A stretch of 64,000 nucleotides of DNA from the NCBI RefSeq assembly GCF_021390155.1, contig NZ_CP089985.1, positions 2,491,001 through 2,555,000 on the forward strand, in the 5' to 3' direction. Shown piece by piece: positions 1 through 64,000 of the stretch. Position numbers and translations under genes: made by a program. This stretch comes from Pseudomonas sp. HN11 (lineage in GTDB: Bacteria; Pseudomonadota; Gammaproteobacteria; Pseudomonadales; Pseudomonadaceae). Below the pieces are notes generated by a model. The model did not search any database. It saw only the letters and a program-made list of their open reading frames with translations, and was not told the DNA's origin. Every line of letters begins with the position of its first letter. The stretch's first letter is position 1.

Positions 1-3000
1 TCGCAAGCCCCGGTGATGCGCCTGGTGGTCAATGAGGACAGTGCCACGTTGCTGTTCCATCACCTGGTGATGGATCACATCGCCCTGGAAATCCTGCAAC
101 ATGAGATGCAGGCGTTCCTCATGGGCACGCAGCATACCTTGGGTGCGGCTGTGCCGTACCGCAACTATGTGGCCCAGACTCGCGTGGGCGCAGAGGATCA
201 CGAAACGTTCTTCCGCGAAATGCTCGGTGACATCGATGAGCCGACCCAGGTCGAGCGCCTGGGCGGCAATGAGCAGATTCAACGCCCTCTGGATACAGAC
301 TTGAGCCAACGCCTGCGCGCGCAAGCCCGGCAAGCTGGCGTCAGCGCCGCCAGCCTGATGCACCTGGCCTGGGCCCAGGTACTGGGCAAGGTTTCGGGCC
401 GCGATTCGGTGGTGTTCGGCAGCGTGATGCTTGGTCGCCTGCAAGGCGGTGAAGGGGCCGAACGGGCCATGGGGGCGTTTATCAATACCTTGCCGCTGCG
501 GGTCGACCTCGGTGAACGCTCGGTGCGCGACGCGCTGCGGGCCACCCACGCACGACTCAGCCAGTTGCTCAGCCATGAACAGGCGCCGTTGGCGTTGGCC
601 CAACGTTGCAGCGGCGTGCCGGTGGCAACGCCGCTGTTCGACACGCTGTTCAACTATCGCCACAGCACGCCGCAGGCTGCCAGCGAAGCGTGGCAGGGCA
701 TTCGGTTGCTCAAGGCTGAAGAACGCAGCAACTATGGCTTGTCAGTGAGCGTGGATGATCTGGGGGATGGTTTCTTCCTGAAAATCGTGGGGCAGGGTGC
801 GCGCCGGTTGTGCGGCTACTTGCAGGTTGCCGTGGAACAAGTGGTGCAGGCGTTGGAGCAGGGCAGCGCAATGGGCATCAGTCACTTGCCGATCCTGCCT
901 GTCGTCGAACGCCAGCAACTGCTGGATTTCAATGCCACCACGCGCCCCTTCCCGCGCGAACACACGGTGCAACGCCTGTTTGAAGCCCAGGCCCAGGCAC
1001 GTCCCGGCGCATTGGCGGTGCTGCATGGCGGACAGTCGCTGAGTTATGGCGAGCTGAATACCCGCGCCAATCGCTTGGCCCATCACCTGCTGGGCCTTGG
1101 GCTGCGTCCCGGTGATAACGTGGCGATCCTGTTGCCGCGCTGCCGGGACCTGCTGATCAGCCAACTGGCCGTGCTCAAATGCGCCGCCGCCTATGTGCCG
1201 TTGGATATCAACGCACCCGCCGAACGCCAGGGTTTCATGGTGCAGGACAGCGGTGCGGGCTGGTTATTGACCCGCAGCGATATTGCCGTCGACTACGCCG
1301 TACAACGGTTAGACCTGGACACCCTGGCGCTCGACCCCCAGCCCAACCACAACCCGGACCTGTCGCAGTCCTCGAACAGCGTGGCGTACATCATGTACAC
1401 CTCCGGTTCCACCGGTACGCCGAAAGGTGTGTTGGTGCCCCATCGCGGCATCACCCGCCTGGTGATCAATAACGGTTACGCCGACTTCAATGCCAGCGAC
1501 CGCGTGGCCTTTGCCTCCAACCCGGCGTTCGACGCCAGCACCATGGACGTGTGGGGCCCGCTGCTCAATGGCGGCCAGGTGCAGGTGATCGACCATGCCA
1601 CCTTGCTCGACCCGGTGGCCTTTGGCGTGGCCTTGGCGGACGCAACGGTGTTGTTTGTTACCACGGCATTGTTCAACCAGTACGTGCAGCTGATTCCCCA
1701 GGTCCTGGCAGGTTTGCGCATCCTGCTGTGCGGCGGCGAGCGTGCCGACCCGGCTGCCTTCCGCAGCCTGTTGGCCCAGGCGCCGGCGTTGCGTCTGGTG
1801 CATTGCTATGGGCCGACCGAAACCACCACTTACGCCACCACCTATGAGGTGCGCGCGCTGGCTGATGACGCCGACAGCGTGCCGATCGGCCGACCGATTT
1901 CCAACACGCAGGTCCATGTGCTGGATGCGCACCTGCAGCCGTTGCCGCTGGGCGTGACTGGTGAAATCTGCATCGGCGGAGACGGTGTGGCCTTGGGGTA
2001 TCTGAATCGACCTGATCTCACCGCTGAAAAGTTTGTGCGCGACCCTTTGAATGAGGACGCCTTGATGTATCGCACCGGCGACCTTGGCCGTTGGACAGGC
2101 GACGGCCTGCTGGAGTGCATCGGGCGCAATGACGATCAGGTGAAGATCCGTGGATTCCGTATCGAGCTGGGCGAGATCGAGGCGCGCCTGGCGACCTTCG
2201 CCGGTATCCAGGAGGTGGTGGTGTTGGCGCGCGAGGATGCGCCGGGAGACAAACGCCTGGTGGCCTATTTCACCTGGGCAGATGAGCCCATCGACATCGA
2301 CAGCGTACGCGCCTATCTGCAGGGCCAATTACCGGAATACATGCTGCCGTCGGCCTTTGTGCCGCTGGATCAGCTGCCGTTGACCGCCAACGGCAAGGTC
2401 GACCGCAAGGCCTTGCCGGTGCCGGCCCTGGAAACCTTCAACCGCCGTGAGTTCGAAGCCCCGACCGATGGCCTGGAGCACACCCTGGCGCAGCTGTGGG
2501 CCGAAGTGCTGAAGCTGGAACAGGTCGGTCGCCATGACAGCTTCTTCGAGTTGGGCGGGCATTCATTGCTGGCGATCCGTCTGGTCAACCTGATGGAAGA
2601 CGCGGGGTTGCAGGTGTCGCTGGCCGAACTGTTCCAACACGCCAGCGTGGCCTCCGTTGCCGCAATGCTGCGCCAGCGTACGGATGAGACGGTGCGTGAG
2701 ACTTCGGTGATCACGGTTCGCACCGGTGGCTCGCAAGCGCCCTTGTTCCTGGTCCACGAATTCAGCGGCATGGACGTGTATTTCCCTGCGCTGGGTCAGC
2801 ATCTGCCCGGTGACTATCCAATCTACGGCTTGCCCGGTGTGGCGCTTGGCGATTCTCATCTGAACACCATGGAGGGCCTGGCGGCGCGTCTGGTCGGGTT
2901 GATCCGTGGCATTCAACCCCATGGGCCTTACCGGATTGCCGGCTGGTCGTTTGGTGGGGTGCTGGCCTATGAAGTGGCGATGCAACTCTTGGGGCTGGAT

Positions 3001-4395
3001 GAGGCGTTGGAATTTCTCGGCCTTATCGACAGCTACGTGCCGCGCATGACCGATCAGGGCAAGGCCCGCTGGAGCGGCCCGGACGCGCTCAAGCGGCATT
3101 TGCTGCTGCAGTGCACGGCCTATTGGAAAGCACAAGGAGATGTGGATGAGTTGGCGAGCCTTGAACAATTGGAGGCAGGTATTGGATCTCTGGACTTTGC
3201 GGGCCTGCTGCAGCGTTGTCGCGATAAAGGTTTGCTATACGCGCAAATGGCGGCGGCTGCGGACGCGGACCTCTTGAGTTTTATCGAGCGGGAAGTCGGG
3301 CACGGGCATGCACTGGCACATTACAGCCTGTTTTCGTTGCCGATCGCGGTGCATCTGTTCAGTGCGAGTGAGCGCCCGACCGAGTTGTCGCGGCGCAGTG
3401 AATCCCTGGGGTGGAATGAGGTGTTGGCGCCGGGGCAATTGCGCCAGGTGGCGGTGCCGGGGGATCACCAGAGCATGATGCAGGCGCCGCATATCCAGGC
3501 GCTGGGCCGGGCGATGGTTGAGGCTCTGGGTGCTTGTACGCCGCAGGTTCAGGCTCAGCACCAACCGTTGCTGAGGATTCAGAGTGGGCGTGCGGGATAT
3601 ACGCCGGTGTTCTGTGTGCCGGGGGCTGGAGACAGCGTTACCGGATTTGTCGCCTTGAGCGAGGCATTGGGGCGGGATTGGCCGCTGTTCGGCTTGCAAC
3701 CGCGTGGGTTGGAGGGTGAGGCGGTGCCTCATAGCCAGGTGGAAGTGGCAGCGGCTTGTTACGTGAAGGCGTTGGAGCAGGAATGTCCGCAGGGGCCGGT
3801 GCATCTGGTGGGGCATTCGTTTGGGGGCTGGGTTGCGCTGGAGATGGCGTTGCGATTGCAGGCGGCTGGGCGGCAGGTGGCGTCGTTGACGGTGATCGAC
3901 AGTGAGTCACCGGAGCGCGCCGTTCGGCCCTATACGACGACGGCGGCGTTGATGCGGTTGATTGAGGCGATGCAGTTGTCGGCCGGGAAGTCGTTGGGGA
4001 TCGACCTGGTGGACTTTGCCGGGCGTGATGAGGTGGCTCAGCGCCGGCAGTTACACGCTGGGATGGTCGGCGTTGGTCTGTTGCCTGGGCGCTCTTCTGT
4101 GGATGCGATGGATGGGCCGGCGCGGACTTATGCGGCGGCGTTGCGCACGCAGTATCGGCCTGGTGCGCGCTTTAAGGGCGTGGTTCGGTTGGTGTTGGCT
4201 GAGGATCCGGCGCTGGATGCGGCGGGGAATCAGCGGGAGCAGGGGTTGATGGTTGAGGGGTGGCGGCGGCAGGGGAGTGGGTTGCAGGTTTGGTATGGCG
4301 GGGGGAATCACTTTACGTTGCTCAAGGCGCCCAACGTTTTGGGGTTGGCGCGGTGGTGGGTGGATGGTTTGGTGGTTGGGGAGGTTGTGTCGTGA
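1..4395 (+). CDS. Nonribosomal peptide synthetase, terminal module C-A-T-TE-TE (5' partial)
   Basis: The reading frame is open from base 1, so the N-terminal part and any upstream modules lie outside the window. Counting from the first codon, a condensation domain fragment comes first (HHLVMDH active-site motif near residue 20). The adenylation domain follows (TSGSTGTPKG at about 467-476, then YGPTETT and NGKVDRK), then a carrier domain with LGGHSLLAIRL near 850. Two type I thioesterases end the protein: GWSFGG near 981 with a later GDH, and GHSFGG near 1270 with a later GGGNH. Tandem thioesterases and a macAB-luxR neighbourhood are typical of Pseudomonas cyclic lipopeptide synthetases. I read the specificity code as DAMFLGCTYK, which suggests a branched aliphatic residue such as Ile or Val (weak). 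The last 800 bases use very G-rich codons, unlike the start. Confidence 0.93.
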   Translation, partial: SQAPVMRLVVNEDSATLLFHHLVMDHIALEILQHEMQAFLMGTQHTLGAAVPYRNYVAQTRVGAEDHETFFREMLGDIDEPTQVERLGGNEQIQRPLDTDLSQRLRAQARQAGVSAASLMHLAWAQVLGKVSGRDSVVFGSVMLGRLQGGEGAERAMGAFINTLPLRVDLGERSVRDALRATHARLSQLLSHEQAPLALAQRCSGVPVATPLFDTLFNYRHSTPQAASEAWQGIRLLKAEERSNYGLSVSVDDLGDGFFLKIVGQGARRLCGYLQVAVEQVVQALEQGSAMGISHLPILPVVERQQLLDFNATTRPFPREHTVQRLFEAQAQARPGALAVLHGGQSLSYGELNTRANRLAHHLLGLGLRPGDNVAILLPRCRDLLISQLAVLKCAAAYVPLDINAPAERQGFMVQDSGAGWLLTRSDIAVDYAVQRLDLDTLALDPQPNHNPDLSQSSNSVAYIMYTSGSTGTPKGVLVPHRGITRLVINNGYADFNASDRVAFASNPAFDASTMDVWGPLLNGGQVQVIDHATLLDPVAFGVALADATVLFVTTALFNQYVQLIPQVLAGLRILLCGGERADPAAFRSLLAQAPALRLVHCYGPTETTTYATTYEVRALADDADSVPIGRPISNTQVHVLDAHLQPLPLGVTGEICIGGDGVALGYLNRPDLTAEKFVRDPLNEDALMYRTGDLGRWTGDGLLECIGRNDDQVKIRGFRIELGEIEARLATFAGIQEVVVLAREDAPGDKRLVAYFTWADEPIDIDSVRAYLQGQLPEYMLPSAFVPLDQLPLTANGKVDRKALPVPALETFNRREFEAPTDGLEHTLAQLWAEVLKLEQVGRHDSFFELGGHSLLAIRLVNLMEDAGLQVSLAELFQHASVASVAAMLRQRTDETVRETSVITVRTGGSQAPLFLVHEFSGMDVYFPALGQHLPGDYPIYGLPGVALGDSHLNTMEGLAARLVGLIRGIQPHGPYRIAGWSFGGVLAYEVAMQLLGLDEALEFLGLIDSYVPRMTDQGKARWSGPDALKRHLLLQCTAYWKAQGDVDELASLEQLEAGIGSLDFAGLLQRCRDKGLLYAQMAAAADADLLSFIEREVGHGHALAHYSLFSLPIAVHLFSASERPTELSRRSESLGWNEVLAPGQLRQVAVPGDHQSMMQAPHIQALGRAMVEALGACTPQVQAQHQPLLRIQSGRAGYTPVFCVPGAGDSVTGFVALSEALGRDWPLFGLQPRGLEGEAVPHSQVEVAAACYVKALEQECPQGPVHLVGHSFGGWVALEMALRLQAAGRQVASLTVIDSESPERAVRPYTTTAALMRLIEAMQLSAGKSLGIDLVDFAGRDEVAQRRQLHAGMVGVGLLPGRSSVDAMDGPARTYAAALRTQYRPGARFKGVVRLVLAEDPALDAAGNQREQGLMVEGWRRQGSGLQVWYGGGNHFTLLKAPNVLGLARWWVDGLVVGEVVS

Positions 4396-4553
4396 GGGGT
4401 TTGTCGGTGTACATATCCGTTGCTGCGGTCACGGCCACTTATGGTTCCGCTCTTACAGCGGGTCACTTTTGGAAAGGCCGGAAGCCGGCCCAGCCAAAAG
4501 TAACCAAAAGGCCTTCGCCCCACCACTCGGCACCTCGCCTAGGCTCGGTGTGC

Positions 4554-4660
4554 CCGAACGTAGGCTTTAGAGCGTGGGCCGCCGCGCTGGGCCATCCTTG
4601 GCCCAGCGCGGCTAACCCGGCGTCCTGCCGGGTTACCCACGCTCCAAAGCCTACGTTCGG
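4554..4660. other. Y-shaped double-hairpin structure in element A
   Basis: A 24-nt outer stem (4554-4577 with 4637-4660, one mismatch) encloses two hairpins. The first is a perfect 13-bp stem (4582-4594 with 4599-4611, loop TCCT). The second is an 8-bp stem (4614-4621 with 4627-4634, loop GTCCT). The same layout occurs in element B with a different outer-stem sequence that still pairs. It could act as a structured RNA or as cruciform DNA; the sequence alone does not decide. Confidence 0.75.
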
Positions 4661-4751
4661 CCAGCGTGGTTTTACGGGGCGCCGAAGATCAAAAGCAAAA
4701 GCGCAGCGGCCTGTTAGCCGACCGGTTTCTGGAAGCTGGTTTCGGTCCAAA

Positions 4752-4779
4752 TGTGGGAGCGAGCAAGCCCGCTCCCACA
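4752..4779. repeat. REP palindrome
   Basis: Short palindrome TGTGGGAGCGAGCAAGCC followed by GCTCCCACA, the common REP type of the P. fluorescens group. It sits in the centre of the large inverted-repeat element A. Confidence 0.8.
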
Positions 4780-5028
4780 GTTTAGATCTCCTATATCAGG
4801 AAGATATCAAACGGCTCTGGCTCTTTTTTTGATCTTGATTTTGATCTTAGGCGACCCCCCAAATCACTGTCGAATTACGGGCACACCGAGCCTAAGCGAG
4901 GTGGCGAGTGTTGGGGCAAGAGCCTTTTGGTTACTTTTGGGCTCTTTTCAAAAGTGACCCGCCGTAAGGGCGGAACCCATATCAGCCGTTACCTAAATAA
5001 CGGATATGTAAACGACCAAAGGCCACCC

Positions 5029-6180
5029 ATGGAAAAGTCAAAGTTACGCAAACTAGGAATGCTCACGGTAATCACAGTCGCCATAGGCCTAATCATCTAC
5101 ACGGTCCAAGCCCCCGCCGACGCACCGCAATACCTCACCTCCACCGCCGAACGCGGCAACATCGAAAACGCCGTGCTCGCCACCGGCCTGCTCGAAGGCA
5201 TCAAACAGGTAGACGTCGGTGCCCAGGTCTCCGGCCAATTAAAGTCACTCAAGGTCAAAGTCGGCGACAAGGTCAAAAAGGGTCAATGGCTGGCCGAAAT
5301 CGACCCATTGATCCTGCAAAACACCCTGCGCAAAGCCCAGGTCGACGAAGAAAACCTCCAGGCCCAACGCCGCGCCACCGCCGCCCAGCTCAAGCAAGCC
5401 AAATCCGTGTACGAACGCTACAAAGGCCTGCAGAGTGACGAGTCGGTCTCCCGCCAGGACTTCGAAGACGCCGAGTCCACCTTCCAGGTGCAACAGGCCA
5501 ACCTCTTGTCCCTGGACGCGCAGATCAAAAGCGCTCACATTCAGATCGACACCGCCAAGGTCAACCTGGCCTATACCCGAATCGTCGCGCCCATCGACGG
5601 CGATGTAGTGGGTATCGTCACCCAGGAAGGCCAGACCGTGATCGCCAACCAACTGGCGCCGGTGCTGCTCAAGCTGGCCGACCTGGACACCATGACCGTC
5701 AAGGCCCAGGTCTCCGAGGCGGATGTGATCCACATCAGCCCCGGCCAGCAGGTGTACTTCACCATCCTCGGTGAGGCCGACAAACGTTATTACGCCAAGC
5801 TGCGCGGCACGGAACCGGCGCCGCAGAACTTCCTGGAAACCCAGACCGCCGGCACGCCGAAGCAGAACACCGCGGTGTTCTACAATGCGTTGTTCGATGT
5901 GCCCAACCCTGATCACCGCTTGCGCATCGCCATGACCGCACAGGTGCGCATCGTGCTCGACACCGCCGAGGCCGCGCTGATGGTGCCGGTGGCGGCGCTG
6001 GGTGCGCGTAACAACGACGGCACCTACTCGTTGCGGGTGCTGGACGCCAAGGGCAAGGCAGTGTTGCGGGAGGTGAAGACCGGGATCAATAACAACGTCA
6101 AGGTGCAGATCCTCGAAGGCCTGGCCGAAGGCGACAAAGTGGTGATCGGCGACGCTACGCCGGCCGTGGCGGGGAACTGA
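5029..6180 (+). CDS. macA: MacA-like periplasmic adaptor of tripartite efflux pump
   Basis: Membrane-fusion protein of 383 residues that links the MacB transporter to an outer-membrane TolC-type channel; here probably for lipopeptide export. I chose the ATG at 5029 because it has AAAGG six bases upstream and is followed by one N-terminal membrane anchor (about residues 10-27). The longer in-frame start upstream lies in repeat sequence. A biotinyl-lipoyl-like half motif (VGAQVSGQLKSLKVKVGD), a long coiled-coil hairpin (about 95-180), the second lipoyl half and the MacA-typical segment NTAVFYNALFDVPNP are visible. macB begins three bases after the stop codon, so the two are co-translated. The first codons are C- and A-rich, in contrast to the G-rich end of the NRPS gene. 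Confidence 0.92.
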   Translation: MEKSKLRKLGMLTVITVAIGLIIYTVQAPADAPQYLTSTAERGNIENAVLATGLLEGIKQVDVGAQVSGQLKSLKVKVGDKVKKGQWLAEIDPLILQNTLRKAQVDEENLQAQRRATAAQLKQAKSVYERYKGLQSDESVSRQDFEDAESTFQVQQANLLSLDAQIKSAHIQIDTAKVNLAYTRIVAPIDGDVVGIVTQEGQTVIANQLAPVLLKLADLDTMTVKAQVSEADVIHISPGQQVYFTILGEADKRYYAKLRGTEPAPQNFLETQTAGTPKQNTAVFYNALFDVPNPDHRLRIAMTAQVRIVLDTAEAALMVPVAALGARNNDGTYSLRVLDAKGKAVLREVKTGINNNVKVQILEGLAEGDKVVIGDATPAVAGN

Positions 6181-6183
6181 CGG

Positions 6184-8142
6184 ATGACTCAGCCACTGCT
6201 GGAACTCAAGGGCATCACCCGCAGTTTCATGGCCGGCGAGCGTGAGTTCATCGCGCTCAAGGGCATCGACCTGACGATTCATGCCGGGGAAATGGTCGCG
6301 ATCATCGGCGCCTCGGGGTCTGGCAAGTCCACCCTGATGAACATCCTCGGCGGCCTGGATTACGCCACGGCCGGCAGTTACAAGATCAACGGCATCGAAA
6401 CCCGCTCCCTGGGGGATGAGCAGTTGGCCGAACTGCGCCGCGATTACTTCGGCTTTATCTTCCAGCGCTACCACTTGCTGGCGCACCTGAGTGCCTTGCA
6501 CAACGTGGAAATGCCGGCGATCTATGCAGGCACACCGCAAATCCAACGCCACAGCCGTGCACGGGAGTTGCTCGCGCGACTGGGCCTGTCCGGCCACACC
6601 ACCCATCGCCCCAGCCAGCTCTCCGGTGGCCAACAGCAACGGGTAAGTATCGCCCGCGCCTTGATGAACGGCGGCGAAGTAATCCTCGCCGACGAACCCA
6701 CCGGTGCCCTCGACACCCACAGTGGCAAGGAGGTGATGCGCATCCTCGCCGAGCTGCACGCGGCGGGGCACACGGTGATTATTGTCACCCACGACCCCAA
6801 GGTCGCGGCGAATGCCCAGCGTATCGTCGAGGTGAGTGACGGCCAGATTGTCAGCGACAAGGCCAATGACAGCGCGGGCCTGGAGCTGCCCAGCGACACA
6901 CCGATAGAGCCAGAACGCAGCGACGCCCGGCGTTTGGTGGCGAGCCTGGGGTTGTTCAAGGAGGCCTTCAACATGGCCTGGGTCGCGCTGGTGTCTCATC
7001 GCATGCGCACCTTGTTGACGATGCTGGGTATCGTCATCGGCATCACTTCAGTCGTGTCGATCTCGGCTATCGGCGAAGGGGCCAAGCGCTATGTGCTCAA
7101 GGACATCCAGGCGATCGGCAGCAACACCATCGACATCTTTTCCGGCACCAGTTTTGGTGACAGTCGTGCCTCGGCCATCGAGACCTTGATGCCTTCGGAT
7201 GTGGACGCGTTGAACCAGCTGTATTACGTCGACAGTGCTACGCCAGTGGTGGGCCGCAACCTGTTGCTGCGCTTTGGCAACATCGACCTGGATGCGCAGG
7301 TGAATGGCGTCAGCGACCGCTACTTCAAGGTCAAGGGCCTCAAGCTCGAAGCCGGTATCGCCTTCAGCGAAAGCGATGCACGGCGCCAGGCCCAGGTGGT
7401 GGTGATCGACCACAACACCCGGCACCGACTGTTCGGCCCTAACGTCGACCCGCTGGGTCAGGTGATCCTGGTGGGTAACCTGCCGTGCACCGTGATTGGG
7501 GTGACCGCCGATAATAAGAACATGTTCGCCGCCAGCAAAGCGCTGAATGTGTGGGTGCCCTATGAAACAGCGGCGGGGCGCTTGCTGGGGCAGCGTCATC
7601 TGGACAGCATCACCGTGCGCATCAAGGACGGCCAGCCGAGCAAGGTGGTGGAAGACAACGTCAATAAGCTCATGCTGCAACGCCACGGCACCAAGGATTT
7701 CTTCACCAACAACCTCGACAGCATCATGCAGACGGTGCAGAAAACCAGTCGCTCCCTGGCGTTGCTGCTGTCGTTGATTGCGGTGATTTCGTTACTCGTG
7801 GGTGGGATCGGGGTGATGAATATCATGCTGGTGTCAGTGACCGAGCGTACCCGTGAGATCGGAATTCGCATGGCAGTGGGCGCGCGCCAGTCGGATATTC
7901 GCCAGCAGTTCCTGGTGGAAGCGGTGATGGTGTGCCTGATTGGCGGGCTGATCGGGATCTCGCTGTCCTATGCCCTGGGTTTTCTGTTCTCGTTGTTTGT
8001 GAAGGAATGGGAGATGGTGTTTTCCATGGGCTCGGTCATCACCGCGTTTGCCTGCTCGACGCTGATCGGCATTGTGTTCGGTTTTGTACCCGCGCGGAAT
8101 GCGGCGCGGCTCGACCCGATCGAAGCGCTGGCAAGGGATTGA
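6184..8142 (+). CDS. macB: MacB-like ABC transporter, ATPase-permease fusion
   Basis: Inner-membrane ABC exporter of 652 residues, the usual MacB size. The N-terminal ATPase carries Walker A GASGSGKST (42-50), signature LSGGQQQR (about 146) and Walker B VILADEPTGALD. Then come a first membrane segment near 275-295, a large periplasmic domain, and three C-terminal FtsX-type membrane segments from about 525 onward. With MacA it moves substrate from the periplasm through a TolC-like channel; no channel gene is present in this window. Position directly after an NRPS end matches the transporter pair of viscosin- and massetolide-type lipopeptide loci, so secretion of that peptide is the likely role (inference). 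Confidence 0.94.
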   Translation: MTQPLLELKGITRSFMAGEREFIALKGIDLTIHAGEMVAIIGASGSGKSTLMNILGGLDYATAGSYKINGIETRSLGDEQLAELRRDYFGFIFQRYHLLAHLSALHNVEMPAIYAGTPQIQRHSRARELLARLGLSGHTTHRPSQLSGGQQQRVSIARALMNGGEVILADEPTGALDTHSGKEVMRILAELHAAGHTVIIVTHDPKVAANAQRIVEVSDGQIVSDKANDSAGLELPSDTPIEPERSDARRLVASLGLFKEAFNMAWVALVSHRMRTLLTMLGIVIGITSVVSISAIGEGAKRYVLKDIQAIGSNTIDIFSGTSFGDSRASAIETLMPSDVDALNQLYYVDSATPVVGRNLLLRFGNIDLDAQVNGVSDRYFKVKGLKLEAGIAFSESDARRQAQVVVIDHNTRHRLFGPNVDPLGQVILVGNLPCTVIGVTADNKNMFAASKALNVWVPYETAAGRLLGQRHLDSITVRIKDGQPSKVVEDNVNKLMLQRHGTKDFFTNNLDSIMQTVQKTSRSLALLLSLIAVISLLVGGIGVMNIMLVSVTERTREIGIRMAVGARQSDIRQQFLVEAVMVCLIGGLIGISLSYALGFLFSLFVKEWEMVFSMGSVITAFACSTLIGIVFGFVPARNAARLDPIEALARD

Positions 8143-8166
8143 GATGTCTCAGCCAACATAGATCAA

Positions 8167-8258
8167 ATGTGGAAGCGGGCTTGCCCGCGAATGCAGTGTG
8201 TCAGTCAACAGATTCATTGGCTGAATACCGAATTCGCGAGCAAGCCCGCTCCCACATT
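8167..8258. repeat. REPIN (paired inverted REP sequences)
   Basis: Two REP half-palindromes in inverted orientation, GTGGAAGCGGGCTTGCCCGCG and its partner CGCGAGCAAGCCCGCTCCCAC, separated by about 45 bases. It lies between the convergent macB and luxR-type genes. Confidence 0.85.
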
Positions 8259-8273
8259 TAGACCTGAGTAGTC

Positions 8274-8957
8274 TTAAAAACCAGCGGTGTCCTCAGTAGC
8301 GTACATCCACCGCAGCAACGAATGCCGGCCACTGATCCCCAGCTTGATCGCCGCGCGCTTCAGGTAACTCTCGATGGTGTTGACCTTCAATGCCAGCTGC
8401 TCCGCCAACTCCGGCGCCGTACGCCCGGCCAGCAGGCCTACGCAGACCTCAAGCTCCCGGCTGGACAGGGTCAGCCCCGACTGCACCAAGCGTTCTTCAA
8501 TACGCCTGCGCAGGGTTTCGATGCCCTGGTTTTCCGGCACCATCAAATCGCCGTCCTGGCGGCACGGTTGGATAGCGGCAATGTGTTTTTCCACCATGGG
8601 CAGCAGCAGGGTGGAGAAGTCCTGCAGCATGCTGCGTTCCTGGGGTGAAAAGCTGTCGGACTGGTGTGAGCGATACACTGACAGCACATAGCGCACGTCG
8701 TCCCGCCGGCGGGTTAGGTGTAATTGGGCGGCGGGTTGTTCTTCGTCCAGGGGCACTGCCGAATCGGTATAGACCGGGCTGATCTTGCGACGAGTTTGCC
8801 CTTCGGCGCTTACCCGCAATTGCGTGATATGGGTGGCGTCCACTGACAGTTGGGTAAGAATCAGGTCATGCAGCATGCGTGGAAAATGGCGACTGCCGGT
8901 GCTGGCGATGACTTTGCCAATATGGGGAAACAACTGTGCGTTCATCAATTCGTCCAT
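8274..8957 (-). CDS. LuxR-type transcriptional regulator of lipopeptide locus
   Basis: Protein of 227 residues with a C-terminal LuxR/GerE helix-turn-helix (about 160-220: LTLSSRELEVCVGLLAGRT, then VNTIESYLKRAAIKLGISG). The N-terminal part is not recognisable as an acyl-homoserine-lactone binding domain. LuxR proteins without that domain flank Pseudomonas lipopeptide genes and activate them (ViscAR/ViscBCR-like). Its convergent position right after macB fits that role, so I infer control of the NRPS-macAB operon. The start is the first ATG; Met5 is an alternative. About 140 bases without a gene lie upstream. Confidence 0.85.
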   Translation of the reverse strand: MDELMNAQLFPHIGKVIASTGSRHFPRMLHDLILTQLSVDATHITQLRVSAEGQTRRKISPVYTDSAVPLDEEQPAAQLHLTRRRDDVRYVLSVYRSHQSDSFSPQERSMLQDFSTLLLPMVEKHIAAIQPCRQDGDLMVPENQGIETLRRRIEERLVQSGLTLSSRELEVCVGLLAGRTAPELAEQLALKVNTIESYLKRAAIKLGISGRHSLLRWMYATEDTAGF

Positions 8958-9099
8958 GAGGCGTGCAGGTATTCGGCTTTATAGCGGCGGGGGTTAAGGT
9001 GCAAGCCAATGCGAATACCTGGCGTGATAGTCCTTCCCGCCGGAACCTATGCTAGTACAGCCTGGCGACGGGAAGGGGATCCAATCTGAAAAAATCGGA

Positions 9100-10335
9100 T
9101 TAAATACGCACAAACTTGGACGGACGCGGTACGGCACGGGTGCACTTAGCCAGCGCCTGCTGCACATCCGCCAGCAGGTCGGCGATATCTTCCAGGCCCA
9201 CCGACAAGCGCACCAGCCCTTCGCTGATGCCATGTGCCGCCCGTTCCTGCGGGGTGTAGGTGGAATGGGTCATGCTTGCCGGATGCTGGGCCAGTGACTC
9301 GGCATCACCCAGGCTGACCGCACGGGTAAATAGCTTGAGCGCGTTCATAAAGCGCCGGCCTGCCTCGATGCCGCCCTTGAGCTCGAAGGCAATCATGCCG
9401 CCAGGCATTTTCATCTGCTGCGTTGCCAGTTCGTATTGTGGGAAAGAGCGCAAGCCCGGGTAAGTCACCCGTTCCACGGCCGGGTGCGCCTGTAAGGCCT
9501 CGGCCACCGCCTGGGCGTTGCTGCAATGACGGTCCATGCGCAGCGCCAGGGTCTTGAGGCCGCGCATCAACAGCGAGGCGTCCTGGGGCGACATTACTGC
9601 GCCGGTCAAGTCCTTGAGGCCTTGCAGGCGAATGCGCTGGGCCAGGGCCTGGCTGCTCACCGCGATGCCCGCCGTGATATCGCCGTGGCCGCTGAGGTAT
9701 TTGGTGGCCGAATGCACTACGACGTCGGCACCCAGGTCCAGCGGGCGTTGCAAGTAGGGCGTGCAGTAGGTGTTGTCGACCACCACGGTGACGTTCGGCC
9801 GTTGATGGGCGAGGGCGGCCACGGCGGCGATGTCCACCAGCTGCAGGGTAGGGTTGGCCGGGGTCTCGCAATAGATCATGCGGGTGGCAGGGCTGAGCGC
9901 GGCCTGCAGGGCCGCCAGGTCCGTGAGGTCGACATGCCGCACCTTGATGCCGAACTCGCCGATGCCATGGTGCAGCAGGGCGAAGGTGCAACCGTACAGG
10001 GTCTGGCTGACGATTACCTCATCGCCGGGGCGTAGCAGGGTCCAGAACGTCGCGGCGATTGCGCCCATGCCGGAGCTGAAGGCCACCGCTGCTTCGCCGT
10101 TTTCCAGGGTCGCCATGCGGGATTCCAAGAGTGCCAGCGTCGGGTTGGAGATACGCGTATAAAAGTGGCCGCTCGTCTCGCCGGCAAAACAGGCGGCGCC
10201 GTATTCGGCGGTTGGGAAAGCGAAGGTGGCGGACAGGTAAATCGGTGGGACGAGCGCGCCGTGATGATCCTTGGGGTCATAGCCGTGATGGATGGCACGG
10301 GTGGAAAAGCCGAATGTGTTGTGTTTATTGTTCAT
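9100..10335 (-). CDS. mdeA: Methionine gamma-lyase
   Basis: PLP enzyme of 411 residues that splits L-methionine into methanethiol, 2-oxobutyrate and ammonia. The sequence is very close to the P. putida enzyme as I remember it (FATRAIHHGYDP-like start, HFYTRISNPTLALLESRM). TLYGCTF places the family-specific Cys at residue 116, which separates methionine gamma-lyases from cystathionine lyases. The PLP lysine is K212 in HSATKYLSGHGD. A tail of about 13 extra residues (ending PRPSKFVRI) follows the usual C-terminus. It is divergent from an Lrp-type gene at 10459, the same arrangement as P. putida mdeA-mdeR. It would feed the sulfur genes further along. Confidence 0.95.
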   Translation of the reverse strand: MNNKHNTFGFSTRAIHHGYDPKDHHGALVPPIYLSATFAFPTAEYGAACFAGETSGHFYTRISNPTLALLESRMATLENGEAAVAFSSGMGAIAATFWTLLRPGDEVIVSQTLYGCTFALLHHGIGEFGIKVRHVDLTDLAALQAALSPATRMIYCETPANPTLQLVDIAAVAALAHQRPNVTVVVDNTYCTPYLQRPLDLGADVVVHSATKYLSGHGDITAGIAVSSQALAQRIRLQGLKDLTGAVMSPQDASLLMRGLKTLALRMDRHCSNAQAVAEALQAHPAVERVTYPGLRSFPQYELATQQMKMPGGMIAFELKGGIEAGRRFMNALKLFTRAVSLGDAESLAQHPASMTHSTYTPQERAAHGISEGLVRLSVGLEDIADLLADVQQALAKCTRAVPRPSKFVRI

Positions 10336-10407
10336 GTCGGACGCTCCTTATTTCCTACAATGCTATGCTCATAACCACAGATGAACTTTGCAATGTTTGC
10401 TGCTAAT

Positions 10408-10422
10408 TCCCACGTCTTGGGA
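10408..10422. promoter_or_regulatory. Candidate MdeR operator in the mdeA-mdeR divergent promoter
   Basis: Inverted repeat TCCCA-N5-TGGGA in the 123-base divergent gap, 37 bases before the mdeR start. Lrp-family proteins often bind imperfect palindromes of about this size between such gene pairs. The assignment is inferred from position only. Confidence 0.35.
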
Positions 10423-10458
10423 TGAAAAACCTCGAAAAACAACAATCAGAGGCATGTT

Positions 10459-10929
10459 ATGCCCGTCAGTCTCGACCGCACCGATAAAGCTCTTTTAAAC
10501 GCGTTGCAGGGCAATGCCCGGCTCACCGTGGCCGAGTTGGCCGACCGCGTCTCCCTGACCACCTCGCCGTGTTGGCGCCGGGTGCGCAACCTGGAGGAGA
10601 GTGGGGTGATCAGTGGGTATCAGGCGATTCTGTCGCCCAAGGCCCTGGGGTATGGGGTGACGGCGTTTGTCAGCATCATGATGGAGAGTCATACCCAGGA
10701 AATTGCGCGGGCGTTTGAACAGCGATTATTGGAGATTCCGGAGATTGTGGCGTGTCATAACGTGTCGGGGCGGTATGACTTTTTGTTGGAAGTGGTGGCT
10801 AGGGATCTGGAGTCGTTTGGGGAGTTTGCGCGGGAGGTGTTGCAGACGTTGCCTTGTGTTAAGGAGATTTATTCGAGTTTTTCTTATAAGTCGGTGAGGG
10901 CTTTGCGGGTGATTCCGTTGCCGGGGTGA
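10459..10929 (+). CDS. mdeR: Lrp/AsnC family regulator, probable MdeR
   Basis: Protein of 156 residues with an N-terminal winged helix (DKALLNALQGNARLTVAELA, then SPCWRRVRNLEESGVI) and a C-terminal RAM/AsnC ligand-binding domain. The length and layout are normal for the family. It is divergent from mdeA. In P. putida the equivalent gene, mdeR, activates mdeA, so the same role is inferred here. Codon use becomes strikingly G/T-rich in the second half of the gene, approaching the large repeat element that starts 17 bases after the stop. Confidence 0.88.
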   Translation: MPVSLDRTDKALLNALQGNARLTVAELADRVSLTTSPCWRRVRNLEESGVISGYQAILSPKALGYGVTAFVSIMMESHTQEIARAFEQRLLEIPEIVACHNVSGRYDFLLEVVARDLESFGEFAREVLQTLPCVKEIYSSFSYKSVRALRVIPLPG

Positions 10930-11083
10930 TTGGGGGGGGGGTGTGTACATATCCGTTGCTTCGGTAACGGCGGCTTATGGTTCCGCTCTTACAGCGGGTC
11001 ACTTTTGGAAGGACCCAAAAGTAACCAAAAGGTCCTCGCCCCAACACTCGGTGCCTCGCCTAGGCTCGGCATGCCCTCACTCC

Positions 11084-11172
11084 GGCTTGAATCCGTGGGC
11101 CGCCGCGATGGGCCATCCTTGGCCCAGCGCGGCTAACCCGGCGTCCTGCCGGGTTACCCACGGATTCAAGCC
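11084..11172. other. Y-shaped double-hairpin structure in element B
   Basis: The outer stem of 16 perfect pairs (11084-11099 with 11157-11172) encloses the same two inner hairpins as in element A. The outer-stem bases (CTTGAATCCGTGGG here, CTTTAGAGCGTGGG in A) differ between copies, and the partner strand changes to match. The longer inner stem has one mismatch here. Confidence 0.75.
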
Positions 11173-11206
11173 TGCGTTCGGCCAGCGTGTTTAACGGGGC
11201 GCCTCA

Positions 11207-11240
11207 GATCAAGATCAAGATCAAGATCAAAATCAAAAGC
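11207..11240. repeat. Short tandem GATCAA hexamers
   Basis: Four exact GATCAA units followed by degenerate AATCAA/AAGCAA units. Similar but less regular runs occur at the matching place in element A and, inverted, on the right side of both elements. Confidence 0.8.
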
Positions 11241-11676
11241 AAGAGCACGGCGGCCTAGTAGCCGACTTGAGTGATTAGATCAAAAGCAGATACGTGTATG
11301 AGCCGGCTTGCCGGCCCTAGAGTGGGCCGTTTTTGCTGTTGCCGTTGCTTCACACCACTCAAGCCGGCTGTCAGGCCGCTGTGCTCTTGTTTTTGATTTT
11401 GATCTTAGGCGGCCCCCCAAATCCCTGTCGGATTACGGGCATACCGAGCCTAGGCGAGGTACCGAGTGTTGGGGCAAGAGCCCTTTTGGTTACTTTTGGG
11501 GCTCTTTTCCAAAAGTGACCCGCCGTAAGGGCGGAACCAATACCCGCCATCACCCAAATAACGGATATGTACTCAACAAAGCACGCCCCCCCGATACAGC
11601 ACGTACATCCAATTTTCCCCACCCCAACCCCCGCAAACTCCCTCATCGCTGAAACATCAAGGCAGAGGGACACCCC

Positions 11677-12267
11677 ATGGACCCAGCAACAAAACCAGGC
11701 GCTGACGAGGTCGTCACCCTGGTGGTCAAACACCTGATCAAGCAAGGCCGTGAAGCCGACTACGAAGCCTGGCTACGCCGCATCGTCACCATCGCCGGCG
11801 CACGCCCAGGCCATCTCGGTGTCGATGTAGTCCGCGGCAAGCAAGGCAACCTGGCCCTGTTCACTTGCGTATTACGCTACCGCTCCACCGACGACCTGAA
11901 AACCTGGCTCGACTCCCCCGAGCGCAAGTCCCTGATCGCCGAAGCCACCCCGATGCTCGCCGACGGCGACAACACCGAAATCGGCGCGGTCAACGAATTC
12001 TGGTTCCGCCCCGAAACTGAAAACGCTGCCAAACCGCCACGCTGGAAGCAGGCAGTGGTCACCCTGTTTGTAATCCTGCCGCTGACCCTGCTGGTGCCTA
12101 TCGTGTGGGGCCCGGTACTGCGGCTGCACCCGTTTCTCTCCAACTACGTGGTCGCCACCTTTCTGGTGACCCTGACCATCGTGGTGCTGGTGGTCTACCT
12201 GCTGATGCCGGCGGCCACCCGCCTATTCGCTCCCTGGCTTGAAGCCTCTGCAAAGGAAACCCTATGA
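11677..12267 (+). CDS. ABM-domain membrane protein
   Basis: Protein of 196 residues. The first ~110 residues resemble a dimeric alpha-beta barrel of the antibiotic biosynthesis monooxygenase (ABM) family (VVKHLIKQGREADYEAWLRR, then GHLGVDVVRG). Two hydrophobic segments follow (about 127-147 and 155-180), so the barrel would be tethered to the inner membrane with the membrane part at the C-terminus. Its stop overlaps the next gene's start by four bases (ATGA), indicating translational coupling with an amidohydrolase. Catalytic activity is not shown by the sequence; many such domains are not true oxygenases. The 5' end is markedly C-rich, next to repeat element B. Confidence 0.75.
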   Translation: MDPATKPGADEVVTLVVKHLIKQGREADYEAWLRRIVTIAGARPGHLGVDVVRGKQGNLALFTCVLRYRSTDDLKTWLDSPERKSLIAEATPMLADGDNTEIGAVNEFWFRPETENAAKPPRWKQAVVTLFVILPLTLLVPIVWGPVLRLHPFLSNYVVATFLVTLTIVVLVVYLLMPAATRLFAPWLEASAKETL

Positions 12268-14102
12268 ACGCCGACCTGATTCTGTTCAATGGCCAGTTCC
12301 ACACCGTGGACCGTGAAAACCCCCGCGCCACAGCCGTCGCCATTCGCGAGGGGCGCTTTGTCGCTGTGGGCACCGACGGTGAAGCCATGGCTTTGCGTGG
12401 CAGTGGTACCCAGGTCATCGACCTCAAGGGCCGCACCGTCATCCCCGGCCTCAATGACTCGCACCTGCACCTGATCCGTGGCGGGCTGAACTACAACCTC
12501 GAACTACGCTGGGAAGGCGTGCCTTCCCTGGCCGATGCCCTGCGCATGCTCAAGGACCAGGCCGACCGTACGCCTACCCCGCAATGGGTACGCGTGGTCG
12601 GCGGCTGGAACGAATTCCAGTTCGCCGAAAAACGCATGCCCACTCTGGAAGAGTTGAACCAGGCCGCACCTGACACCCCGGTGTTCGTGCTGCACCTGTA
12701 CGACCGCGCCTTGCTCAACCGCGCCGCCCTGCGTGTGGCGGGCTACACCAAGGACACGCCTAACCCGCCGGGCGGCGAGATTGTGCGGGACAGCAATGGC
12801 AACCCGACCGGCATGCTGGTGGCGCGACCGAACGCGATGATCCTGTATTCGACGCTCGCCAAAGGCCCGAAACTGCCTCTGGAATACCAGGTCAACTCCA
12901 CCCGCCAGTTCATGCGTGAACTCAACCGCCTGGGCCTCACCAGCGCCATCGATGCCGGCGGTGGTTTCCAGAACTACCCCGATGACTACGCGGTGATCGA
13001 GCAACTGGCCAAGGACGAACAGCTGACGGTGCGTATCGCCTACAACCTGTTCACCCAGAAGCCCAAGGAAGAACTCAGCGACTTCAAGAACTGGACCGGC
13101 AGCGTCACCCTGCATCAGGGCGATGACTACCTGCGCCACAACGGTGCGGGCGAGATGCTGGTGTTCTCGGCGGCGGACTTCGAGGACTTCCTTGAGCCGC
13201 GCCCGGACCTGCCGTTGACCATGGAGCAGGAGCTGGAACCGGTGGTGCGTCACCTGGTGGAACAGCGTTGGCCGTTCCGCCTGCATGCCACCTATGACGA
13301 GTCCATCTCGCGCATGCTGGACGTGTTTGAGAAGGTCAACCGCGACATTCCGTTCAATGGTCTGCCGTGGTTCTTCGATCATGCCGAAACCATCACCCCG
13401 AAAAACATCGAGCGTGTGCGGGCGCTTGGTGGGGGTATTGCGATCCAGGACCGCATGGCGTTCCAGGGTGAATACTTTGTCGAGCGTTACGGTGCCAAGG
13501 CCGCCGAAGCCACGCCGCCGATCAAGCGCATGCTCGCTGAAGGCGTGCCGGTCGGCGCGGGCACCGATGCCACGCGGGTGTCGAGCTATAACCCTTGGAC
13601 TTCCCTGTACTGGATGGTCAGCGGCCGCACCGTCGGTGGTCTGGAACTGCATGCTGAAGGTTTGCCGCGCCTTACCGCGCTGGAGCTGTTTACCCATGGC
13701 AGCGCCTGGTTCTCGTCCGAGCAGGGCAAGAAGGGCCAGATCAAGGTCGGCCAACTGGCGGACGTGGCGGCACTGTCGGCGGACTTTTTCAGTGTCGATG
13801 AAGAAGCCATCAAATGGATCGAGTCGGTCCTCACCGTTGTCGGCGGCAAGGTGGTCTACGGCGCCGGCGATTTCGAAGATTTTGCCCCGCCCCGCGTGCC
13901 CGTGCTGCCGGACTGGTCGCCGGTGGTCAAGGTGCCAGGTCACTGGCGCCCAAGTTCGCCTTTGCAAGCTCAGGTTCATCAATGCAGCGGCCCCTGCGGC
14001 GTGCATTCCCACAGCCATGAAAAAGCACGCCTTTCCAGCGTGCCGGTCAGCGACTTCCAGGGTTTCTGGGGTGCGTTTGGCTGTTCGTGCTTTGCCTTCT
14101 GA
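12264..14102 (+). CDS. YtcJ-like amidohydrolase (amidohydrolase family 3)
   Basis: Protein of 612 residues with the metal-dependent amidohydrolase layout. It has a short N-terminal beta segment (LILFNGQFHTVD), the metal motif DSHLHL near residue 70, a later FDHAE, and a Asp in GAGTDATRV. Substrate is unknown; the family splits amide or similar bonds. It is coupled to the ABM membrane protein upstream, and the YcaC-like hydrolase starts 23 bases downstream, so the three probably form one operon. The C-terminal ~40 residues are unusual. They contain CSGPCGVHSHSHEK (about 574-587) and end in CSCFAF, which looks like an added metal- or thiol-binding tail. There is no signal peptide. Confidence 0.85.
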   Translation: MNADLILFNGQFHTVDRENPRATAVAIREGRFVAVGTDGEAMALRGSGTQVIDLKGRTVIPGLNDSHLHLIRGGLNYNLELRWEGVPSLADALRMLKDQADRTPTPQWVRVVGGWNEFQFAEKRMPTLEELNQAAPDTPVFVLHLYDRALLNRAALRVAGYTKDTPNPPGGEIVRDSNGNPTGMLVARPNAMILYSTLAKGPKLPLEYQVNSTRQFMRELNRLGLTSAIDAGGGFQNYPDDYAVIEQLAKDEQLTVRIAYNLFTQKPKEELSDFKNWTGSVTLHQGDDYLRHNGAGEMLVFSAADFEDFLEPRPDLPLTMEQELEPVVRHLVEQRWPFRLHATYDESISRMLDVFEKVNRDIPFNGLPWFFDHAETITPKNIERVRALGGGIAIQDRMAFQGEYFVERYGAKAAEATPPIKRMLAEGVPVGAGTDATRVSSYNPWTSLYWMVSGRTVGGLELHAEGLPRLTALELFTHGSAWFSSEQGKKGQIKVGQLADVAALSADFFSVDEEAIKWIESVLTVVGGKVVYGAGDFEDFAPPRVPVLPDWSPVVKVPGHWRPSSPLQAQVHQCSGPCGVHSHSHEKARLSSVPVSDFQGFWGAFGCSCFAF

Positions 14103-14125
14103 TCAAACCCCAAAGGAGTTACCCC

Positions 14126-14743
14126 ATGACTTACTCGCGCTTGAACAAAGATGATGCCGTTGTCCTGCTGGTCGATCACCAGACCGGCCTGATTTCCCTG
14201 GTCCAGGATTTCTCCCCAAACGAATTCAAGAACAACGTGCTGGCCCTGGCTGACGTCGCCAAGTTCTTCAACCTGCCGACCATCCTGACCACCAGTTTTG
14301 AAAGCGGCCCTAATGGCCCGCTGGTTCCAGAGCTCAAAGCCCTGTTCCCGGACGCGCCGTACATCGCCCGCCCTGGTCAGATCAACGCCTGGGACAACGA
14401 GGACTTCGTCAAGGCCGTCAAGGCGACCGGCCGCAAGCAGATCATCATTGCTGGCGTGGTAACGGACGTGTGCGTAGCGTTCCCAACCCTGTGCGCACTC
14501 GCCGAGGGCTTTGAGGTGTTCGTGGTCACCGACGCCTCCGGTACCTTCAACGAAACCGTGCAACAAGCCGCGTGGGCCCGTATGACCGCCGCCGGTGCGC
14601 AATTGGTGAACTGGTTCGCCGTCGCCTGCGAGCTGCAAGTTGACTGGCGCAACGACATGGAAGGCCTGGCCAACCTGCTGTCGCCGCGCATTCCCAACTA
14701 CCGCAACCTGATGAACAGCTACTCGGCGTTCACCGCCAAGTAA
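14126..14743 (+). CDS. ycaC: Isochorismatase-family hydrolase, YcaC-like
   Basis: Protein of 205 residues, strongly similar to E. coli YcaC as remembered (VVLLVDHQTGLISLVQDF, LPTILTTSFESGPNGPLVPE, RPGQINAWDNEDFVKAVKAT). The catalytic Asp17 and Cys116 (GVVTDVCVAF) are present. The true substrate of YcaC is not established. The ATG at 14126 has AAAGGAG nine bases upstream; an upstream in-frame start would overlap the amidohydrolase and has no good ribosome site. It is the third gene of the ABM-amidohydrolase-hydrolase operon, and a REPIN follows the stop. Confidence 0.9.
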   Translation: MTYSRLNKDDAVVLLVDHQTGLISLVQDFSPNEFKNNVLALADVAKFFNLPTILTTSFESGPNGPLVPELKALFPDAPYIARPGQINAWDNEDFVKAVKATGRKQIIIAGVVTDVCVAFPTLCALAEGFEVFVVTDASGTFNETVQQAAWARMTAAGAQLVNWFAVACELQVDWRNDMEGLANLLSPRIPNYRNLMNSYSAFTAK

Positions 14744-14771
14744 CCGGTTCTCAAGCACACCGCAATACCCC

Positions 14772-14863
14772 GTGGGAGCGGGCTTGCTCGCGAATTCGGA
14801 GTGTCAGTCGGCAGATTAGTTGACTGGTCCACCGCATTCGCGAGCAAGCTCGCTCCCACATTT
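14772..14863. repeat. REPIN (paired inverted REP sequences)
   Basis: GTGGGAGCGGGCTTGCTCGCG and its inverted partner CGCGAGCAAGCTCGCTCCCAC, separated by about 45 bases, between the ycaC-like gene and a LysR gene. Confidence 0.85.
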
Positions 14864-14923
14864 GATTTGTGGTGTTGCGACCATCCGGTTATAAAACAGT
14901 CCATCGTCCACCGAGAAGCGACA

Positions 14924-15805
14924 ATGAACCCCTTCGAAGACATGCGCCTGTTCTGCCAGGTCATGGAGTCCGGCAGTTTCACCGCTGCCGCCGAGCAACT
15001 GGGGCTGTCCAAGCAGTTCGTCAGTCGCCGCCTGATCCAGTTGGAAGACCGCCTGGGCGTGCGCTTGCTCAATCGCTCCACCCGTCGTCTGGATGTCACG
15101 CCACTCGGCCAGAGCTATTACGAGTCCGCCTTGCGCCTGCTGGGTGAGGTCGAGCAAGTGGAGCAAGGCATCGCAGGCCAGAACAGCGAGCCACGCGGCA
15201 CTATTCGTCTCAGCGCACCGTTGTCGTTTGCCATGGCGCATTTGGGCTGTCTGTTGCCACTGTTCCTGCAGCGCCATCCCCAGGTATCGGTGGAGGTCGA
15301 TCTGAGTGACCGCCCCGTGGACTTGATCGGCGAAGGCTATGACCTGGTGCTGCGCATCGGCACCCTGGAAGATTCCACCCTGATTGCCCGCCGTATTGCC
15401 AGCATCCCTCGGGTGTACTGTGCCAGCCCCGCGTATCTGGCCCTGCGCGGTACGCCGCAAAAGCCGGAAGACCTCGCCGAACACGATTGTCTGCCCTACG
15501 GCCATGGCCGCCAAGTGCAGTGGCGTTTCAAAGGTAAGTTGCAGGCGCTGAATGTGAGTGGGCGCATGCGCGTGAACAATGGCGACTTGCTGCGCGACAC
15601 CGCCGTTGCAGGCTTGGGTGTGACCTACCTGCCGACCTTTATCGTCGGCGATGCGTTGAAGGACGGCCGCCTGGTCACTGTCTTGGACGAGTTCGCCCCC
15701 GAGGCATTGACGCTGTCGGCGGTGTATCCGCAACACCGGCAAAGCTCGCGGCCGGTGCAGGCGCTGGTGGAGTTTTTGCGCGAACGCCTGGCGAGTGGTT
15801 GCTGA
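14924..15805 (+). CDS. LysR-family transcriptional regulator
   Basis: Protein of 293 residues with an N-terminal LysR helix-turn-helix (DMRLFCQVMESGSFTAAAEQ, then QFVSRRLIQLEDRLGVRLLN) and a LysR substrate domain. The ATG at 14924 is chosen because the family normally starts just before this helix; the longer in-frame reading runs into the REPIN. It resembles the PecT/DmlR-type subgroup. Its target cannot be read: upstream lies the ycaC-like operon on the same strand, and it converges with the frameshifted dehydrogenase gene 14 bases downstream. Confidence 0.88.
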   Translation: MNPFEDMRLFCQVMESGSFTAAAEQLGLSKQFVSRRLIQLEDRLGVRLLNRSTRRLDVTPLGQSYYESALRLLGEVEQVEQGIAGQNSEPRGTIRLSAPLSFAMAHLGCLLPLFLQRHPQVSVEVDLSDRPVDLIGEGYDLVLRIGTLEDSTLIARRIASIPRVYCASPAYLALRGTPQKPEDLAEHDCLPYGHGRQVQWRFKGKLQALNVSGRMRVNNGDLLRDTAVAGLGVTYLPTFIVGDALKDGRLVTVLDEFAPEALTLSAVYPQHRQSSRPVQALVEFLRERLASGC

Positions 15806-15819
15806 TCTTGCGCGCCCCA

Positions 15820-16763
15820 TCAGGGATTGGCGAGGTTGGCAAGTTCCAGGCCGGAAACGTAGCGCCCCAGATTCGCCAAAAACGTATCGGCAATCTCCTC
15901 CTTGCTGTTGGTCGAAATCGCCGACGTATGCGGTGACAACCTCACCCTCGGATGGGTATACAACGGATGTCCATCGGCAAGGGTTCCGGCTCGGTCACAT
16001 CCAGCGATGCCAATCCAATCTGGCCGTTATCCAGCGCATCCAGTAGCGCCTCCTGATCGAGCAACCCACCCCGCGCGATGTTGATCAGGTGCAGACCCGG
16101 TTTGGCGCTGCCCAGTACATCACGGTTGATGATCAGCCGCGTGGACTCGGTCAGCGGTGCCGCCACCACCAAGTGATCGGCGCGGGCGAACAGGTCGTGG
16201 ATATCCTTGGCGGCTTCCACGCCCGTGCTCAATGGTGCTCGGCTTTGGCGCAGCGCTATCACCTTGATCCCCAGGGCCTGGGCTTTTTGCGCGAGGCGTT
16301 CGCCAATCGCACCAAACCCCAGGATGCCCAACGTGGTGCCCTTCAGCGGGCGCAACGCGGTGAAATGCCACTGCGAATCCTTCACCCAGATGTCTGGCAA
16401 ATGCTTGGCGGCGGCAAAGATCGCGGCCAAGGCAAACTCGGCCAGGTTGTCGGCTGCACTGCCACGGGACGTGGTCACCTGCGGTCCGTTGAACAGCCAC
16501 TGCGGGTAAAAATCGATGCCCGATGACACCAGGTGTACCCATTGCGTACCGTAGGGCCATCCCGGTGGCGGGGTGTCCGGCGCGGTGTAGCCGCGCACAT
16601 TGATCGGGCGCAGCAACAGGATATTCGCCTGGGGCGGCAGGTCGCTCGGCACGCCGACGGGCACGCCGATCACCTGGGCTTCGGGGTGGATCGACGCCAG
16701 GCGTTGACGGATCACCTCGTTGAACGCTTCATCCAGCTGGCTGGCGATAATCACCTGACTCAT
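15820..16763 (-). pseudogene. D-2-hydroxyacid dehydrogenase, frameshifted near C-terminus
   Basis: NAD-dependent D-isomer 2-hydroxyacid dehydrogenase. Visible parts are the dinucleotide motif GILGFGAIGERLA, the Arg motif NIARGGLLDQEAL and the Glu region DVTEPEPLP. The frame then ends early at 15942. The expected C-terminal sequence continues in another frame (DGHPLYTHPRVRLSP, HTSA with the catalytic His, to LANLANP and a stop at 15820). A single lost base near 15974-15979, probably one C of CCC, explains this. The start at 16763 (MSQVII) overlaps the upstream acyl-CoA-dehydrogenase gene by four bases. As read, the product lacks the catalytic His and is probably inactive, unless the base is a sequencing error. 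It is the last gene of the sulfur operon. Confidence 0.85.
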
Positions 16764-17938
16764 GGGCGTTCCTTCTGGCGATGGGCGAAGACGGCCTTGC
16801 CGACGCCTTGCAATACGGTGTCGTTCTGCGGGGTATGCACACGGCTGCACAGCACGTCGCGATAATGCCGTTGCAACGGGCTATGGCGCGACAGGCCGGG
16901 GTTGCCCGAGGCTTCGATGGCCAACTCCACGGCGCGGATGGCGTTGTGGGTCACCAGATATTTCAACTGTGCCGCATTGGCGACCGGGGTGTGGCCCTCG
17001 GCGGCAGCGTCGAGCAGGCTGCGGTTGGCAAACAGCAGGGTATCGATATGACCGACGGTTTCCTGGAAGCGCGGCAAGGTCGACAGCGCGGCACCGAGGT
17101 TGGACGGCGCGCGCTCTTCCAGCCAGTTCACCAACCAGTCCCGCGCGGCCTGGGCCACGGCGTCGTACACCGAGGACAACAACACCGACATCCACAGGAA
17201 ACCTTCGCCATCCAGCTCGGGCGACGGTGCGCTCCACGGGCTGACGCAGACGGCGTGGTCCAGCGGCACCAGCACGTTGTCGAGTACCACTTCGTGGCTG
17301 CAGGTGGCGCGCATGCCCAGGTGGTCCCAGGTGTCGATGATGGTCACGCCGGGACTGTCCTTGGGCACCAGCCAGGCGCCGACCAGTGGGTCGGCGTCAT
17401 CGCTGCGGCCCCACACGCTGAACCAGCTCAGGCCGTGGCTGCCGGTGGAGTAGAGCTTGCGGCCGCTGATGCGCCAGCCTTCGGCGGTGCGTACCGCGGT
17501 GGTCGCCGGCAGGCCGCCACGGGCCGGCGTGCCGAGGTCGGGTTCGACGCGCAGGGCGTTGATCAAGGCGCCGTTGCGCACGGCGTCTTCGCCCACTTGC
17601 TGACGCAGGTGGGCGGGCCAGGTCTGGCTGTCTTGCAGGCGTGTGTGTTGCAGGTACTGCATCACCAGGATCAGCGCGGTGGACGGTTCGCCCTTGGCAA
17701 TCGCGCTGATGGCCTTGCGCGCCTGGGGCAGGCTGGCGCCACCGCCGCCCAGAGCCTTGGGCACGGTGAGTGCGACCAGGCCATATTGGTGCAGCAACTG
17801 GAAGTTGGCATAGGGGAAGGCGCCGCTCTCGTCATAGACGTGGGCGGTGCTGGCCAGCTCGGTGGTGAGGCGTTCGAGCAGGGCGTCGAAGTGAGCGACT
17901 TCCACGGAGCGTAGGGAAGGGGGCGAGGATCGGCTCAT
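16760..17938 (-). CDS. Acyl-CoA dehydrogenase-like flavoprotein (SfnC/DszC type)
   Basis: Protein of 392 residues with the acyl-CoA dehydrogenase fold: an N-terminal helical part (ALTVPKALGGGGASLPQARK), a middle beta domain (GRKLYSTGSHGLSWFSVWGR) and a C-terminal helical bundle. In sulfur-starvation operons these proteins are usually FMNH2-dependent oxygenases of the SfnC/DszC kind or desulfurisation helpers rather than fatty-acid enzymes. I infer that from its place directly after the LLM monooxygenase, with a four-base ATGA overlap on both sides. No CoA specificity can be read from the sequence. Confidence 0.82.
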   Translation of the reverse strand: MSRSSPPSLRSVEVAHFDALLERLTTELASTAHVYDESGAFPYANFQLLHQYGLVALTVPKALGGGGASLPQARKAISAIAKGEPSTALILVMQYLQHTRLQDSQTWPAHLRQQVGEDAVRNGALINALRVEPDLGTPARGGLPATTAVRTAEGWRISGRKLYSTGSHGLSWFSVWGRSDDADPLVGAWLVPKDSPGVTIIDTWDHLGMRATCSHEVVLDNVLVPLDHAVCVSPWSAPSPELDGEGFLWMSVLLSSVYDAVAQAARDWLVNWLEERAPSNLGAALSTLPRFQETVGHIDTLLFANRSLLDAAAEGHTPVANAAQLKYLVTHNAIRAVELAIEASGNPGLSRHSPLQRHYRDVLCSRVHTPQNDTVLQGVGKAVFAHRQKERP

Positions 17939-19299
17939 GCCAGCGCCTGCTGCCGCTCTTCAACCCCGGCGGTGACGCTGTAGCGGTTGGCCGGCACCTC
18001 CAGGCCCAGGTTATCGCGCAGGGTCTGGCCGCTGTAATCGGTGCGGAACAGGCCGCGTTGCTGCAGCACCGGCACCACCAGTTCGGTGAAATACTGCAAG
18101 CCATCCGGCAGTACCGAGTTGATGATGAAACCGTCGCTGGCGCCGGTTTCGAACCAGGTCTGGATCGCATCGGCGACTTGCTCCGGGGTGCCGACAAAAT
18201 CACGTTTTGGCCGCGAGAAGCGCAGGGCCACTTCACGCAGGGTCAGGCCTTCGTCCCTGGCCAGTTGCTTGATACGGTCGGAGCCGCCTTTCTGACTGTT
18301 GGAACCCAGGTCTCCGAGTTCCGGGAACGGCGCGTCCAGCGGGTATTGGCTGAAATCGTGGTCGTTGAACGGGCGGCCGAGGGCAACGATGGCATCTTCC
18401 ACGGTGACCAGGTCCACGGCCTGCTGGTAGCGGCTTTCCACTTCAGCCTGATCACGCCCGACAATAGGACGGATACCCGGCAGGATCGACAGGCTATTGG
18501 CGTCGCGACCAAACCCTTTGGCACGACGCTTCAGGTCTTGGGAGTAGGCCAGGCCTTCTTCGATGCTGTCGACATGCACAAAAATCGCATCAGAGTTTTC
18601 CGCGGCAAAGTTGCGTCCGTCTTCGGAAGTCCCGGCCTGGAAAATCACCGGCTGGCCCTGACGCGAACGCGCGATGTTCAGTGGGCCTTTCACCGAGAAG
18701 AAATCGCCCTTGTGATTGAGCGCATGCAGCTTGCTCGGGGCAAAAAACTCGCCGGTCTGTTTGTCATAGGTAAAGGCGTCGTCTTCCCACGAATCCCAAA
18801 GGCCTTGAACTGTGTTCACGTGTTCCTTGGCGATGCGGTAACGCACGGCGTGAGGTGGGTGCTCAGCCTTGCTGAAGTTGTCGGCGGTGCCACTCAGCCA
18901 CGAGGTAACCACGTTCCAGCCGGCGCGACCGCCGCTGATATGGTCCAGAGATGAGAACTGGCGCGCCACCTGGTACGGTTCGGTGTAGCTGACGGTCACC
19001 GTGGCGACCAGGCCGATATTCGTGGTGATTGCCGCGAGGGCGGAAAGGATGGTCAGCGGTTCGAAACGGTTAAGGTAGTGCGGGCTGGATTTGGCGTGGA
19101 TATGCAGGCTGTCGGCGATGAACACGAAGTCGAACTTGGCGGCTTCGGCCAGTTCAGTCTGCTGCTTGTAGAAACCAAAGCTGGTGCTGGCGTTGGGTTG
19201 GGCGTTCGGGTGGCGCCATTCGCCCCAGCCGTGACCGACGCCGTGGACCATTGCACCCAATTTTAAATGGCGTGGTTTCAATTGACGTGGCTTGCTCAT
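17935..19299 (-). CDS. LLM flavin monooxygenase, NtaA/SnaA/DszA family
   Basis: Protein of 454 residues of the nitrilotriacetate-monooxygenase-like branch of FMN-dependent bacterial luciferase-like enzymes. Typical segments are HPNAQPNASTSFGFYKQQ, FDFVFIADSLHI, the family motif SGGRAGWNVVTSW and IFQAGTSEDGRNFAAENSD. Such enzymes open sulfur- or nitrogen-bearing organic molecules with O2 and reduced FMN supplied by a separate reductase; no reductase gene is in this operon. It starts 13 bases after the binding-protein gene and overlaps the acyl-CoA-dehydrogenase-like gene by four bases. Together these point to organosulfur use (inference); the substrate is unknown. Confidence 0.88.
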   Translation of the reverse strand: MSKPRQLKPRHLKLGAMVHGVGHGWGEWRHPNAQPNASTSFGFYKQQTELAEAAKFDFVFIADSLHIHAKSSPHYLNRFEPLTILSALAAITTNIGLVATVTVSYTEPYQVARQFSSLDHISGGRAGWNVVTSWLSGTADNFSKAEHPPHAVRYRIAKEHVNTVQGLWDSWEDDAFTYDKQTGEFFAPSKLHALNHKGDFFSVKGPLNIARSRQGQPVIFQAGTSEDGRNFAAENSDAIFVHVDSIEEGLAYSQDLKRRAKGFGRDANSLSILPGIRPIVGRDQAEVESRYQQAVDLVTVEDAIVALGRPFNDHDFSQYPLDAPFPELGDLGSNSQKGGSDRIKQLARDEGLTLREVALRFSRPKRDFVGTPEQVADAIQTWFETGASDGFIINSVLPDGLQYFTELVVPVLQQRGLFRTDYSGQTLRDNLGLEVPANRYSVTAGVEERQQALA

Positions 19300-19312
19300 G
19301 TTCTGCTCCTAT

Positions 19313-20266
19313 TTAGCGCGAGGCTTGGGAAAGGGGGGCACGCTTGGCATTGAAGCTCTTGTCGAAGCCTTGTGAGACGTCGATGTGCTTGAGCAACAGA
19401 CCTTCTTTTTGGTAGGTGTCGGCGGTCGATTGCAGGCCGCTGATGACCGCGTCGTCAATGGCGACTGAGTTCAGGTGGGTGTCCCTGGCCACTTCCACAT
19501 GCACTGCCAGCGGCAGGCCGGTGATCTTGGCCTGGGCCGCTGCGTATTCATTGGGGTGGACGTTGGCCCAGGCATAGGCGCGGTCTAGGCGGGCAACGAA
19601 GTCATCCAATTGCGGACGCTTGTCGGCGATGGCTTGGCGGGTGGCGGCAAGGTACAGGTGGTTGCTCAACAGCTTGTTGCCGCTGACCAGTACGCGGGCC
19701 TGGCTTTGCGAGGTGACCACGGTGGTGTACGGGTCCCAGGTGGCCCAGGCATCGGCGGTGCCGTTATCCAGCACCAGGCGCGATTCGCTCGGCAACAGGA
19801 AAATGAACTGCACATCTTTGGTGGTCAGTCCGGCAGTGGCCAGGGCCTTGATCGCCAGGTAATGGCCGATTGAGCCGCGTCCAGTAACGATCTTCTTACC
19901 CTTGAGGTCGGCGACGGTCTTGATCGGTGAATCCTTGGGCACCAACAGGGCTGTGGTGTTACGCCCTTCGGCGTGGATGATGCTGACCACCTTGAGCGAT
20001 GCACCGGCCCCCAGGGCGAACACGTAGGGGGCGTCGCCGAGGGCGCCGATGTCCACTGCCCCCGCGTTCAACGCTTCGCCCAACGGTGAGGCAGAAGGGA
20101 ATTCCGACCATTGGATCTGGTAGGGCACATCCTTGGCTTCACCGGAGACTTCCAGCAGCGCTTTGATGGTGGATTTCTGATTGGCGACCCGCAAGGGTTG
20201 CAAGTCGTTGGCGTAGGTGATGCCCGATAGTAGAGCGATCAGCAGGAGGGGCAAGGTCAGACGCAT
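19313..20266 (-). CDS. ABC transporter substrate-binding protein, SsuA-like
   Basis: Periplasmic binding protein of 317 residues with a signal peptide (MRLTLPLLLIALLSGITYA) and the NMT1/SsuA-type fold (LRVANQKSTIKALLEVSG, GEALNAGAVDIGALGDAPYVFA, DLKGKKIVTGRGSIGHYLAI). The family binds aliphatic sulfonates or related small anions. No permease or ATPase gene lies next to it, so it must use a transporter encoded elsewhere. It is the third gene in the minus-strand sulfur operon, 89 bases after the rhodanese gene and 13 before the LLM monooxygenase gene. Confidence 0.87.
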   Translation of the reverse strand: MRLTLPLLLIALLSGITYANDLQPLRVANQKSTIKALLEVSGEAKDVPYQIQWSEFPSASPLGEALNAGAVDIGALGDAPYVFALGAGASLKVVSIIHAEGRNTTALLVPKDSPIKTVADLKGKKIVTGRGSIGHYLAIKALATAGLTTKDVQFIFLLPSESRLVLDNGTADAWATWDPYTTVVTSQSQARVLVSGNKLLSNHLYLAATRQAIADKRPQLDDFVARLDRAYAWANVHPNEYAAAQAKITGLPLAVHVEVARDTHLNSVAIDDAVISGLQSTADTYQKEGLLLKHIDVSQGFDKSFNAKRAPLSQASR

Positions 20267-20355
20267 GAGGCAGGTTCCAGGCTAGAGGGTAGGTTGCAGT
20301 CGCCTCCGCCTGGAGAAGGGGTCGGCTGTTGGGAAGGCCCGACAAGGGCATACCG

Positions 20356-21939
20356 TCAGATCACATAGAAACCATGGGTGCCGTCACGAGCCAGTTGCTC
20401 GACCAGGCCGAACTCCCAGTCCAGATAAGCCTGCATGGCTTCCTTGGGGTTGTCGGTGCCTTCGTACGGGCGGCGGTAACGGTCGATGCGCGGCGAAGCG
20501 AGGTGGGTTTCACCTTCCTCCAGGGGCAACTGCGCGTTGACCCAGCCGGTGGTGCCGTCCTGCAGCAGGAAAACCTGCTTGCCGGTGATGGCTTCGACTT
20601 CTGCCACCGCCAGGCGCGCCAGTTGGCTGCTGCCGCAGGTCAGTACGTATCGCTGGGCGGCGGGCACTTTGGCCAGGGCCTGGGGCAGTTGCGCACGTAG
20701 CGCCCACCAGGCACAGGGAATATGGCGCTTCACGTAGTTGGCGCTGGCGGTGAAATCCAGCACCACGGTGTCGCCGTGGCCGAGCCAATCGGCGAGGGTG
20801 TGCGGGCTGATCAGTTCGGCTTGGGCGGGTGCTGGAACCGGCGCAATCCAGGCGCCTTTCTCGCTGAAGTGTGCCGGTTGCAGGTCATCCAGCACATGCA
20901 CCTCCCAGCCCAGCTGGGCCAGCCACGACGCAGACATATTGGCGCGCACGCCGTCGTCATCCGCCAGTACCACACGGGCACCGCGCACGCTGGCGACGTG
21001 GTCGGTTTCCTGCACCAACTGGCCGCCCGGCGTCGAGCGCGCGCCGGGCAGGTGCCCGGCTTCGAATTCTTCCGGGGTACGCACGTCGAACAGGTAGGTG
21101 GTGCGTGTTTTTTCCTGCTGCCAGGCGTGCAGATCGGCCAGGGTGGCACGGCCCACGCGGGCCTTGTCAGCGACACGACGCGCATCGGCGGCGGCGACTT
21201 GGCGGTGTTCTTCGGAGGTCGGGGCGAAGCGGCGCGTTTGACCATGGGCAAGTTTTTGCCCGGCCAGGGTCCAGCCGATGGTGCCGTTGCGCAGCGCCGA
21301 CACCGGGTTGGCCACGCCTGCATTGATCAGCGACTGGGTGCCGATAATGCTGCGGGTACGCCCTGCGCAGTTGACGATGATGCGGGTAGCCGGGTCTGGC
21401 GCCAATTCACGGGCGCGCAATACCAACTCGGCACCGGGCACGCTGATGCTGGTTGGAATACTCATGGTCTGATATTCGTCGAAGCGGCGGGCGTCAAGCA
21501 CTACCACATCGGCCTGACTGTCGAGCAGTGACTGCACCTCTTCAGCCGCCAGGGAGGGAGTATGCCGCTTGCTTTCCACCAGCTCGCCAAAGGCCTTGCT
21601 CGGCACGTTCACGTCGATAAACAGTTCGCCACCGGCCTTGCGCCAGCCCGCCAAACCCCCTTCAAGCAGGCTGACCTGGGTGTAGCCCAAGACGATCAGG
21701 CGCTCGGCAGCGCGGGTGGCCAAGCCTTCGCCATTGTCGTAGACAGTGACCTGGGTATCGCGCCGTGGAATGCGCGAATACACCTCCAGTTCCAGCTTGG
21801 ACAGCGGTATATTCGCGGCAAACAGCGGGTGGGATTCGGCGAACGGCGCCTCTTCGCGCACGTCGACCAGCGCGACTTCTTCATGGTCCAACAGGGCCTG
21901 GCGAATCTGCACAAAGCTGCGGGTGGATAGGGTCGTCAT
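20356..21939 (-). CDS. Rhodanese-domain protein with four tandem domains
   Basis: Protein of 527 residues made of four rhodanese homology domains (about 5-105, 125-230, 265-355, 375-480). The active-site Cys is present in domain 2 (NCAGRTRS, C191) and domain 4 (LTCGSSQ, C435). In domains 1 and 3 the loop carries Asp instead (VYDNGEG, LADDDG), so two domains are probably non-catalytic. Rhodaneses move sulfane sulfur to an acceptor such as cyanide or thiols. The start overlaps the stop of the thiol dioxygenase gene by four bases, so the two are translationally coupled. A joint role in handling thiol-derived sulfur is inferred. Confidence 0.9.
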   Translation of the reverse strand: MTTLSTRSFVQIRQALLDHEEVALVDVREEAPFAESHPLFAANIPLSKLELEVYSRIPRRDTQVTVYDNGEGLATRAAERLIVLGYTQVSLLEGGLAGWRKAGGELFIDVNVPSKAFGELVESKRHTPSLAAEEVQSLLDSQADVVVLDARRFDEYQTMSIPTSISVPGAELVLRARELAPDPATRIIVNCAGRTRSIIGTQSLINAGVANPVSALRNGTIGWTLAGQKLAHGQTRRFAPTSEEHRQVAAADARRVADKARVGRATLADLHAWQQEKTRTTYLFDVRTPEEFEAGHLPGARSTPGGQLVQETDHVASVRGARVVLADDDGVRANMSASWLAQLGWEVHVLDDLQPAHFSEKGAWIAPVPAPAQAELISPHTLADWLGHGDTVVLDFTASANYVKRHIPCAWWALRAQLPQALAKVPAAQRYVLTCGSSQLARLAVAEVEAITGKQVFLLQDGTTGWVNAQLPLEEGETHLASPRIDRYRRPYEGTDNPKEAMQAYLDWEFGLVEQLARDGTHGFYVI

Positions 21940-22547
21940 AGGGCAGGGCTCTTTTCTTTGGACAAATCCCAGATATTCGGGAGGAAGGCGTTGGAATAAC
22001 CGGAGATAAACAGTTTCTCGCTGCCGTCAGGCTGGTACACCGCGCGACGCACCGCACCGATATTGGCGCCGTACACGTGAATGCTGATGGACACCTGGTC
22101 GCTGTGGGCATTGCTCACTTGGTGGATGTCGCCGACTTTGGGCGACAAGGCCTCCACCTGGCCCGGCACCAGTTGGATCGGCTTGCCTTCAGCCAACAGG
22201 CGGCCATCCGGCGCACGCTTGAAGCCTTGGGAAAACTCCGCACCGCGCAGCATGCCAATCAGGCCCCATACCCGGTGATCGTGGATCGGCGTGCTTTGCC
22301 CCGGCCCCCACACAAAACTGACGATGCTGAAACGCTGGCGCGAGTCGGCATGCAGCAGCAATTGTTGATAGCGCTCGGGATCGGGCTGGGCGAACTCATC
22401 GGGGAGCCAGTCATCATGGCTGACCAATTGCGCCAATAGCTTGCTGCCACGGTGCAACAGGTCGCCTTCGCGTGGATTGCCGTCGATCAATTCCGCCAGG
22501 GCGCCTATAAAGGCTCTGAGTCTTTCGGGATGCTTGGCCTGGGTCAT
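21936..22547 (-). CDS. Cysteine dioxygenase-type thiol dioxygenase
   Basis: Cupin protein of 203 residues. It carries the iron-binding His triad H89 and H91 (STPIHDHRVWG) and H142 (GDIHQVSN), as in bacterial cysteine dioxygenases and 3-mercaptopropionate dioxygenases, which turn thiols into sulfinates with O2. Which thiol is used cannot be decided here. It is the first gene of the six-gene minus-strand sulfur operon and is divergent from a LysR gene, with an AT-rich 217-base promoter gap between them. It overlaps the rhodanese start by four bases. Confidence 0.88.
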   Translation of the reverse strand: MTQAKHPERLRAFIGALAELIDGNPREGDLLHRGSKLLAQLVSHDDWLPDEFAQPDPERYQQLLLHADSRQRFSIVSFVWGPGQSTPIHDHRVWGLIGMLRGAEFSQGFKRAPDGRLLAEGKPIQLVPGQVEALSPKVGDIHQVSNAHSDQVSISIHVYGANIGAVRRAVYQPDGSEKLFISGYSNAFLPNIWDLSKEKSPAL

Positions 22548-22587
22548 GGCAATTCCGTGGTGTGATCGGTGTCGATGGGCTTATCTA

Positions 22588-22633
22588 AGCATAATGTTTA
22601 TAGTTAATATGCTATTTTTTAATGATTAGCTTA
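22588..22633. promoter_or_regulatory. Candidate LysR-regulated AT-rich promoter region
   Basis: This lies in the divergent gap between the thiol dioxygenase operon and the LysR gene. It contains an inverted repeat AGCATA-N14-TATGCT (22588-22613) and the 9-mer ATTAGCTTA (22625-22633). The same 9-mer recurs at 23688-23696, before the class II aldolase gene. Binding by the LysR protein encoded between them is inferred. Confidence 0.35.
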
Positions 22634-22764
22634 TAGCTGAAGGTAATTTAGAACCGGTCTGAATAGCGTTAGACGTTATCGATCACAGCGCGGGCTATCC
22701 AGGCAGCGTTCCTGCAACTATGCTTCGCACACATCTTAATGACTGTTCTCTATGTGCGGCCCAA

Positions 22765-23670
22765 ATGAAAATTGACGATATCGATGCCTTTGTCGAAGTG
22801 ATTCGTTGCCAGTCCATCAGCCATGCCGCCGAGTCGTTGCAACTGACCCAGCCGGCTATTACCCGCCGCGTGCAGAACTTCGAGCAAGCGCTGGGGGTGG
22901 AGCTGTTCGACCGCAACACCAAGCCCCTCAAGCCTACGCTGATCGGCACCCGCGTCTACGAGCAGTGCCGGCTGATCCTGCGCGAAATGGATGCGCTGCG
23001 TGAGCTGGTGGCCACCGATGCTCCGCCCACCGGTCTGTTGCGCCTGGGTGTGCCGCAGACCATCGGTGATGTGGTGCTGCTGGACGCGCTCAAGCACCTG
23101 CGTGCCGAATACCCGGACTTGCGTGCGCAGGTCGCCACGGGCTGGGGCAGCCAGTTGGTCGGCAAGATCGAACGCGGCGAGCTGGATGCGGCGGCGGCGC
23201 TGTTCCCGGCGGGTAAGATCTTCCCGGACAACATCATCGGTGAGTCGATCGGCAAGATGGAACTGGTGGTGGTCTGCGCCAAATCCCAACTGCCGAAGAA
23301 GCCCTGCAAGCTGGCGGATGTGTACCAGAACGGTTGGATTCTGAACCCGGACGGCTGCGGTTTTCGCGCCGGTTTGCAGCGTACCTTGTCCGATCAGGGC
23401 CTGGCGTTGCGGGTCAATCTGGAAACCTTCGGCACCGAGTTGCAGTTGGGTTTGGTGGCTGACGGCCTGGGCTTGGGCCTGGTACCGCGGCCATTGCTGG
23501 AGCGCAGCGCTCACCGTGAGCACTTGGCGGTGATGCCGCTCAAGGATTTCAAGCCGGTGATGGATCTATGGCTGATCTACCCGCACTTCCTGGGGAACCT
23601 GCAAGGGCCGGTGGATGCGTTTGGCAAGTGGGTCGCTGCCTCGCTGCACAAGATCAAGGATGCAGCTTGA
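22765..23670 (+). CDS. LysR-family regulator, divergent from the sulfur operon
   Basis: Protein of 301 residues with an N-terminal helix-turn-helix (DIDAFVEVIRCQSISHAAES, then PAITRRVQNFEQALGVELFD) and a substrate domain with a TIGDVVLLDALKHLR-like beginning. I chose the ATG at 22765 because the family starts about four residues before this motif; the longer reading adds an unlikely Cys-rich leader. Divergence from the thiol dioxygenase-rhodanese operon and the aldolase gene just downstream suggest that it controls both. The inducer cannot be read. Confidence 0.88.
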   Translation: MKIDDIDAFVEVIRCQSISHAAESLQLTQPAITRRVQNFEQALGVELFDRNTKPLKPTLIGTRVYEQCRLILREMDALRELVATDAPPTGLLRLGVPQTIGDVVLLDALKHLRAEYPDLRAQVATGWGSQLVGKIERGELDAAAALFPAGKIFPDNIIGESIGKMELVVVCAKSQLPKKPCKLADVYQNGWILNPDGCGFRAGLQRTLSDQGLALRVNLETFGTELQLGLVADGLGLGLVPRPLLERSAHREHLAVMPLKDFKPVMDLWLIYPHFLGNLQGPVDAFGKWVAASLHKIKDAA

Positions 23671-23777
23671 TATGAAAAAAAATAATAATTAGCTTAGATT
23701 AAAATGTGCTTTTTATTATTTTTGAGCATCCCATAGGCTTGCCTGGAAGTCCTTAAGGCCATCCAGGAAGTTTTGCC

Positions 23778-24572
23778 ATGAGCAGCGTCACCTCGATTTC
23801 CAGCGTCTCCAACAATGTTCGTCAGCGCGTCACCCCGCAGGAGTGGGAAGTGCGCGTCAAGCTGGCCGCCGCCTATCGCCTGGCGGCCTTGTACAAGTGG
23901 ACCGACCACATCTACACCCACTTCTCGGCACGCGTACCGGGCCCGGACGAGCATTTCCTGATCAACGCGTTTGGGCTGTTGTTCGATGAGATCAGCGCTT
24001 CCAACCTGGTCAAGGTCGACCTCGATGGCACTATTGTCGACGACCCTACGGGCCTTGGCATCAACTACGCCGGCTATGTGATCCACAGCGCCATCCACGG
24101 CGCACGTCATGACCTGCAAGCGGTGCTGCACACCCACACCCGCGACGGTATTGCGGTGTCAGCGCAAAAAGACGGCTTGCTGCCGATCTCCCAGCACTCG
24201 ATTGGTTTCTCCGGGCGTGTGGCCTACCACGGCTATGAAGGCATTGCCCTCGACCTTGACGAGCGCGAGCGGTTAGTCGCGGACCTGGGCGACAAGAGTG
24301 TGATGATCCTGCGTAACCATGGGCTGTTGACCGCAGGCGTCAGCGTAGAGCATGCGTTTCAGCAACTGCAGCAACTGGAGCGGGCCTGCAATATCCAGAT
24401 CGCAGCCCAGGCTGCGGGGAATGCGGAGTTGATCTTCCCGCCGGTGGACGTTGTAGAGAAAGTCGAGCAACAGGCCAAGGCGCACGCCAGCGGCGAGGGA
24501 CCGGGCGTGGCGCGGCATTGGAATGCGTTGATCCGGCAGTTGGAACGCAGTGATACCGACTACAAAAACTGA
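23778..24572 (+). CDS. Class II aldolase/adducin family protein
   Basis: Protein of 264 residues with the class II aldolase fold: YKWTDHIYTHFSARVPGPDE, metal-binding HTHTRDG, and NHGLLTAG with a third His. Zinc enzymes of this family cleave or rearrange phosphorylated sugars and related compounds; many homologues in amino-acid and sulfur loci have no known substrate. It lies 107 bases after the LysR gene on the same strand, with an AT-rich promoter region of its own. A REP palindrome follows the stop. Confidence 0.85.
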   Translation: MSSVTSISSVSNNVRQRVTPQEWEVRVKLAAAYRLAALYKWTDHIYTHFSARVPGPDEHFLINAFGLLFDEISASNLVKVDLDGTIVDDPTGLGINYAGYVIHSAIHGARHDLQAVLHTHTRDGIAVSAQKDGLLPISQHSIGFSGRVAYHGYEGIALDLDERERLVADLGDKSVMILRNHGLLTAGVSVEHAFQQLQQLERACNIQIAAQAAGNAELIFPPVDVVEKVEQQAKAHASGEGPGVARHWNALIRQLERSDTDYKN

Positions 24573-24597
24573 TACTCAATCCACTGAAAATCTAGAA

Positions 24598-24629
24598 ATG
24601 TGGGAGCGAGCAAGCCCGCTCCTACATTT
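24598..24629. repeat. REP palindrome
   Basis: AATGTGGGAGCGAGCAAGCC followed by CGCTCCTACATT. A compact REP between the convergent aldolase and SsuD-like genes, which may also fold as a weak terminator. Confidence 0.75.
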
Positions 24630-24648
24630 AGTTGTGTGGTGTTCTTGA

Positions 24649-25731
24649 TTAAGCGACCTGTTTGGCCTGCTCGCGTTCAGCGATCAGCTGCCGGGTGAGA
24701 GGAATCAGTCGCTTGCCATAGTCGATGGCATCATTCAACGGATCAAACCCACGAATCAGGAAGGTGGTAATCCCCAGGTCGTAGTAATCCACCAACGCCT
24801 GCGCGACTTGCTCAGCCGTACCGACCAGCGAGGTGGAGTTGCCCTGCGCGCCCAGTAACCCCGCAATTCCCGTCCATAAACGCTTATCCAACCGCGACCC
24901 CTGTGCCGCCGCCGCGAGCAAACGGCGCGAACCTTCGTTCGGCGGTTCACGCCGTACAAAACCACTCTGCTGTGCCAACTCGGTCGCCTGTTGCAAGATG
25001 CGGTCGGCCCGTGCCCACGCCAGCTCTTCGGTCTCGGCGAGGATTGGTCTCAACGACAGACTGAAACGAATCGTGCGCCCATGCTTGGCCGCTTCGGCGC
25101 GTACCCGGGTCACGATCTCGCGCACTTGCTCGTAGGTTTCGCCCCACAGTGCATATACATCAGCGTGTTTGCCGGCCACTTCAATCGCCGCTGTAGAAGA
25201 GCCGCCGAAGTACAGAGGGATATGCGGCTGTTGTGGCGACTTCACCGTGGAGTGCGCGCCTTCGACCTGATAGTAGGTGCCCTTGAAGTCAAAAGGTTGT
25301 TCGCTGGTCCACTCCTGGCGCACCACGCCCAGGTATTCATCGGTGCGCGCGTAACGTTCATCCTTGCCGATATGGCTGCCATCGGCACGCAGTTCGCGGT
25401 CGTCGCCGCCGGTGATGATGTGCACCGCCGTGCGCCCTCCATTGAACACATCCAGGGTAGCGAACTGACGTGCGGCCAAAGTGGGCTGGGCGAAGCCGGG
25501 GCGGTGGGCGATGAGGAATTGAAGTTTTTTGGTCACACTGGCGGCGTGGGAGGCGATCAGCATGCTGTCCGGGCTGTTGGAGTGGAAGGCCACCAGCGCG
25601 CGGTCGAAGCCGGCTTCTTCGTGGGCGCGGGCCACGGTCTCGACGTAGTCGGGTTGCAGGGTAGGGCCGCTGCGCGGGTGGATTTCGGAAGCGTGGTGGC
25701 CGCCGATGTAGCCGATGAATTCGATGCTCAT
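24649..25731 (-). CDS. LLM flavin monooxygenase, alkanesulfonate monooxygenase-like (SsuD family)
   Basis: Protein of 360 residues of the bacterial-luciferase-like family. The SsuD-like pattern is GFDRALVAFHSNSPDSMLIA, HRPGFAQPTLAARQFATLD, NGGRTAVHIITGGDDRELR and PLYFGGSSTAAIEVAGKHAD. These enzymes release sulfite from alkanesulfonates with O2 and FMNH2. I chose the start at 25731 (MSIEF, with GGACAG upstream) over an upstream in-frame ATG because homologues begin there. It is a separate minus-strand unit from the sulfur operon, with its own AT-rich promoter gap. The substrate may be a sulfonate or a sulfone. Confidence 0.87.
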   Translation of the reverse strand: MSIEFIGYIGGHHASEIHPRSGPTLQPDYVETVARAHEEAGFDRALVAFHSNSPDSMLIASHAASVTKKLQFLIAHRPGFAQPTLAARQFATLDVFNGGRTAVHIITGGDDRELRADGSHIGKDERYARTDEYLGVVRQEWTSEQPFDFKGTYYQVEGAHSTVKSPQQPHIPLYFGGSSTAAIEVAGKHADVYALWGETYEQVREIVTRVRAEAAKHGRTIRFSLSLRPILAETEELAWARADRILQQATELAQQSGFVRREPPNEGSRRLLAAAAQGSRLDKRLWTGIAGLLGAQGNSTSLVGTAEQVAQALVDYYDLGITTFLIRGFDPLNDAIDYGKRLIPLTRQLIAEREQAKQVA

Positions 25732-26057
25732 GGTCTGTCCTTGTATTGTGCGTGAGGGACACCTCCACCGGGCAAGGGGTCGGTTATTCGCGTCCAAGGT
25801 AGGGGCAGTGGCCGGGGCTGTAAAATGCCGATTGGTTCTAATCTAATTATTAAAATATAGAATCATGATTTATTCGATATATCAGTAATTTGCATTTTTT
25901 GTGTGTTGGGTTATTCCTGGAGAGACGTTCACTGAGGTTTTTTATTTGCGACGATGCTCGAAGGGGCGTTAACGATAGATATTGAGGGCACTACACGCTG
26001 GAAACCGTGTAGCGGGTGTACACGTGCATCGAGGCACGGCAACAGAAATCGAAGGCG
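25732..26057. other. AT-rich intergenic region, promoter of the SsuD-like gene
   Basis: About 330 bases without a credible gene. The stretch near 25835-25880 is very AT-rich (TAATTATTAAAATATAG) in an otherwise GC-rich window, as expected for a promoter of the minus-strand monooxygenase gene. Short ORFs here lack ribosome sites. Confidence 0.5.
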
Positions 26058-26085
26058 AAAAAAAACCGGCTGATCAGGCCGGTTT
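26058..26085 (-). terminator. Rho-independent terminator of the repeat-protein gene
   Basis: On the minus strand, AAACCGGC and GCCGGTTT form an 8-bp stem with a 7-base loop, followed by a run of T. It lies 24 bases after the stop codon of the small secreted protein gene. Confidence 0.88.
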
Positions 26086-26109
26086 GGGGTTCCCGCAAGC
26101 CGTGCGGGG

Positions 26110-26379
26110 TTAAGCGTTGTTGCCTTGCAGGCGATCAGCACCGCCTTCAGCCAGGCCACGTTCCTGCAGACGATCAGCACCGCCTTCGGCGACACGACGT
26201 TCCAACAGGCGGTCCGAACCGTTTTCGGCAACGCGGTTACCTTGCAGGCGGTCCGAGCCACCCTCTGCAATGCGACTTTCGATCAGGCGATCCGCGCCGC
26301 CTTCAGCAACAACCGGGTGAGCAAATGCGTTTGCAGCAAGTACCGAAAAAGCGAGGCTAAGCAAGATTTGGCGTTTCAT
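26110..26379 (-). CDS. Small secreted protein with five 13-residue repeats
   Basis: Protein of 89 residues. A clear signal peptide (MKRQILLSLAFSVLAANAFA) is followed by five nearly identical 13-residue units of the pattern AEGGADRLxExRV (variants AEGGSDRLQGN, AENGSDRLLER, AEGGADRLQER, AEGGADRLQGN) and almost nothing else. The mature protein would be about 69 residues, highly charged, and periplasmic or exported. No function can be assigned. I recall similar short Pseudomonas repeat proteins being labelled phage infection protein in databases, but I know no evidence for that. It has its own terminator and no operon partner. Confidence 0.85.
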   Translation of the reverse strand: MKRQILLSLAFSVLAANAFAHPVVAEGGADRLIESRIAEGGSDRLQGNRVAENGSDRLLERRVAEGGADRLQERGLAEGGADRLQGNNA

Positions 26380-26524
26380 GAGGGTGTGCTCCGAGTGTTT
26401 GAGTTGGGTTGTTGCTGGTATGGGGTTGATGTTACGCGTTGCATTTTTTAAGAGAACTTCATTGGGCTGATGGTGACTATCGATGCCAACGATGGCTCGT
26501 TTTGGCGAGCCATCGCTGGGCCAG

Positions 26525-27247
26525 TCATGGCATCTGTGGCAGTTCCTGCGGGCGCAGGTCGAACACCAGCACCTCGGCGTCCTCGCCCTGGCTCAGGCGG
26601 ATTTGCCGTTCATCCCGCACGCGTGCGCCGTCACCTTCCAGCAAGCGCTGCCCGTTGACTTCAACGCTGCCTCGGGCCACATGGATGTACGCATGGCGAT
26701 CCGGCGGCAGGTCCAGGGCCGCGGCTTCATTGCCGTCGAACAGCCCGGCATACACCCGTGTGTCCTGGCGCACGCTGAGGGAGCCGTCGTTGCCATCCGG
26801 CGAGATAATCAACTGCAGGCGCCCACGTTTCTGCGCCTCGCTGAAGTGCTCCTGCTGATAGCGCGGTTCGGCGCCGGCCACCGCAGGCACGATCCAGATC
26901 TGCAGAAAGTGCACGCCACGGGTCTGGCTGTGGTTGAACTCGCTGTGGGCCACGCCGCTGCCGGCGCTCATCAGTTGCACATCGCCGGGGCGGATCACCG
27001 AGCCGGTGCCCAGGGTGTCCTTGTGTTCGAGGGCGCCTTCCAGCACATAGGAGAAGATCTCCATGTCGCGGTGCGGGTGCTGGCCAAAGCCTTTACCGGC
27101 TGCAACGCGGTCATCGTTGATCACCAGCAGGTCGGAAAAACCCTGTTCTGAGGGGTTCCAGTAGTTGGCGAACGAGAAGGTGTGAAACGACTTCAACCAA
27201 CCGTGATTGGCGGCGCCGCGTTCGGAAGCTTTGCGAAGGGTCAGCAT
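26525..27247 (-). CDS. Pirin family protein, YhhW-like
   Basis: Bicupin of 240 residues. The metal ligands are in place as in E. coli YhhW: H57 and H59 (GQHPHRDME), H101 and E103 (VAHSEFNHS). YhhW-type pirins show quercetin 2,3-dioxygenase activity in vitro; the physiological role is unclear. It is a single minus-strand gene, divergent from the GlxA-type regulator at 27427. A half REP (27261-27278) lies just upstream of its start. Confidence 0.9.
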   Translation of the reverse strand: MLTLRKASERGAANHGWLKSFHTFSFANYWNPSEQGFSDLLVINDDRVAAGKGFGQHPHRDMEIFSYVLEGALEHKDTLGTGSVIRPGDVQLMSAGSGVAHSEFNHSQTRGVHFLQIWIVPAVAGAEPRYQQEHFSEAQKRGRLQLIISPDGNDGSLSVRQDTRVYAGLFDGNEAAALDLPPDRHAYIHVARGSVEVNGQRLLEGDGARVRDERQIRLSQGEDAEVLVFDLRPQELPQMP

Positions 27248-27426
27248 GGTCTTGTCCTCAAGTGGGAGCGGGCTGCGACATGCAGGGCTCCGGCGTTGAG
27301 AAGAAGGTTAATGGTTAGCGTGGGATTCATTAAGAAGCTGAAATTTGAATGACTGTCTCCTTGAGGTGGACAGTTGTGAACGTGTAATAATGTCCGCCGC
27401 ATTCCTTCTCGATGGGCTCTCCTGAT

Positions 27427-28377
27427 ATGAAAACCGTGGCCATGACACTGTTTCCGGATTTCCTCCTGCTCGACATGGCCGGGCCGCTCGAAGTGTTCTC
27501 GATTGCCAACCGCTACCTGCCGTCGGCGGCTCACTACCAGATTCTTACCATCGGTATCGAGCCCGGTCCGTTGCGCGCCTCCAATGGGGTGGTGGTGCAA
27601 ACCGACTTGCTGTTGGATCAGGCCCAGGACGCCTACGACCTGTTGCTGGTGCCTGGCGGTCCCGGTGCCTACAACGAATGCCACCCTGCGTTGCTGTCGT
27701 GGCTCAGGGCAGCCGCCCCACGGGCGCGGCGCTTCGGCTCGATCTGCACCGGGGCCTTTGTGCTGGGGCATGCGGGCCTGCTGGACGATCACCGCGTAAC
27801 CACCCACTGGCACTACACCGAGCGGTTGATCAAGGCGTTTCCCAAGGCGATTGTCGAAACCGACCGTATCTATTTGCAGGACGGGCGCCTGGTTACCTCG
27901 GGTGGCGTCACGGCCGGTATCGACCTGGCGCTGTCAGTGGTCGCCCAGGACCACGGCAAGCAAGTCGCCGTGGAGGTGGCCAAGGTGCTTTTGGTAGTGA
28001 TGAAGCGCCAGGGCGGCCAAGCCCAGTTCAGCCCGATGACGGCGGCAGTGGCCCCCCAGGAAACTGCGATTACCCGCGTGCAAAACCATGTACTGGAGCA
28101 TCTGGAACAGGCCTATACCATCGAGTCCATGGCCGAATTGGCCGGCATGAGCGCGCGCCACTTTGCGCGGCTGTTCGCCAAGGACGTGCAGATGACGCCC
28201 ATGGCGTTCCTGCAGGGCGCGCGCATTGACCGCGCCCGGCAGTTACTGGAAACCACAGACCTGCCGCTGAAGACCGTGGCTTTCCACGCGGGCTTCGGCA
28301 GTGTGCGACATATGCGCTTTCTGTTCAGCGAAAAACTGGGTCTTAACCCGACCCAATACCGACAGCAGTTCAGTTAA
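27427..28377 (+). CDS. GlxA-type AraC regulator with DJ-1/PfpI domain
   Basis: Protein of 316 residues. The N-terminal DJ-1/PfpI amidotransferase-like domain (about 1-170: YDLLLVPGGPGAYNECHP, GSICTGAFVLGHAGLLDD) is joined to a C-terminal AraC double helix-turn-helix (about 215-310: SMAELAGMSARHFARLFAKD, VAFHAGFGSVRHMRFLFSEK). The start at 27427 is preferred because homologues begin MKTVAM; an ATG 15 bases upstream is an alternative. Regulators of this type control amine and carnitine metabolism in pseudomonads, but neither target nor ligand is visible. It is divergent from the pirin gene, a possible target. Confidence 0.87.
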   Translation: MKTVAMTLFPDFLLLDMAGPLEVFSIANRYLPSAAHYQILTIGIEPGPLRASNGVVVQTDLLLDQAQDAYDLLLVPGGPGAYNECHPALLSWLRAAAPRARRFGSICTGAFVLGHAGLLDDHRVTTHWHYTERLIKAFPKAIVETDRIYLQDGRLVTSGGVTAGIDLALSVVAQDHGKQVAVEVAKVLLVVMKRQGGQAQFSPMTAAVAPQETAITRVQNHVLEHLEQAYTIESMAELAGMSARHFARLFAKDVQMTPMAFLQGARIDRARQLLETTDLPLKTVAFHAGFGSVRHMRFLFSEKLGLNPTQYRQQFS

Positions 28378-28526
28378 CGACAGAATGTCCGTCTCGCGCA
28401 CCCGAATGTCCGTGTCATTCCCCGTGCCAGCATTGTCCTGTCATCGCCAACTGGCAAGATAGCGTCAAGCCCATGGAAAAGGATGCGCGAACGCCCAAGG
28501 CCGGGCGTTTCAGCGCTTTTATAAAG

Positions 28527-29996
28527 ATGAACAACCCTCAGGCGATTGACGCTGATGGCACGGTGCGCTTCGGTGCCTATGTCTTTCACCGGCAACAGCG
28601 GCTGGTCAGCAAGGCAGGCTGGCCAGTGCCTTTGGGCGGACGCGCATTGGATATCCTTACGGTACTGCTCGAAACGCCCGGGCAGTACATCAGCAAGGGT
28701 ACCTTGATCGAGCGGGTGTGGCCGAACAGAGTGGTCGAGGAAAACAACCTGAGGGTGCACATCGCTGCACTGCGTCGGGCCCTTAATGGGCAACGTTTGA
28801 TTCTCAACGACCCACAGCGTGGCTACTGTTTCGCAGCGCCTGTGCACGGCGCTGTACAGGTCGCGCTACCTAGGCACAATCTGGCCGTGCGGCTCAGCCC
28901 GGTGATGGGCTGTGATGAACTATTGGGTGTGCTGGTGCGGCGTCTGTCGGGTCAACGCCTGATGACGCTCACTGGGTGCGCCGGCGTCGGCAAGAGCACC
29001 GTGGCTCTGGCGTTGGCCGAGCGCGTATTGCCACACTATCGGGACGGTGTGTGGTGGGTCGACCTGGACACGGTGCAGGCGCCGAAGAGCATGCTGCGCC
29101 ACCTCGCCACAGCGTTGCATTTGGAGCCTTGCGAGAATGCCACGCAACTGAGCCGTCAGTTGGCCTCCCGCCAGCTGTTATTGGTACTCGACGGCGCCGA
29201 CCTGTTGCTTGGCGCCTGTCGCCATCTGGTACGTGTGCTACGCGAAGCAGCACCCCAGGTCCGCGTGCTGATCACCAGCCGTGAGGCCCTGCAAACCCAA
29301 GGCGAATGGACGCAACGCGTGCCCCGGCTGATGGTGCCAGCACCGTCGGCGCTCGGCAGTGTTGAACAGGCGATGGTGTATCCGGCCGTGCAACTGTTCG
29401 TCGCACGGGTGCGTGCCGGTCAGCAGGGGTTTGTATTGCGGCGCCAGGACCTCGCACCGCTGCGGGATATCTGCCGACGCCTCGACGGCATTCCCCTGGC
29501 GTTGGAGTTGGCGGCAGCCCAAGTGGATGCCTTGGGCATACGCGGTTTGCAGCAGCAACTGCGCCAGGGCTTGCAGGTGCTGACACGGGGCCGACGCACG
29601 GCGGTAGAGCGGCATCAATCCCTTAGCGCAGCCCTGGATTGGACCTACCAGCGACTGAGCCTGCCGGAGCGTTGGCTGTTCTTGCAATTGGGCTTGTTCA
29701 AGATGGCGGTGACTTTGCCTACCCTGAGCGAACTGGTCGCCGGCACCGAGCTGGAACACGCCGACCTGTCTTACCTGCTGGGGCGTCTTATTGCCACATC
29801 ACTGCTGACCGTCGAACCTGGACCGGGCAACCCGCGCTACCGGCTGCTCAATTGCGTGCGCAGCTATGCGCTGGCGCAACTGCGCGACCCCCAGCAGATG
29901 GCGCATTTGCAGCAGGGATATGGGCATTACCTGGGACCGTTTTCAGGCCGGCCGTTTGTCTTGCAACTCATCGAGCAGGCCGCGTACGCGGATTAG
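28527..29996 (+). CDS. Winged-helix regulator with NB-ARC-like ATPase domain, short paralog
   Basis: Protein of 489 residues from the ATG at 28527 (an ATG at 28473 would add 18). An OmpR-type winged helix (about 12-105: VPLGGRALDILTVLLETPG, VVEENNLRVHIAALRRAL) is followed by a STAND/AAA-type ATPase with P-loop GCAGVGKST (150-157) and LLLVLDGADLL (Walker B). It aligns along its length with the convergent 920-residue gene but lacks that protein's long C-terminal helical-repeat region. The last ~18 residues (FSGRPFVLQLIEQAAYAD) are encoded by the antisense of the neighbour's 3' end. This suggests that the gene was cut short by a recombination between the two. Function unknown. Confidence 0.85.
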   Translation: MNNPQAIDADGTVRFGAYVFHRQQRLVSKAGWPVPLGGRALDILTVLLETPGQYISKGTLIERVWPNRVVEENNLRVHIAALRRALNGQRLILNDPQRGYCFAAPVHGAVQVALPRHNLAVRLSPVMGCDELLGVLVRRLSGQRLMTLTGCAGVGKSTVALALAERVLPHYRDGVWWVDLDTVQAPKSMLRHLATALHLEPCENATQLSRQLASRQLLLVLDGADLLLGACRHLVRVLREAAPQVRVLITSREALQTQGEWTQRVPRLMVPAPSALGSVEQAMVYPAVQLFVARVRAGQQGFVLRRQDLAPLRDICRRLDGIPLALELAAAQVDALGIRGLQQQLRQGLQVLTRGRRTAVERHQSLSAALDWTYQRLSLPERWLFLQLGLFKMAVTLPTLSELVAGTELEHADLSYLLGRLIATSLLTVEPGPGNPRYRLLNCVRSYALAQLRDPQQMAHLQQGYGHYLGPFSGRPFVLQLIEQAAYAD

Positions 29997-32705
29997 GTCC
30001 GCGGTGGCGAAGCCTTCTGTGAAGCGCGCGTAAATTGAACTCAGCAAGTCGCGCGCAGCCTGCACACGGCCTTGCGCCTGCCACAACTTCGCCAATGAGG
30101 TCGCACAGCGTAATTCCCAGGCGAGCGCGCCTTGCTGGTGCGCCAGGCCCAGGGCTTCCAGCAGGAGCATTTCGGCCAGGCGGGAATCGGTCAGGCTGTC
30201 GGCGCGTACCCGCAGAACCTCTGGCGCGCACCAGCCGGCGCCGCCTGTGCGGGCGCGCTCGAAGGCCGTTTCATCAGGCCCGTGCACACCCAGTGTGACC
30301 AGGATGTCTTCGATCAGCCCCAGGCCCTGCAGCTCACTGCGCCCAAGAAGGCCGGCATAGTGTCCCGCCCAGGTCTGGAACAACCGCACAGAGTGTTTGT
30401 GAGCGTGCTCCAGCAGCAGCGCCTGCATATCCCGGGCGGTCTCGGTGTCACCGTTGTAGCGGGCGATCACCACACCTGCCAAGGCCAGGGTGTAGCAGAT
30501 GGAAGTCCCGTGATTGATCTGCAACGCCAATTCCAATGCCTGGTGGGCAGTACGCCAGGCCTGCTCCGGAAAACCTTGCAGCCACAGGATTCGCGCCAAC
30601 ACGGTCAGCGAGGCAACGTTCTGATCGTATTGCACGCCAATGCCGTGGGCAAATCGGTTGAGATGGCCGCTGTGTGACATGCGTTGGATTACTTGCTCGG
30701 CGTTGTGCCGGGCGAGGGCCTGGTTGCCGTTGTAGTGTTGCGCCAATACGCGCAGGCGTTGGGCGCTCACGTCCAGCAGTGGCTCGGTGCGTGGGTCGAG
30801 GCGATCAAATTGCACACTTTGCGCCAACGCCTGGCGATAGCGGCCGGCACATAAATTGACTGCCATGTGCCCGGAGACCGCGCGCAATTGGCCGGCGATA
30901 TCCTCGCGCTCCTCAGCCAGGCGCTGGGCACTGACGAAGGCTGCGATAGTCTGGGGAGCCCCGCCCATTGCGTGATAAGACAGGCTGCCCAGCGCCAATT
31001 GCAGCTGCATCGTCAGCTCGGGGCAGGGCGTGCCGCTCCGACCCATCAGCGCGAGCGCCTTGCCCACATACAAGCCGTGTTCCCTGAGCAATGACAACTC
31101 TTGCCACAGCGGCATCGCACTGACGGTCAAGCGGATGGCCAGAAGGTGTTCACCGCCCTGCGCAAGCCCCCAGTCGAGGGCGGCACGAATGTCCTCACGC
31201 AGCGGCGCGTAGCGGTCGATCCAGGGTTGCGTCGCGATCAACGCCCAATCTTCGCGCGCCTGTTCCATCAGCGCCAGGCAGCGCGCTGCATGACGCTCAC
31301 GGGTAGCGTCGAGTTCAGCGGCAACGCTGAGTTTTTCCAGGGCATAGGTGCGCGTGATATCCAGCAGGCGATAGACCATTTCGTCATCACCGGCTTCCAC
31401 ATTAAGCAGCGATTTAGCGACCAGTTGAGTGATCGAACCCAACACCTCGGCCGGTGCGACCTGCTCCCCGGCGATCACTGCCGCAGCGCTCACCAGGCTG
31501 AACCCTCCTCGGAATACCGCCAGGCGACGCAGGCATGTCTGCTCGCACGCGCTCAGCAGCTCGAAGCTCCAGTCCAACGTGGCACGCAGGGTCTGGTGAC
31601 GTGGCAACGCACTACGCCGGCCGCGGGTCAGCAGGCGGAAGTTGTCTTCCATCTGCACCAGCAGCCCGGGCAGGCCGAAGCGTTCGATCTGCGCCGCCAC
31701 CAATTCAATCGCCAGGGGAATACCGTCCAGGCGTTGGCAGATATCGATCGCCAGCGGCAATTCAGCTTCGCTCAGTTCAAAGCTGTCCTGATGGGACATG
31801 GCCCGCTCGATCAACAACTGCAGGGCCGGATAGCCCAATGCCTGGGCGCGGTTACCGGTGGCGGGCGGGCAGGCCAGGGGCTCCAGGCGCTGCACGTATT
31901 CGCCCTCGGCACGCAATGCTTCGCGGCTGGTGGCCAGGATATGCAACCTGGGGGCATGGCGCAGCAGGGTTTCGCTGATCAGGGCGATGTCGTCCAGCAG
32001 GTGCTCGCAGTTGTCGATCACCAGCAGCAACTGACGCTCCTGCAGGGAGCGTGCAAACGCGACCAGAGGCTCTTGCCCGGTGTAGGTGAGGTCGAGCAGG
32101 GCGGCGAGGTTGGGCAGAATCATCGACGGTGCGTTCAGCGGCGCCAGGTCGAGCAGGCGAATGCCGTCGCGGTAATGCCCGATCAGCAATTCCGCCACGC
32201 GCAACGCGACGGTGGTCTTGCCGATGCCGCCGGCGCCGGTCAGGGTGATAAAGCGTTGTTCGGGCAGTTGCTGCACCAGGCTGTCGATCAGGGCCTGGCG
32301 GCCGATCATCCGGGTGCGACGCAACGGCAGGTTGTGGCACGGGCGCTGGGGTGCACCCTCGGTGGGCAGCGTCATCGGCTCGATGCTCAGTGGCGCAACA
32401 AAACTGTAGCCACGCTGGGCCACGGTCACGATATAGCGCTGCCCGGCCTGACCATCTCCCAGTGCCTTGCGCAACGCCGCCATATGCACCCGCAGGTTGC
32501 CGTCTTCCACCACGCTGTTGGGCCAGACCCGGGTGATCAGTTCCTGTTTGCTCACCACATTGCCGGCTTGCTCCAGCAGGATCAGCAGGATATCCACCGC
32601 TCGGCGCCCCAGGCGCAACGGGTGACCGGCCTCCAGCACCAGACGTTGGCGCGGGTGGATGCGATAAGGGCCGAAATGCACGGCCTGGTCGCCGGGGTCG
32701 CTCAT
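29943..32705 (-). CDS. Winged-helix regulator with NB-ARC-like ATPase and helical repeats, long paralog
   Basis: Protein of 920 residues starting at 32705 (MSDPGD; an upstream in-frame start would add six). It has an N-terminal OmpR-type winged helix (about 8-105), an ATPase domain with P-loop GAGGIGKTT (157-165), Walker B LLLVIDNCEHL, the arginine-type segment ILATSREALR, and the NB-ARC motif LDGIPLAIELVAAQ. A long C-terminal region rich in TPR-like helices follows (about 450-920). Such LuxR/SARP-like STAND proteins are signal-gated transcription factors; the signal is unknown. It is convergent with its short paralog, and the two coding ends overlap by 54 bases. Confidence 0.88.
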   Translation of the reverse strand: MSDPGDQAVHFGPYRIHPRQRLVLEAGHPLRLGRRAVDILLILLEQAGNVVSKQELITRVWPNSVVEDGNLRVHMAALRKALGDGQAGQRYIVTVAQRGYSFVAPLSIEPMTLPTEGAPQRPCHNLPLRRTRMIGRQALIDSLVQQLPEQRFITLTGAGGIGKTTVALRVAELLIGHYRDGIRLLDLAPLNAPSMILPNLAALLDLTYTGQEPLVAFARSLQERQLLLVIDNCEHLLDDIALISETLLRHAPRLHILATSREALRAEGEYVQRLEPLACPPATGNRAQALGYPALQLLIERAMSHQDSFELSEAELPLAIDICQRLDGIPLAIELVAAQIERFGLPGLLVQMEDNFRLLTRGRRSALPRHQTLRATLDWSFELLSACEQTCLRRLAVFRGGFSLVSAAAVIAGEQVAPAEVLGSITQLVAKSLLNVEAGDDEMVYRLLDITRTYALEKLSVAAELDATRERHAARCLALMEQAREDWALIATQPWIDRYAPLREDIRAALDWGLAQGGEHLLAIRLTVSAMPLWQELSLLREHGLYVGKALALMGRSGTPCPELTMQLQLALGSLSYHAMGGAPQTIAAFVSAQRLAEEREDIAGQLRAVSGHMAVNLCAGRYRQALAQSVQFDRLDPRTEPLLDVSAQRLRVLAQHYNGNQALARHNAEQVIQRMSHSGHLNRFAHGIGVQYDQNVASLTVLARILWLQGFPEQAWRTAHQALELALQINHGTSICYTLALAGVVIARYNGDTETARDMQALLLEHAHKHSVRLFQTWAGHYAGLLGRSELQGLGLIEDILVTLGVHGPDETAFERARTGGAGWCAPEVLRVRADSLTDSRLAEMLLLEALGLAHQQGALAWELRCATSLAKLWQAQGRVQAARDLLSSIYARFTEGFATADLIRVRGLLDELQDKRPA

Positions 32706-32763
32706 GGGGGGCCGTGCTCGCAAAATGGGAAGCGGCCAGCATATTCCAGGTACGTACAGACCA

Positions 32764-33162
32764 CTAGGCCGCGATCACTTGCGGCTTTTGCCGTGAGTGG
32801 TGATTTCGCCAAGTCATCGGGTTGACGCCCTCGCTGCGGGTGAACATGTGGCAGAAATGCGCCTGGTCACAAAAACCGCATTCCAGGCTGATTTGCGTCA
32901 GGCTCAGGGTTGAGCTGGTGATCAGCTCCTTGGCCCGTTGTATGCGTTGTTGGCGGATCCACTCCTGCGGTGACAGTCCTGTAGTGCACTTGAACGCGCG
33001 GGAAAAATGGCTGCGCGACAAGGCGCAGGCCTGGGCCAGGTCGGCAATCGCCAGGCTTTCGCCGAGGTTGGCCAGGATCAGTTGCTTGGCGATACGCTCG
33101 CGCCGTGGGCACAGGCCACCGGTGGCGGACAAACGAGGGGCATATTGCTCTAGTTGGGCCAT
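32764..33162 (-). CDS. Small AraC-family regulator
   Basis: Protein of 132 residues consisting almost only of an AraC double helix-turn-helix (LAIADLAQACALSRSHFSRA, then LTQISLECGFCDQAHFCHMF). There is no room for a sensor domain. I chose the start at 33162 (MAQLEQ); a longer in-frame reading adds about 16-100 residues with no domain. It lies 58 bases downstream of the long STAND regulator's start on the same strand and is divergent from a LysR gene. Target unknown. Confidence 0.8.
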   Translation of the reverse strand: MAQLEQYAPRLSATGGLCPRRERIAKQLILANLGESLAIADLAQACALSRSHFSRAFKCTTGLSPQEWIRQQRIQRAKELITSSTLSLTQISLECGFCDQAHFCHMFTRSEGVNPMTWRNHHSRQKPQVIAA

Positions 33163-33366
33163 GACAAAAATCCGCAGTCGATGGGAGCGTTCCTGGTGGA
33201 TGGATGCAGTGTAGACGTGGCTTATCTTGTTGCCGGACCGTCTGGTTGACGAGTTAATCGTTGTTAATTTCGCCAGGTGCCTGCGTTGAAAAGACAGCAC
33301 AGGCATGCAATGCGGATCGCGTTTTGCGTGCTTATCTGTGTGCCTGCCAACCGTTTGGATGCCACC

Positions 33367-34275
33367 ATGAACCGCAACGACCTGCGTCGCGTCGACATGA
33401 ACCTGCTGGTGATTTTCGAGGCGCTGATGTTCGAGAAGAACCTGACCCGCGTCGCCGAAAAACTGTTCATGGGCCAACCGGCAGTGAGTGCAGCGCTGGG
33501 GCGTTTGCGTGATCTGTTCGACGACCCGTTGCTATTGCGCAACGGGCGGGGCATGGAGCCCACGCCACGCGCGGTGGCGATACTCAAGGAGTTGCAACCG
33601 GCCATGGACACCATTTCCGGCGCGGTCAGCCGTGCCAAGGATTTCGACCCTTCCACCAGCTGTGCGGTATTTCGCATTGGTCTCTCAGACGACGCTGAGT
33701 TTGGTCTGTTTCCGCCGTTGCTCAGCCAATTGCGCGAAGAAGCGCCGGGCATCATCGTGGTGGTGCGCCGGGCCAATTACCTGTTGATGTCGTCGTTGCT
33801 GGCCAGCGGTGAGATTTCGGTGGGGGTGAGTTACACCACTGAATTGCCAGCGAATGCCAAGCGCAAGAAGCTGCGGGATATTCCGTGCAAGGTCTTGCGA
33901 GGAGATGACGGCACCGAGCCGCTGACTCTGGATGACTACTGTGGGCGGCCCCATGCGATGGTGTCGTTCTCGGGGGACTTGAGTGGCAACATCGATCTGG
34001 ACCTGGCGCGGATTGGTAGAGCGCGGCGGGTGGTGTTGGCGGTGCCGCAGTTCAGTGGGCTGCGGGCGTTGTTGGCGGGGACGCAGATTATTGCGACGGT
34101 ACCGGATTATGCGGCGTGTGCGTTGACCGACGGGACGTCGTTGCGGGCGGAGGATCCGCCGTTTGCGATTGATGCGGCGGAGTTGTCGATGGTGTGGAGT
34201 GGGGTGCATGACAATGATCCGGCGGAGCGGTGGCTGAGGGGGAGGATTGGGGAGCATATGGCTCGGGTGGTTTGA
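33367..34275 (+). CDS. LysR-family regulator, NodD/LinR-like subgroup
   Basis: Protein of 302 residues. The N-terminal helix-turn-helix (VDMNLLVIFEALMFEKNLTR, then GQPAVSAALGRLRDLFDDPL) has the short spacing and RDLFDDPLLLR motif of the NodD/NahR/SyrM-like subgroup. I chose the ATG at 33367 (MNRNDLRR). From about 34000 onward the codons become extremely G-rich (48 G against 12 C in 34161-34260), next to the IS256-split repeat arm that begins six bases after the stop. Its target is unknown; a small AraC gene is divergent from it. Confidence 0.87.
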   Translation: MNRNDLRRVDMNLLVIFEALMFEKNLTRVAEKLFMGQPAVSAALGRLRDLFDDPLLLRNGRGMEPTPRAVAILKELQPAMDTISGAVSRAKDFDPSTSCAVFRIGLSDDAEFGLFPPLLSQLREEAPGIIVVVRRANYLLMSSLLASGEISVGVSYTTELPANAKRKKLRDIPCKVLRGDDGTEPLTLDDYCGRPHAMVSFSGDLSGNIDLDLARIGRARRVVLAVPQFSGLRALLAGTQIIATVPDYAACALTDGTSLRAEDPPFAIDAAELSMVWSGVHDNDPAERWLRGRIGEHMARVV

Positions 34276-34280
34276 CTGAG

Positions 34281-34299
34281 TACATATCCCCTTTTTCGG
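34281..34299. repeat. Left part of IS-split solo repeat arm (copy C)
   Basis: TACATATCC followed by CCTTTTTCGG matches the outer end of the large repeat elements A and B. The rest of the arm resumes at about 35671 after the IS256 element. Confidence 0.75.
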
Positions 34300-34350
34300 G
34301 ACTGTCATAAATTTTGTGTTCGGGCATAACATGTTGCTAGAGGTGCATGT

Positions 34351-35610
34351 ATGCCGACAAAAAAGAAACCGGCCCGTGAGGCCACGCGAGACCTTCCATC
34401 CATTCCCAAAGAGCTGATCGACCAGTTCGTCAGCGGTCCGATGAGTGCCGAAGCCATTCAGGACGCCTCGATGGCGTTCAAAAAGGCGCTGATCGAGCGA
34501 GCTCTTGGTGCCGAGTTGGGCCACCATCTTGGCTATCCTCAGGGCGCGGAGCGCCCTGAGGATTCGAGCAACCAACGCAATGGCAAGAGTGGCAAAACGG
34601 TGCTGACCGATGACGGCCCTTTGCGTCTGGATATTCCCAGAGATCGCGATGGAAGTTTTGCCCCGATCTTGATCCCTAAGCATGAGCGCCGTTTTACAGG
34701 CTTTGATGACAAGATCATCGCGATGTATGCCCGAGGTATGACGGTTCGCGAAATCAGGGCGTTTCTCTCGGAACAGTACGGAACAGAAGTCTCCCACGAC
34801 TTTATCAGTTCCGTCACTGACGCCGTTTTGGAGGAGGTTGCCGCCTGGCAACAGCGACCGCTTGAACCGATGTACCCGGTAATTTTCTTCGATGCATTGC
34901 GAGTCAAAATTCGTGACGAAGGCCTGGTGCGCAACAAAGCGATTTACCTGGCACTGGGCGTATTGCCGGACGGAACCCGAGATATCCTGGGCATTTGGAT
35001 TGAAACAACCGAAGGCGCCAAGTTTTGGATGAAGGTCTTCAACGACCTGAAAACGCGAGGCGTCGAGGACGTCTTGATCGCCGTAACTGACGGTCTCAAA
35101 GGCATGCCCGAAGCGCTGAGTGCTGTGTTTCCTGAGACGACGTTGCAGACCTGCATCGTCCATCTGATCCGCAACAGCCTCGATTACGCAGGCTGGGACA
35201 AGCGCCGTGAGCTGGCCAAGGCATTGAAGCCGATCTATCAAGCGCTCAATGCTGACCTCGCCGAGCAAGCGCTGCTGGCCTTCGAAGCCGGGCCTTGGGG
35301 CAAGCAATATCCCACGGTTGTGGCGGCTTGGAAGCGCGCTTGGGATCGGGTTATCCCGTTCTTCGTGTTTCCCCCGGCGATACGCAAAGTGATCTACACA
35401 ACCAACGCCATCGAGAGCATCAATGCTCAGTTGCGCAAGATCATCAAGACGCGAGGCCACTTCCCAACGGACGATGCCGCGACGAAGCTGATTTGGCTGG
35501 GTTTACGCAATATCACCGCGAACTGGGGCAGTGCAGCCCATGACTGGAAGAGCGCGATGAATCAATTTGCGATCCTGTACGCAGATCGATTTATCAGGCC
35601 GACCTGGTAA
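34351..35610 (+). CDS. IS256-family transposase
   Basis: Protein of 419 residues, full length for the family. The catalytic triad reads D181 (VIFFDALRVKIR), D247 (AVTDGLKG) and E355 (TTNAIESINAQLRK), and the C(2)H-type segment LQTCIVHLIRNS lies between D and E. There is no frameshift or early stop, so the element may still be mobile. The gene is the only one inside the insertion sequence. Confidence 0.95.
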   Translation: MPTKKKPAREATRDLPSIPKELIDQFVSGPMSAEAIQDASMAFKKALIERALGAELGHHLGYPQGAERPEDSSNQRNGKSGKTVLTDDGPLRLDIPRDRDGSFAPILIPKHERRFTGFDDKIIAMYARGMTVREIRAFLSEQYGTEVSHDFISSVTDAVLEEVAAWQQRPLEPMYPVIFFDALRVKIRDEGLVRNKAIYLALGVLPDGTRDILGIWIETTEGAKFWMKVFNDLKTRGVEDVLIAVTDGLKGMPEALSAVFPETTLQTCIVHLIRNSLDYAGWDKRRELAKALKPIYQALNADLAEQALLAFEAGPWGKQYPTVVAAWKRAWDRVIPFFVFPPAIRKVIYTTNAIESINAQLRKIIKTRGHFPTDDAATKLIWLGLRNITANWGSAAHDWKSAMNQFAILYADRFIRPTW

Positions 35611-35616
35611 AGCTAG

Positions 35617-35636
35617 GGCCTGCCTGACGGCAGGCC
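35617..35636. other. Perfect hairpin at the 3' end of the transposase gene
   Basis: GGCCTGCC and GGCAGGCC form an 8-bp perfect stem with loop TGAC, seven bases after the transposase stop. There is no T run, so it may mark the IS right end region or act as a weak terminator. Confidence 0.5.
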
Positions 35637-35670
35637 GTTACCGGCCCGCACACAAAAAATCTGACACTCT

Positions 35671-35742
35671 CCCTTTTTCGGTAACGGCCACTTATGGTTC
35701 CTCCCTTACGGCGGGTCACTTTTGGAAAAGAGCCCCAAAAAT
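35671..35742. repeat. Right part of IS-split solo repeat arm (copy C)
   Basis: It continues the arm begun at 34281: CGGTAACGGCCACTTATGGT, then CGGCGGGTCACTTTTGG and AAAGAGCCCC, as in elements A and B. No opposite arm or AACGGATATGTA terminus is seen before the next gene, so this copy is a solo arm. Confidence 0.75.
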
Positions 35743-35834
35743 TGGTCACCCATTCTTCCCCAGAATTGGATATTCCTCCCCCGAGGCCCGATGACTAACC
35801 TAGCCATCAATTCCCACTGCCTTGGAGCAACACC

Positions 35835-36272
35835 ATGCAAACCCGTACCGATTTCTACACCGCCTCCCCAGACGCCATGAAAGCCATGCTCGCCCTGGAA
35901 GCCGCCGTCGGCAAACTGTCCATCGAACTGCCATTGCTGGAGCTGGTGCGTTTGCGCGTGTCGCAGATCAACGGCTGCGCCTTCTGCCTCGACATGCACA
36001 CCGCCGACGCCCGCAAAGGCGGCGAGACCGAACGCCGTCTGTACACCGTGTCGGCCTGGCGCGAAACACCATTTTTCACCCCGCGTGAACGCGCCGCGCT
36101 GGCCTGGGCCGAGAGCCTGACCCTGATCAGCCACACCCACGCCCCGGACGAAGACTTCAACGCACTGGCCGCCGAATTCAGCGCCCAGGAACAAGTCGAC
36201 CTGAGCTTGGCCATCGCCACCATCAACAGCTGGAACCGTCTGGCGGTGGGTTTCCGCAAGATGCCGAAGTAA
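35835..36272 (+). CDS. Carboxymuconolactone decarboxylase family protein, AhpD-like
   Basis: All-helical protein of 145 residues with the CxxC-x3-H motif CAFCLDMHT, as in AhpD-like alkylhydroperoxidases. The two Cys form the redox centre. The physiological substrate is unknown; such proteins usually help detoxify peroxides. The ATG at 35835 has TTGGAG eight bases upstream. It converges with the TonB-dependent receptor gene, with three bases between the two stops. The upstream sequence is C-rich, next to the solo repeat arm. Confidence 0.88.
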   Translation: MQTRTDFYTASPDAMKAMLALEAAVGKLSIELPLLELVRLRVSQINGCAFCLDMHTADARKGGETERRLYTVSAWRETPFFTPRERAALAWAESLTLISHTHAPDEDFNALAAEFSAQEQVDLSLAIATINSWNRLAVGFRKMPK

Positions 36273-36275
36273 GCT

Positions 36276-38426
36276 TTAGAAGTTGACCGACGCACTCAAG
36301 CGCGCCGTCAGTGGCGCGCCCTGGAACACATAGTCATCGCCCATGTACTCGCCCGCGTCGCGCCAGTAGCGCTTGTCGAACAGGTTGTCGACGCTCAGGC
36401 GGAACACCGTTTCATAGCCGCTCACCTTGGTGGTATAGCGGCTGCCCACGTTTACCACGGCGTAATCCCCCACCTCCACATTGCCGCTGCGGTTGGCGTA
36501 CTTCTTGGCGCTGTATTGCACGCCGCCCAGTACCGCCAGGCCGTTGACCCAGGGCAACGCATAGTCCGCATACACACTGGCACGCAGCTTGGGTACGTTG
36601 ATCGCTTGGTGGCCCTCATAGTCCGCAGTACCACTGCCGGTCACCCGCGCACGAATCGCCGCCACGCTGGTTGCGATCTGCAGGCGCTCGGTGGCCCAGC
36701 CGTTGGCCGACAGTTCCAGGCCGGTGTTCTTTTGCTCGCCCTGTTGCACATAGTCGAATGTGCCAGCGCTATTGGGTTTGGCGTATTGGTAGGCCTGGCG
36801 GGTCTGGAATACGGCGGCGGTGAAGCTCATGCGGCGCCAGTCGTATTTCACCCCGGCTTCGATTTGACGTGAGGGGGTGGGGGCCAGGGTTTCACCGTCG
36901 TTGTTGGTGGTCCATGGCGCCTCGCCGCCCAGGGACAGGCCTTTGCTGTAGCTGGTGTACAGCGACACATTGTCCACCGGTTTATAGATCAACGATGCCT
37001 GGGGCAGGAACTCGTATTGCTGGGTGTGGCGTTGTTGGTTGCCGTTCTGGTCGAAGGCTTTTTCATCCAGGCGCACTTCGCGGCCGCCGAGGATGGTTTG
37101 CCATTGCTCGTTGAGGCGAATGCGGTCGGTGACGAACAGGCCGTATTGGCGGCTGTCGAGACGCTTGTGCTTGTCGTTGAGCGGCACGTCGGTAGGGGGG
37201 AAGGTCGGGGCGTCGACAGTGATGTTGGAGCTACCGATGTATTCGTTGACTGACTTGCGCTTGTCGACCACACGGCGGAATGCGCTGGTGCCGAAGGTCA
37301 GTTCATGGCCCAGGCTGCCGGTGTCGAACAGCCCGGTCATCGCTGCCTGCACTTCGTCGTCACGGCGGGTGTCGTCGGGACTGCGGTAGTCGTAGACGTC
37401 ATAGTCGCCGGTTGGGCTGAAAAAAGCGGTGCCGCAATCGGTCACGTAGAAGCAGCCATACGCAAACGAGCTGTAATCATCGATCACCACCTTGCTGCGG
37501 GCGGCGCTGAGGTTGCCTTTCCATCGATCGCTGAAGCGGTACTCGAACTTGCCGTTGAGGTTCAGTGAATCAATACCGACTTGCTTCGAACCGCTCTGGT
37601 GGCCCAGCAGCTTTTTCGGCGAGGCATCGTGGGGCACTTCGGTGCCGCCGAGCAATTGGTAGCCCGGCACCGAACGCTGTTGCTTGTTCTGGTACTCGGC
37701 GTCCAGTTGCAACACCGCGTCGGGGCTGATGTTCCAGTCGAACGCCAGGGACACAAAGTCACGCTGGCCATTGGCGTGTTCCACATAGGAGTTGAGGTCT
37801 TCATGGGCCACGTTGGTGCGCAGGCCGAACTGTTGCTCACTGCCAAACCAACCGCCGACGTCGGTGGCGAGGTAGCCGCTGCCGCGGTCGTCGGTAGAGA
37901 CGGTCACCGAGCGTACATCCTCCGGGCGCTTGGTCACGTAGTTGATCACGCCACTGGGCTCGGAGATCCCGCTTTGCAGGCCCGCCAGGCCCTTGAGCAC
38001 TTCTACTTGCTGTTTGTTTTCCAGCGCGACGTTCTGTTCGCCGGTGATGGTGCGCCCGTTGATCTTGTAACTGCTGGCCGCATTCAGCGAGAAACCGCGC
38101 ACTACAAAGTTCTCGTAGTAGCCGATGGGCGCATAGCTGTCGCCCACCGAGGCGTCGTTGCGCAGCACTTCGCTGAGCAGGCGCGCCTGCTGGTCCTTGA
38201 TCAGTGCGGCGTTGATCACCGTGATCGAGGCTGGAGTGTCCAGCAGCGGTGCGTCATCGAAGCCGCCCACCGAGGCGGTTTCACTGCGGTAGCCGGATTC
38301 ATCCTGGCCCTGGATTTTCACCGCCGGCAGTTCGATTTCAGCCGCCAGGCTGTTACCTATTCCGCCGCTGAGCAGCAGGCCGAGGGCGAAACGTGAGGTG
38401 ACGACGGGACGAAAACGCAAAACCAT
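36276..38426 (-). CDS. TonB-dependent siderophore receptor
   Basis: Outer-membrane receptor of 716 residues: signal peptide (cleavage after SLAA), a TonB-box-like segment (ELPAVKIQG), plug domain (about 55-165: LDTPASITVINAALIKDQQA, VEVLKGLAGLQSGISEPSGV), a 22-strand barrel and a terminal aromatic residue (ASVNF). It lacks the extra N-terminal signalling domain of FpvA/FecA-type receptors. It resembles FhuA-type receptors for hydroxamate ferric siderophores, though the ligand cannot be assigned. I saw no clear Fur box in the 87 bases upstream. An AraC gene lies upstream on the same strand. Confidence 0.92.
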   Translation of the reverse strand: MVLRFRPVVTSRFALGLLLSGGIGNSLAAEIELPAVKIQGQDESGYRSETASVGGFDDAPLLDTPASITVINAALIKDQQARLLSEVLRNDASVGDSYAPIGYYENFVVRGFSLNAASSYKINGRTITGEQNVALENKQQVEVLKGLAGLQSGISEPSGVINYVTKRPEDVRSVTVSTDDRGSGYLATDVGGWFGSEQQFGLRTNVAHEDLNSYVEHANGQRDFVSLAFDWNISPDAVLQLDAEYQNKQQRSVPGYQLLGGTEVPHDASPKKLLGHQSGSKQVGIDSLNLNGKFEYRFSDRWKGNLSAARSKVVIDDYSSFAYGCFYVTDCGTAFFSPTGDYDVYDYRSPDDTRRDDEVQAAMTGLFDTGSLGHELTFGTSAFRRVVDKRKSVNEYIGSSNITVDAPTFPPTDVPLNDKHKRLDSRQYGLFVTDRIRLNEQWQTILGGREVRLDEKAFDQNGNQQRHTQQYEFLPQASLIYKPVDNVSLYTSYSKGLSLGGEAPWTTNNDGETLAPTPSRQIEAGVKYDWRRMSFTAAVFQTRQAYQYAKPNSAGTFDYVQQGEQKNTGLELSANGWATERLQIATSVAAIRARVTGSGTADYEGHQAINVPKLRASVYADYALPWVNGLAVLGGVQYSAKKYANRSGNVEVGDYAVVNVGSRYTTKVSGYETVFRLSVDNLFDKRYWRDAGEYMGDDYVFQGAPLTARLSASVNF

Positions 38427-38513
38427 GGGGGCAGGGCCTTAAAGCGCGGGGCGGGGGGCGCATAAGCTAGGCATATCGGCCAGGTTTTACAAGGTATTGA
38501 GAAGGCTTCTGCG

Positions 38514-39410
38514 TTAGTGGCGGTGCTTTAGCGTTTCACTCGGCAGTTCCTTGAACAATGCGCGGTAACTGTTGGAAAACCGCCCCAGATGCCAGAACGA
38601 CCAGTTCATCGCCACCTCGGCCACGGTGGCATCCGCTGAACCCAGCAACTCCCGCCGCGCCCCATTCAAACGGCGCAACCTCAACCACTGCGCCGGGCTC
38701 ATCCCGGTGTAGGTCTTGAAGCCCTGTTGCAACTGACGCAACGGCACGTCGGCAATACGCGCCAGTTCCAGCAGGTTGACGGTCTCGTCCGGCGCATCCG
38801 CCGCCCATTCGCCGATGCGCGCCATCAGCCGGCGTTCCTCGCTGCGCCGCTGTAATGAGTGGCGGTCCAGGCATACGCAAGCGTTGTCGAGGATGAACAG
38901 GCAATCGTCCAGCAATTGCTGGGTCAGCGTGTCGCGGCTGGCGGGGTCGATGTCGCTGGACAGGCGTGTGAGGGTGCCACTCAGCCAGCGACTGAATAGC
39001 CCATTCTGCTGGCAGGTCAGCGGCGCCATGAACAGGCCTTCAAGTTTCGCCACCTCCAGCCCATGGCGTTGCACGAACTGCGGTCCGAACACCACCGCTA
39101 CTTCACGGTAGTTTTCCGGGGTGATCCAGGTGTTGCGGCTTTCGCCATTGAGCAGGTACAGCGTGTTGTCACTGCCGTCGAAATAAAAGGCCAACGAACC
39201 AGGCGGTGCATTGAAATGCTGCTCCACGCGGGTGTTCATGCACTCTTCGTATACCTCCACACCTTGCAGGTCCAGGTAGCGGATTCGCCCGGCAAAATGC
39301 CCCGGGGACATCTGCTGGTACTGTTGCACCCAGCCGGGTGTCGCACTGCATTGAGCGGCCACGTCACCGGTGGTGAAGGCCTGTACGCGCAAAGCTGTTG
39401 CCTGTGTCAT
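38514..39410 (-). CDS. AraC-family transcriptional regulator
   Basis: Protein of 298 residues with an N-terminal cupin-like sensor half and a C-terminal AraC double helix-turn-helix (LLELARIADVPLRQLQQGFK, then VAEVAMNWSFWHLGRFSNSY), including the family segment GMSPAQWLRLRRLNGARREL. It is divergent from the polyamine gene set at 39551 and lies 87 bases upstream of the TonB receptor gene on the same strand. It could control either. The EutR/FeaR-like C-terminus and the position slightly favour the polyamine genes (inference). Confidence 0.86.
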   Translation of the reverse strand: MTQATALRVQAFTTGDVAAQCSATPGWVQQYQQMSPGHFAGRIRYLDLQGVEVYEECMNTRVEQHFNAPPGSLAFYFDGSDNTLYLLNGESRNTWITPENYREVAVVFGPQFVQRHGLEVAKLEGLFMAPLTCQQNGLFSRWLSGTLTRLSSDIDPASRDTLTQQLLDDCLFILDNACVCLDRHSLQRRSEERRLMARIGEWAADAPDETVNLLELARIADVPLRQLQQGFKTYTGMSPAQWLRLRRLNGARRELLGSADATVAEVAMNWSFWHLGRFSNSYRALFKELPSETLKHRH

Positions 39411-39550
39411 GGGTAACCTGGGCGCACTCTATTGGTGCGTTGTGGCTCGTGCAAAGTGGATAGATGCCGCAGGGGCGGCGGCATCAAGATAGACCTCAAT
39501 GCGCCAGGAGTACAAGCCGGTGCACGCACCCAACCCATGACGAGGTCCTT

Positions 39551-40909
39551 ATGAACGCCCCCTTCGATCAGCTGTCCGCCTGGCTGAAAGAACACAAGAT
39601 TACCGAAGTCGAATGCGTGATCAGTGATTTGACTGGCATCGCACGCGGCAAGATTGCGCCCACCAACAAGTTCCTGCATGAGCGAGGCATGCGCCTGCCG
39701 GAAAGTGTGCTGCTGCAAACGGTAACCGGGGACTTTGTCGACGACGACATTTACTACGACCTGCTCGACCCGGCCGACATCGACATGATCTGTCGCCCTG
39801 TTTCCAATGCTACTTACGTTGTGCCCTGGGCCATCGAACCCACCGCGATCGTGATCCACGACACCTTCGACAAGCAGGGCAACCCCATCGAGTTGTCGCC
39901 GCGCAACGTGCTGAAGAAGGTCCTGCAGCTCTACGCCGATCGGGGCTGGCAGCCGATCGTCGCGCCGGAAATGGAGTTCTACCTGACCCAGCGCTGCGAA
40001 GACCCGGACCTGCCGTTGAAAACCCCGGTAGGCCGCTCCGGCCGCGCCGAAACCGGGCGCCAGTCTTTTTCCATCGATGCCGCCAACGAATTCGACCCAT
40101 TGTTCGAGGACGTCTACGACTGGTGCGAAGCCCAGGGCCTGGACCTCGACACGCTGATCCACGAAGACGGCCCGGCGCAGATGGAAATCAACTTCCGCCA
40201 TGGCGACGCCCTTGACCTGGCCGACCAGATCACCGTGTTCAAACGCACCCTGCGCGAGGCCGCTCTCAAGCACAACGTAGCCGCGACCTTTATGGCCAAG
40301 CCGGTGGCTGACGAGCCGGGCAGCGCCATGCATCTGCACCAAAGTGTGGTGGATATCGCCACCGGCAAACCGGTCTTTGTCGATGCCGACGGCAACAAGA
40401 GCCAACTGTTCCTGCACCACATCGGCGGCTTGCAGAAGTACATTCCCAAGCTGCTGCCGATGTTTGCGCCGAACGTGAACTCGTTCCGCCGCTTCCTGCC
40501 GGACACCTCGGCGCCGGTCAACGTCGAGTGGGGCGAAGAGAACCGCACCGTCGGCCTGCGCGTGCCCACCTCCAGCCCCGACGCCATGCGCGTCGAAAAC
40601 CGCTTGCCTGGCGCCGATGCCAATCCCTACCTGGCGATTGCGGCTAGCCTGCTGTGTGGCTACCTCGGGATGACCGAACAGATCGAACCCAGCGCGCCGG
40701 TGGAGGGCCGCGCCTACGAGCGCCGCAACCTGCGCCTGCCGTTCACCCTCGAAGATGCGCTGGCACGCATGGAGGATTGCGACACGGTCAAGCGGTACCT
40801 GGGCGACAAGTTCGTGCGCGGCTACGTCGCGGTCAAGCGCGCCGAGCACGAGAATTTCAAGCGGGTTATCAGTTCCTGGGAGCGTGAGTTCCTGCTGTTA
40901 AGCGTCTGA
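39551..40909 (+). CDS. Glutamine synthetase-like glutamate-polyamine ligase
   Basis: Protein of 452 residues of the glutamine synthetase III/PuuA-like group. Motifs include VISDLTGIARGK, APEMEFYL, the ATP/metal segment DGPAQMEINF, KPVADEPGSAMHLHQS and NRTVGLRVP. It lacks the adenylylation loop of GlnA. The product ligates glutamate to putrescine or a related amine, the first step of the gamma-glutamyl polyamine route. The ATG at 39551 has GAGG seven bases upstream; upstream in-frame starts are poor. Next come a polyamine-binding protein and a PuuB-like oxidase, which support the role. P. aeruginosa carries related spu/pau genes, but I do not assign a specific symbol. Confidence 0.88.
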   Translation: MNAPFDQLSAWLKEHKITEVECVISDLTGIARGKIAPTNKFLHERGMRLPESVLLQTVTGDFVDDDIYYDLLDPADIDMICRPVSNATYVVPWAIEPTAIVIHDTFDKQGNPIELSPRNVLKKVLQLYADRGWQPIVAPEMEFYLTQRCEDPDLPLKTPVGRSGRAETGRQSFSIDAANEFDPLFEDVYDWCEAQGLDLDTLIHEDGPAQMEINFRHGDALDLADQITVFKRTLREAALKHNVAATFMAKPVADEPGSAMHLHQSVVDIATGKPVFVDADGNKSQLFLHHIGGLQKYIPKLLPMFAPNVNSFRRFLPDTSAPVNVEWGEENRTVGLRVPTSSPDAMRVENRLPGADANPYLAIAASLLCGYLGMTEQIEPSAPVEGRAYERRNLRLPFTLEDALARMEDCDTVKRYLGDKFVRGYVAVKRAEHENFKRVISSWEREFLLLSV

Positions 40910-40920
40910 AAAACCAATAA

Positions 40921-43310
<2,390 letters not shown>

Positions 43311-43326
43311 CCGACACCACAATCCA

Positions 43327-43339
43327 AATGTGGGAGCGG
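43327..43339. repeat. Half REP
   Basis: AATGTGGGAGCGG, one arm of the REP palindrome, in the 31-base gap between the convergent oxidase and LysR genes. The partner arm is missing. Confidence 0.6.
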
Positions 43340-43341
43340 CG

Positions 43342-44235
43342 TCAGGCCTTGGGTTCGGTCAGTACCTTGCGAAAGGTTTCTACCAACGGGCGAAGGTTGA
43401 TCCGATGCCACGCCGCCCACAGCGGGGTGGTGTAATTCAACCATGGCAGTTCGCGCAGTATCACGCCGGGCGGTGCGTTGCGGCTCAGGCCTTTTTGCAC
43501 CATTGCCACGCCCAGCCCGGAGGCGACCAGCCCCAACGCGGTAAACGGCTCCCCGGCCTCCATGGGAATCTGTGGGGTGAAACCGGCGCGGATGCAGGCG
43601 GCAACGAAGTCGTCGGCTGGGTTGGCGCCAGGTTTGCGCTGTACGCCAATCCATTCCTGCTCGGCCAGGTGCTCTGGCAACAGCTCGCTTCGGCTTGCCA
43701 GTGGGTGATGCTCCGGCAAAGCCAACAGCATCGGTTCATCCAGTACTTGCAGCGCGATCAGGTCCGGATCATCGGCGGCGGGTGGTTCGCTGACGAGGGC
43801 AATGTCCAAGCTGCGTTGGCGCAGGCCCTCGAGTTGCTCGAGGGACGGCAGGTTATACAGCTTGATATGCACGGTGGGGCGGTCGTCCCTCAATATGCGC
43901 AAGGCGTTGGGCAATACACCGGCATGCATGGCGTTTTCGATATAGCCGATGCACAGTCCACCTTCTTCGCCACGGCCCAGACGCTTGCCCAGGGATTCCA
44001 GGCGGTTGGCGTGGGTCAGCAGTGCCCTGGTTTCAGCCAGGAAAGTCTGGCCATCACGGGTGAGGCGGATACGCTGCTGGCTGCGTTCGAACAGGGTCAG
44101 CCCCAGGCGCTCTTCCAGTTGGGCAATCTGCCGGCTCAGCGGTGACTGGGAGATGTGCAAGCGCTCGGCAGCGCGGCCGACGTGTTCTTCTTCGGCGACC
44201 ACTTCGAAGTAGCGCAATTGGCGTAGGTCGATCAT
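43342..44235 (-). CDS. LysR-family regulator
   Basis: Protein of 297 residues from the ATG at 44235, which begins MIDLRQLRYFEVVAEEEH, the standard LysR opening. The helix-turn-helix continues HISQSPLSRQIAQLEERL, with a LysR substrate domain after it. An upstream in-frame start would add 20 residues without a domain. It is divergent from an aldo/keto reductase-SDR-SRPBCC operon (113-base gap), which it probably controls. The similarity is to the BenM/CatM-like aromatic-responsive branch. Confidence 0.88.
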   Translation of the reverse strand: MIDLRQLRYFEVVAEEEHVGRAAERLHISQSPLSRQIAQLEERLGLTLFERSQQRIRLTRDGQTFLAETRALLTHANRLESLGKRLGRGEEGGLCIGYIENAMHAGVLPNALRILRDDRPTVHIKLYNLPSLEQLEGLRQRSLDIALVSEPPAADDPDLIALQVLDEPMLLALPEHHPLASRSELLPEHLAEQEWIGVQRKPGANPADDFVAACIRAGFTPQIPMEAGEPFTALGLVASGLGVAMVQKGLSRNAPPGVILRELPWLNYTTPLWAAWHRINLRPLVETFRKVLTEPKA

Positions 44236-44348
44236 GTTAGACCTCGGAGGACTCAAGTTGGTCGCAGTATGTCTTGGACGGTCCGATCTCTGCAATCTAG
44301 GATCTGCTCAACGGTCATAGCGACCTCTTACCCATTTGAGGATCCACC

Positions 44349-45353
44349 ATGAGCTTGAAAGATAAACTTCCCGGTCAACTCGGCTTCGGCACTGCACCGC
44401 TGGGCAACATGTTCCGCGCCATTCCAGAAGACGAGGCCCAGGCCACAGTGCAAGCCGCCTGGAACGCTGGCGTGCGCTATTTCGACACCGCGCCGTTCTA
44501 CGGCTCGGGCCTCTCGGAAATCCGTCTGGGCCAGGCCTTGTCACAGTACAACCGCGATGACTTCGTGCTCAGCACCAAAGTCGGCCGGGTGATTCTCGAC
44601 GAAATCGAAGACAGCGCCCGCGACCTCGGCGAAAAAAACGGCGTCTTCGAACACGGCCGTCCGAACAAGATGCTCAATGACTACAGCGCCGACGCCACCC
44701 TGCGTTCCATCGAAGACAGCCTGACCCGCCTCAAAACCGACCGCCTGGACATCGTGTGGATCCATGACATTGCCCAAGACTTCTACGGCGACCAGTGGCT
44801 GGACTACTTCAACCAGGCCCGCACCGGCGCCTTCAAAGTGCTGACCCGCCTGCGCGAAGAAGGCGTGATCAAGGCCTGGGGCCTGGGCGTGAACCGCGTC
44901 GAGCCGTGCGAGCTGACGCTGGATTTGACCGAAGCACAACCCGACGGCTTTTTGCTGGCCGGCCGCTACACTCTGCTGGACCACGACCGCGCCCTGCAGC
45001 GCCTGATGGACGCGGCCCTGGCGCAGAACGTCGAGATCGTCGTCGGTGGCCCCTACAGCTCCGGCATCCTCGCCGGTGGCGAACACTTTGAATACCAGAA
45101 AGCCAGCCCGGCGATCATCAGCAAGGTCGAGCAGATCAAGGCGATTGCCCAGGCATTCGGCGTCAGCGTAAAAGCCGCTGCCCTGCAATTTTCCCTGGCC
45201 CATCCGGCCGTGGCGGCCGTCATTCCCGGTGCCAGTCGTCCGGGGCGGATTGCCGAAGACGTCGCTGCGTTGTCAGAGAAGATCCCCGCAGGCTTCTGGC
45301 AGGCCTTGCGCGACGCCCGATTGATTTCGGATCGCGCACCCCTGCCGCTTTAA
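44349..45353 (+). CDS. Aldo/keto reductase, L-fucose/D-threo-aldose 1-dehydrogenase-like
   Basis: Protein of 334 residues with the AKR barrel. GLGFGTAPLGN-like start, RYFDTAPFYGSGLSEIRLG (catalytic Asp and Tyr), FVLSTKVGRV (Lys), WIHD (His) and the cofactor segment VIPGASRPGRIAED are visible. The segment order fits the AKR15-like aldose dehydrogenases that oxidise L-fucose or D-arabinose to the lactone. It is first in an operon with SDR and SRPBCC genes (gaps 17 and 29 bases) and divergent from a LysR gene. Confidence 0.87.
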   Translation: MSLKDKLPGQLGFGTAPLGNMFRAIPEDEAQATVQAAWNAGVRYFDTAPFYGSGLSEIRLGQALSQYNRDDFVLSTKVGRVILDEIEDSARDLGEKNGVFEHGRPNKMLNDYSADATLRSIEDSLTRLKTDRLDIVWIHDIAQDFYGDQWLDYFNQARTGAFKVLTRLREEGVIKAWGLGVNRVEPCELTLDLTEAQPDGFLLAGRYTLLDHDRALQRLMDAALAQNVEIVVGGPYSSGILAGGEHFEYQKASPAIISKVEQIKAIAQAFGVSVKAAALQFSLAHPAVAAVIPGASRPGRIAEDVAALSEKIPAGFWQALRDARLISDRAPLPL

Positions 45354-45370
45354 CTTCAGGAGTTTCAACC

Positions 45371-46168
45371 ATGAAAATCGACGTAAGCGGCAAAGTAGCG
45401 ATTGTCAGCGGCAGCACTGCCGGTATTGGCCTGGGCATCAGCCAGGCGCTGGCGCAATCCGGCGCCACGGTGGTGGTGATCGGGCGTGAAGCCGGCAAGG
45501 TGGATGACGCCTTGGCGAGCATCCGCCAGGCCGTTCCCGGCGCGGAGCTGCGTGGGTTGGTGGCGGATCTCGGCACAGCCGAAGGCGCAGAAAAACTCTT
45601 CGCCGCCGAACCGCGTGCCGACATCCTGGTCAACAACCTGGGTATCTTCAACGATGTGGATTTCTTTGAAGCCCCGGACAGCGAGTGGACACGCTTCTAT
45701 GAGGTCAATGTGATCTCCGGCGTGCGCTTGGCACGGCATTACACGCCGGGCATGGTCGAGCAGGGCTGGGGGCGGGTGATTTTCCTGTCGTCGGAGTCCG
45801 GCGTGGCGACCCCGGCGGACATGATCAACTACGGCGTGACCAAAAGCGCCAACCTGGCGGTGTCCCATGGTTTGGCCAAGCGCCTGGCGGGCACCGGTGT
45901 GACGGTGAACGCGGTGTTGCCCGGCCCGACCTTTACCGACGGCCTGGAGCAGATGCTCAAGGACGCCACCGCAAAATCCGGGCGCAGTGCGCGGGATGAG
46001 GCGGATGTGTTTGTGCGAAACGCACGGCCGACCTCGATCATCCAGCGTGCGGCGAATGTGGAGGAAGTCGCCAACCTGGTGGCGTACATTGCTTCACCGC
46101 TGTCGTCTGCCACCACCGGTGCCGCGTTGCGGGTCGACGGTGGCGTGGTCGACAGCATGGCTATCTGA
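45371..46168 (+). CDS. Short-chain dehydrogenase/reductase
   Basis: Protein of 265 residues with the SDR cofactor motif GSTAGIGLGI, NNLGIF, catalytic Ser in FLSSESG and YGVTK (Tyr-xxx-Lys), and the closing segment GAALRVDGGVVDS. It is an NAD(P)-dependent oxidoreductase; the substrate is unknown. It lies between the aldo/keto reductase gene and the SRPBCC gene and probably shares their transcript. Confidence 0.9.
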   Translation: MKIDVSGKVAIVSGSTAGIGLGISQALAQSGATVVVIGREAGKVDDALASIRQAVPGAELRGLVADLGTAEGAEKLFAAEPRADILVNNLGIFNDVDFFEAPDSEWTRFYEVNVISGVRLARHYTPGMVEQGWGRVIFLSSESGVATPADMINYGVTKSANLAVSHGLAKRLAGTGVTVNAVLPGPTFTDGLEQMLKDATAKSGRSARDEADVFVRNARPTSIIQRAANVEEVANLVAYIASPLSSATTGAALRVDGGVVDSMAI

Positions 46169-46197
46169 ATTGTTTTCTATTGTCTGGAGTAACTAAC

Positions 46198-46608
46198 GTG
46201 GCAACAGCGTCTTCTGTGATTGAAATCCCGGTCTCGGCCGATCAAGTCTGGCAATTGGTCGGCGGCTTCAACAGCTTGCCGGACTGGCTGCCGTTCATTG
46301 TCAAAAGCGAGCCAAGCGAGGGCGGCCGCGTGCGTCATCTGCAAACCGCCGACGGTGGCGTGGTGGTGGAGCGGTTGCAGAGCTTTGATAACGTCGGGCG
46401 TACCTACAGCTACACCATCGAGCAGTCGCCGTTTCCGGTGAGTGCCTACCTGGCGACGGTACAGGTCGAGGCGTTGGGCGAAGCATCGGCGAAAGTGACC
46501 TGGTCCGGTGTGTTCACGCCGGCGGCGGAGACCACGGATGCGGCGGTGGAAGAGTTGTTTGCGGGTGTCTATAACGGTGGCCTTGAGGCCTTGCGGGCCA
46601 ATTTCTAA
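46198..46608 (+). CDS. SRPBCC (START-like) family protein
   Basis: Protein of 136 residues with the polyketide-cyclase/START-like pattern: SSVIEIPVSADQVWQLVGGF, LPDWLPFIVKSE, VERLQSFDNVGRTYSYTIE. These proteins bind hydrophobic ligands in a deep pocket, some acting as cyclases. I chose the GTG at 46198 because TGGAG lies 9-13 bases upstream; a TTG six codons earlier is the alternative. Last gene of the aldo/keto reductase operon; a REPIN follows. Confidence 0.82.
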   Translation: MATASSVIEIPVSADQVWQLVGGFNSLPDWLPFIVKSEPSEGGRVRHLQTADGGVVVERLQSFDNVGRTYSYTIEQSPFPVSAYLATVQVEALGEASAKVTWSGVFTPAAETTDAAVEELFAGVYNGGLEALRANF

Positions 46609-46634
46609 GCCGATTTACCGGGTAGCGCAAGCCT

Positions 46635-46730
46635 GATGTGGCAGCGGGCTTGCTCGCGAAAGCGGTGGTTCAGTCAGTACATCTGTCACTGAAAAATCGC
46701 TTTCGCGAGCAAGCCCGCTCCCACATGTTT
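46635..46730. repeat. REPIN (paired inverted REP sequences)
   Basis: ATGTGGCAGCGGGCTTGCTC and the inverted partner GAGCAAGCCCGCTCCCACAT, separated by about 55 bases, between the convergent SRPBCC and histidine kinase genes. Confidence 0.85.
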
Positions 46731-46744
46731 GACCGCGTTGATTT

Positions 46745-48139
46745 TCAACTTTCTGGCATCAGTTGCTGGCGGCACTCAAGCACCAAGCGTGCACCGCCGC
46801 GCTGGCTAGTGCCGACCTCCAACTTGAACCCATGCAAGTTGATGATCGCCGCCACAATCGACAAGCCCAATCCAAACCCGCCTTGCTGGTCGCTTTCATC
46901 CACACGATAGAAGCGCTGGAACACCGCGTCACGTTCCGCCGCCGGTATGCCAGGGCCGGAGTCGTGCACTTCGATACGCGTGCTGCCGGCATCATTGACC
47001 CCCCGCAGGATCACTTCGCCACCCGGCGGGGAGAACTTGATCGAGTTGCTCAGCAGGTTGGCCAAGGCTTCGAACAACAGGGCACGGTCGCCGGTGATCC
47101 AGGGCAGGGACTCCGGTGTTTCGAGGCGCAGTTGCAATTCGCCTTCCTCGGCCAGAGGCAGGTAGAAGTCGTGCAGTTCGCGCAACAGCGGCAGTGGGTC
47201 CATGACCAGGAAGCCCGAGCGACGTTGGTGGTCTTCCAGTTCGGAGATGCGCAACAGTCCGCGAAAACGCGCCATCAAGGTATCGGTTTCGGCAATCGCG
47301 TCATCCAGTTTCACCGCGTAGTCCGACTCCGCCTCGGCCTCCTGCTTGATGCGGTATAGCTGCGCACGCAGGCGTGTCAGCGGCGTGCGCAGGTCGTGGG
47401 CGATGTTGTCGCACACGCCCTTGACCTCGTTCATCAGCTTCTCGATGCGATCAAGCATGGCGTTGACGATAGCCGCGAGCATGTCCAGTTCGTCACGCCG
47501 GTTCGACAGCGGCAGGCGGTGGGTGAGGTCGCCGGCGACGATGGCTTCGGCGCTGGCCTGGATCCCGCGAATCCGCCGCAATGGGCGACGGCGCAATAAA
47601 TGCCAGCCGGCAGCGCCAGGAATAATCGTCAGGGACAACGCCCACAGCAGGGCATGCCAGATGATCCGGGTCACGCCGAACAACGAACCGTTGGCGCGCA
47701 CCAGCACCAGCCAGCGGCCGTCTTCGGTGTGGGTGGCGACGGCGTCGCAGCTGTCCTTCGGCAATTTGGGGTCGTCAGAGTCGACGCAATTGGTCAGGGC
47801 GTGAATCTTGCCGTCCAGGGGCAGGTCCGGCGGCACCGCGCGGATGGGACCACTGAGTGGGCGAAACTGTTCATCGAACAGGCCGTAGGCGTCCACGCCC
47901 TTCATGTCGAAGGTCATGCTGGTGGTCAGGGCCTCCACCAGTTCCTCGCCGTCAAAACGCTGGAACAAATGCTGGCGCTGCATCAGGGAGTGGCGCGACA
48001 GGTCGCCCAGATAGCCCGACACCTCGTAATACAGCACCCCCATGAGGATGCAGCTCCAGGCCACGAACAGCGAACTGTACAGCGCCAGCAACCGGCTGCT
48101 GGAAGAGCGCCAGCCCTTAGAGGGGTTCAGCAATGACAT
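46745..48139 (-). CDS. Two-component sensor histidine kinase
   Basis: Protein of 464 residues: membrane segment one (about 16-40), a periplasmic domain with two Cys (LTNCVDSDD, KDSCDAV), membrane segment two (about 155-180), HAMP, HisKA with phospho-His in NIAHDLRTPLTRL, and the HATPase motifs NLLSNSIKFSPPGGE, DSGPGIP and GFGLGLSIV. It resembles the QseC/CopS/TctE kind of sensor. Its gene start overlaps the response regulator gene by 23 bases. The signal cannot be read; the Cys pair might report redox or metals (inference). Confidence 0.9.
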   Translation of the reverse strand: MSLLNPSKGWRSSSSRLLALYSSLFVAWSCILMGVLYYEVSGYLGDLSRHSLMQRQHLFQRFDGEELVEALTTSMTFDMKGVDAYGLFDEQFRPLSGPIRAVPPDLPLDGKIHALTNCVDSDDPKLPKDSCDAVATHTEDGRWLVLVRANGSLFGVTRIIWHALLWALSLTIIPGAAGWHLLRRRPLRRIRGIQASAEAIVAGDLTHRLPLSNRRDELDMLAAIVNAMLDRIEKLMNEVKGVCDNIAHDLRTPLTRLRAQLYRIKQEAEAESDYAVKLDDAIAETDTLMARFRGLLRISELEDHQRRSGFLVMDPLPLLRELHDFYLPLAEEGELQLRLETPESLPWITGDRALLFEALANLLSNSIKFSPPGGEVILRGVNDAGSTRIEVHDSGPGIPAAERDAVFQRFYRVDESDQQGGFGLGLSIVAAIINLHGFKLEVGTSQRGGARLVLECRQQLMPES

Positions 48140-48800
48140 AACCGGAACCTCGTACCGTGCGGATCAGCGGCGTGAGGCCCGGTGGGTCGATCTTCTTGCG
48201 CAGACGGCCGATGTGCACGTCGATCAGGTTGGTGCCGGGGTCGAAGTGATAGCCCCAGACTTCCTCGAAGATCATCATCCGCGACAGGATCTGCCCGGTA
48301 TTGCGCATCAGGAATTCGAGCAACTTGTATTCGGTGGGCAGCAGGCTCAGGGGCTGATCGGCGCGGCTGGCTTCGCGGCTGATCAGGTTCAGCTCCAGGT
48401 CGGCCACGCGCAGGGCCGTTTCGAATTCCTGGACGGTGCTTTTGCGCCGCAGCAGCACTTCGACCCGGGCGGCCATTTCATCCGAGGCGAACGGTTTGGT
48501 GAGGTAGTCATCACCGCCGGCACGCAGACCGCGCACCCGTTCGTCCACGTCGGAGAGGGCGCTGATCATCAGGATCGGCGTGGATACACCAATAGTGCGC
48601 AGCGTGGTGACGATGGCCAGGCCATCGAGTTCCGGCAACATGCGGTCGAGGGTGATCAGGTCGTAATCGCCGCTCACGGCGCGGACCAGGCCTTCGCGGC
48701 CGTTGTCTACCCAATCTACATCCAGTCCATGGCTACTCAGCTCGGCGACGATCTCGCGGGCTGTTACGGCGTCATCCTCGATGGTCAAAATACGGGTCAT
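48117..48800 (-). CDS. OmpR-family response regulator
   Basis: Protein of 227 residues: receiver domain with acidic pair IEDD, phospho-acceptor Asp in LITLDRMLPELDG and Lys in LTKPFASDEM, followed by an OmpR winged helix (LLPTEYKLLEFLMRNTGQIL, then NLIDVHIGRLRKKID). The ATG at 48800 (MTRILTIEDD) is the family start; the 34-residue upstream extension is not supported. It is partner of the overlapping kinase gene and divergent from a membrane protein gene that it could regulate. Confidence 0.92.
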   Translation of the reverse strand: MTRILTIEDDAVTAREIVAELSSHGLDVDWVDNGREGLVRAVSGDYDLITLDRMLPELDGLAIVTTLRTIGVSTPILMISALSDVDERVRGLRAGGDDYLTKPFASDEMAARVEVLLRRKSTVQEFETALRVADLELNLISREASRADQPLSLLPTEYKLLEFLMRNTGQILSRMMIFEEVWGYHFDPGTNLIDVHIGRLRKKIDPPGLTPLIRTVRGSGYVIAEPL

Positions 48801-48974
48801 AGGATTACCTGGTGAGCAGTTCACACTAGAAGTGCGGGCATTTTGCCAAGAAATGGCTGAACGCTTCCTAAATAAAACTTCATGTTGGCAAAACTGACAC
48901 ATCTTTCATGACCGGCGGCCGGGGAATGCATATCGCCCGCCCGCAACGGGCCTTTCTTGCAAGTTGCATGGTTC

Positions 48975-48993
48975 AAGTAAGTTCAATTTACTT
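48975..48993. promoter_or_regulatory. Inverted repeat upstream of candidate sigma-54 promoter
   Basis: AAGTAA-N7-TTACTT, flanked by further imperfect symmetry, about 40-60 bases upstream of the candidate sigma-54 promoter. It could be an activator or response-regulator site. Confidence 0.35.
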
Positions 48994-49032
48994 AACTTGC
49001 TGATTTATAAGGTTTTTAATTTTTGTACCAAC

Positions 49033-49048
49033 TGGCACGGTGCCTGCA
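49033..49048 (+). promoter_or_regulatory. Candidate sigma-54 (RpoN) promoter
   Basis: TGGCACGGTGCCTGCA has the invariant GG and GC doublets 10 bases apart (GG at 49034-49035, GC at 49046-49047), matching the -24/-12 consensus TGGCAC-N5-TTGCA except for one T in the -12 part. The membrane protein start codon lies 53 bases downstream of the GC. Confidence 0.6.
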
Positions 49049-49101
49049 CTGTCCCTTTTGAGACTTGTAACACTATTTTTCTGCCTTGGAGCACCACAAC
49101 A

Positions 49102-50007
49102 ATGATCACATCCTCATCCACGCTGCAAGAGTCGAGCACGCTCTCCGGGGTTTCCTGGGGAGCGATTTTTGCCGGGGCGGCCGCTGCGGCCGCGTTGTCC
49201 CTGATCCTGGTACTGCTGGGCTTCGGCCTGGGCTTTTCGGCGGTGTCACCGTGGGCTGACAACGGTATCAGTGCCAAGGGGCTTGGCATTTCCACGATTG
49301 TCTGGCTGGCGTTTACGCAGATTGTCGCGTCTGGGTTGGGCGGTTACATCGCCGGCCGGTTGCGGGTGAAGTGGGCAAATATGCACGGCGATGAGGTGTA
49401 CTTTCGCGACACCGCCCATGGTTTCCTGGCCTGGGCAGTTGCCACGCTGATTACCGCAGTGCTGGTGGTCGGTTCGGTCAGCAGCGTCGTCAGTGGTGGC
49501 GTGAAAGCCGGTGCCAGTGTTGCAGCGGGCGCCGCCAGCGGTGTCACACAAGCCGCCGGCAGTGCAGCCAAAGGTGTCAACGGTGGCGACTTTGACTATT
49601 ACGTCGACAGCCTGTTCCGCGACGACCGCCCGGTCGCCGTCAGTGATGACGCCGCCCATGGCGTGGTCGCCCGCATCTTCACCCGCACGCTGGCCAACGA
49701 CGGCCAGCTCGCCCCCGAAGACCGTGCCTACCTGGCCCAGTTGATCAGCCAGCGCACCAACCTCAGCCAGGCGGACGCCGAAGCGCGTATCGACAAGGTC
49801 TATGGCGATGCCCGTAAAGCCGTTGAAGACGCCAAGCTCAAAGCCAAGCAAGCCGCTGACACCGCCGCCAAGGTCGCTGCGTATACCTCGCTGTGGACCT
49901 TTGTGGCGCTGTTGATCGGTGCGTTCTTCGCCAGCTTCGCAGCCACCTTTGGCGGTCGACGTCGCGATGCCGTGGTGTATGTCGAAACTGAACACTTCGT
50001 ACGTTAA
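49102..50007 (+). CDS. Membrane protein of unknown function
   Basis: Protein of 301 residues. Three hydrophobic segments lie in the first half (about 20-50, 63-90, 108-132), then an Ala/Gly-rich stretch, a soluble charged region (YYVDSLFRDD, LAQLISQRTNLSQADAEARI), an Ala/Lys coiled-coil-like part and a last membrane segment (about 265-285). The opening GVSWGAIFAGAAAAAALSLI is reminiscent of membrane proteins labelled PhnA-like in rhizobia; that name gives no function. The ATG at 49102 has TTGGAG 11-16 bases upstream. It sits behind a candidate sigma-54 promoter, and a 23-residue peptide gene follows 15 bases later. Confidence 0.78.
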   Translation: MITSSSTLQESSTLSGVSWGAIFAGAAAAAALSLILVLLGFGLGFSAVSPWADNGISAKGLGISTIVWLAFTQIVASGLGGYIAGRLRVKWANMHGDEVYFRDTAHGFLAWAVATLITAVLVVGSVSSVVSGGVKAGASVAAGAASGVTQAAGSAAKGVNGGDFDYYVDSLFRDDRPVAVSDDAAHGVVARIFTRTLANDGQLAPEDRAYLAQLISQRTNLSQADAEARIDKVYGDARKAVEDAKLKAKQAADTAAKVAAYTSLWTFVALLIGAFFASFAATFGGRRRDAVVYVETEHFVR

Positions 50008-50022
50008 TAAAAGGAGAACATC

Positions 50023-50094
50023 ATGCGCTCATTACTTCTGTGGTTCCTCGGCATCCCTATTCCGATCATCATCCTGATCGCGATCTTCATGTAA
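50023..50094 (+). CDS. 23-residue hydrophobic peptide
   Basis: Small ORF with a strong ribosome site (AAAAGGAGAACATC before ATG). It encodes MRSLLLWFLGIPIPI followed by IILIAIFM: one membrane segment and nothing else. It starts 15 bases after the stop of the membrane protein gene and is followed by a terminator, so it looks like the last gene of that operon. I recall near-identical tiny proteins annotated as hypothetical in other proteobacteria. A membrane-regulator role is only a guess. Confidence 0.75.
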   Translation: MRSLLLWFLGIPIPIIILIAIFM

Positions 50095-50113
50095 TCAGCA
50101 ACTGCATCATCCG

Positions 50114-50145
50114 AGCCGCGCCTGACCCACAGGCGCGGCTTTTTG
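50114..50145 (+). terminator. Rho-independent terminator
   Basis: AGCCGCGCCT and AGGCGCGGCT form a perfect 10-bp stem with a 7-base loop, followed by TTTTG. It lies 20 bases after the small peptide stop codon. Confidence 0.9.
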
Positions 50146-50768
50146 CTGTAAAGCCATGCAGCCGGTAGAGCGTGCTGAACGGTAATTCTGGCTGTACGCT
50201 CGTGAGCCTGATCGCCGTCCTTATTGACTGTGGCGTTCTCCCGCCTTCGTAGTTATCGCTGTTTCCGATTCAATCGGTCTATTTTCAAGTGTGCAAACTC
50301 AAATGCGGCGGTTTGTTAGTTTAATTAGAAGTAAGAAAATTTCTCTCATACCTGTCAATGTTGACAGTATCCATTGGTTCCCGCCTGCGATAGCGTTGAC
50401 CTGTCGTGAAAACAATACATCATCTTTTAATTTAGTTGAGGACGTTTGTGATGACGCAGTCAACGAATCAAAAGATAGCGCAGACAACGGATAGAGTGCC
50501 CGCGAACAGGCCCGTCATGACCCTTAAGCTTTAACCGACGCCTATTTTCCAGTGGGACGCTCATATTTCTCACACACCGCGAAGTCGGCGCAGCTGAAGG
50601 CACGGTTGACTGCAAATTAAGCGGAGTAAGTTGTCCGGATTTTCAGTTGATACTCACGTTCAAGATTTCATAAGGTCGGGTTGATAGTCTTAAGGCTTTT
50701 ATCCAGTTGGTGTGGCGCAGATTATTGTGCGCAAGCAATTTCAAAAAAATTCTTTCAAGGTGATTAGT
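50146..50768. other. Low-GC intergenic region
   Basis: About 620 bases with no credible gene. It is clearly more AT-rich than the surroundings. A 64-codon frame from 50303 has no ribosome site and no recognisable features. The region may be promoter DNA or gene remnants belonging to the low-GC orphan that follows. Confidence 0.5.
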
Positions 50769-51656
50769 ATGAACACGCCAGTAAGTCAACAAACAAGGCA
50801 TACGGAAGGCACCGCTACGGCCGATATTTTCAATCCTCAAAATACGCCTGATCACTATTCCTTTGAGGCCGAACCTGCGCGTTTATTGATGTATCGAAAC
50901 AATAACTCCATCAACGTCATCGTCGGTCAAAAGGTAAGTCACGGCAGTTTAACCGACCATTCAATATTTTTGACATTTCCGGATATGGTTCAGGGTGAGT
51001 CACGATCATTCGATTTTTCGGACGCTACTCAAATGACTGCGTACTACAATCAAACCAAGGGATTTTCAACGACGCCCTACAGCATCGTTAGTGGGGAAGG
51101 CACCCTGTCACTGGATCATCAGGATGTAATGACTGTTACTTTTAAGGGTAGGGGTGCTTGGAATAACGATAGGGTTGAAATCGACAGGGGGGCTATGAGG
51201 CTTGAGGGTTTTCAGGAAGGTCAGGCGCTTGATAAGGTGATAAGCCACAACGCTCTTGCAGTGGGTACGCTCAGCGTCGCGTTTACGGGGGGGCCATCTG
51301 GGGAGTCGGATTTTAATGCGACCACGGTACACATGATTTATGAGCCAGGCTTTCCGGTGGGAGAGGAATCGTATTGGCTGATGCAGGGTTATGGGGTTCA
51401 AAACCTCAGGGAAAGAGTGTTTTACATCGTGATAAAAGAGAGCGCCACAGGCAGCCAATTTGATTTGGCGACGAGCAAGGACGTAGCGTTGGGCTATTAC
51501 TTCTATGGAGACGGAGCCGCCGGCGTTCCCGTGAGTGGAACGTTGACAGTGGAACATCATCCGGCAAGTGGACGCGCAAAAGGCTCTTTCGATTGCGTGT
51601 TGAGAGGGAATCACTCGGGTGATTATCGGGCCGTGGGTACGTTTGATATCAAATAG
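50769..51656 (+). CDS. Orphan protein with two similar beta-rich halves
   Basis: Protein of 295 residues that I do not recognise. There is no signal peptide and no membrane segment. By eye the two halves match: YSIVSGEGTLSLDHQDVM in the first against GVPVSGTLTVEHHPASGR in the second, each followed by a run of beta strands with alternating charged residues, and SRSFDFSDATQ against GSQFDLATSKD before them. This suggests an internal duplication of a roughly 110-residue beta domain. Codon use is more AT-rich than all neighbours, pointing to recent transfer. I chose the ATG at 50769; the ribosome site (AAGGTGATT) is moderate. It stands alone. Confidence 0.75.
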   Translation: MNTPVSQQTRHTEGTATADIFNPQNTPDHYSFEAEPARLLMYRNNNSINVIVGQKVSHGSLTDHSIFLTFPDMVQGESRSFDFSDATQMTAYYNQTKGFSTTPYSIVSGEGTLSLDHQDVMTVTFKGRGAWNNDRVEIDRGAMRLEGFQEGQALDKVISHNALAVGTLSVAFTGGPSGESDFNATTVHMIYEPGFPVGEESYWLMQGYGVQNLRERVFYIVIKESATGSQFDLATSKDVALGYYFYGDGAAGVPVSGTLTVEHHPASGRAKGSFDCVLRGNHSGDYRAVGTFDIK

Positions 51657-51752
51657 TTCTAAGGCGGGCAATAAACCAGGTGTGGTGAAGTTAATACAGT
51701 GCTCATCACACCTTCGAAATTTTATAGCCAGACGTTTATTGATTGAGGGCGA

Positions 51753-52661
51753 TCAATCCTCAAACCCGACCTGCTCATGAATCTCGTCCACCTTCAACTC
51801 CAACCGGTAAGCCACCGCAATAAACAACGCCTGGCACAAACACAACGTGGCACTCAGCGAACGAAACGCAAACGAGGACCCCTCATTCACCAACAGCACC
51901 GCGTTCGCCCGCTTGGCCAGTGGCGACAGGTTGCTGTCGGTGATGATCAACGTCTTGGCCTGATGATGCTGGGCGATGCGCAGGCAGTGCTGGGTCTCTT
52001 TGCCATACGGCGTGAAGCTGATGGCGATCACCAGGTCGTTGGCGCGGACGCTGCGCATCTGTTCGCGGTAACTGCCGCCCAGGCCCGAGATCAGGTGGAT
52101 GCGCTTGTTGGTGTGCTGCAGGTTGTAGACCAGATAGTCCGCCACTGCGAAGGAGCGGCGCACGCCGACTACGTAGATATTGTCGGCATTCACCACCAGG
52201 TCCACGGCTTTGTCGAACGCGACATCATCCAACTCCAACCCCAGACGCTCGATGCCGGACAAGGTCGCGTTCACGCACTCACGCGCCAGGTCGCCGCCGC
52301 TGGCTTTCTGCGACTTGTTGGCGATCATGCTGCGGATGCGTTGCTGGTAGTTCTGCACCGGCGTGGTCTTGTGGGTGTAGGCCTCGCGGAACAGCGCCTG
52401 CATCTCACTGAACCCGCTGAACCCGAAGCGCTGCGAGAAGCGCACGATGGCCGACGGGTGTACCTCGCACTCGCGGGCGATGTCGCTGATGCGGTCGACC
52501 ATGATCCGGTCGCTCTGCTGACTCATGTAGCTGGCGATGCGCTTGAGCTGGCGCGGCAGGCTTTCGTATTCGTCGGTGATCAGCTGCAACAGGCGCTCGG
52601 CATTGATCGGAGGGCTGGCGAGAGTGTCTTCCAGGGTGGTCTCGGGATCGGTGCGGGACAT
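51753..52661 (-). CDS. iolR: RpiR-family regulator of inositol catabolism
   Basis: Protein of 302 residues with an N-terminal RpiR helix-turn-helix (SDIARECEVHPSAIVRFSQR) and a C-terminal SIS sugar-phosphate binding domain (VVGVRRSFAVADYLVYNLQH, ISFTPYGKETQHCLRIAQ). I chose the start at 52661 (MSRTDP); the longer reading adds 22 residues. It is divergent from iolC and the whole inositol operon, matching the place of iolR in other proteobacteria, so I infer that it represses the cluster until an inositol breakdown intermediate binds. Confidence 0.88.
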   Translation of the reverse strand: MSRTDPETTLEDTLASPPINAERLLQLITDEYESLPRQLKRIASYMSQQSDRIMVDRISDIARECEVHPSAIVRFSQRFGFSGFSEMQALFREAYTHKTTPVQNYQQRIRSMIANKSQKASGGDLARECVNATLSGIERLGLELDDVAFDKAVDLVVNADNIYVVGVRRSFAVADYLVYNLQHTNKRIHLISGLGGSYREQMRSVRANDLVIAISFTPYGKETQHCLRIAQHHQAKTLIITDSNLSPLAKRANAVLLVNEGSSFAFRSLSATLCLCQALFIAVAYRLELKVDEIHEQVGFED

Positions 52662-52805
52662 GGTCAATCCTTCTGGCGTTTTGTCTGTTGCGCTGATGGG
52701 TGGCGCAAGTCTACAGGGTAGGCGCAAAAAAATACCTCGGCATCACGGCCCGCGTGGCTTGCTGAAACGATGCACTGTCGCTGGACTGCCTCTGTACAAG
52801 CCTAA

Positions 52806-52821
52806 TGGAAAAAATATTCCA
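52806..52821. promoter_or_regulatory. Candidate IolR operator before iolC
   Basis: Perfect inverted repeat TGGAA-N6-TTCCA in the iolR-iolC divergent gap, followed by a half site TGGAA at 52834-52838. The same palindrome recurs at 61559 before the inositol transporter genes. I recall a GGAA-N6-TTCC motif reported for rhizobial IolR. Confidence 0.65.
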
Positions 52822-52944
52822 ATGAAAAAATATATGGAATAAATATTGATTGGTGTCGCCGGACGTTCTAGTCTGCTCCCACCAAGAGCGTTTGCCGTCG
52901 CTACGTCGGCACAACGCAGGCTGATAAAAATAACAGGAGCCAGC

Positions 52945-54882
52945 ATGGGCCAGACTCGTTTTGCCAGTGGGCGTCAATTGGATCTGATTTGCCTCGGGCG
53001 CCTGGGCGTCGACCTCTATGCACAGCAAGTCGGTGCAAGGCTTGAGGACGTGTCCAGCTTTGCCAAGTACCTGGGCGGATCCTCCGCCAACATCGCCTTC
53101 GGCACCGCCAGGCTGGGGCTCAAGTCAGCGATGTTGAGCCGGGTCGGCGACGACCATATGGGGCGCTTTCTGCTGGAATCCCTGGCGCGTGAAGGCTGCG
53201 ACATCAGCGGCATCAAAGTCGACCCGGAACGCCTCACCGCCTTGGTGCTGCTTGGCCTCAAGGACCGCGAAACCTTCCCCCTGGTGTTCTACCGCGAAAA
53301 CTGCGCCGACATGGCCCTGCGCGCCGAAGACATCAGCGAAGCCTTTATTGCCTCCAGCAAGGCGCTGCTGATCACCGGCACGCATTTCTCCACTGACGGC
53401 GTGTACAAGGCCAGCATCCAGGCCCTGGATTACGCGGCCAAGCATAGCGTCAAGCGCGTGCTGGATATCGACTACCGCCCGGTACTGTGGGGCCTGGCGG
53501 GCAAGGCCGATGGCGAAACCCGGTTTGTCGCCGACCAGAATGTCAGCCAGCACGTGCAGAACATCCTGCCGCGCTTCGACTTGATCGTCGGCACTGAAGA
53601 AGAATTCCTCATCGCGGGCGGTAGTGAAGACTTGCTGACTGCCCTGCGTAAGGTGCGCGAACTGACACCGGCGACCTTGGTGGTCAAGCTCGGCCCGCAG
53701 GGTTGCACGGTGATCCACGGCGCCATCCCGGCGCGCCTGGAAGATGGCGCCGTCTACCCCGGTGTGCGTGTTGAAGTGCTCAATGTGCTCGGCGCCGGCG
53801 ATGCGTTCATGTCGGGTTTCCTCAGCGGCTGGCTCAACGAGGCGAGTGACGAGCGTTGCAGCCAGTTGGCCAATGCCTGTGGCGGCCTGGTCGTCTCACG
53901 CCACGCCTGCGCCCCGGCCATGCCGACGCCGGCGGAGTTGGAATACCTGTTCAACAGCCCGGTGCCGATTACCCGACCGGACCAGGACGTGACGTTGCAA
54001 CGCCTGCACCGCGTGACGGTGCCGCGCAAGGCGTGGAAACAGCTGTTCGTGTTTGCCTTCGATCACCGCTGGCAACTGGTCGATCTGGCGCAGAAAGGCG
54101 GCCAGGACCCGGCACGTATCAGCGTTGCCAAGCAACTGTTTATCCAGGCCATCGAACGCGTCGAAAAAAAACTCGCCGAACAAGGCGTGGAGGCCGACGT
54201 CGGCCTGCTCGCCGATCAGCGCTTCGGCCAGGACGCGCTCAACGCCGCCAGCGGCCGCGGCTGGTGGATCGCGCGCCCGGTCGAGGTGCAGAATTCACGA
54301 CCCCTGGCGTTCGAACATGGCCGCTCGGTGGGCAGCAACCTGATCGCCTGGCCCCAGGAACAGATCATCAAGTGCCTGGTGCAATTGCACCCGGATGACG
54401 AGCCGATGCTGCGCCTGGAACAGGAAGCGCAACTCAAGGCGGTGTACGAGGCGTCGATTGTCAGCGGCCATGAGCTGCTGCTGGAAGTCATCCCGCCCAA
54501 GGATCACCCGTCCACGTACCCCGATGTGCTCTACCGCAGCCTCAAGCGCCTGTACAACCTGGGTATCTACCCCGCGTGGTGGAAGATCGAGGCACAGTCG
54601 GCGCAGGGCTGGAAAAAGCTCGACGAACTGATCCAAGAGCGGGACCCGTACTGCCGTGGCGTTGTGCTGCTGGGCCTGAACGCCTCGGCGGAATTTCTCG
54701 CCGACGGTTTCCAGCAAGCCAGCCAGAGCACCACCTGCCGAGGGTTTGCCGTGGGCCGTACGATCTTCCAGGAACCGAGCCGCGCGTGGATGGCGGGGGA
54801 GATTGATGATGAGACCTTGATCCAGCAGGTGCAGGCCAGGTTCGAACAGCTCATCAACGCCTGGCGCAGTGCGCGTGGCTGA
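52945..54882 (+). CDS. iolC: 5-dehydro-2-deoxygluconokinase fused to DUF2090 aldolase-like domain
   Basis: Protein of 645 residues. The N-terminal ~330 residues are a PfkB-family kinase (LDLICLGRLGVDLYAQQVGA, GGSSANIAFGTARLGLKSAM, the ATP/active-site motif VLGAGDAFMSGFLSG). It phosphorylates 2-deoxy-5-keto-D-gluconate. The rest (about 340-640) is a DUF2090 domain (FVFAFDHRWQLVDLAQKGGQ), common in proteobacterial IolC fusions and thought to supply the IolJ-type aldolase step. The ATG at 52945 has AACAGGAG upstream. First gene of the inositol operon. Confidence 0.92.
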   Translation: MGQTRFASGRQLDLICLGRLGVDLYAQQVGARLEDVSSFAKYLGGSSANIAFGTARLGLKSAMLSRVGDDHMGRFLLESLAREGCDISGIKVDPERLTALVLLGLKDRETFPLVFYRENCADMALRAEDISEAFIASSKALLITGTHFSTDGVYKASIQALDYAAKHSVKRVLDIDYRPVLWGLAGKADGETRFVADQNVSQHVQNILPRFDLIVGTEEEFLIAGGSEDLLTALRKVRELTPATLVVKLGPQGCTVIHGAIPARLEDGAVYPGVRVEVLNVLGAGDAFMSGFLSGWLNEASDERCSQLANACGGLVVSRHACAPAMPTPAELEYLFNSPVPITRPDQDVTLQRLHRVTVPRKAWKQLFVFAFDHRWQLVDLAQKGGQDPARISVAKQLFIQAIERVEKKLAEQGVEADVGLLADQRFGQDALNAASGRGWWIARPVEVQNSRPLAFEHGRSVGSNLIAWPQEQIIKCLVQLHPDDEPMLRLEQEAQLKAVYEASIVSGHELLLEVIPPKDHPSTYPDVLYRSLKRLYNLGIYPAWWKIEAQSAQGWKKLDELIQERDPYCRGVVLLGLNASAEFLADGFQQASQSTTCRGFAVGRTIFQEPSRAWMAGEIDDETLIQQVQARFEQLINAWRSARG

Positions 54883-54924
54883 ACCGCTTTCCGGCAACTT
54901 TGAAAAACAATAAAAGGTGCAGCC

Positions 54925-55812
54925 ATGCCCGCAATCCGAATTGGCATCAACCCCATCTCCTGGAGCAACGACGACCTGCCGGCCCTGGGTGGTGAAACAC
55001 CCCTGAGTACCGCCCTGAGCGAAGGCAAGGAGATCGGTTACGAAGGCTTCGAACTCAACGGAAAATTCCCCAAAGATGCCAAGAGTGTCGGCGATGTGTT
55101 GCGCCCTTATGACCTGGCGCTGGTCTCCGGCTGGTACTCCAGCCGCCTGGCCCGTCGCTCGGTGGCTGAAGAAATCGAGGCCATTGCCGGGCATGTCGAG
55201 TTGCTCAAGCAAAACGGCGCCACGGTGCTGGTGTACGGCGAAGTCGCCGATTCGATCCAGGGCTCGCGCATTCGCCTGATCGAACGTCCGCGTTTCCACA
55301 GTGAACAAGCCTGGCAGGACTACGCCGACAAACTCACTGAACTGGCGCGTTTCACGCTGTCCCAGGGCGTGCGCCTGGCGTACCACCACCACATGGGCGC
55401 CTATGTCGAATCCCCGCAAGACATCGACCAACTGATGCGCCGCACCGGTCCGGAAGTCGGCCTGCTGTTCGACTCGGGCCACTGCTACATGGGCGGCGGT
55501 GAGCCTATCGAGGTGCTGCGCAAGCACATCGACCGCGTCTGTCACGTGCATTTCAAGGACGTGCGCAAACCGGTGGTGCAACTGGCGCGCAACCAGATGT
55601 GGAGCTTCCCCGACTGCATCGTCAACGGCACCTTTACCGTGCCTGGCGATGGCGACATCGACTTCGCCCAATTGCTCGACGTGCTGCTGGCCGCCCACTA
55701 CGAGGGTTGGCTGGTGGTGGAAGCCGAGCAGGACCCTGCAGTAGCACCCAGCTATATCTACGCGAAAAAAGGCTATGACACCTTGCGCGCGCTTCTCAAC
55801 GAGAGGACTTGA
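54925..55812 (+). CDS. iolE: 2-keto-myo-inositol dehydratase (inosose dehydratase)
   Basis: TIM-barrel protein of 295 residues, normal IolE length. It opens IRIGINPISWSNDDLPALGG and carries YHHHMGAYVESPQDIDQLM and LLFDSGHCYMGGGEP, which hold metal and catalytic residues. It removes water from scyllo-inosose in the second step of myo-inositol breakdown. It lies 42 bases after iolC, with AAAAGG before the start, and iolB follows almost immediately. Confidence 0.94.
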   Translation: MPAIRIGINPISWSNDDLPALGGETPLSTALSEGKEIGYEGFELNGKFPKDAKSVGDVLRPYDLALVSGWYSSRLARRSVAEEIEAIAGHVELLKQNGATVLVYGEVADSIQGSRIRLIERPRFHSEQAWQDYADKLTELARFTLSQGVRLAYHHHMGAYVESPQDIDQLMRRTGPEVGLLFDSGHCYMGGGEPIEVLRKHIDRVCHVHFKDVRKPVVQLARNQMWSFPDCIVNGTFTVPGDGDIDFAQLLDVLLAAHYEGWLVVEAEQDPAVAPSYIYAKKGYDTLRALLNERT

Positions 55813-55815
55813 GTG

Positions 55816-56604
55816 ATGAGCTTGTTGGTCAAAAGCAGTAAACGCGGCCAGACCATGGTCGCCCTGGAAACCGGGCGCCTGGAGTACGTGGGCTTTGCCG
55901 CCTACCGCCTGAGCCTGGGCGAAACCCTGCCGGTCAGCGCCGGGGACCAGGAGCTGTGCCTGGTGCTGCTCAGTGGTCGGGTGAACATCGAAGGCGAAGG
56001 CTTCAACTGGCAGAACCTCGGGGATCGTCATTCGGTCTTTGAAGAAAAATCCCCCTTCGCCGCCTACCTGCCGCCGGGCACCGATGCCCAGGTCACGGCC
56101 TTGAGCGATGTGCAGGTTGCCGTGTGCGCCGCCCCCGGCAGCGAAGGCTACGAGCCACGCCTGATTCGTCCGCAAAACTGCAAGCGCAGCGTGCGTGGCA
56201 AAGGTGCCAACACCCGCTACGTGTGCGACATCCTGCCCGACAGCGAGCCGGCCCATTCGCTGCTGGTGGTGGAGGTGCGTACGCCATCCGGGCATTCGTC
56301 GAGCTACCCACCGCACAAGCACGACACCGACGACCTGCCGCACCAGAGCTTTCTTGAAGAGACCTACTACCACCAGATCAACCCGCCCCAGGGCTTTGTG
56401 TTCCAGCGGGTGTACACCGACGACCGCAGCATCGACCAGGCCATGGCCGTGGAAAACAGCGACCTGGTGGTGGTGCCCAAGGGGTATCACCCGGTCAGCG
56501 TGCCGTATGGCTACGAGTCCTATTACCTCAATGTCATGGCCGGCCCCAAGCGCGCCTGGCACTTCCACAACGACCCGCAGCACAGCTGGCTGCTGGACCT
56601 CTAA
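55816..56604 (+). CDS. iolB: 5-deoxy-glucuronate isomerase
   Basis: Bicupin of 262 residues with the KduI/IolB pattern: SYPPHKHDTDDLPHQSFLEE with metal-binding His, YYHQINPPQGFVFQRVYTDD, VVVPKGYHPVSVPYGYESYY. It converts 5-deoxy-glucuronate to 2-deoxy-5-keto-gluconate. Start is ATG 55816; a GTG one codon earlier is also possible. The gene begins three bases after the iolE stop, with GAGAGG upstream. Confidence 0.94.
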   Translation: MSLLVKSSKRGQTMVALETGRLEYVGFAAYRLSLGETLPVSAGDQELCLVLLSGRVNIEGEGFNWQNLGDRHSVFEEKSPFAAYLPPGTDAQVTALSDVQVAVCAAPGSEGYEPRLIRPQNCKRSVRGKGANTRYVCDILPDSEPAHSLLVVEVRTPSGHSSSYPPHKHDTDDLPHQSFLEETYYHQINPPQGFVFQRVYTDDRSIDQAMAVENSDLVVVPKGYHPVSVPYGYESYYLNVMAGPKRAWHFHNDPQHSWLLDL

Positions 56605-56630
56605 TCAGCGGTTTTGGACGGAGAACAACA

Positions 56631-57446
56631 ATGAAGTCGCCTCTACGTTTTGCCCTTAACCGCATGGTCGCTCCCCATTTGTCCCTGCCGGATTTCATCC
56701 AGCTGGCCGCCACGCTCAAGTGCGATGCCATCGAGATCCGCAACGACCTGGCGGACAAGCAAATCGAATTCGGCGCCCCGGCCAGCCGCGTGCGCGAACT
56801 GTGCGCGGTGCAGGGCATCACCGTGTTGTCGATCAACGCGCTGTACCCCTTTGATGTGTGGAACGACGAGCGCCGGGCCCAGGCGATCAAACTGGCGACC
56901 TATGCCCGTGAATGCGGTGCCCAGGGCCTGGTGATGTGCCCGTTCAATGAGCCGGGCGACACGCGCAACGAAGCCCAGCGTGCCGCCGGCTTGCGCACGA
57001 CCATGAGCGAACTGGCGCCGATCTTGCGCGAGTACGGGATTCTCGGCTTTATCGAGCCCCTGGGTTTTGAAGAATGTGCCCTGCGCCGCAAGCGCGTGGC
57101 GGTGGACGCGATCAAGTCCATCGGCGGCCTGGATGTGTTCCGCCTGGTGCACGACACCTTCCACCATCACCTGGCCAGCGAACATGAGTTTTTCCCGGAA
57201 CTGACCGGGCTGGTGCATATCTCCGGGGTGGAAGATACCGAGGCACCGCTCAGTTCGATTCGCGACGGCCACCGCGTGCTGGTAGGCGAGGGCGACATCC
57301 TGGGCAATGCGGCTCAGATCGATACCTTGCTCAGCACTGGCTACAGCGGTTACCTGTCGTTCGAACCGTTTGCCGAGAGCGTGCATGCATTGGCGGATAT
57401 CCAGCAGGCGTTGGGGGCAAGCATCGCCCACCTGCAGAAACGATAA
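56631..57446 (+). CDS. Sugar isomerase/epimerase-like TIM barrel, IolI-like
   Basis: Protein of 271 residues of the AP-endonuclease-2-like TIM-barrel family. Segments such as [54 protein letters not shown] and [11 protein letters not shown] carry the metal-binding Glu and His residues. Similar proteins within inositol operons include IolI, which interconverts inosose isomers. That role is inferred from its place between iolB and iolD. It starts 26 bases after iolB. Confidence 0.85.
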
Positions 57447-57456
57447 GGGGCGCGAG

Positions 57457-59388
57457 ATGACCACAACAAGACTGACCATGGCCCAGGCCCTGGTGAAGTT
57501 TCTGGATAACCAATACATCGAAGTCGATGGCGTGCAGAGCAAGTTCGTCGCCGGGGTGTTCACGATTTTCGGCCACGGCAACGTGCTGGGGCTGGGCCAG
57601 GCCCTCGAACAGGACGCCGGCGACCTGGTGGTGCACCAGGGCCGCAACGAGCAGGGCATGGCCCACGCGGCCATCGGTTTCGCCAAGCAGCACCTGCGCC
57701 GCAAGATCTACGCGTGCACCGCCTCCGTAGGCCCGGGCGCCGCCAACATGCTGACCGCCGCCGCGACCGCCACGGCCAACCGTATCCCGTTGTTGCTGTT
57801 GCCCGGCGATGTCTACGCCAGCCGCCAACCAGACCCGGTGCTGCAACAGATCGAACAGTTCCACGACCTGAGCATCAGCACCAACGATGCCTTCCGCTCG
57901 GTGAGCAAATACTGGGACCGCATCAACCGCCCCGAGCAGTTGATGACCGCCGCCATCCACGCCATGCGCGTGCTCACTGACCCGGCTGAAACCGGCGCCG
58001 TGACCCTGGCATTGCCCCAGGATGTGCAGGCCGAGGCCTGGGACTATCCCGATTACTTCCTGCAGAAACGCGTGCACCGCATCGACCGGCGTCCGGCCAC
58101 AACGGCGATGATCAATGATGCGCTGGCTGCCTTCCACGGCAAGCGCAAACCACTGATCATCTGCGGCGGTGGGGTGAAATACTCCGGCGCCAATGCGGCA
58201 CTGCAAGCCTTTGCCGAACGTTTTGATATTCCCTTCGCCGAAACCCAGGCGGGCAAGAGTGCCGTGGTCTCCAGCCATCCGCTGAATGTCGGCGGGATCG
58301 GAGAAACCGGCTGCCTGGCGGCGAACCTGCTGGCGCCCGAGGCCGATCTGATCATTGGTGTCGGCACGCGCTACACCGACTTCACCACCTCGTCCAAATC
58401 GCTGTTCAAGCATGCAGACGTGAAGTTTCTCAACCTCAATATCAGCCCGTGCGACGCCTTGAAACTGGACGGCGTACAGGTGCTGGCCGACGCGCAAGTC
58501 GCCCTGGAAGCGCTGGCCGATGCCCTGGGCGATTACCGTTCCGGCTGGGGCGAGCAGGTCGGTGAGGCCAAGGTGCAGTTAGATGCCGAAGTGGATCGCG
58601 TGCATCAGGTGGAATATGCCGGCGACGGTTTCGTGCCTGAAGTTGACGACCGCCTGGACCGCGCCGTGCTGCGTGAATTCATCGAGCTGACCGGCTCGTG
58701 CCTGACCCAAAGCCGCGTGCTGGGTGTATTGAATGACACCCTGGCCGACGACGCCATCATCGTCGCCGCCGCTGGCAGCCTGCCCGGCGATCTGCAGCGC
58801 GCCTGGCGCAGCAAGGGCGTCAACACCTACCACGTCGAGTACGGCTATTCCTGCATGGGCTACGAGATCAACGCCGCCCTGGGCGTGAAACTCGCCGAAC
58901 CAACCAAGGAGGTCTACGCCCTGGTCGGCGATGGCTCCTACATGATGCTGCACTCGGAGCTGGCCACCTCGATCCAGGAGCGGCGCAAGATCAACGTGGT
59001 GCTGCTCGACAACATGGCCTTCGGTTGCATCAACAACCTGCAGATCGGTAATGGCATGGACAGCTTTGGCACCGAATTCCGCTACCGCAACCCTGAGAGT
59101 GGCAAGCTCGATGGCGGCCTGGTGCCGGTGGATTTCGCCATGAGCGCGGCGGCCTATGGCTGCAAGACCTACAAGGTCAGCAGCGTGGAGCAGCTGCAAG
59201 CGGCACTGGCTGATGCGCGTACACAGACGGTTTCCACCCTGATCGATATCAAGGTGCTGCCCAAGAGCATGATCCACGGCTACCTGTCGTGGTGGCGGGT
59301 GGGCGTGGCGCAGGTCTCTACCAGCGAACGCACGAATGCCGCCGCGAAAAAACTCAATGAACACCTGGCGAAGGCCCGGCAGTACTAA
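57457..59388 (+). CDS. iolD: 3D-(3,5/4)-trihydroxycyclohexane-1,2-dione hydrolase
   Basis: Thiamine diphosphate enzyme of 643 residues that opens the inositol ring. The N-terminal half binds the pyrimidine part ([20 protein letters not shown] with the catalytic Glu; [20 protein letters not shown]), the central domain follows, and the C-terminal half has the ThDP-binding [20 protein letters not shown] and the Asn site [20 protein letters not shown]. The ATG at 57457 is 11 bases after the stop of the preceding gene; upstream in-frame starts lie inside that gene. Confidence 0.94.
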
Positions 59389-59391
59389 TAA

Positions 59392-60417
<1,026 letters not shown>

Positions 60418-60445
60418 TCACCATCCCACAGGTGGAGCGCAGTCC

Positions 60446-60463
60446 GTGTGGGAGCGGGTTTCC
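60446..60463. repeat. Half REP
   Basis: GTGTGGGAGCGGGTTTCC, one arm of the REP palindrome with a degenerate end, between iolG and the next oxidoreductase gene. Confidence 0.5.
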
Positions 60464-60485
60464 ACTTCAAGCAAGGAGTGTATGT

Positions 60486-61514
60486 ATGCGAATCGGATTG
60501 GTGGGCTACGGCCACGGAGGGCGTTTCTTTCATGCGCCGCTGATTGCCACACTGCCCGGCGCCACGTTTGTTGGCGTTGTTACGCGCTCACCCGAGCGCC
60601 GCCAACAGTTGGCAACCGACCACTCTGGCCTCAAGGCTTTCGATTCGATCGGCCAGATCGTCGAGGCCGGCGTCGACGCCCTGGTCATCTCCACCACGCT
60701 CAAAGGCCGCCCGGCCCTGGTGCTGGAAGCCATCGAACACGGCGTAACCGTGGTCAGCGACAAACCCTTCGCCGCCAACGCCGAACAGGCCCAGGCTTTG
60801 ATCACCGCCGCCGAGCGCCAGGGCTCGTTGCTCAGCGTCTATCAGAACCGGCGCTGGGACTCGGACTACCTGACCCTGCGCAAGCTCATCGACGCTGGCG
60901 CCCTGGGCAAGATCACCCGCTTTGAGTCCCGCGTGGAACGCTACAGCCCGCAAGCCGTGGGTAACGCCAGCGGTGGCGGCTGGCTGCGTGACCTGGGCAG
61001 CCACTTGGTCGATCAGGCCCTGCAATTGTTCGGTCCGGTTGATCGAGTGTTCGCCCAACTGCACTACACCGCCGAACACCCTACGGTGGACCATGGCTTT
61101 TTTGTCTCCTTGACCCACGCCAACGGGGTGATCTCTCACTTGTGGGGCAATGCCTTGCAAAACAGCCAGGCGCCGCGCTTTAGAGTCAGTGGCACTTGCG
61201 GCTGCTACACCGTTGAAGGCCTCGATGGCCAGGAAGCAGCGTTGATGGCCGGCAAGTCGCCGAAAACCGAGGGCGAGCATTGGGGGGCGGAAGAACACCG
61301 ACGCTGGGGCTGGTTCGAGCAAGGCGCGGAACGCGAGCGGGTGCCGTCGGAGAAGGGCTGCTGGACGCAATTCTATCGGCAGTTGCAATTGGCTGTGCAA
61401 GGGCAGGGGGCGGTGCCGGTGGACGTTTATGAAGCGCTGGAAACCACCCGTATATTGGACGCCGCACGCTTGAGCGCGGAGCGTCGGCAAGTGATCGAGA
61501 TGGCCCTGTTGTAG
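60486..61514 (+). CDS. Gfo/Idh/MocA-family oxidoreductase
   Basis: Protein of 342 residues with the N-terminal Rossmann motif (RIGLVGYGHGGRFFHAPLI), DKPFAANAEQAQAL (the EKP-like catalytic Lys) and LRDLGSHLVDQALQLFG with the active-site His. It resembles scyllo-inositol dehydrogenases of the IolW/YvaA type, so it may handle another inositol isomer (inference). I chose the ATG at 60486; the overlapping ATG at 60482 is out of frame. It lies 68 bases after iolG on the same strand. Confidence 0.85.
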   Translation: MRIGLVGYGHGGRFFHAPLIATLPGATFVGVVTRSPERRQQLATDHSGLKAFDSIGQIVEAGVDALVISTTLKGRPALVLEAIEHGVTVVSDKPFAANAEQAQALITAAERQGSLLSVYQNRRWDSDYLTLRKLIDAGALGKITRFESRVERYSPQAVGNASGGGWLRDLGSHLVDQALQLFGPVDRVFAQLHYTAEHPTVDHGFFVSLTHANGVISHLWGNALQNSQAPRFRVSGTCGCYTVEGLDGQEAALMAGKSPKTEGEHWGAEEHRRWGWFEQGAERERVPSEKGCWTQFYRQLQLAVQGQGAVPVDVYEALETTRILDAARLSAERRQVIEMALL

Positions 61515-61558
61515 GAGATTTCGATAAAAATAGAACAAAATTCTAAATAGTGTTGATA

Positions 61559-61574
61559 TGGAAATTATTTTCCA
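61559..61574. promoter_or_regulatory. Candidate IolR operator before inositol transporter genes
   Basis: Perfect inverted repeat TGGAA-N6-TTCCA, identical in layout to the site before iolC. A second weaker palindrome, TAGAA-N5-TTCTA, sits at 61531-61545. The gap between the oxidoreductase and the binding-protein gene (61515-61891) is otherwise AT-rich promoter DNA. Confidence 0.65.
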
Positions 61575-61665
61575 ATAAAGTCTTTTCCAGGTTGCATAAA
61601 GTACGTTCGGACTCGATCCGCGCGGCTCAACAAAAACAAGATCAAAAACAACCAGGTACCGTCAG

Positions 61666-61842
61666 ATGAAAATCTTCAACGCTGTACTGCGAGTTTTACG
61701 CCCTGCAAAAGCGCCACGCGGCCTGCCCCGCGCCCGGCCGCTCTACTTTTCCTTCCTTAATGTGCTGTGCGTCGAAAACAAAGGCGCGTTGGTGTGCTGC
61801 ATTCCGGGCGCCCCCGTCATCCGGCTGCCTGCCGAGCTCTGA
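61666..61842 (+). CDS. Possible 58-residue small ORF upstream of the inositol transporter
   Basis: An open frame of 58 codons (MKIFNAVLRVLRPAKAP, later VLCVENKGALVCCIPGAPV) between the candidate IolR operator and the binding-protein gene. It is basic at the N-terminus and contains three Cys. The ribosome site is weak (AGGTACCGTCAG). It may be a leader ORF or a chance frame; I recognise nothing in it. Confidence 0.25.
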   Translation: MKIFNAVLRVLRPAKAPRGLPRARPLYFSFLNVLCVENKGALVCCIPGAPVIRLPAEL

Positions 61843-61891
61843 TAAACGCAACGTCCAAAAAAACCAACAAGAAAGTGGAGACAGACCGTTC

Positions 61892-62827
61892 ATGAAGACC
61901 CCGATCCGTTTTACCGCGCTGGCCCTGTCGGTACTGTTCGCCAGCGGTGTTGCCTCGGCAGCTGACCTCAAGATAGGCGTGAGCATGTCCGCCTTCGATG
62001 ACACCTTCCTCACCTACTTGCGCGAAGACATGGACAAGCAAGCCAAGTCCTACCCCAAGGGTGACGGCGTGCAATTGCAGTTCGAAGACGCCCGTGCCGA
62101 CGTGGTCAAGCAACTGAGCCAAGTCGAGAACTTTATCAGCCAGAAAGTCGACGCGATTATCGTCAACCCGGTCGATACCGCCTCGACCAAGAACATCATC
62201 AATGCCGCTACCAAGGCGGGCATACCGCTGGTATTCGTCAACCGCCGTCCCGATCAGAAAGACCTGCCCAAGGATGTGGTGGCCGTGACCTCCGATGACG
62301 TCGAGGCCGGTAAGCTGCAAATGCAGTACATCGCTGAAAAGCTCGGTGGCAAGGGCAAGATCGTGATCCTGTTGGGCGACCTGGCAAACAACTCCACCAC
62401 CAACCGCACCAAGGGTGTGAAGGAAGTGCTGGCCAAGTACCCGAACATCAAGATCGAGCAGGAGCAGACAGGTACCTGGCTGCGTGACAAAGGCATGACC
62501 CTGGTCAACGACTGGCTGACCCAGGGCCGTGAATTCAACGCGGTGCTGGCCAACAACGACGAGATGGCCATCGGCGCGTCCATGGCCCTGAAATCGGCGG
62601 GTACCAAGCCAGGCACGGTGTTGATTGCCGGTGTCGATGGCACGCCGGACGGTTTGAACGCGATTACCAAAGGTGATATGGCCGCGTCGGCGTTCCAGGA
62701 CGCCAAGGGGCAGGCGGTAGGGTCTGTGGAAGCCGCACGCAAGATGGCGAAGAAGGAACCGGTCGAGCAGAACGTCATCATCCCGTTCCAGCTGATTACT
62801 CCGGACAACGTCGCCAAGTTCAAATAG
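61892..62827 (+). CDS. Sugar ABC transporter substrate-binding protein, inositol-type
   Basis: Periplasmic protein of 311 residues with a signal peptide (MKTPIRFTALALSVLFASG, cleavage after ASA) and the RbsB-like fold (LKIGVSMSAFDDTFLTYLRE, DAIIVNPVDTASTKNIINAA, VLANNDEMAIGASMAL, IAGVDGTPDGLNAI). The place directly after the iol operon and behind an IolR-like operator indicates myo-inositol import. A stem-loop and then the ATPase gene follow. Confidence 0.9.
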   Translation: MKTPIRFTALALSVLFASGVASAADLKIGVSMSAFDDTFLTYLREDMDKQAKSYPKGDGVQLQFEDARADVVKQLSQVENFISQKVDAIIVNPVDTASTKNIINAATKAGIPLVFVNRRPDQKDLPKDVVAVTSDDVEAGKLQMQYIAEKLGGKGKIVILLGDLANNSTTNRTKGVKEVLAKYPNIKIEQEQTGTWLRDKGMTLVNDWLTQGREFNAVLANNDEMAIGASMALKSAGTKPGTVLIAGVDGTPDGLNAITKGDMAASAFQDAKGQAVGSVEAARKMAKKEPVEQNVIIPFQLITPDNVAKFK

Positions 62828-62851
62828 CCCCGATATAACAACAATAAGCCG

Positions 62852-62875
62852 GCAGGGCGGTCTTGGCCGCCCTGC
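62852..62875 (+). other. Intercistronic stem-loop
   Basis: GCAGGGCGG and CCGCCCTGC form a perfect 9-bp stem with a 6-base loop between the binding-protein and ATPase genes, without a T run. Such hairpins often protect the binding-protein part of the transcript and raise its level over the rest; that role is inferred here. Confidence 0.55.
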
Positions 62876-62892
62876 AGATGGAGTACCTCTCT

Positions 62893-64000
62893 ATGCTCGC
62901 TCAAGCGACTGTCTCGCAGCCTCCCGGTATCCAGCCAGTTGAGTTGGAAGAACCCTACCTGTTGGAAATCGTCAATGTCAGTAAAGGCTTTCCCGGTGTC
63001 GTAGCCCTGGCCGACGTGCAACTGCGTGTGCGCCCCGGCACGGTGCTGGCGCTGATGGGGGAGAATGGTGCAGGCAAGTCGACGTTGATGAAAATCATCG
63101 CCGGTATCTATCAACCCGACGCCGGACAGATACGCCTGCGTGGCAAGCCTATCAAATTCGAAACACCCCTGGCGGCCCAGAAGGCCGGGATCGCGATGAT
63201 CCACCAGGAACTCAACCTGATGCCGCACATGAGCATCGCCGAGAACATCTGGATCGGCCGCGAACAACTCAACAGCCTGCACATGGTCAACCACCGCGAA
63301 ATGCACCGCTGCACCGCCCAATTGCTGGCGCGCCTGCGCATCAACCTGGACCCCGAGGAACAGGTGGGCAACCTGAGCATCGCCGAGCGGCAAATGGTCG
63401 AGATTGCCAAGGCCGTGTCCTACGACTCCGACATCCTGATCATGGATGAGCCGACATCGGCCATTACCGAAAAGGAAGTGGCCCATCTGTTTTCGATCAT
63501 TGCCGACCTCAAGTCCCAGGGCAAAGGCATCGTCTACATCACCCACAAAATGAACGAAGTGTTTGCCATCGCCGATGAAGTGGCGGTGTTCCGCGACGGC
63601 CACTACATCGGCCTGCAACGCGCCGACAGCATGAACAGCGACAGCCTGATCTCGATGATGGTCGGCCGCGAACTGAGCCAGCTGTTCCCGGTGCGGGAGA
63701 CGCCCATCGGCGACCTGTTGCTGACCGTGCGAAATCTGACGCTGGACGGCGTGTTCAAGGACGTGTCGTTCGACCTGCACGCTGGCGAAATCCTCGGCAT
63801 CGCCGGCCTGATGGGCTCGGGCCGTACCAACGTGGCGGAAACCATTTTCGGCATCACCCCCAGCAGCAGCGGCCAGATCACCCTGGATGGCAAGGCGGTG
63901 CGCATCACTGACCCGCACATGGCCATCGAGAAAGGCTTCGCCCTGTTGACCGAGGACCGCAAGCTCAGTGGCCTGTTCCCGTGCCTGTCGGTGCTGGAAA
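62893..64000 (+). CDS. Sugar ABC transporter ATP-binding protein (3' partial)
   Basis: The frame is open from the ATG at 62893 to the window edge (369 codons), so the gene continues outside. It is an RbsA/MglA-type protein with duplicated ATPase domains. The first has Walker [10 protein letters not shown] (near residue 56), the variant signature [14 protein letters not shown] and Walker [12 protein letters not shown]. The second begins at about 280 with [12 protein letters not shown] in place of a normal P-loop, as is usual for the second domain of this family. It follows the inositol-type binding protein by 65 bases, and a permease gene is expected next. Confidence 0.92.

Follow-up and report, generated by a model that had tools for sequence, protein, structure and literature searches.

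Strand skew in bacteria is usually ascribed to replication or to transcription. In the stretch of Pseudomonas sp. HN11 DNA analysed here (contig NZ_CP089985.1, positions 2,491,001 to 2,555,000; 64,000 nucleotides, hereafter the window), the GC skew of the plus strand changes sign at each of three copies of a repeat. A first-pass annotation attributed this to a strand-specific mutation or repair process centred on the element. The locus raises two questions: whether the flip belongs to the repeat, and what kind of process could have left it.

Skew reverses at the repeat in the window and along the chromosome

The three copies and their flanking genes are as follows.

4409..5011, no strand assigned: copy 1, complete; two inverted ends (~4409-4476 and 4945-5011) flanking an imperfectly palindromic middle
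4409..4476, minus strand (outward reading): copy 1 left end; hairpin CCGCY-GTAAG-RGCGG, second hairpin region, terminus GGATATGTAC
4446-4462: terminator-like hairpin in the copy 1 left end, inward
4945..5011, plus strand: copy 1 right end; inward terminator-like hairpin at 4974-4958
3396..4395, plus strand: copy 1 left flank, skewed (G and T excess); 3' part of an NRPS gene, thioesterase domain (Pfam)
5029..6180, plus strand: copy 1 right flank; HlyD-domain (MacA-type) gene (Pfam); C and A excess over the first ~450 nt, weaker further on
10945..11572, no strand assigned: copy 2, complete, two ends
10459..10929, plus strand: copy 2 left flank, skewed; Lrp/AsnC-type regulator ('mdeR') (Pfam)
11677..12267, plus strand: copy 2 right flank gene; ABM domain (Pfam); end 101 nt distant
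34280..34299, minus strand: copy 3 left-end terminus; its last letters are the duplicated target CCTTTTTCGG
34300..35671, plus strand: insertion sequence within the copy 3 left end; ORF 34351-35610, Transposase_mut; boundaries by eye
35672..35740, minus strand: remainder of the copy 3 left end, after the second target copy
33277..34275, plus strand: copy 3 left flank, skewed; LysR-type regulator (Pfam)
35835..36272, plus strand: copy 3 right flank gene; carboxymuconolactone decarboxylase family (Pfam); start skewed to C

The six 100-nt G/C counts on which the flip was proposed were reproduced exactly (54/14 and 21/32, 36/13 and 16/44, 48/12 and 16/36 for copies 1 to 3). The smallest of the three G-C differences was reached by 4 of 19,100 overlapping control pairs of 100-nt windows 650 bases apart, a figure that serves as a guide only, the counted windows having been picked by the first-pass annotation. 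Copies 1 and 2 are complete, but copy 3 (34280-35740) consists of a left end interrupted by a Transposase_mut gene, belonging to an insertion that we take to be of IS256 type and that is itself hardly skewed. We found no intact right end of copy 3 after 35740, where it is missing or decayed; the right flank keeps its skew without it. The ABM gene beside copy 2 has a weaker skew, with a single element-free orthologue for comparison.

The sign change extends to the whole chromosome, where 17 end matches fall at 11 sites and every site flips the same way. The keto skew flip (F, 500 nt left minus right) was positive at all 11, with a mean of 0.276, against a mean of 0.000 (sd 0.10) over 18,400 control positions; five of the 11 passed the control 99th percentile of 0.248. 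The TA flip was positive at all 11 as well. Sites with a weak flip include two (L001 and L006) whose left flank is separated from the element by an insertion sequence. Of 31 sites in other genomes, 6 had no flip, and at one locus (L072) both ends are present and skew is absent. The skew flip at the repeat is a real observation.

Each end acts alone and outward

The repeat ends are ~66 nt long, with up to 86 matches in one Pseudomonas genome. Ends were gathered from this chromosome, from 34 named Pseudomonas genomes and from further genomes of the genus, and 229 were kept once duplicate flanks (9 of 238) had been dropped. Their sites were drawn from among the matches listed, 10 to 20 of these being taken in each of six genomes. 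Outer keto skew was positive in 212 of the 229 ends. Solo ends had an outer GC skew of +0.161 (n = 111) and a far-side skew of 0.000 (n = 84), 8 of the 238 ends being left out of the split into paired and solo ends as they had a same-direction second end within 1.5 kb. A replication set of 74 ends (53 stretches from the 34 named genomes) gave an outer GC skew of +0.196. At sites with 400 bases on both sides, complete copies flip on both sides, but one-ended elements skew only the flank beside their end; thus it is the end that acts, in a polar, outward-directed process. The polarity of each end's effect is established by these data. The flip is strand-specific and tied to the element, as first proposed, and the two checks that the first-pass annotation had called for, on control junctions and on element-free orthologues, both favour it; but the process is not centred on the element.

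Pairing in the first hairpin is kept through two-sided changes: among 192 unique ends, a count that includes orthologous ends, the arms are CCGCC/GGCGG in 99, CCGCT/AGCGG in 52, TCGCC/GGCGA in 10 and TCGCT/AGCGA in 5. The second hairpin has a slight excess of G-T over A-C mismatches on the outward strand. End intactness was weakly correlated with skew (score rho 0.11, P = 0.08), and degenerate ends retain most of it. In having inverted ends that share a terminus, the repeat resembles a MITE; among 58 paired elements, orthologues included, no k-mer match indicative of a target-site duplication stood well above shuffled expectation. Two long end pairs were inspected as candidates for an autonomous element with a transposase between its ends, and the ORFs within or beside them, an IS110-type transposase (L300; Pfam) and one resembling an integrase-type transposase (L305; by eye), are probably unrelated insertions.

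Skew in orthologous genes depends on the near end

Comparison with orthologues lacking the element ties the skew to the element, since genes near an end gain third-position GC skew. The set covered 12 genes at 6 loci and gave 301 gene rows of up to 360 possible, orthologues without an alignable gene or with the gene on the opposite strand yielding none. Four rows were dropped, three with at most 60% of the query aligned and one element-free row with at most 300 bases of neighbouring sequence. Relative to genomes with no element (reference 0, n = 198), the shift in third-position GC skew was +0.332 (se 0.022, n = 78) where the near end was present and +0.035 (se 0.030, n = 21) where the element lacked its near end (near v far, P = 4e-8; near v none, P = 6e-26; the rows are related species and so not independent).

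In macA, the skew was +0.38 with the near end (n = 11), -0.10 with the far end only (n = 4) and -0.10 without the element (n = 15). Carriers group by descent in a macA tree based on codons distant from the end, and all five near-end groupings, delimited by eye, exceed neighbours that lack this end (+0.41 v -0.02, +0.36 v about 0, +0.33 v -0.12, +0.34 v -0.22 and +0.43 v +0.03). Locus L190, a tree neighbour of the carriers, is skewed without an element, which fits its loss. No effect was seen in prfB (end 173-194 nt off) or acnB (79 nt), and the effect was weak in fliK and the ABM gene. Element-free orthologues are often weakly skewed themselves, with the same sign.

The change is mainly an exchange of C for G

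On the strand running 5' to 3' into an end, C gives way, chiefly to G, and both G and T increase. The skew fades within ~600-1000 bp, and coding sequence and codon choice beside the element are altered over hundreds of bases, as the first-pass annotation had noted. Within 300 nt of the end, the C>G ratio was 3.76 (95% 2.46-5.56) and the C>T ratio 1.47 (95% 0.91-2.27); beyond 600 nt, C>G was 1.34 (0.78-2.34), not clearly different from 1. G>C was reduced, to 0.49 (95% 0.26-0.78) within 300 nt and 0.29 (0.15-0.48) at 300-600 nt. A looser earlier count gave 3.17 for C>G, 1.48 for C>T and 0.79 for G>C. Plain cytosine deamination does not fit a C>T rise of 1.47-fold, with a range that includes 1, against a 3.8-fold rise in C>G. 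GC content near the ends is little changed because the change is mainly a C/G swap. Synonymous divergence of the orthologue genes is not raised near the ends and is often lower; thus, we saw no local hypermutation of that form. All three codon positions are shifted (7 genes), which makes a mutation or repair process the best reading, although the accompanying reduction in G>C is also compatible with selection or with biased gene conversion.

Alternative explanations

Gene junctions and terminators can themselves carry skew. Among 563 control junctions from a simple ORF picker (363 co-directional, 109 convergent, 91 divergent), the convergent ones had a mean keto F of +0.063; REP clusters showed a small GC flip (F 0.172, n = 37), and 50 control regions held 7 positions with F of at least 0.30, of which the top two seem, by eye, to lie between convergent genes. 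However, co-directional junctions averaged 0.000, co-directional REP junctions had no TA flip (F -0.064, n = 10), and 7 of the 8 complete copies in this genome reached keto F 0.29-0.70, a level attained by at most 1.4% of the 363 co-directional junctions; four of the eight passed the co-directional 99th percentile (0.311). Given these controls, an ordinary effect of convergent genes or hairpin terminators is the least probable of the explanations considered. Hardly more credible is a symmetric break at the central palindrome with resection both ways, which would suit the near-palindromic complete copies and their two-sided flip but is ruled out as sole cause by the one-sided skew of half elements. 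A polar replication-fork barrier of the Tus-Ter kind, with ends halting forks from outside, would give the observed sign, as on leading strands that approach the end. Such a site acts only on forks from its non-permissive side, yet ori-facing ends, which meet the forks, and ter-facing ends, which face away, are equally skewed (+0.137, n = 42 v +0.167, n = 20; P = 0.20, three chromosomes), and two strongly skewed genes of our genome, gspE and macA, sit to the ter side of their elements. This largely refutes the barrier, which we regard as very unlikely. Nearly as unlikely is that elements preferred to insert at pre-existing flips, or that flips and elements share ancestry in one clade with odd codon use. 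The weak skew of element-free orthologues and the clustering of carriers would favour such a reading, but the agreement of the five macA groupings, the lack of extra skew in macA of far-end-only genomes, a C>G ratio not clearly different from 1 beyond 600 nt and the L190 case all speak against it.

Outward transcription, from a promoter at each end, is improbable but deserves more weight. Transcription-linked damage, or RNA-level selection such as for C-rich, G-poor Rho sites, would account for polarity and for the action of single ends, and the outward RNA, judging from the skew, would be C-rich and G-poor. Against it, the non-template strand would lose G rather than C, and genes sense to outward transcription (macA, gspE) and antisense to it (nrps, gspD, hptB) are affected alike. 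This also bears out the earlier contention that gene direction does not explain the flip. The ends might instead be inward terminators: copy 1 has two terminator-like sites (a GC-rich hairpin, then a T run), one in each end and both matching inward transcription, where shuffles average 1.2. A promoter scan of that one copy, a weak test, found a single promoter-like site, which lies inside the element (4873-4844, minus strand), against a chance expectation of 0.4; neither end had one. A possible, though still rather unlikely, alternative is selection or strand-asymmetric biased gene conversion favouring G over C on the inward strand without a higher mutation rate; in one variant, the end would be a polar recombination hot spot, or there would be gains from a G-rich inward strand. 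The opposite changes within 600 nt (C>G up 3.4-3.8-fold, G>C down to 0.29-0.49), the unraised divergence and the near-constant GC content all suit this explanation. Pure selection with a 3.4-fold rise, however, predicts a G>C ratio of ~0.13 by our own calculation from the standard fixation formula, just under the lower bound of 0.15 at 300-600 nt and well under that of 0.26 within 300 nt. Moreover, codon positions 1 and 2 shift too, and macA and gspE, read outward, are biased as strongly as inward-read genes, which is hard to fit with an RNA-level or codon-level benefit. No motif is prominent in the flanks, where many G-runs rise jointly. The octamer GCTGGCGC, which we take to be the Pseudomonas RecBCD Chi site, has an inward-strand density of 2.30 per 10 kb (24 sites), against 1.70 in controls and 0.57 outward, and G-runs rise far more; no enrichment beyond composition was found in the flanks, and the octamer was not seen in the end sequences inspected. 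No single 8-mer explains the skew.

Breakage at the ends as the leading explanation

The best explanation, in our judgement, is that each end is broken or nicked recurrently and that the outer flank is then repaired in an error-prone way; our confidence in it is somewhat less than even. We infer that breakage occurs at the ends. Each end would be a recurrent site of a strand break or nick, made either by a trans-acting transposase or by a nuclease cutting the folded hairpins. The inner side would be protected and the outer flank resected, so that the outer 3'-ended strand, which runs into the end, would lie single-stranded and be recopied with errors prone to C-to-G. Repeated over evolution, this could shift the composition of sites under weak constraint. 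The reduced G>C, however, is not predicted by additional C>G mutation alone.

Precedents exist for parts of this scheme. G:C to C:G transversions in UV-treated Caulobacter are reported to depend on ImuBC, and imuABC is present in P. putida (PMC3901139). For ImuC the picture is mixed: imuC reduces base substitutions during stationary-phase mutagenesis of P. putida, and in Caulobacter it leaves spontaneous rates comparable (PMC7198004). In yeast, resected DNA at breaks undergoes strand-biased mutation (PMC2577886). We put forward with slightly more reserve the fuller proposition that a hairpin-forming end is a polar mutator which, through a one-sided nick or break, outer resection and C-to-G error-prone copying, rewrites the codon usage of its neighbours and leaves a datable scar outlasting the element.

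Relation to known systems and meaning

At dif/Ter replication termini and Tus-Ter barriers, the strands that approach the site have an excess of G and T. The repeat ends share this sign but differ in their many sites, ~1 kb range, action of each end alone and independence of fork direction. Chi hot spots resemble the ends in the polar, one-sided action of a short sequence. The P. fluorescens repeat families R0-R200 (Silby et al. 2009, PMC2718517) are likewise intergenic inverted repeats at tens of copies per genome; R178, which has a published consensus of 101 bp and numbers 18, 28 and 9 copies among three strains, is likened to our repeat by size and copy number, not by sequence, and the available part of that paper describes gene-orientation bias and not flank skew. 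REP/REPIN sequences with RAYT transposases (PMC3116915) are also hairpin-rich, non-coding and repeated, but our repeat is longer and of other sequence (by eye), and REP clusters have the small GC flip only. REP-like sequences occupy the same gaps in some orthologues (by eye). The yeast work on resected single-stranded DNA (PMC2577886) shares strand-biased changes beside a break, read as the signature of the exposed unresected strand; that system is experimental, UV-damaged and eukaryotic, whereas ours is an evolutionary C-to-G footprint at a fixed bacterial repeat end. The TwoAYGGAY RNA (RF01731; PMC4333381) matches the cores of copies 1 and 2 above the gathering threshold of 43 (54.9 and 49.9 bits), mid-element and outside the effect-bearing ends. 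A shallow survey of the open-access literature found no earlier account of flank skew beside such repeats.

The skew beside a 66-nt end is strong, one-sided and governed by neither replication nor transcription, and mutational and selective causes of GC skew therefore become testable at defined repeat ends, with built-in controls in the near end, the far end and the absence of the element. Codon usage and substitution rates near such Pseudomonas repeats are distorted, and the skew gives a means to locate former elements.

Skew flips at every copy in the HN11 chromosome

The first-pass annotation had reported that plus-strand GC skew flips across the repeat and had proposed a strand-specific mutation or repair process. 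Its six G/C base counts were exact on recounting, and the flip held well beyond the window. We identified the element at 11 sites of the 6.27-Mb chromosome, with 17 end matches (at most 3 mismatches) and none to the reversed end pattern at the same tolerance. Keto skew was higher in the left 500 bases than in the right at 11/11 sites (mean difference 0.276), and GC and TA skew each flipped at all 11. Across 18,400 control positions in fifty 20-kb control stretches, the keto flip averaged 0.000 (sd 0.10), with a 99th percentile of 0.248 that five of the 11 sites exceeded. On either side, the strand running 5' to 3' toward the element carries an excess of G and T. A flip of the same sign was found at 25 of 31 sites in other genomes.

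Gene junctions gave a similar picture when compared over 400 bases of coding sequence each side. Mean keto F (left minus right keto skew) was 0.000 at 363 co-directional control junctions (99th percentile 0.311; GC F 0.024), 0.063 at 109 convergent and 0.006 at 91 divergent junctions. The eight complete copies ranged from 0.12 to 0.70; seven reached 0.29, as at most 1.4% of co-directional junctions do, and four passed 0.311, so the claimed flip survives this comparison. When the control stretches were scanned more finely, seven positions had F of at least 0.30 and four had F at or below −0.30; the two strongest positive ones lie, by eye, between convergent genes, with a transposase remnant at one.

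REP clusters (n = 37) showed a smaller flip (GC 0.172, keto 0.094). At third codon positions of co-directional junctions, the GC and TA flips were 0.205 (se 0.065) and −0.064 with REPs (n = 10), 0.078 and −0.070 without REPs at gaps of at least 60 (n = 152), and −0.004 and −0.038 at smaller gaps (n = 201). Because REP junctions flip in GC without a positive TA flip, some GC flip may be shared by hairpin repeats in general; the combined GC and TA flip of the element is not such a general feature.

Flanking genes differ from element-free orthologues

The 12 genes that flank six element sites were examined at third codon positions, with versus without the element, in up to 30 orthologous loci per site drawn from 149–199 Pseudomonas genomes. 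Genes close to the element differed strongly. Third-position GC/TA skew on the HN11 plus strand, with versus without the element, was −0.59/−0.64 v −0.10/−0.20 in hptB, −0.49/−0.43 v −0.09/+0.15 in gspE, +0.68/+0.80 v +0.26/+0.26 in nrps and +0.45/+0.58 v +0.13/+0.23 in lrp. Differences were smaller in macA (P = 0.008), fliK (P = 0.0002) and ggdef (P = 0.03), and this coarse split gave no clear effect in a transporter (P = 0.16), gspD (P = 0.16), prfB (P = 0.13) or acnB (P = 0.90). The last two are conserved genes, with the end at 173–194 nt (prfB) and 79 nt (acnB); the ABM gene had a single element-free orthologue for comparison.

A single end is the acting unit

The acting unit is the end, not the whole element. 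Measured from each gene's no-element mean, oriented third-position skew rose by +0.332 (se 0.022) in GC and +0.411 (0.029) in TA where the end facing the gene was present (n = 78), against +0.035 (0.030) and −0.092 (0.059) where the element lacked it (n = 21). Skew in macA was +0.38 in 11 near-end genomes, −0.10 in four far-end genomes and −0.10 in 15 element-free genomes, and a macA tree based on codons distant from the end contained five near-end groupings (made by eye), each more skewed than its neighbours without a near end. In a species with only the right end (L191), gspD was unskewed and gspE strongly skewed. An exception was nrps, equally skewed in two genomes in which no near end was detected (+0.65 v +0.69 where it was).

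Left and right keto skews at 94 sites from HN11 and other genomes, taken without regard to orthology and with a few "halves" that are split whole elements, were +0.214 and −0.155 for both-end elements (n = 34), −0.018 and −0.182 for right-end-only (n = 23), +0.132 and −0.007 for left-end-only (n = 28), and +0.065 and −0.066 for fragments that lack ends (n = 9). The strongest one-sided skew among these sites was the right flank of a solo right end (L284, element 4717–5058; GC −0.68, TA −0.56 over 400 bases).

A profile of the end picked out 238 ends, beside which mean GC skew was positive in all nine data sets (+0.119 to +0.251), and outer keto skew was positive at 212/229 ends after removal of duplicate flanks. 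Solo ends had GC +0.161 (se 0.012) and TA +0.113 on the outer side (n = 111), and GC 0.000 (0.011) and TA −0.056 (0.013) on the far side (n = 84). In 34 named Pseudomonas genomes, which may partly overlap the other sets, GC skew was +0.196 (53 stretches, 74 ends). In HN11 the skew extended over about 1 kb, compared with about 600 bp in four other genomes.

End orientation is the sole predictor of skew among the features tested. Fork direction had no effect in three chromosomes (origin-facing +0.137, n = 42; terminus-facing +0.167, n = 20; P = 0.20; corrected for a 0.035 background, with origin and terminus derived from skews by position). Nor did gene direction, since inward-read nrps, lrp, gspD, ggdef and hptB shifted like outward-read macA and gspE. 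No octamer alone explained the skew of the flanks, where the Pseudomonas Chi octamer was near control density.

Kinds of base change and their possible causes

Ancestral bases were taken as the majority of element-free orthologues rather than from a tree. At fourfold sites within 300 nt, near-end lineages exceeded others 3.76-fold (95% interval 2.46–5.56) in C to G; the ratios were 1.88 (1.07–3.30) for G to T, 1.47 (0.91–2.27) for C to T and 0.49 (0.26–0.78) for G to C. At 300–600 nt they were 3.41 for C to G, 0.94 for C to T and 0.29 for G to C, and beyond 600 nt 1.34 (0.78–2.34) for C to G and 0.55 (0.33–0.79) for G to A. A looser, earlier count gave C to G 3.17, C to T 1.48 and G to C 0.79. 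Synonymous divergence showed no rise near the ends.

The shift at codon position 3 was matched in sign, at a much smaller size, by positions 1 and 2; the process therefore works at the level of DNA rather than through codon choice alone. Cytosine deamination as sole cause was rejected, as the pattern of changes does not match it. A mutational bias, conversion that is asymmetric between the strands, and selection acting on the DNA itself are each possible. The first is the best match for the shift at codon positions 1 and 2; the reduced G to C agrees with the other two.

A nick or break with one-sided repair is the simplest physical picture of the skew, with steps that are all inferred. The nick or break would occur at the end; its inner side would be protected, as by bound transposase or a closed hairpin, and the outer flank resected and refilled in an error-prone manner, the exposed 3' strand being the one that runs into the end. 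Passages of PMC3901139 report that ImuB/ImuC are needed for G:C to C:G changes in UV-treated Caulobacter, and that P. putida carries an imuABC operon whose imuC lowers stationary-phase base substitutions; spontaneous rates in Caulobacter are given as independent of ImuC in part of PMC7198004.

End sequence and distribution of the element

The 5-bp hairpin of the end changes on both sides across 192 unique ends, orthologous ends included (99 CCGCC/GGCGG, 52 CCGCT/AGCGG, 10 TCGCC/GGCGA, 5 TCGCT/AGCGA). A second hairpin (CCGTT..AACGG) follows, then the terminus GGATATGTAC. In single-stranded DNA folds, both hairpins were supported for copy 1's right end (z −2.9); for copy 2's (z −0.7) they were not, the first alone forming well. 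For inward transcription, both ends of copy 1 look like possible weak terminators (two matches, against an average of 1.2 in shuffled sequence).

By a 24-nt word the element was found in 208/298 Pseudomonas genomes (maximum 86 end matches per genome). A degenerate form of this word, run on 99 genomes of the host's bacterial family, found it in 2 of 19 genera. Copy 1 matched one of 72,556 plasmid and one of 50,697 phage records. The cores of copies 1 and 2 (window 4548–4666 and 11077–11179, minus strand) scored above gathering for Rfam TwoAYGGAY (RF01731), for which a passage of PMC4333381 proposes CsrA binding; this family model may pick up the DNA repeat. A literature search for such a flank effect or these end sequences found no description. 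Intergenic repeat families of P. fluorescens appear in part of Silby et al. 2009 (PMC2718517), and one, R178, may by its size and copy number be the same family.

Insertions and persistence of the skew

An insertion sequence was read by eye in two left ends:

Window 34300–35671: insertion sequence with Transposase_mut in the left end of copy 3
L001, about 8340–9715: the same insertion sequence in the left end of a second repeat copy

Its target in the window, the 10-bp CCTTTTTCGG, is duplicated, and repeat ends may be its preferred targets. A 3' fragment of it, also read by eye, coincides with the largest flip among the controls (L018, about 2047–2618). Elsewhere, window 50001–52000 has a GC content of 0.46–0.52, below the rest of the window, and is possibly acquired DNA.

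At two weak sites (L001 and L006), about 1.4 kb of insertion sequence separates the element from a strongly skewed left flank. Because these flanks sit beyond the insertion, the skew must be a lasting footprint; it does not belong to whichever sequence adjoins the repeat. One gspD–gspE junction (L190), with no element and hardly any gap between the genes, is strongly skewed on both sides; it probably lost its element, which suggests that the scar outlasts it.

Within the control stretches L011–L060, divergent pairs with gaps of at least 60 (n = 74) had third-position flips of +0.195 (GC) and −0.281 (TA); among convergent pairs lacking REPs (n = 90), the TA flip was about +0.26. These are ordinary coding-strand asymmetries, which must be subtracted in any study of local skew.
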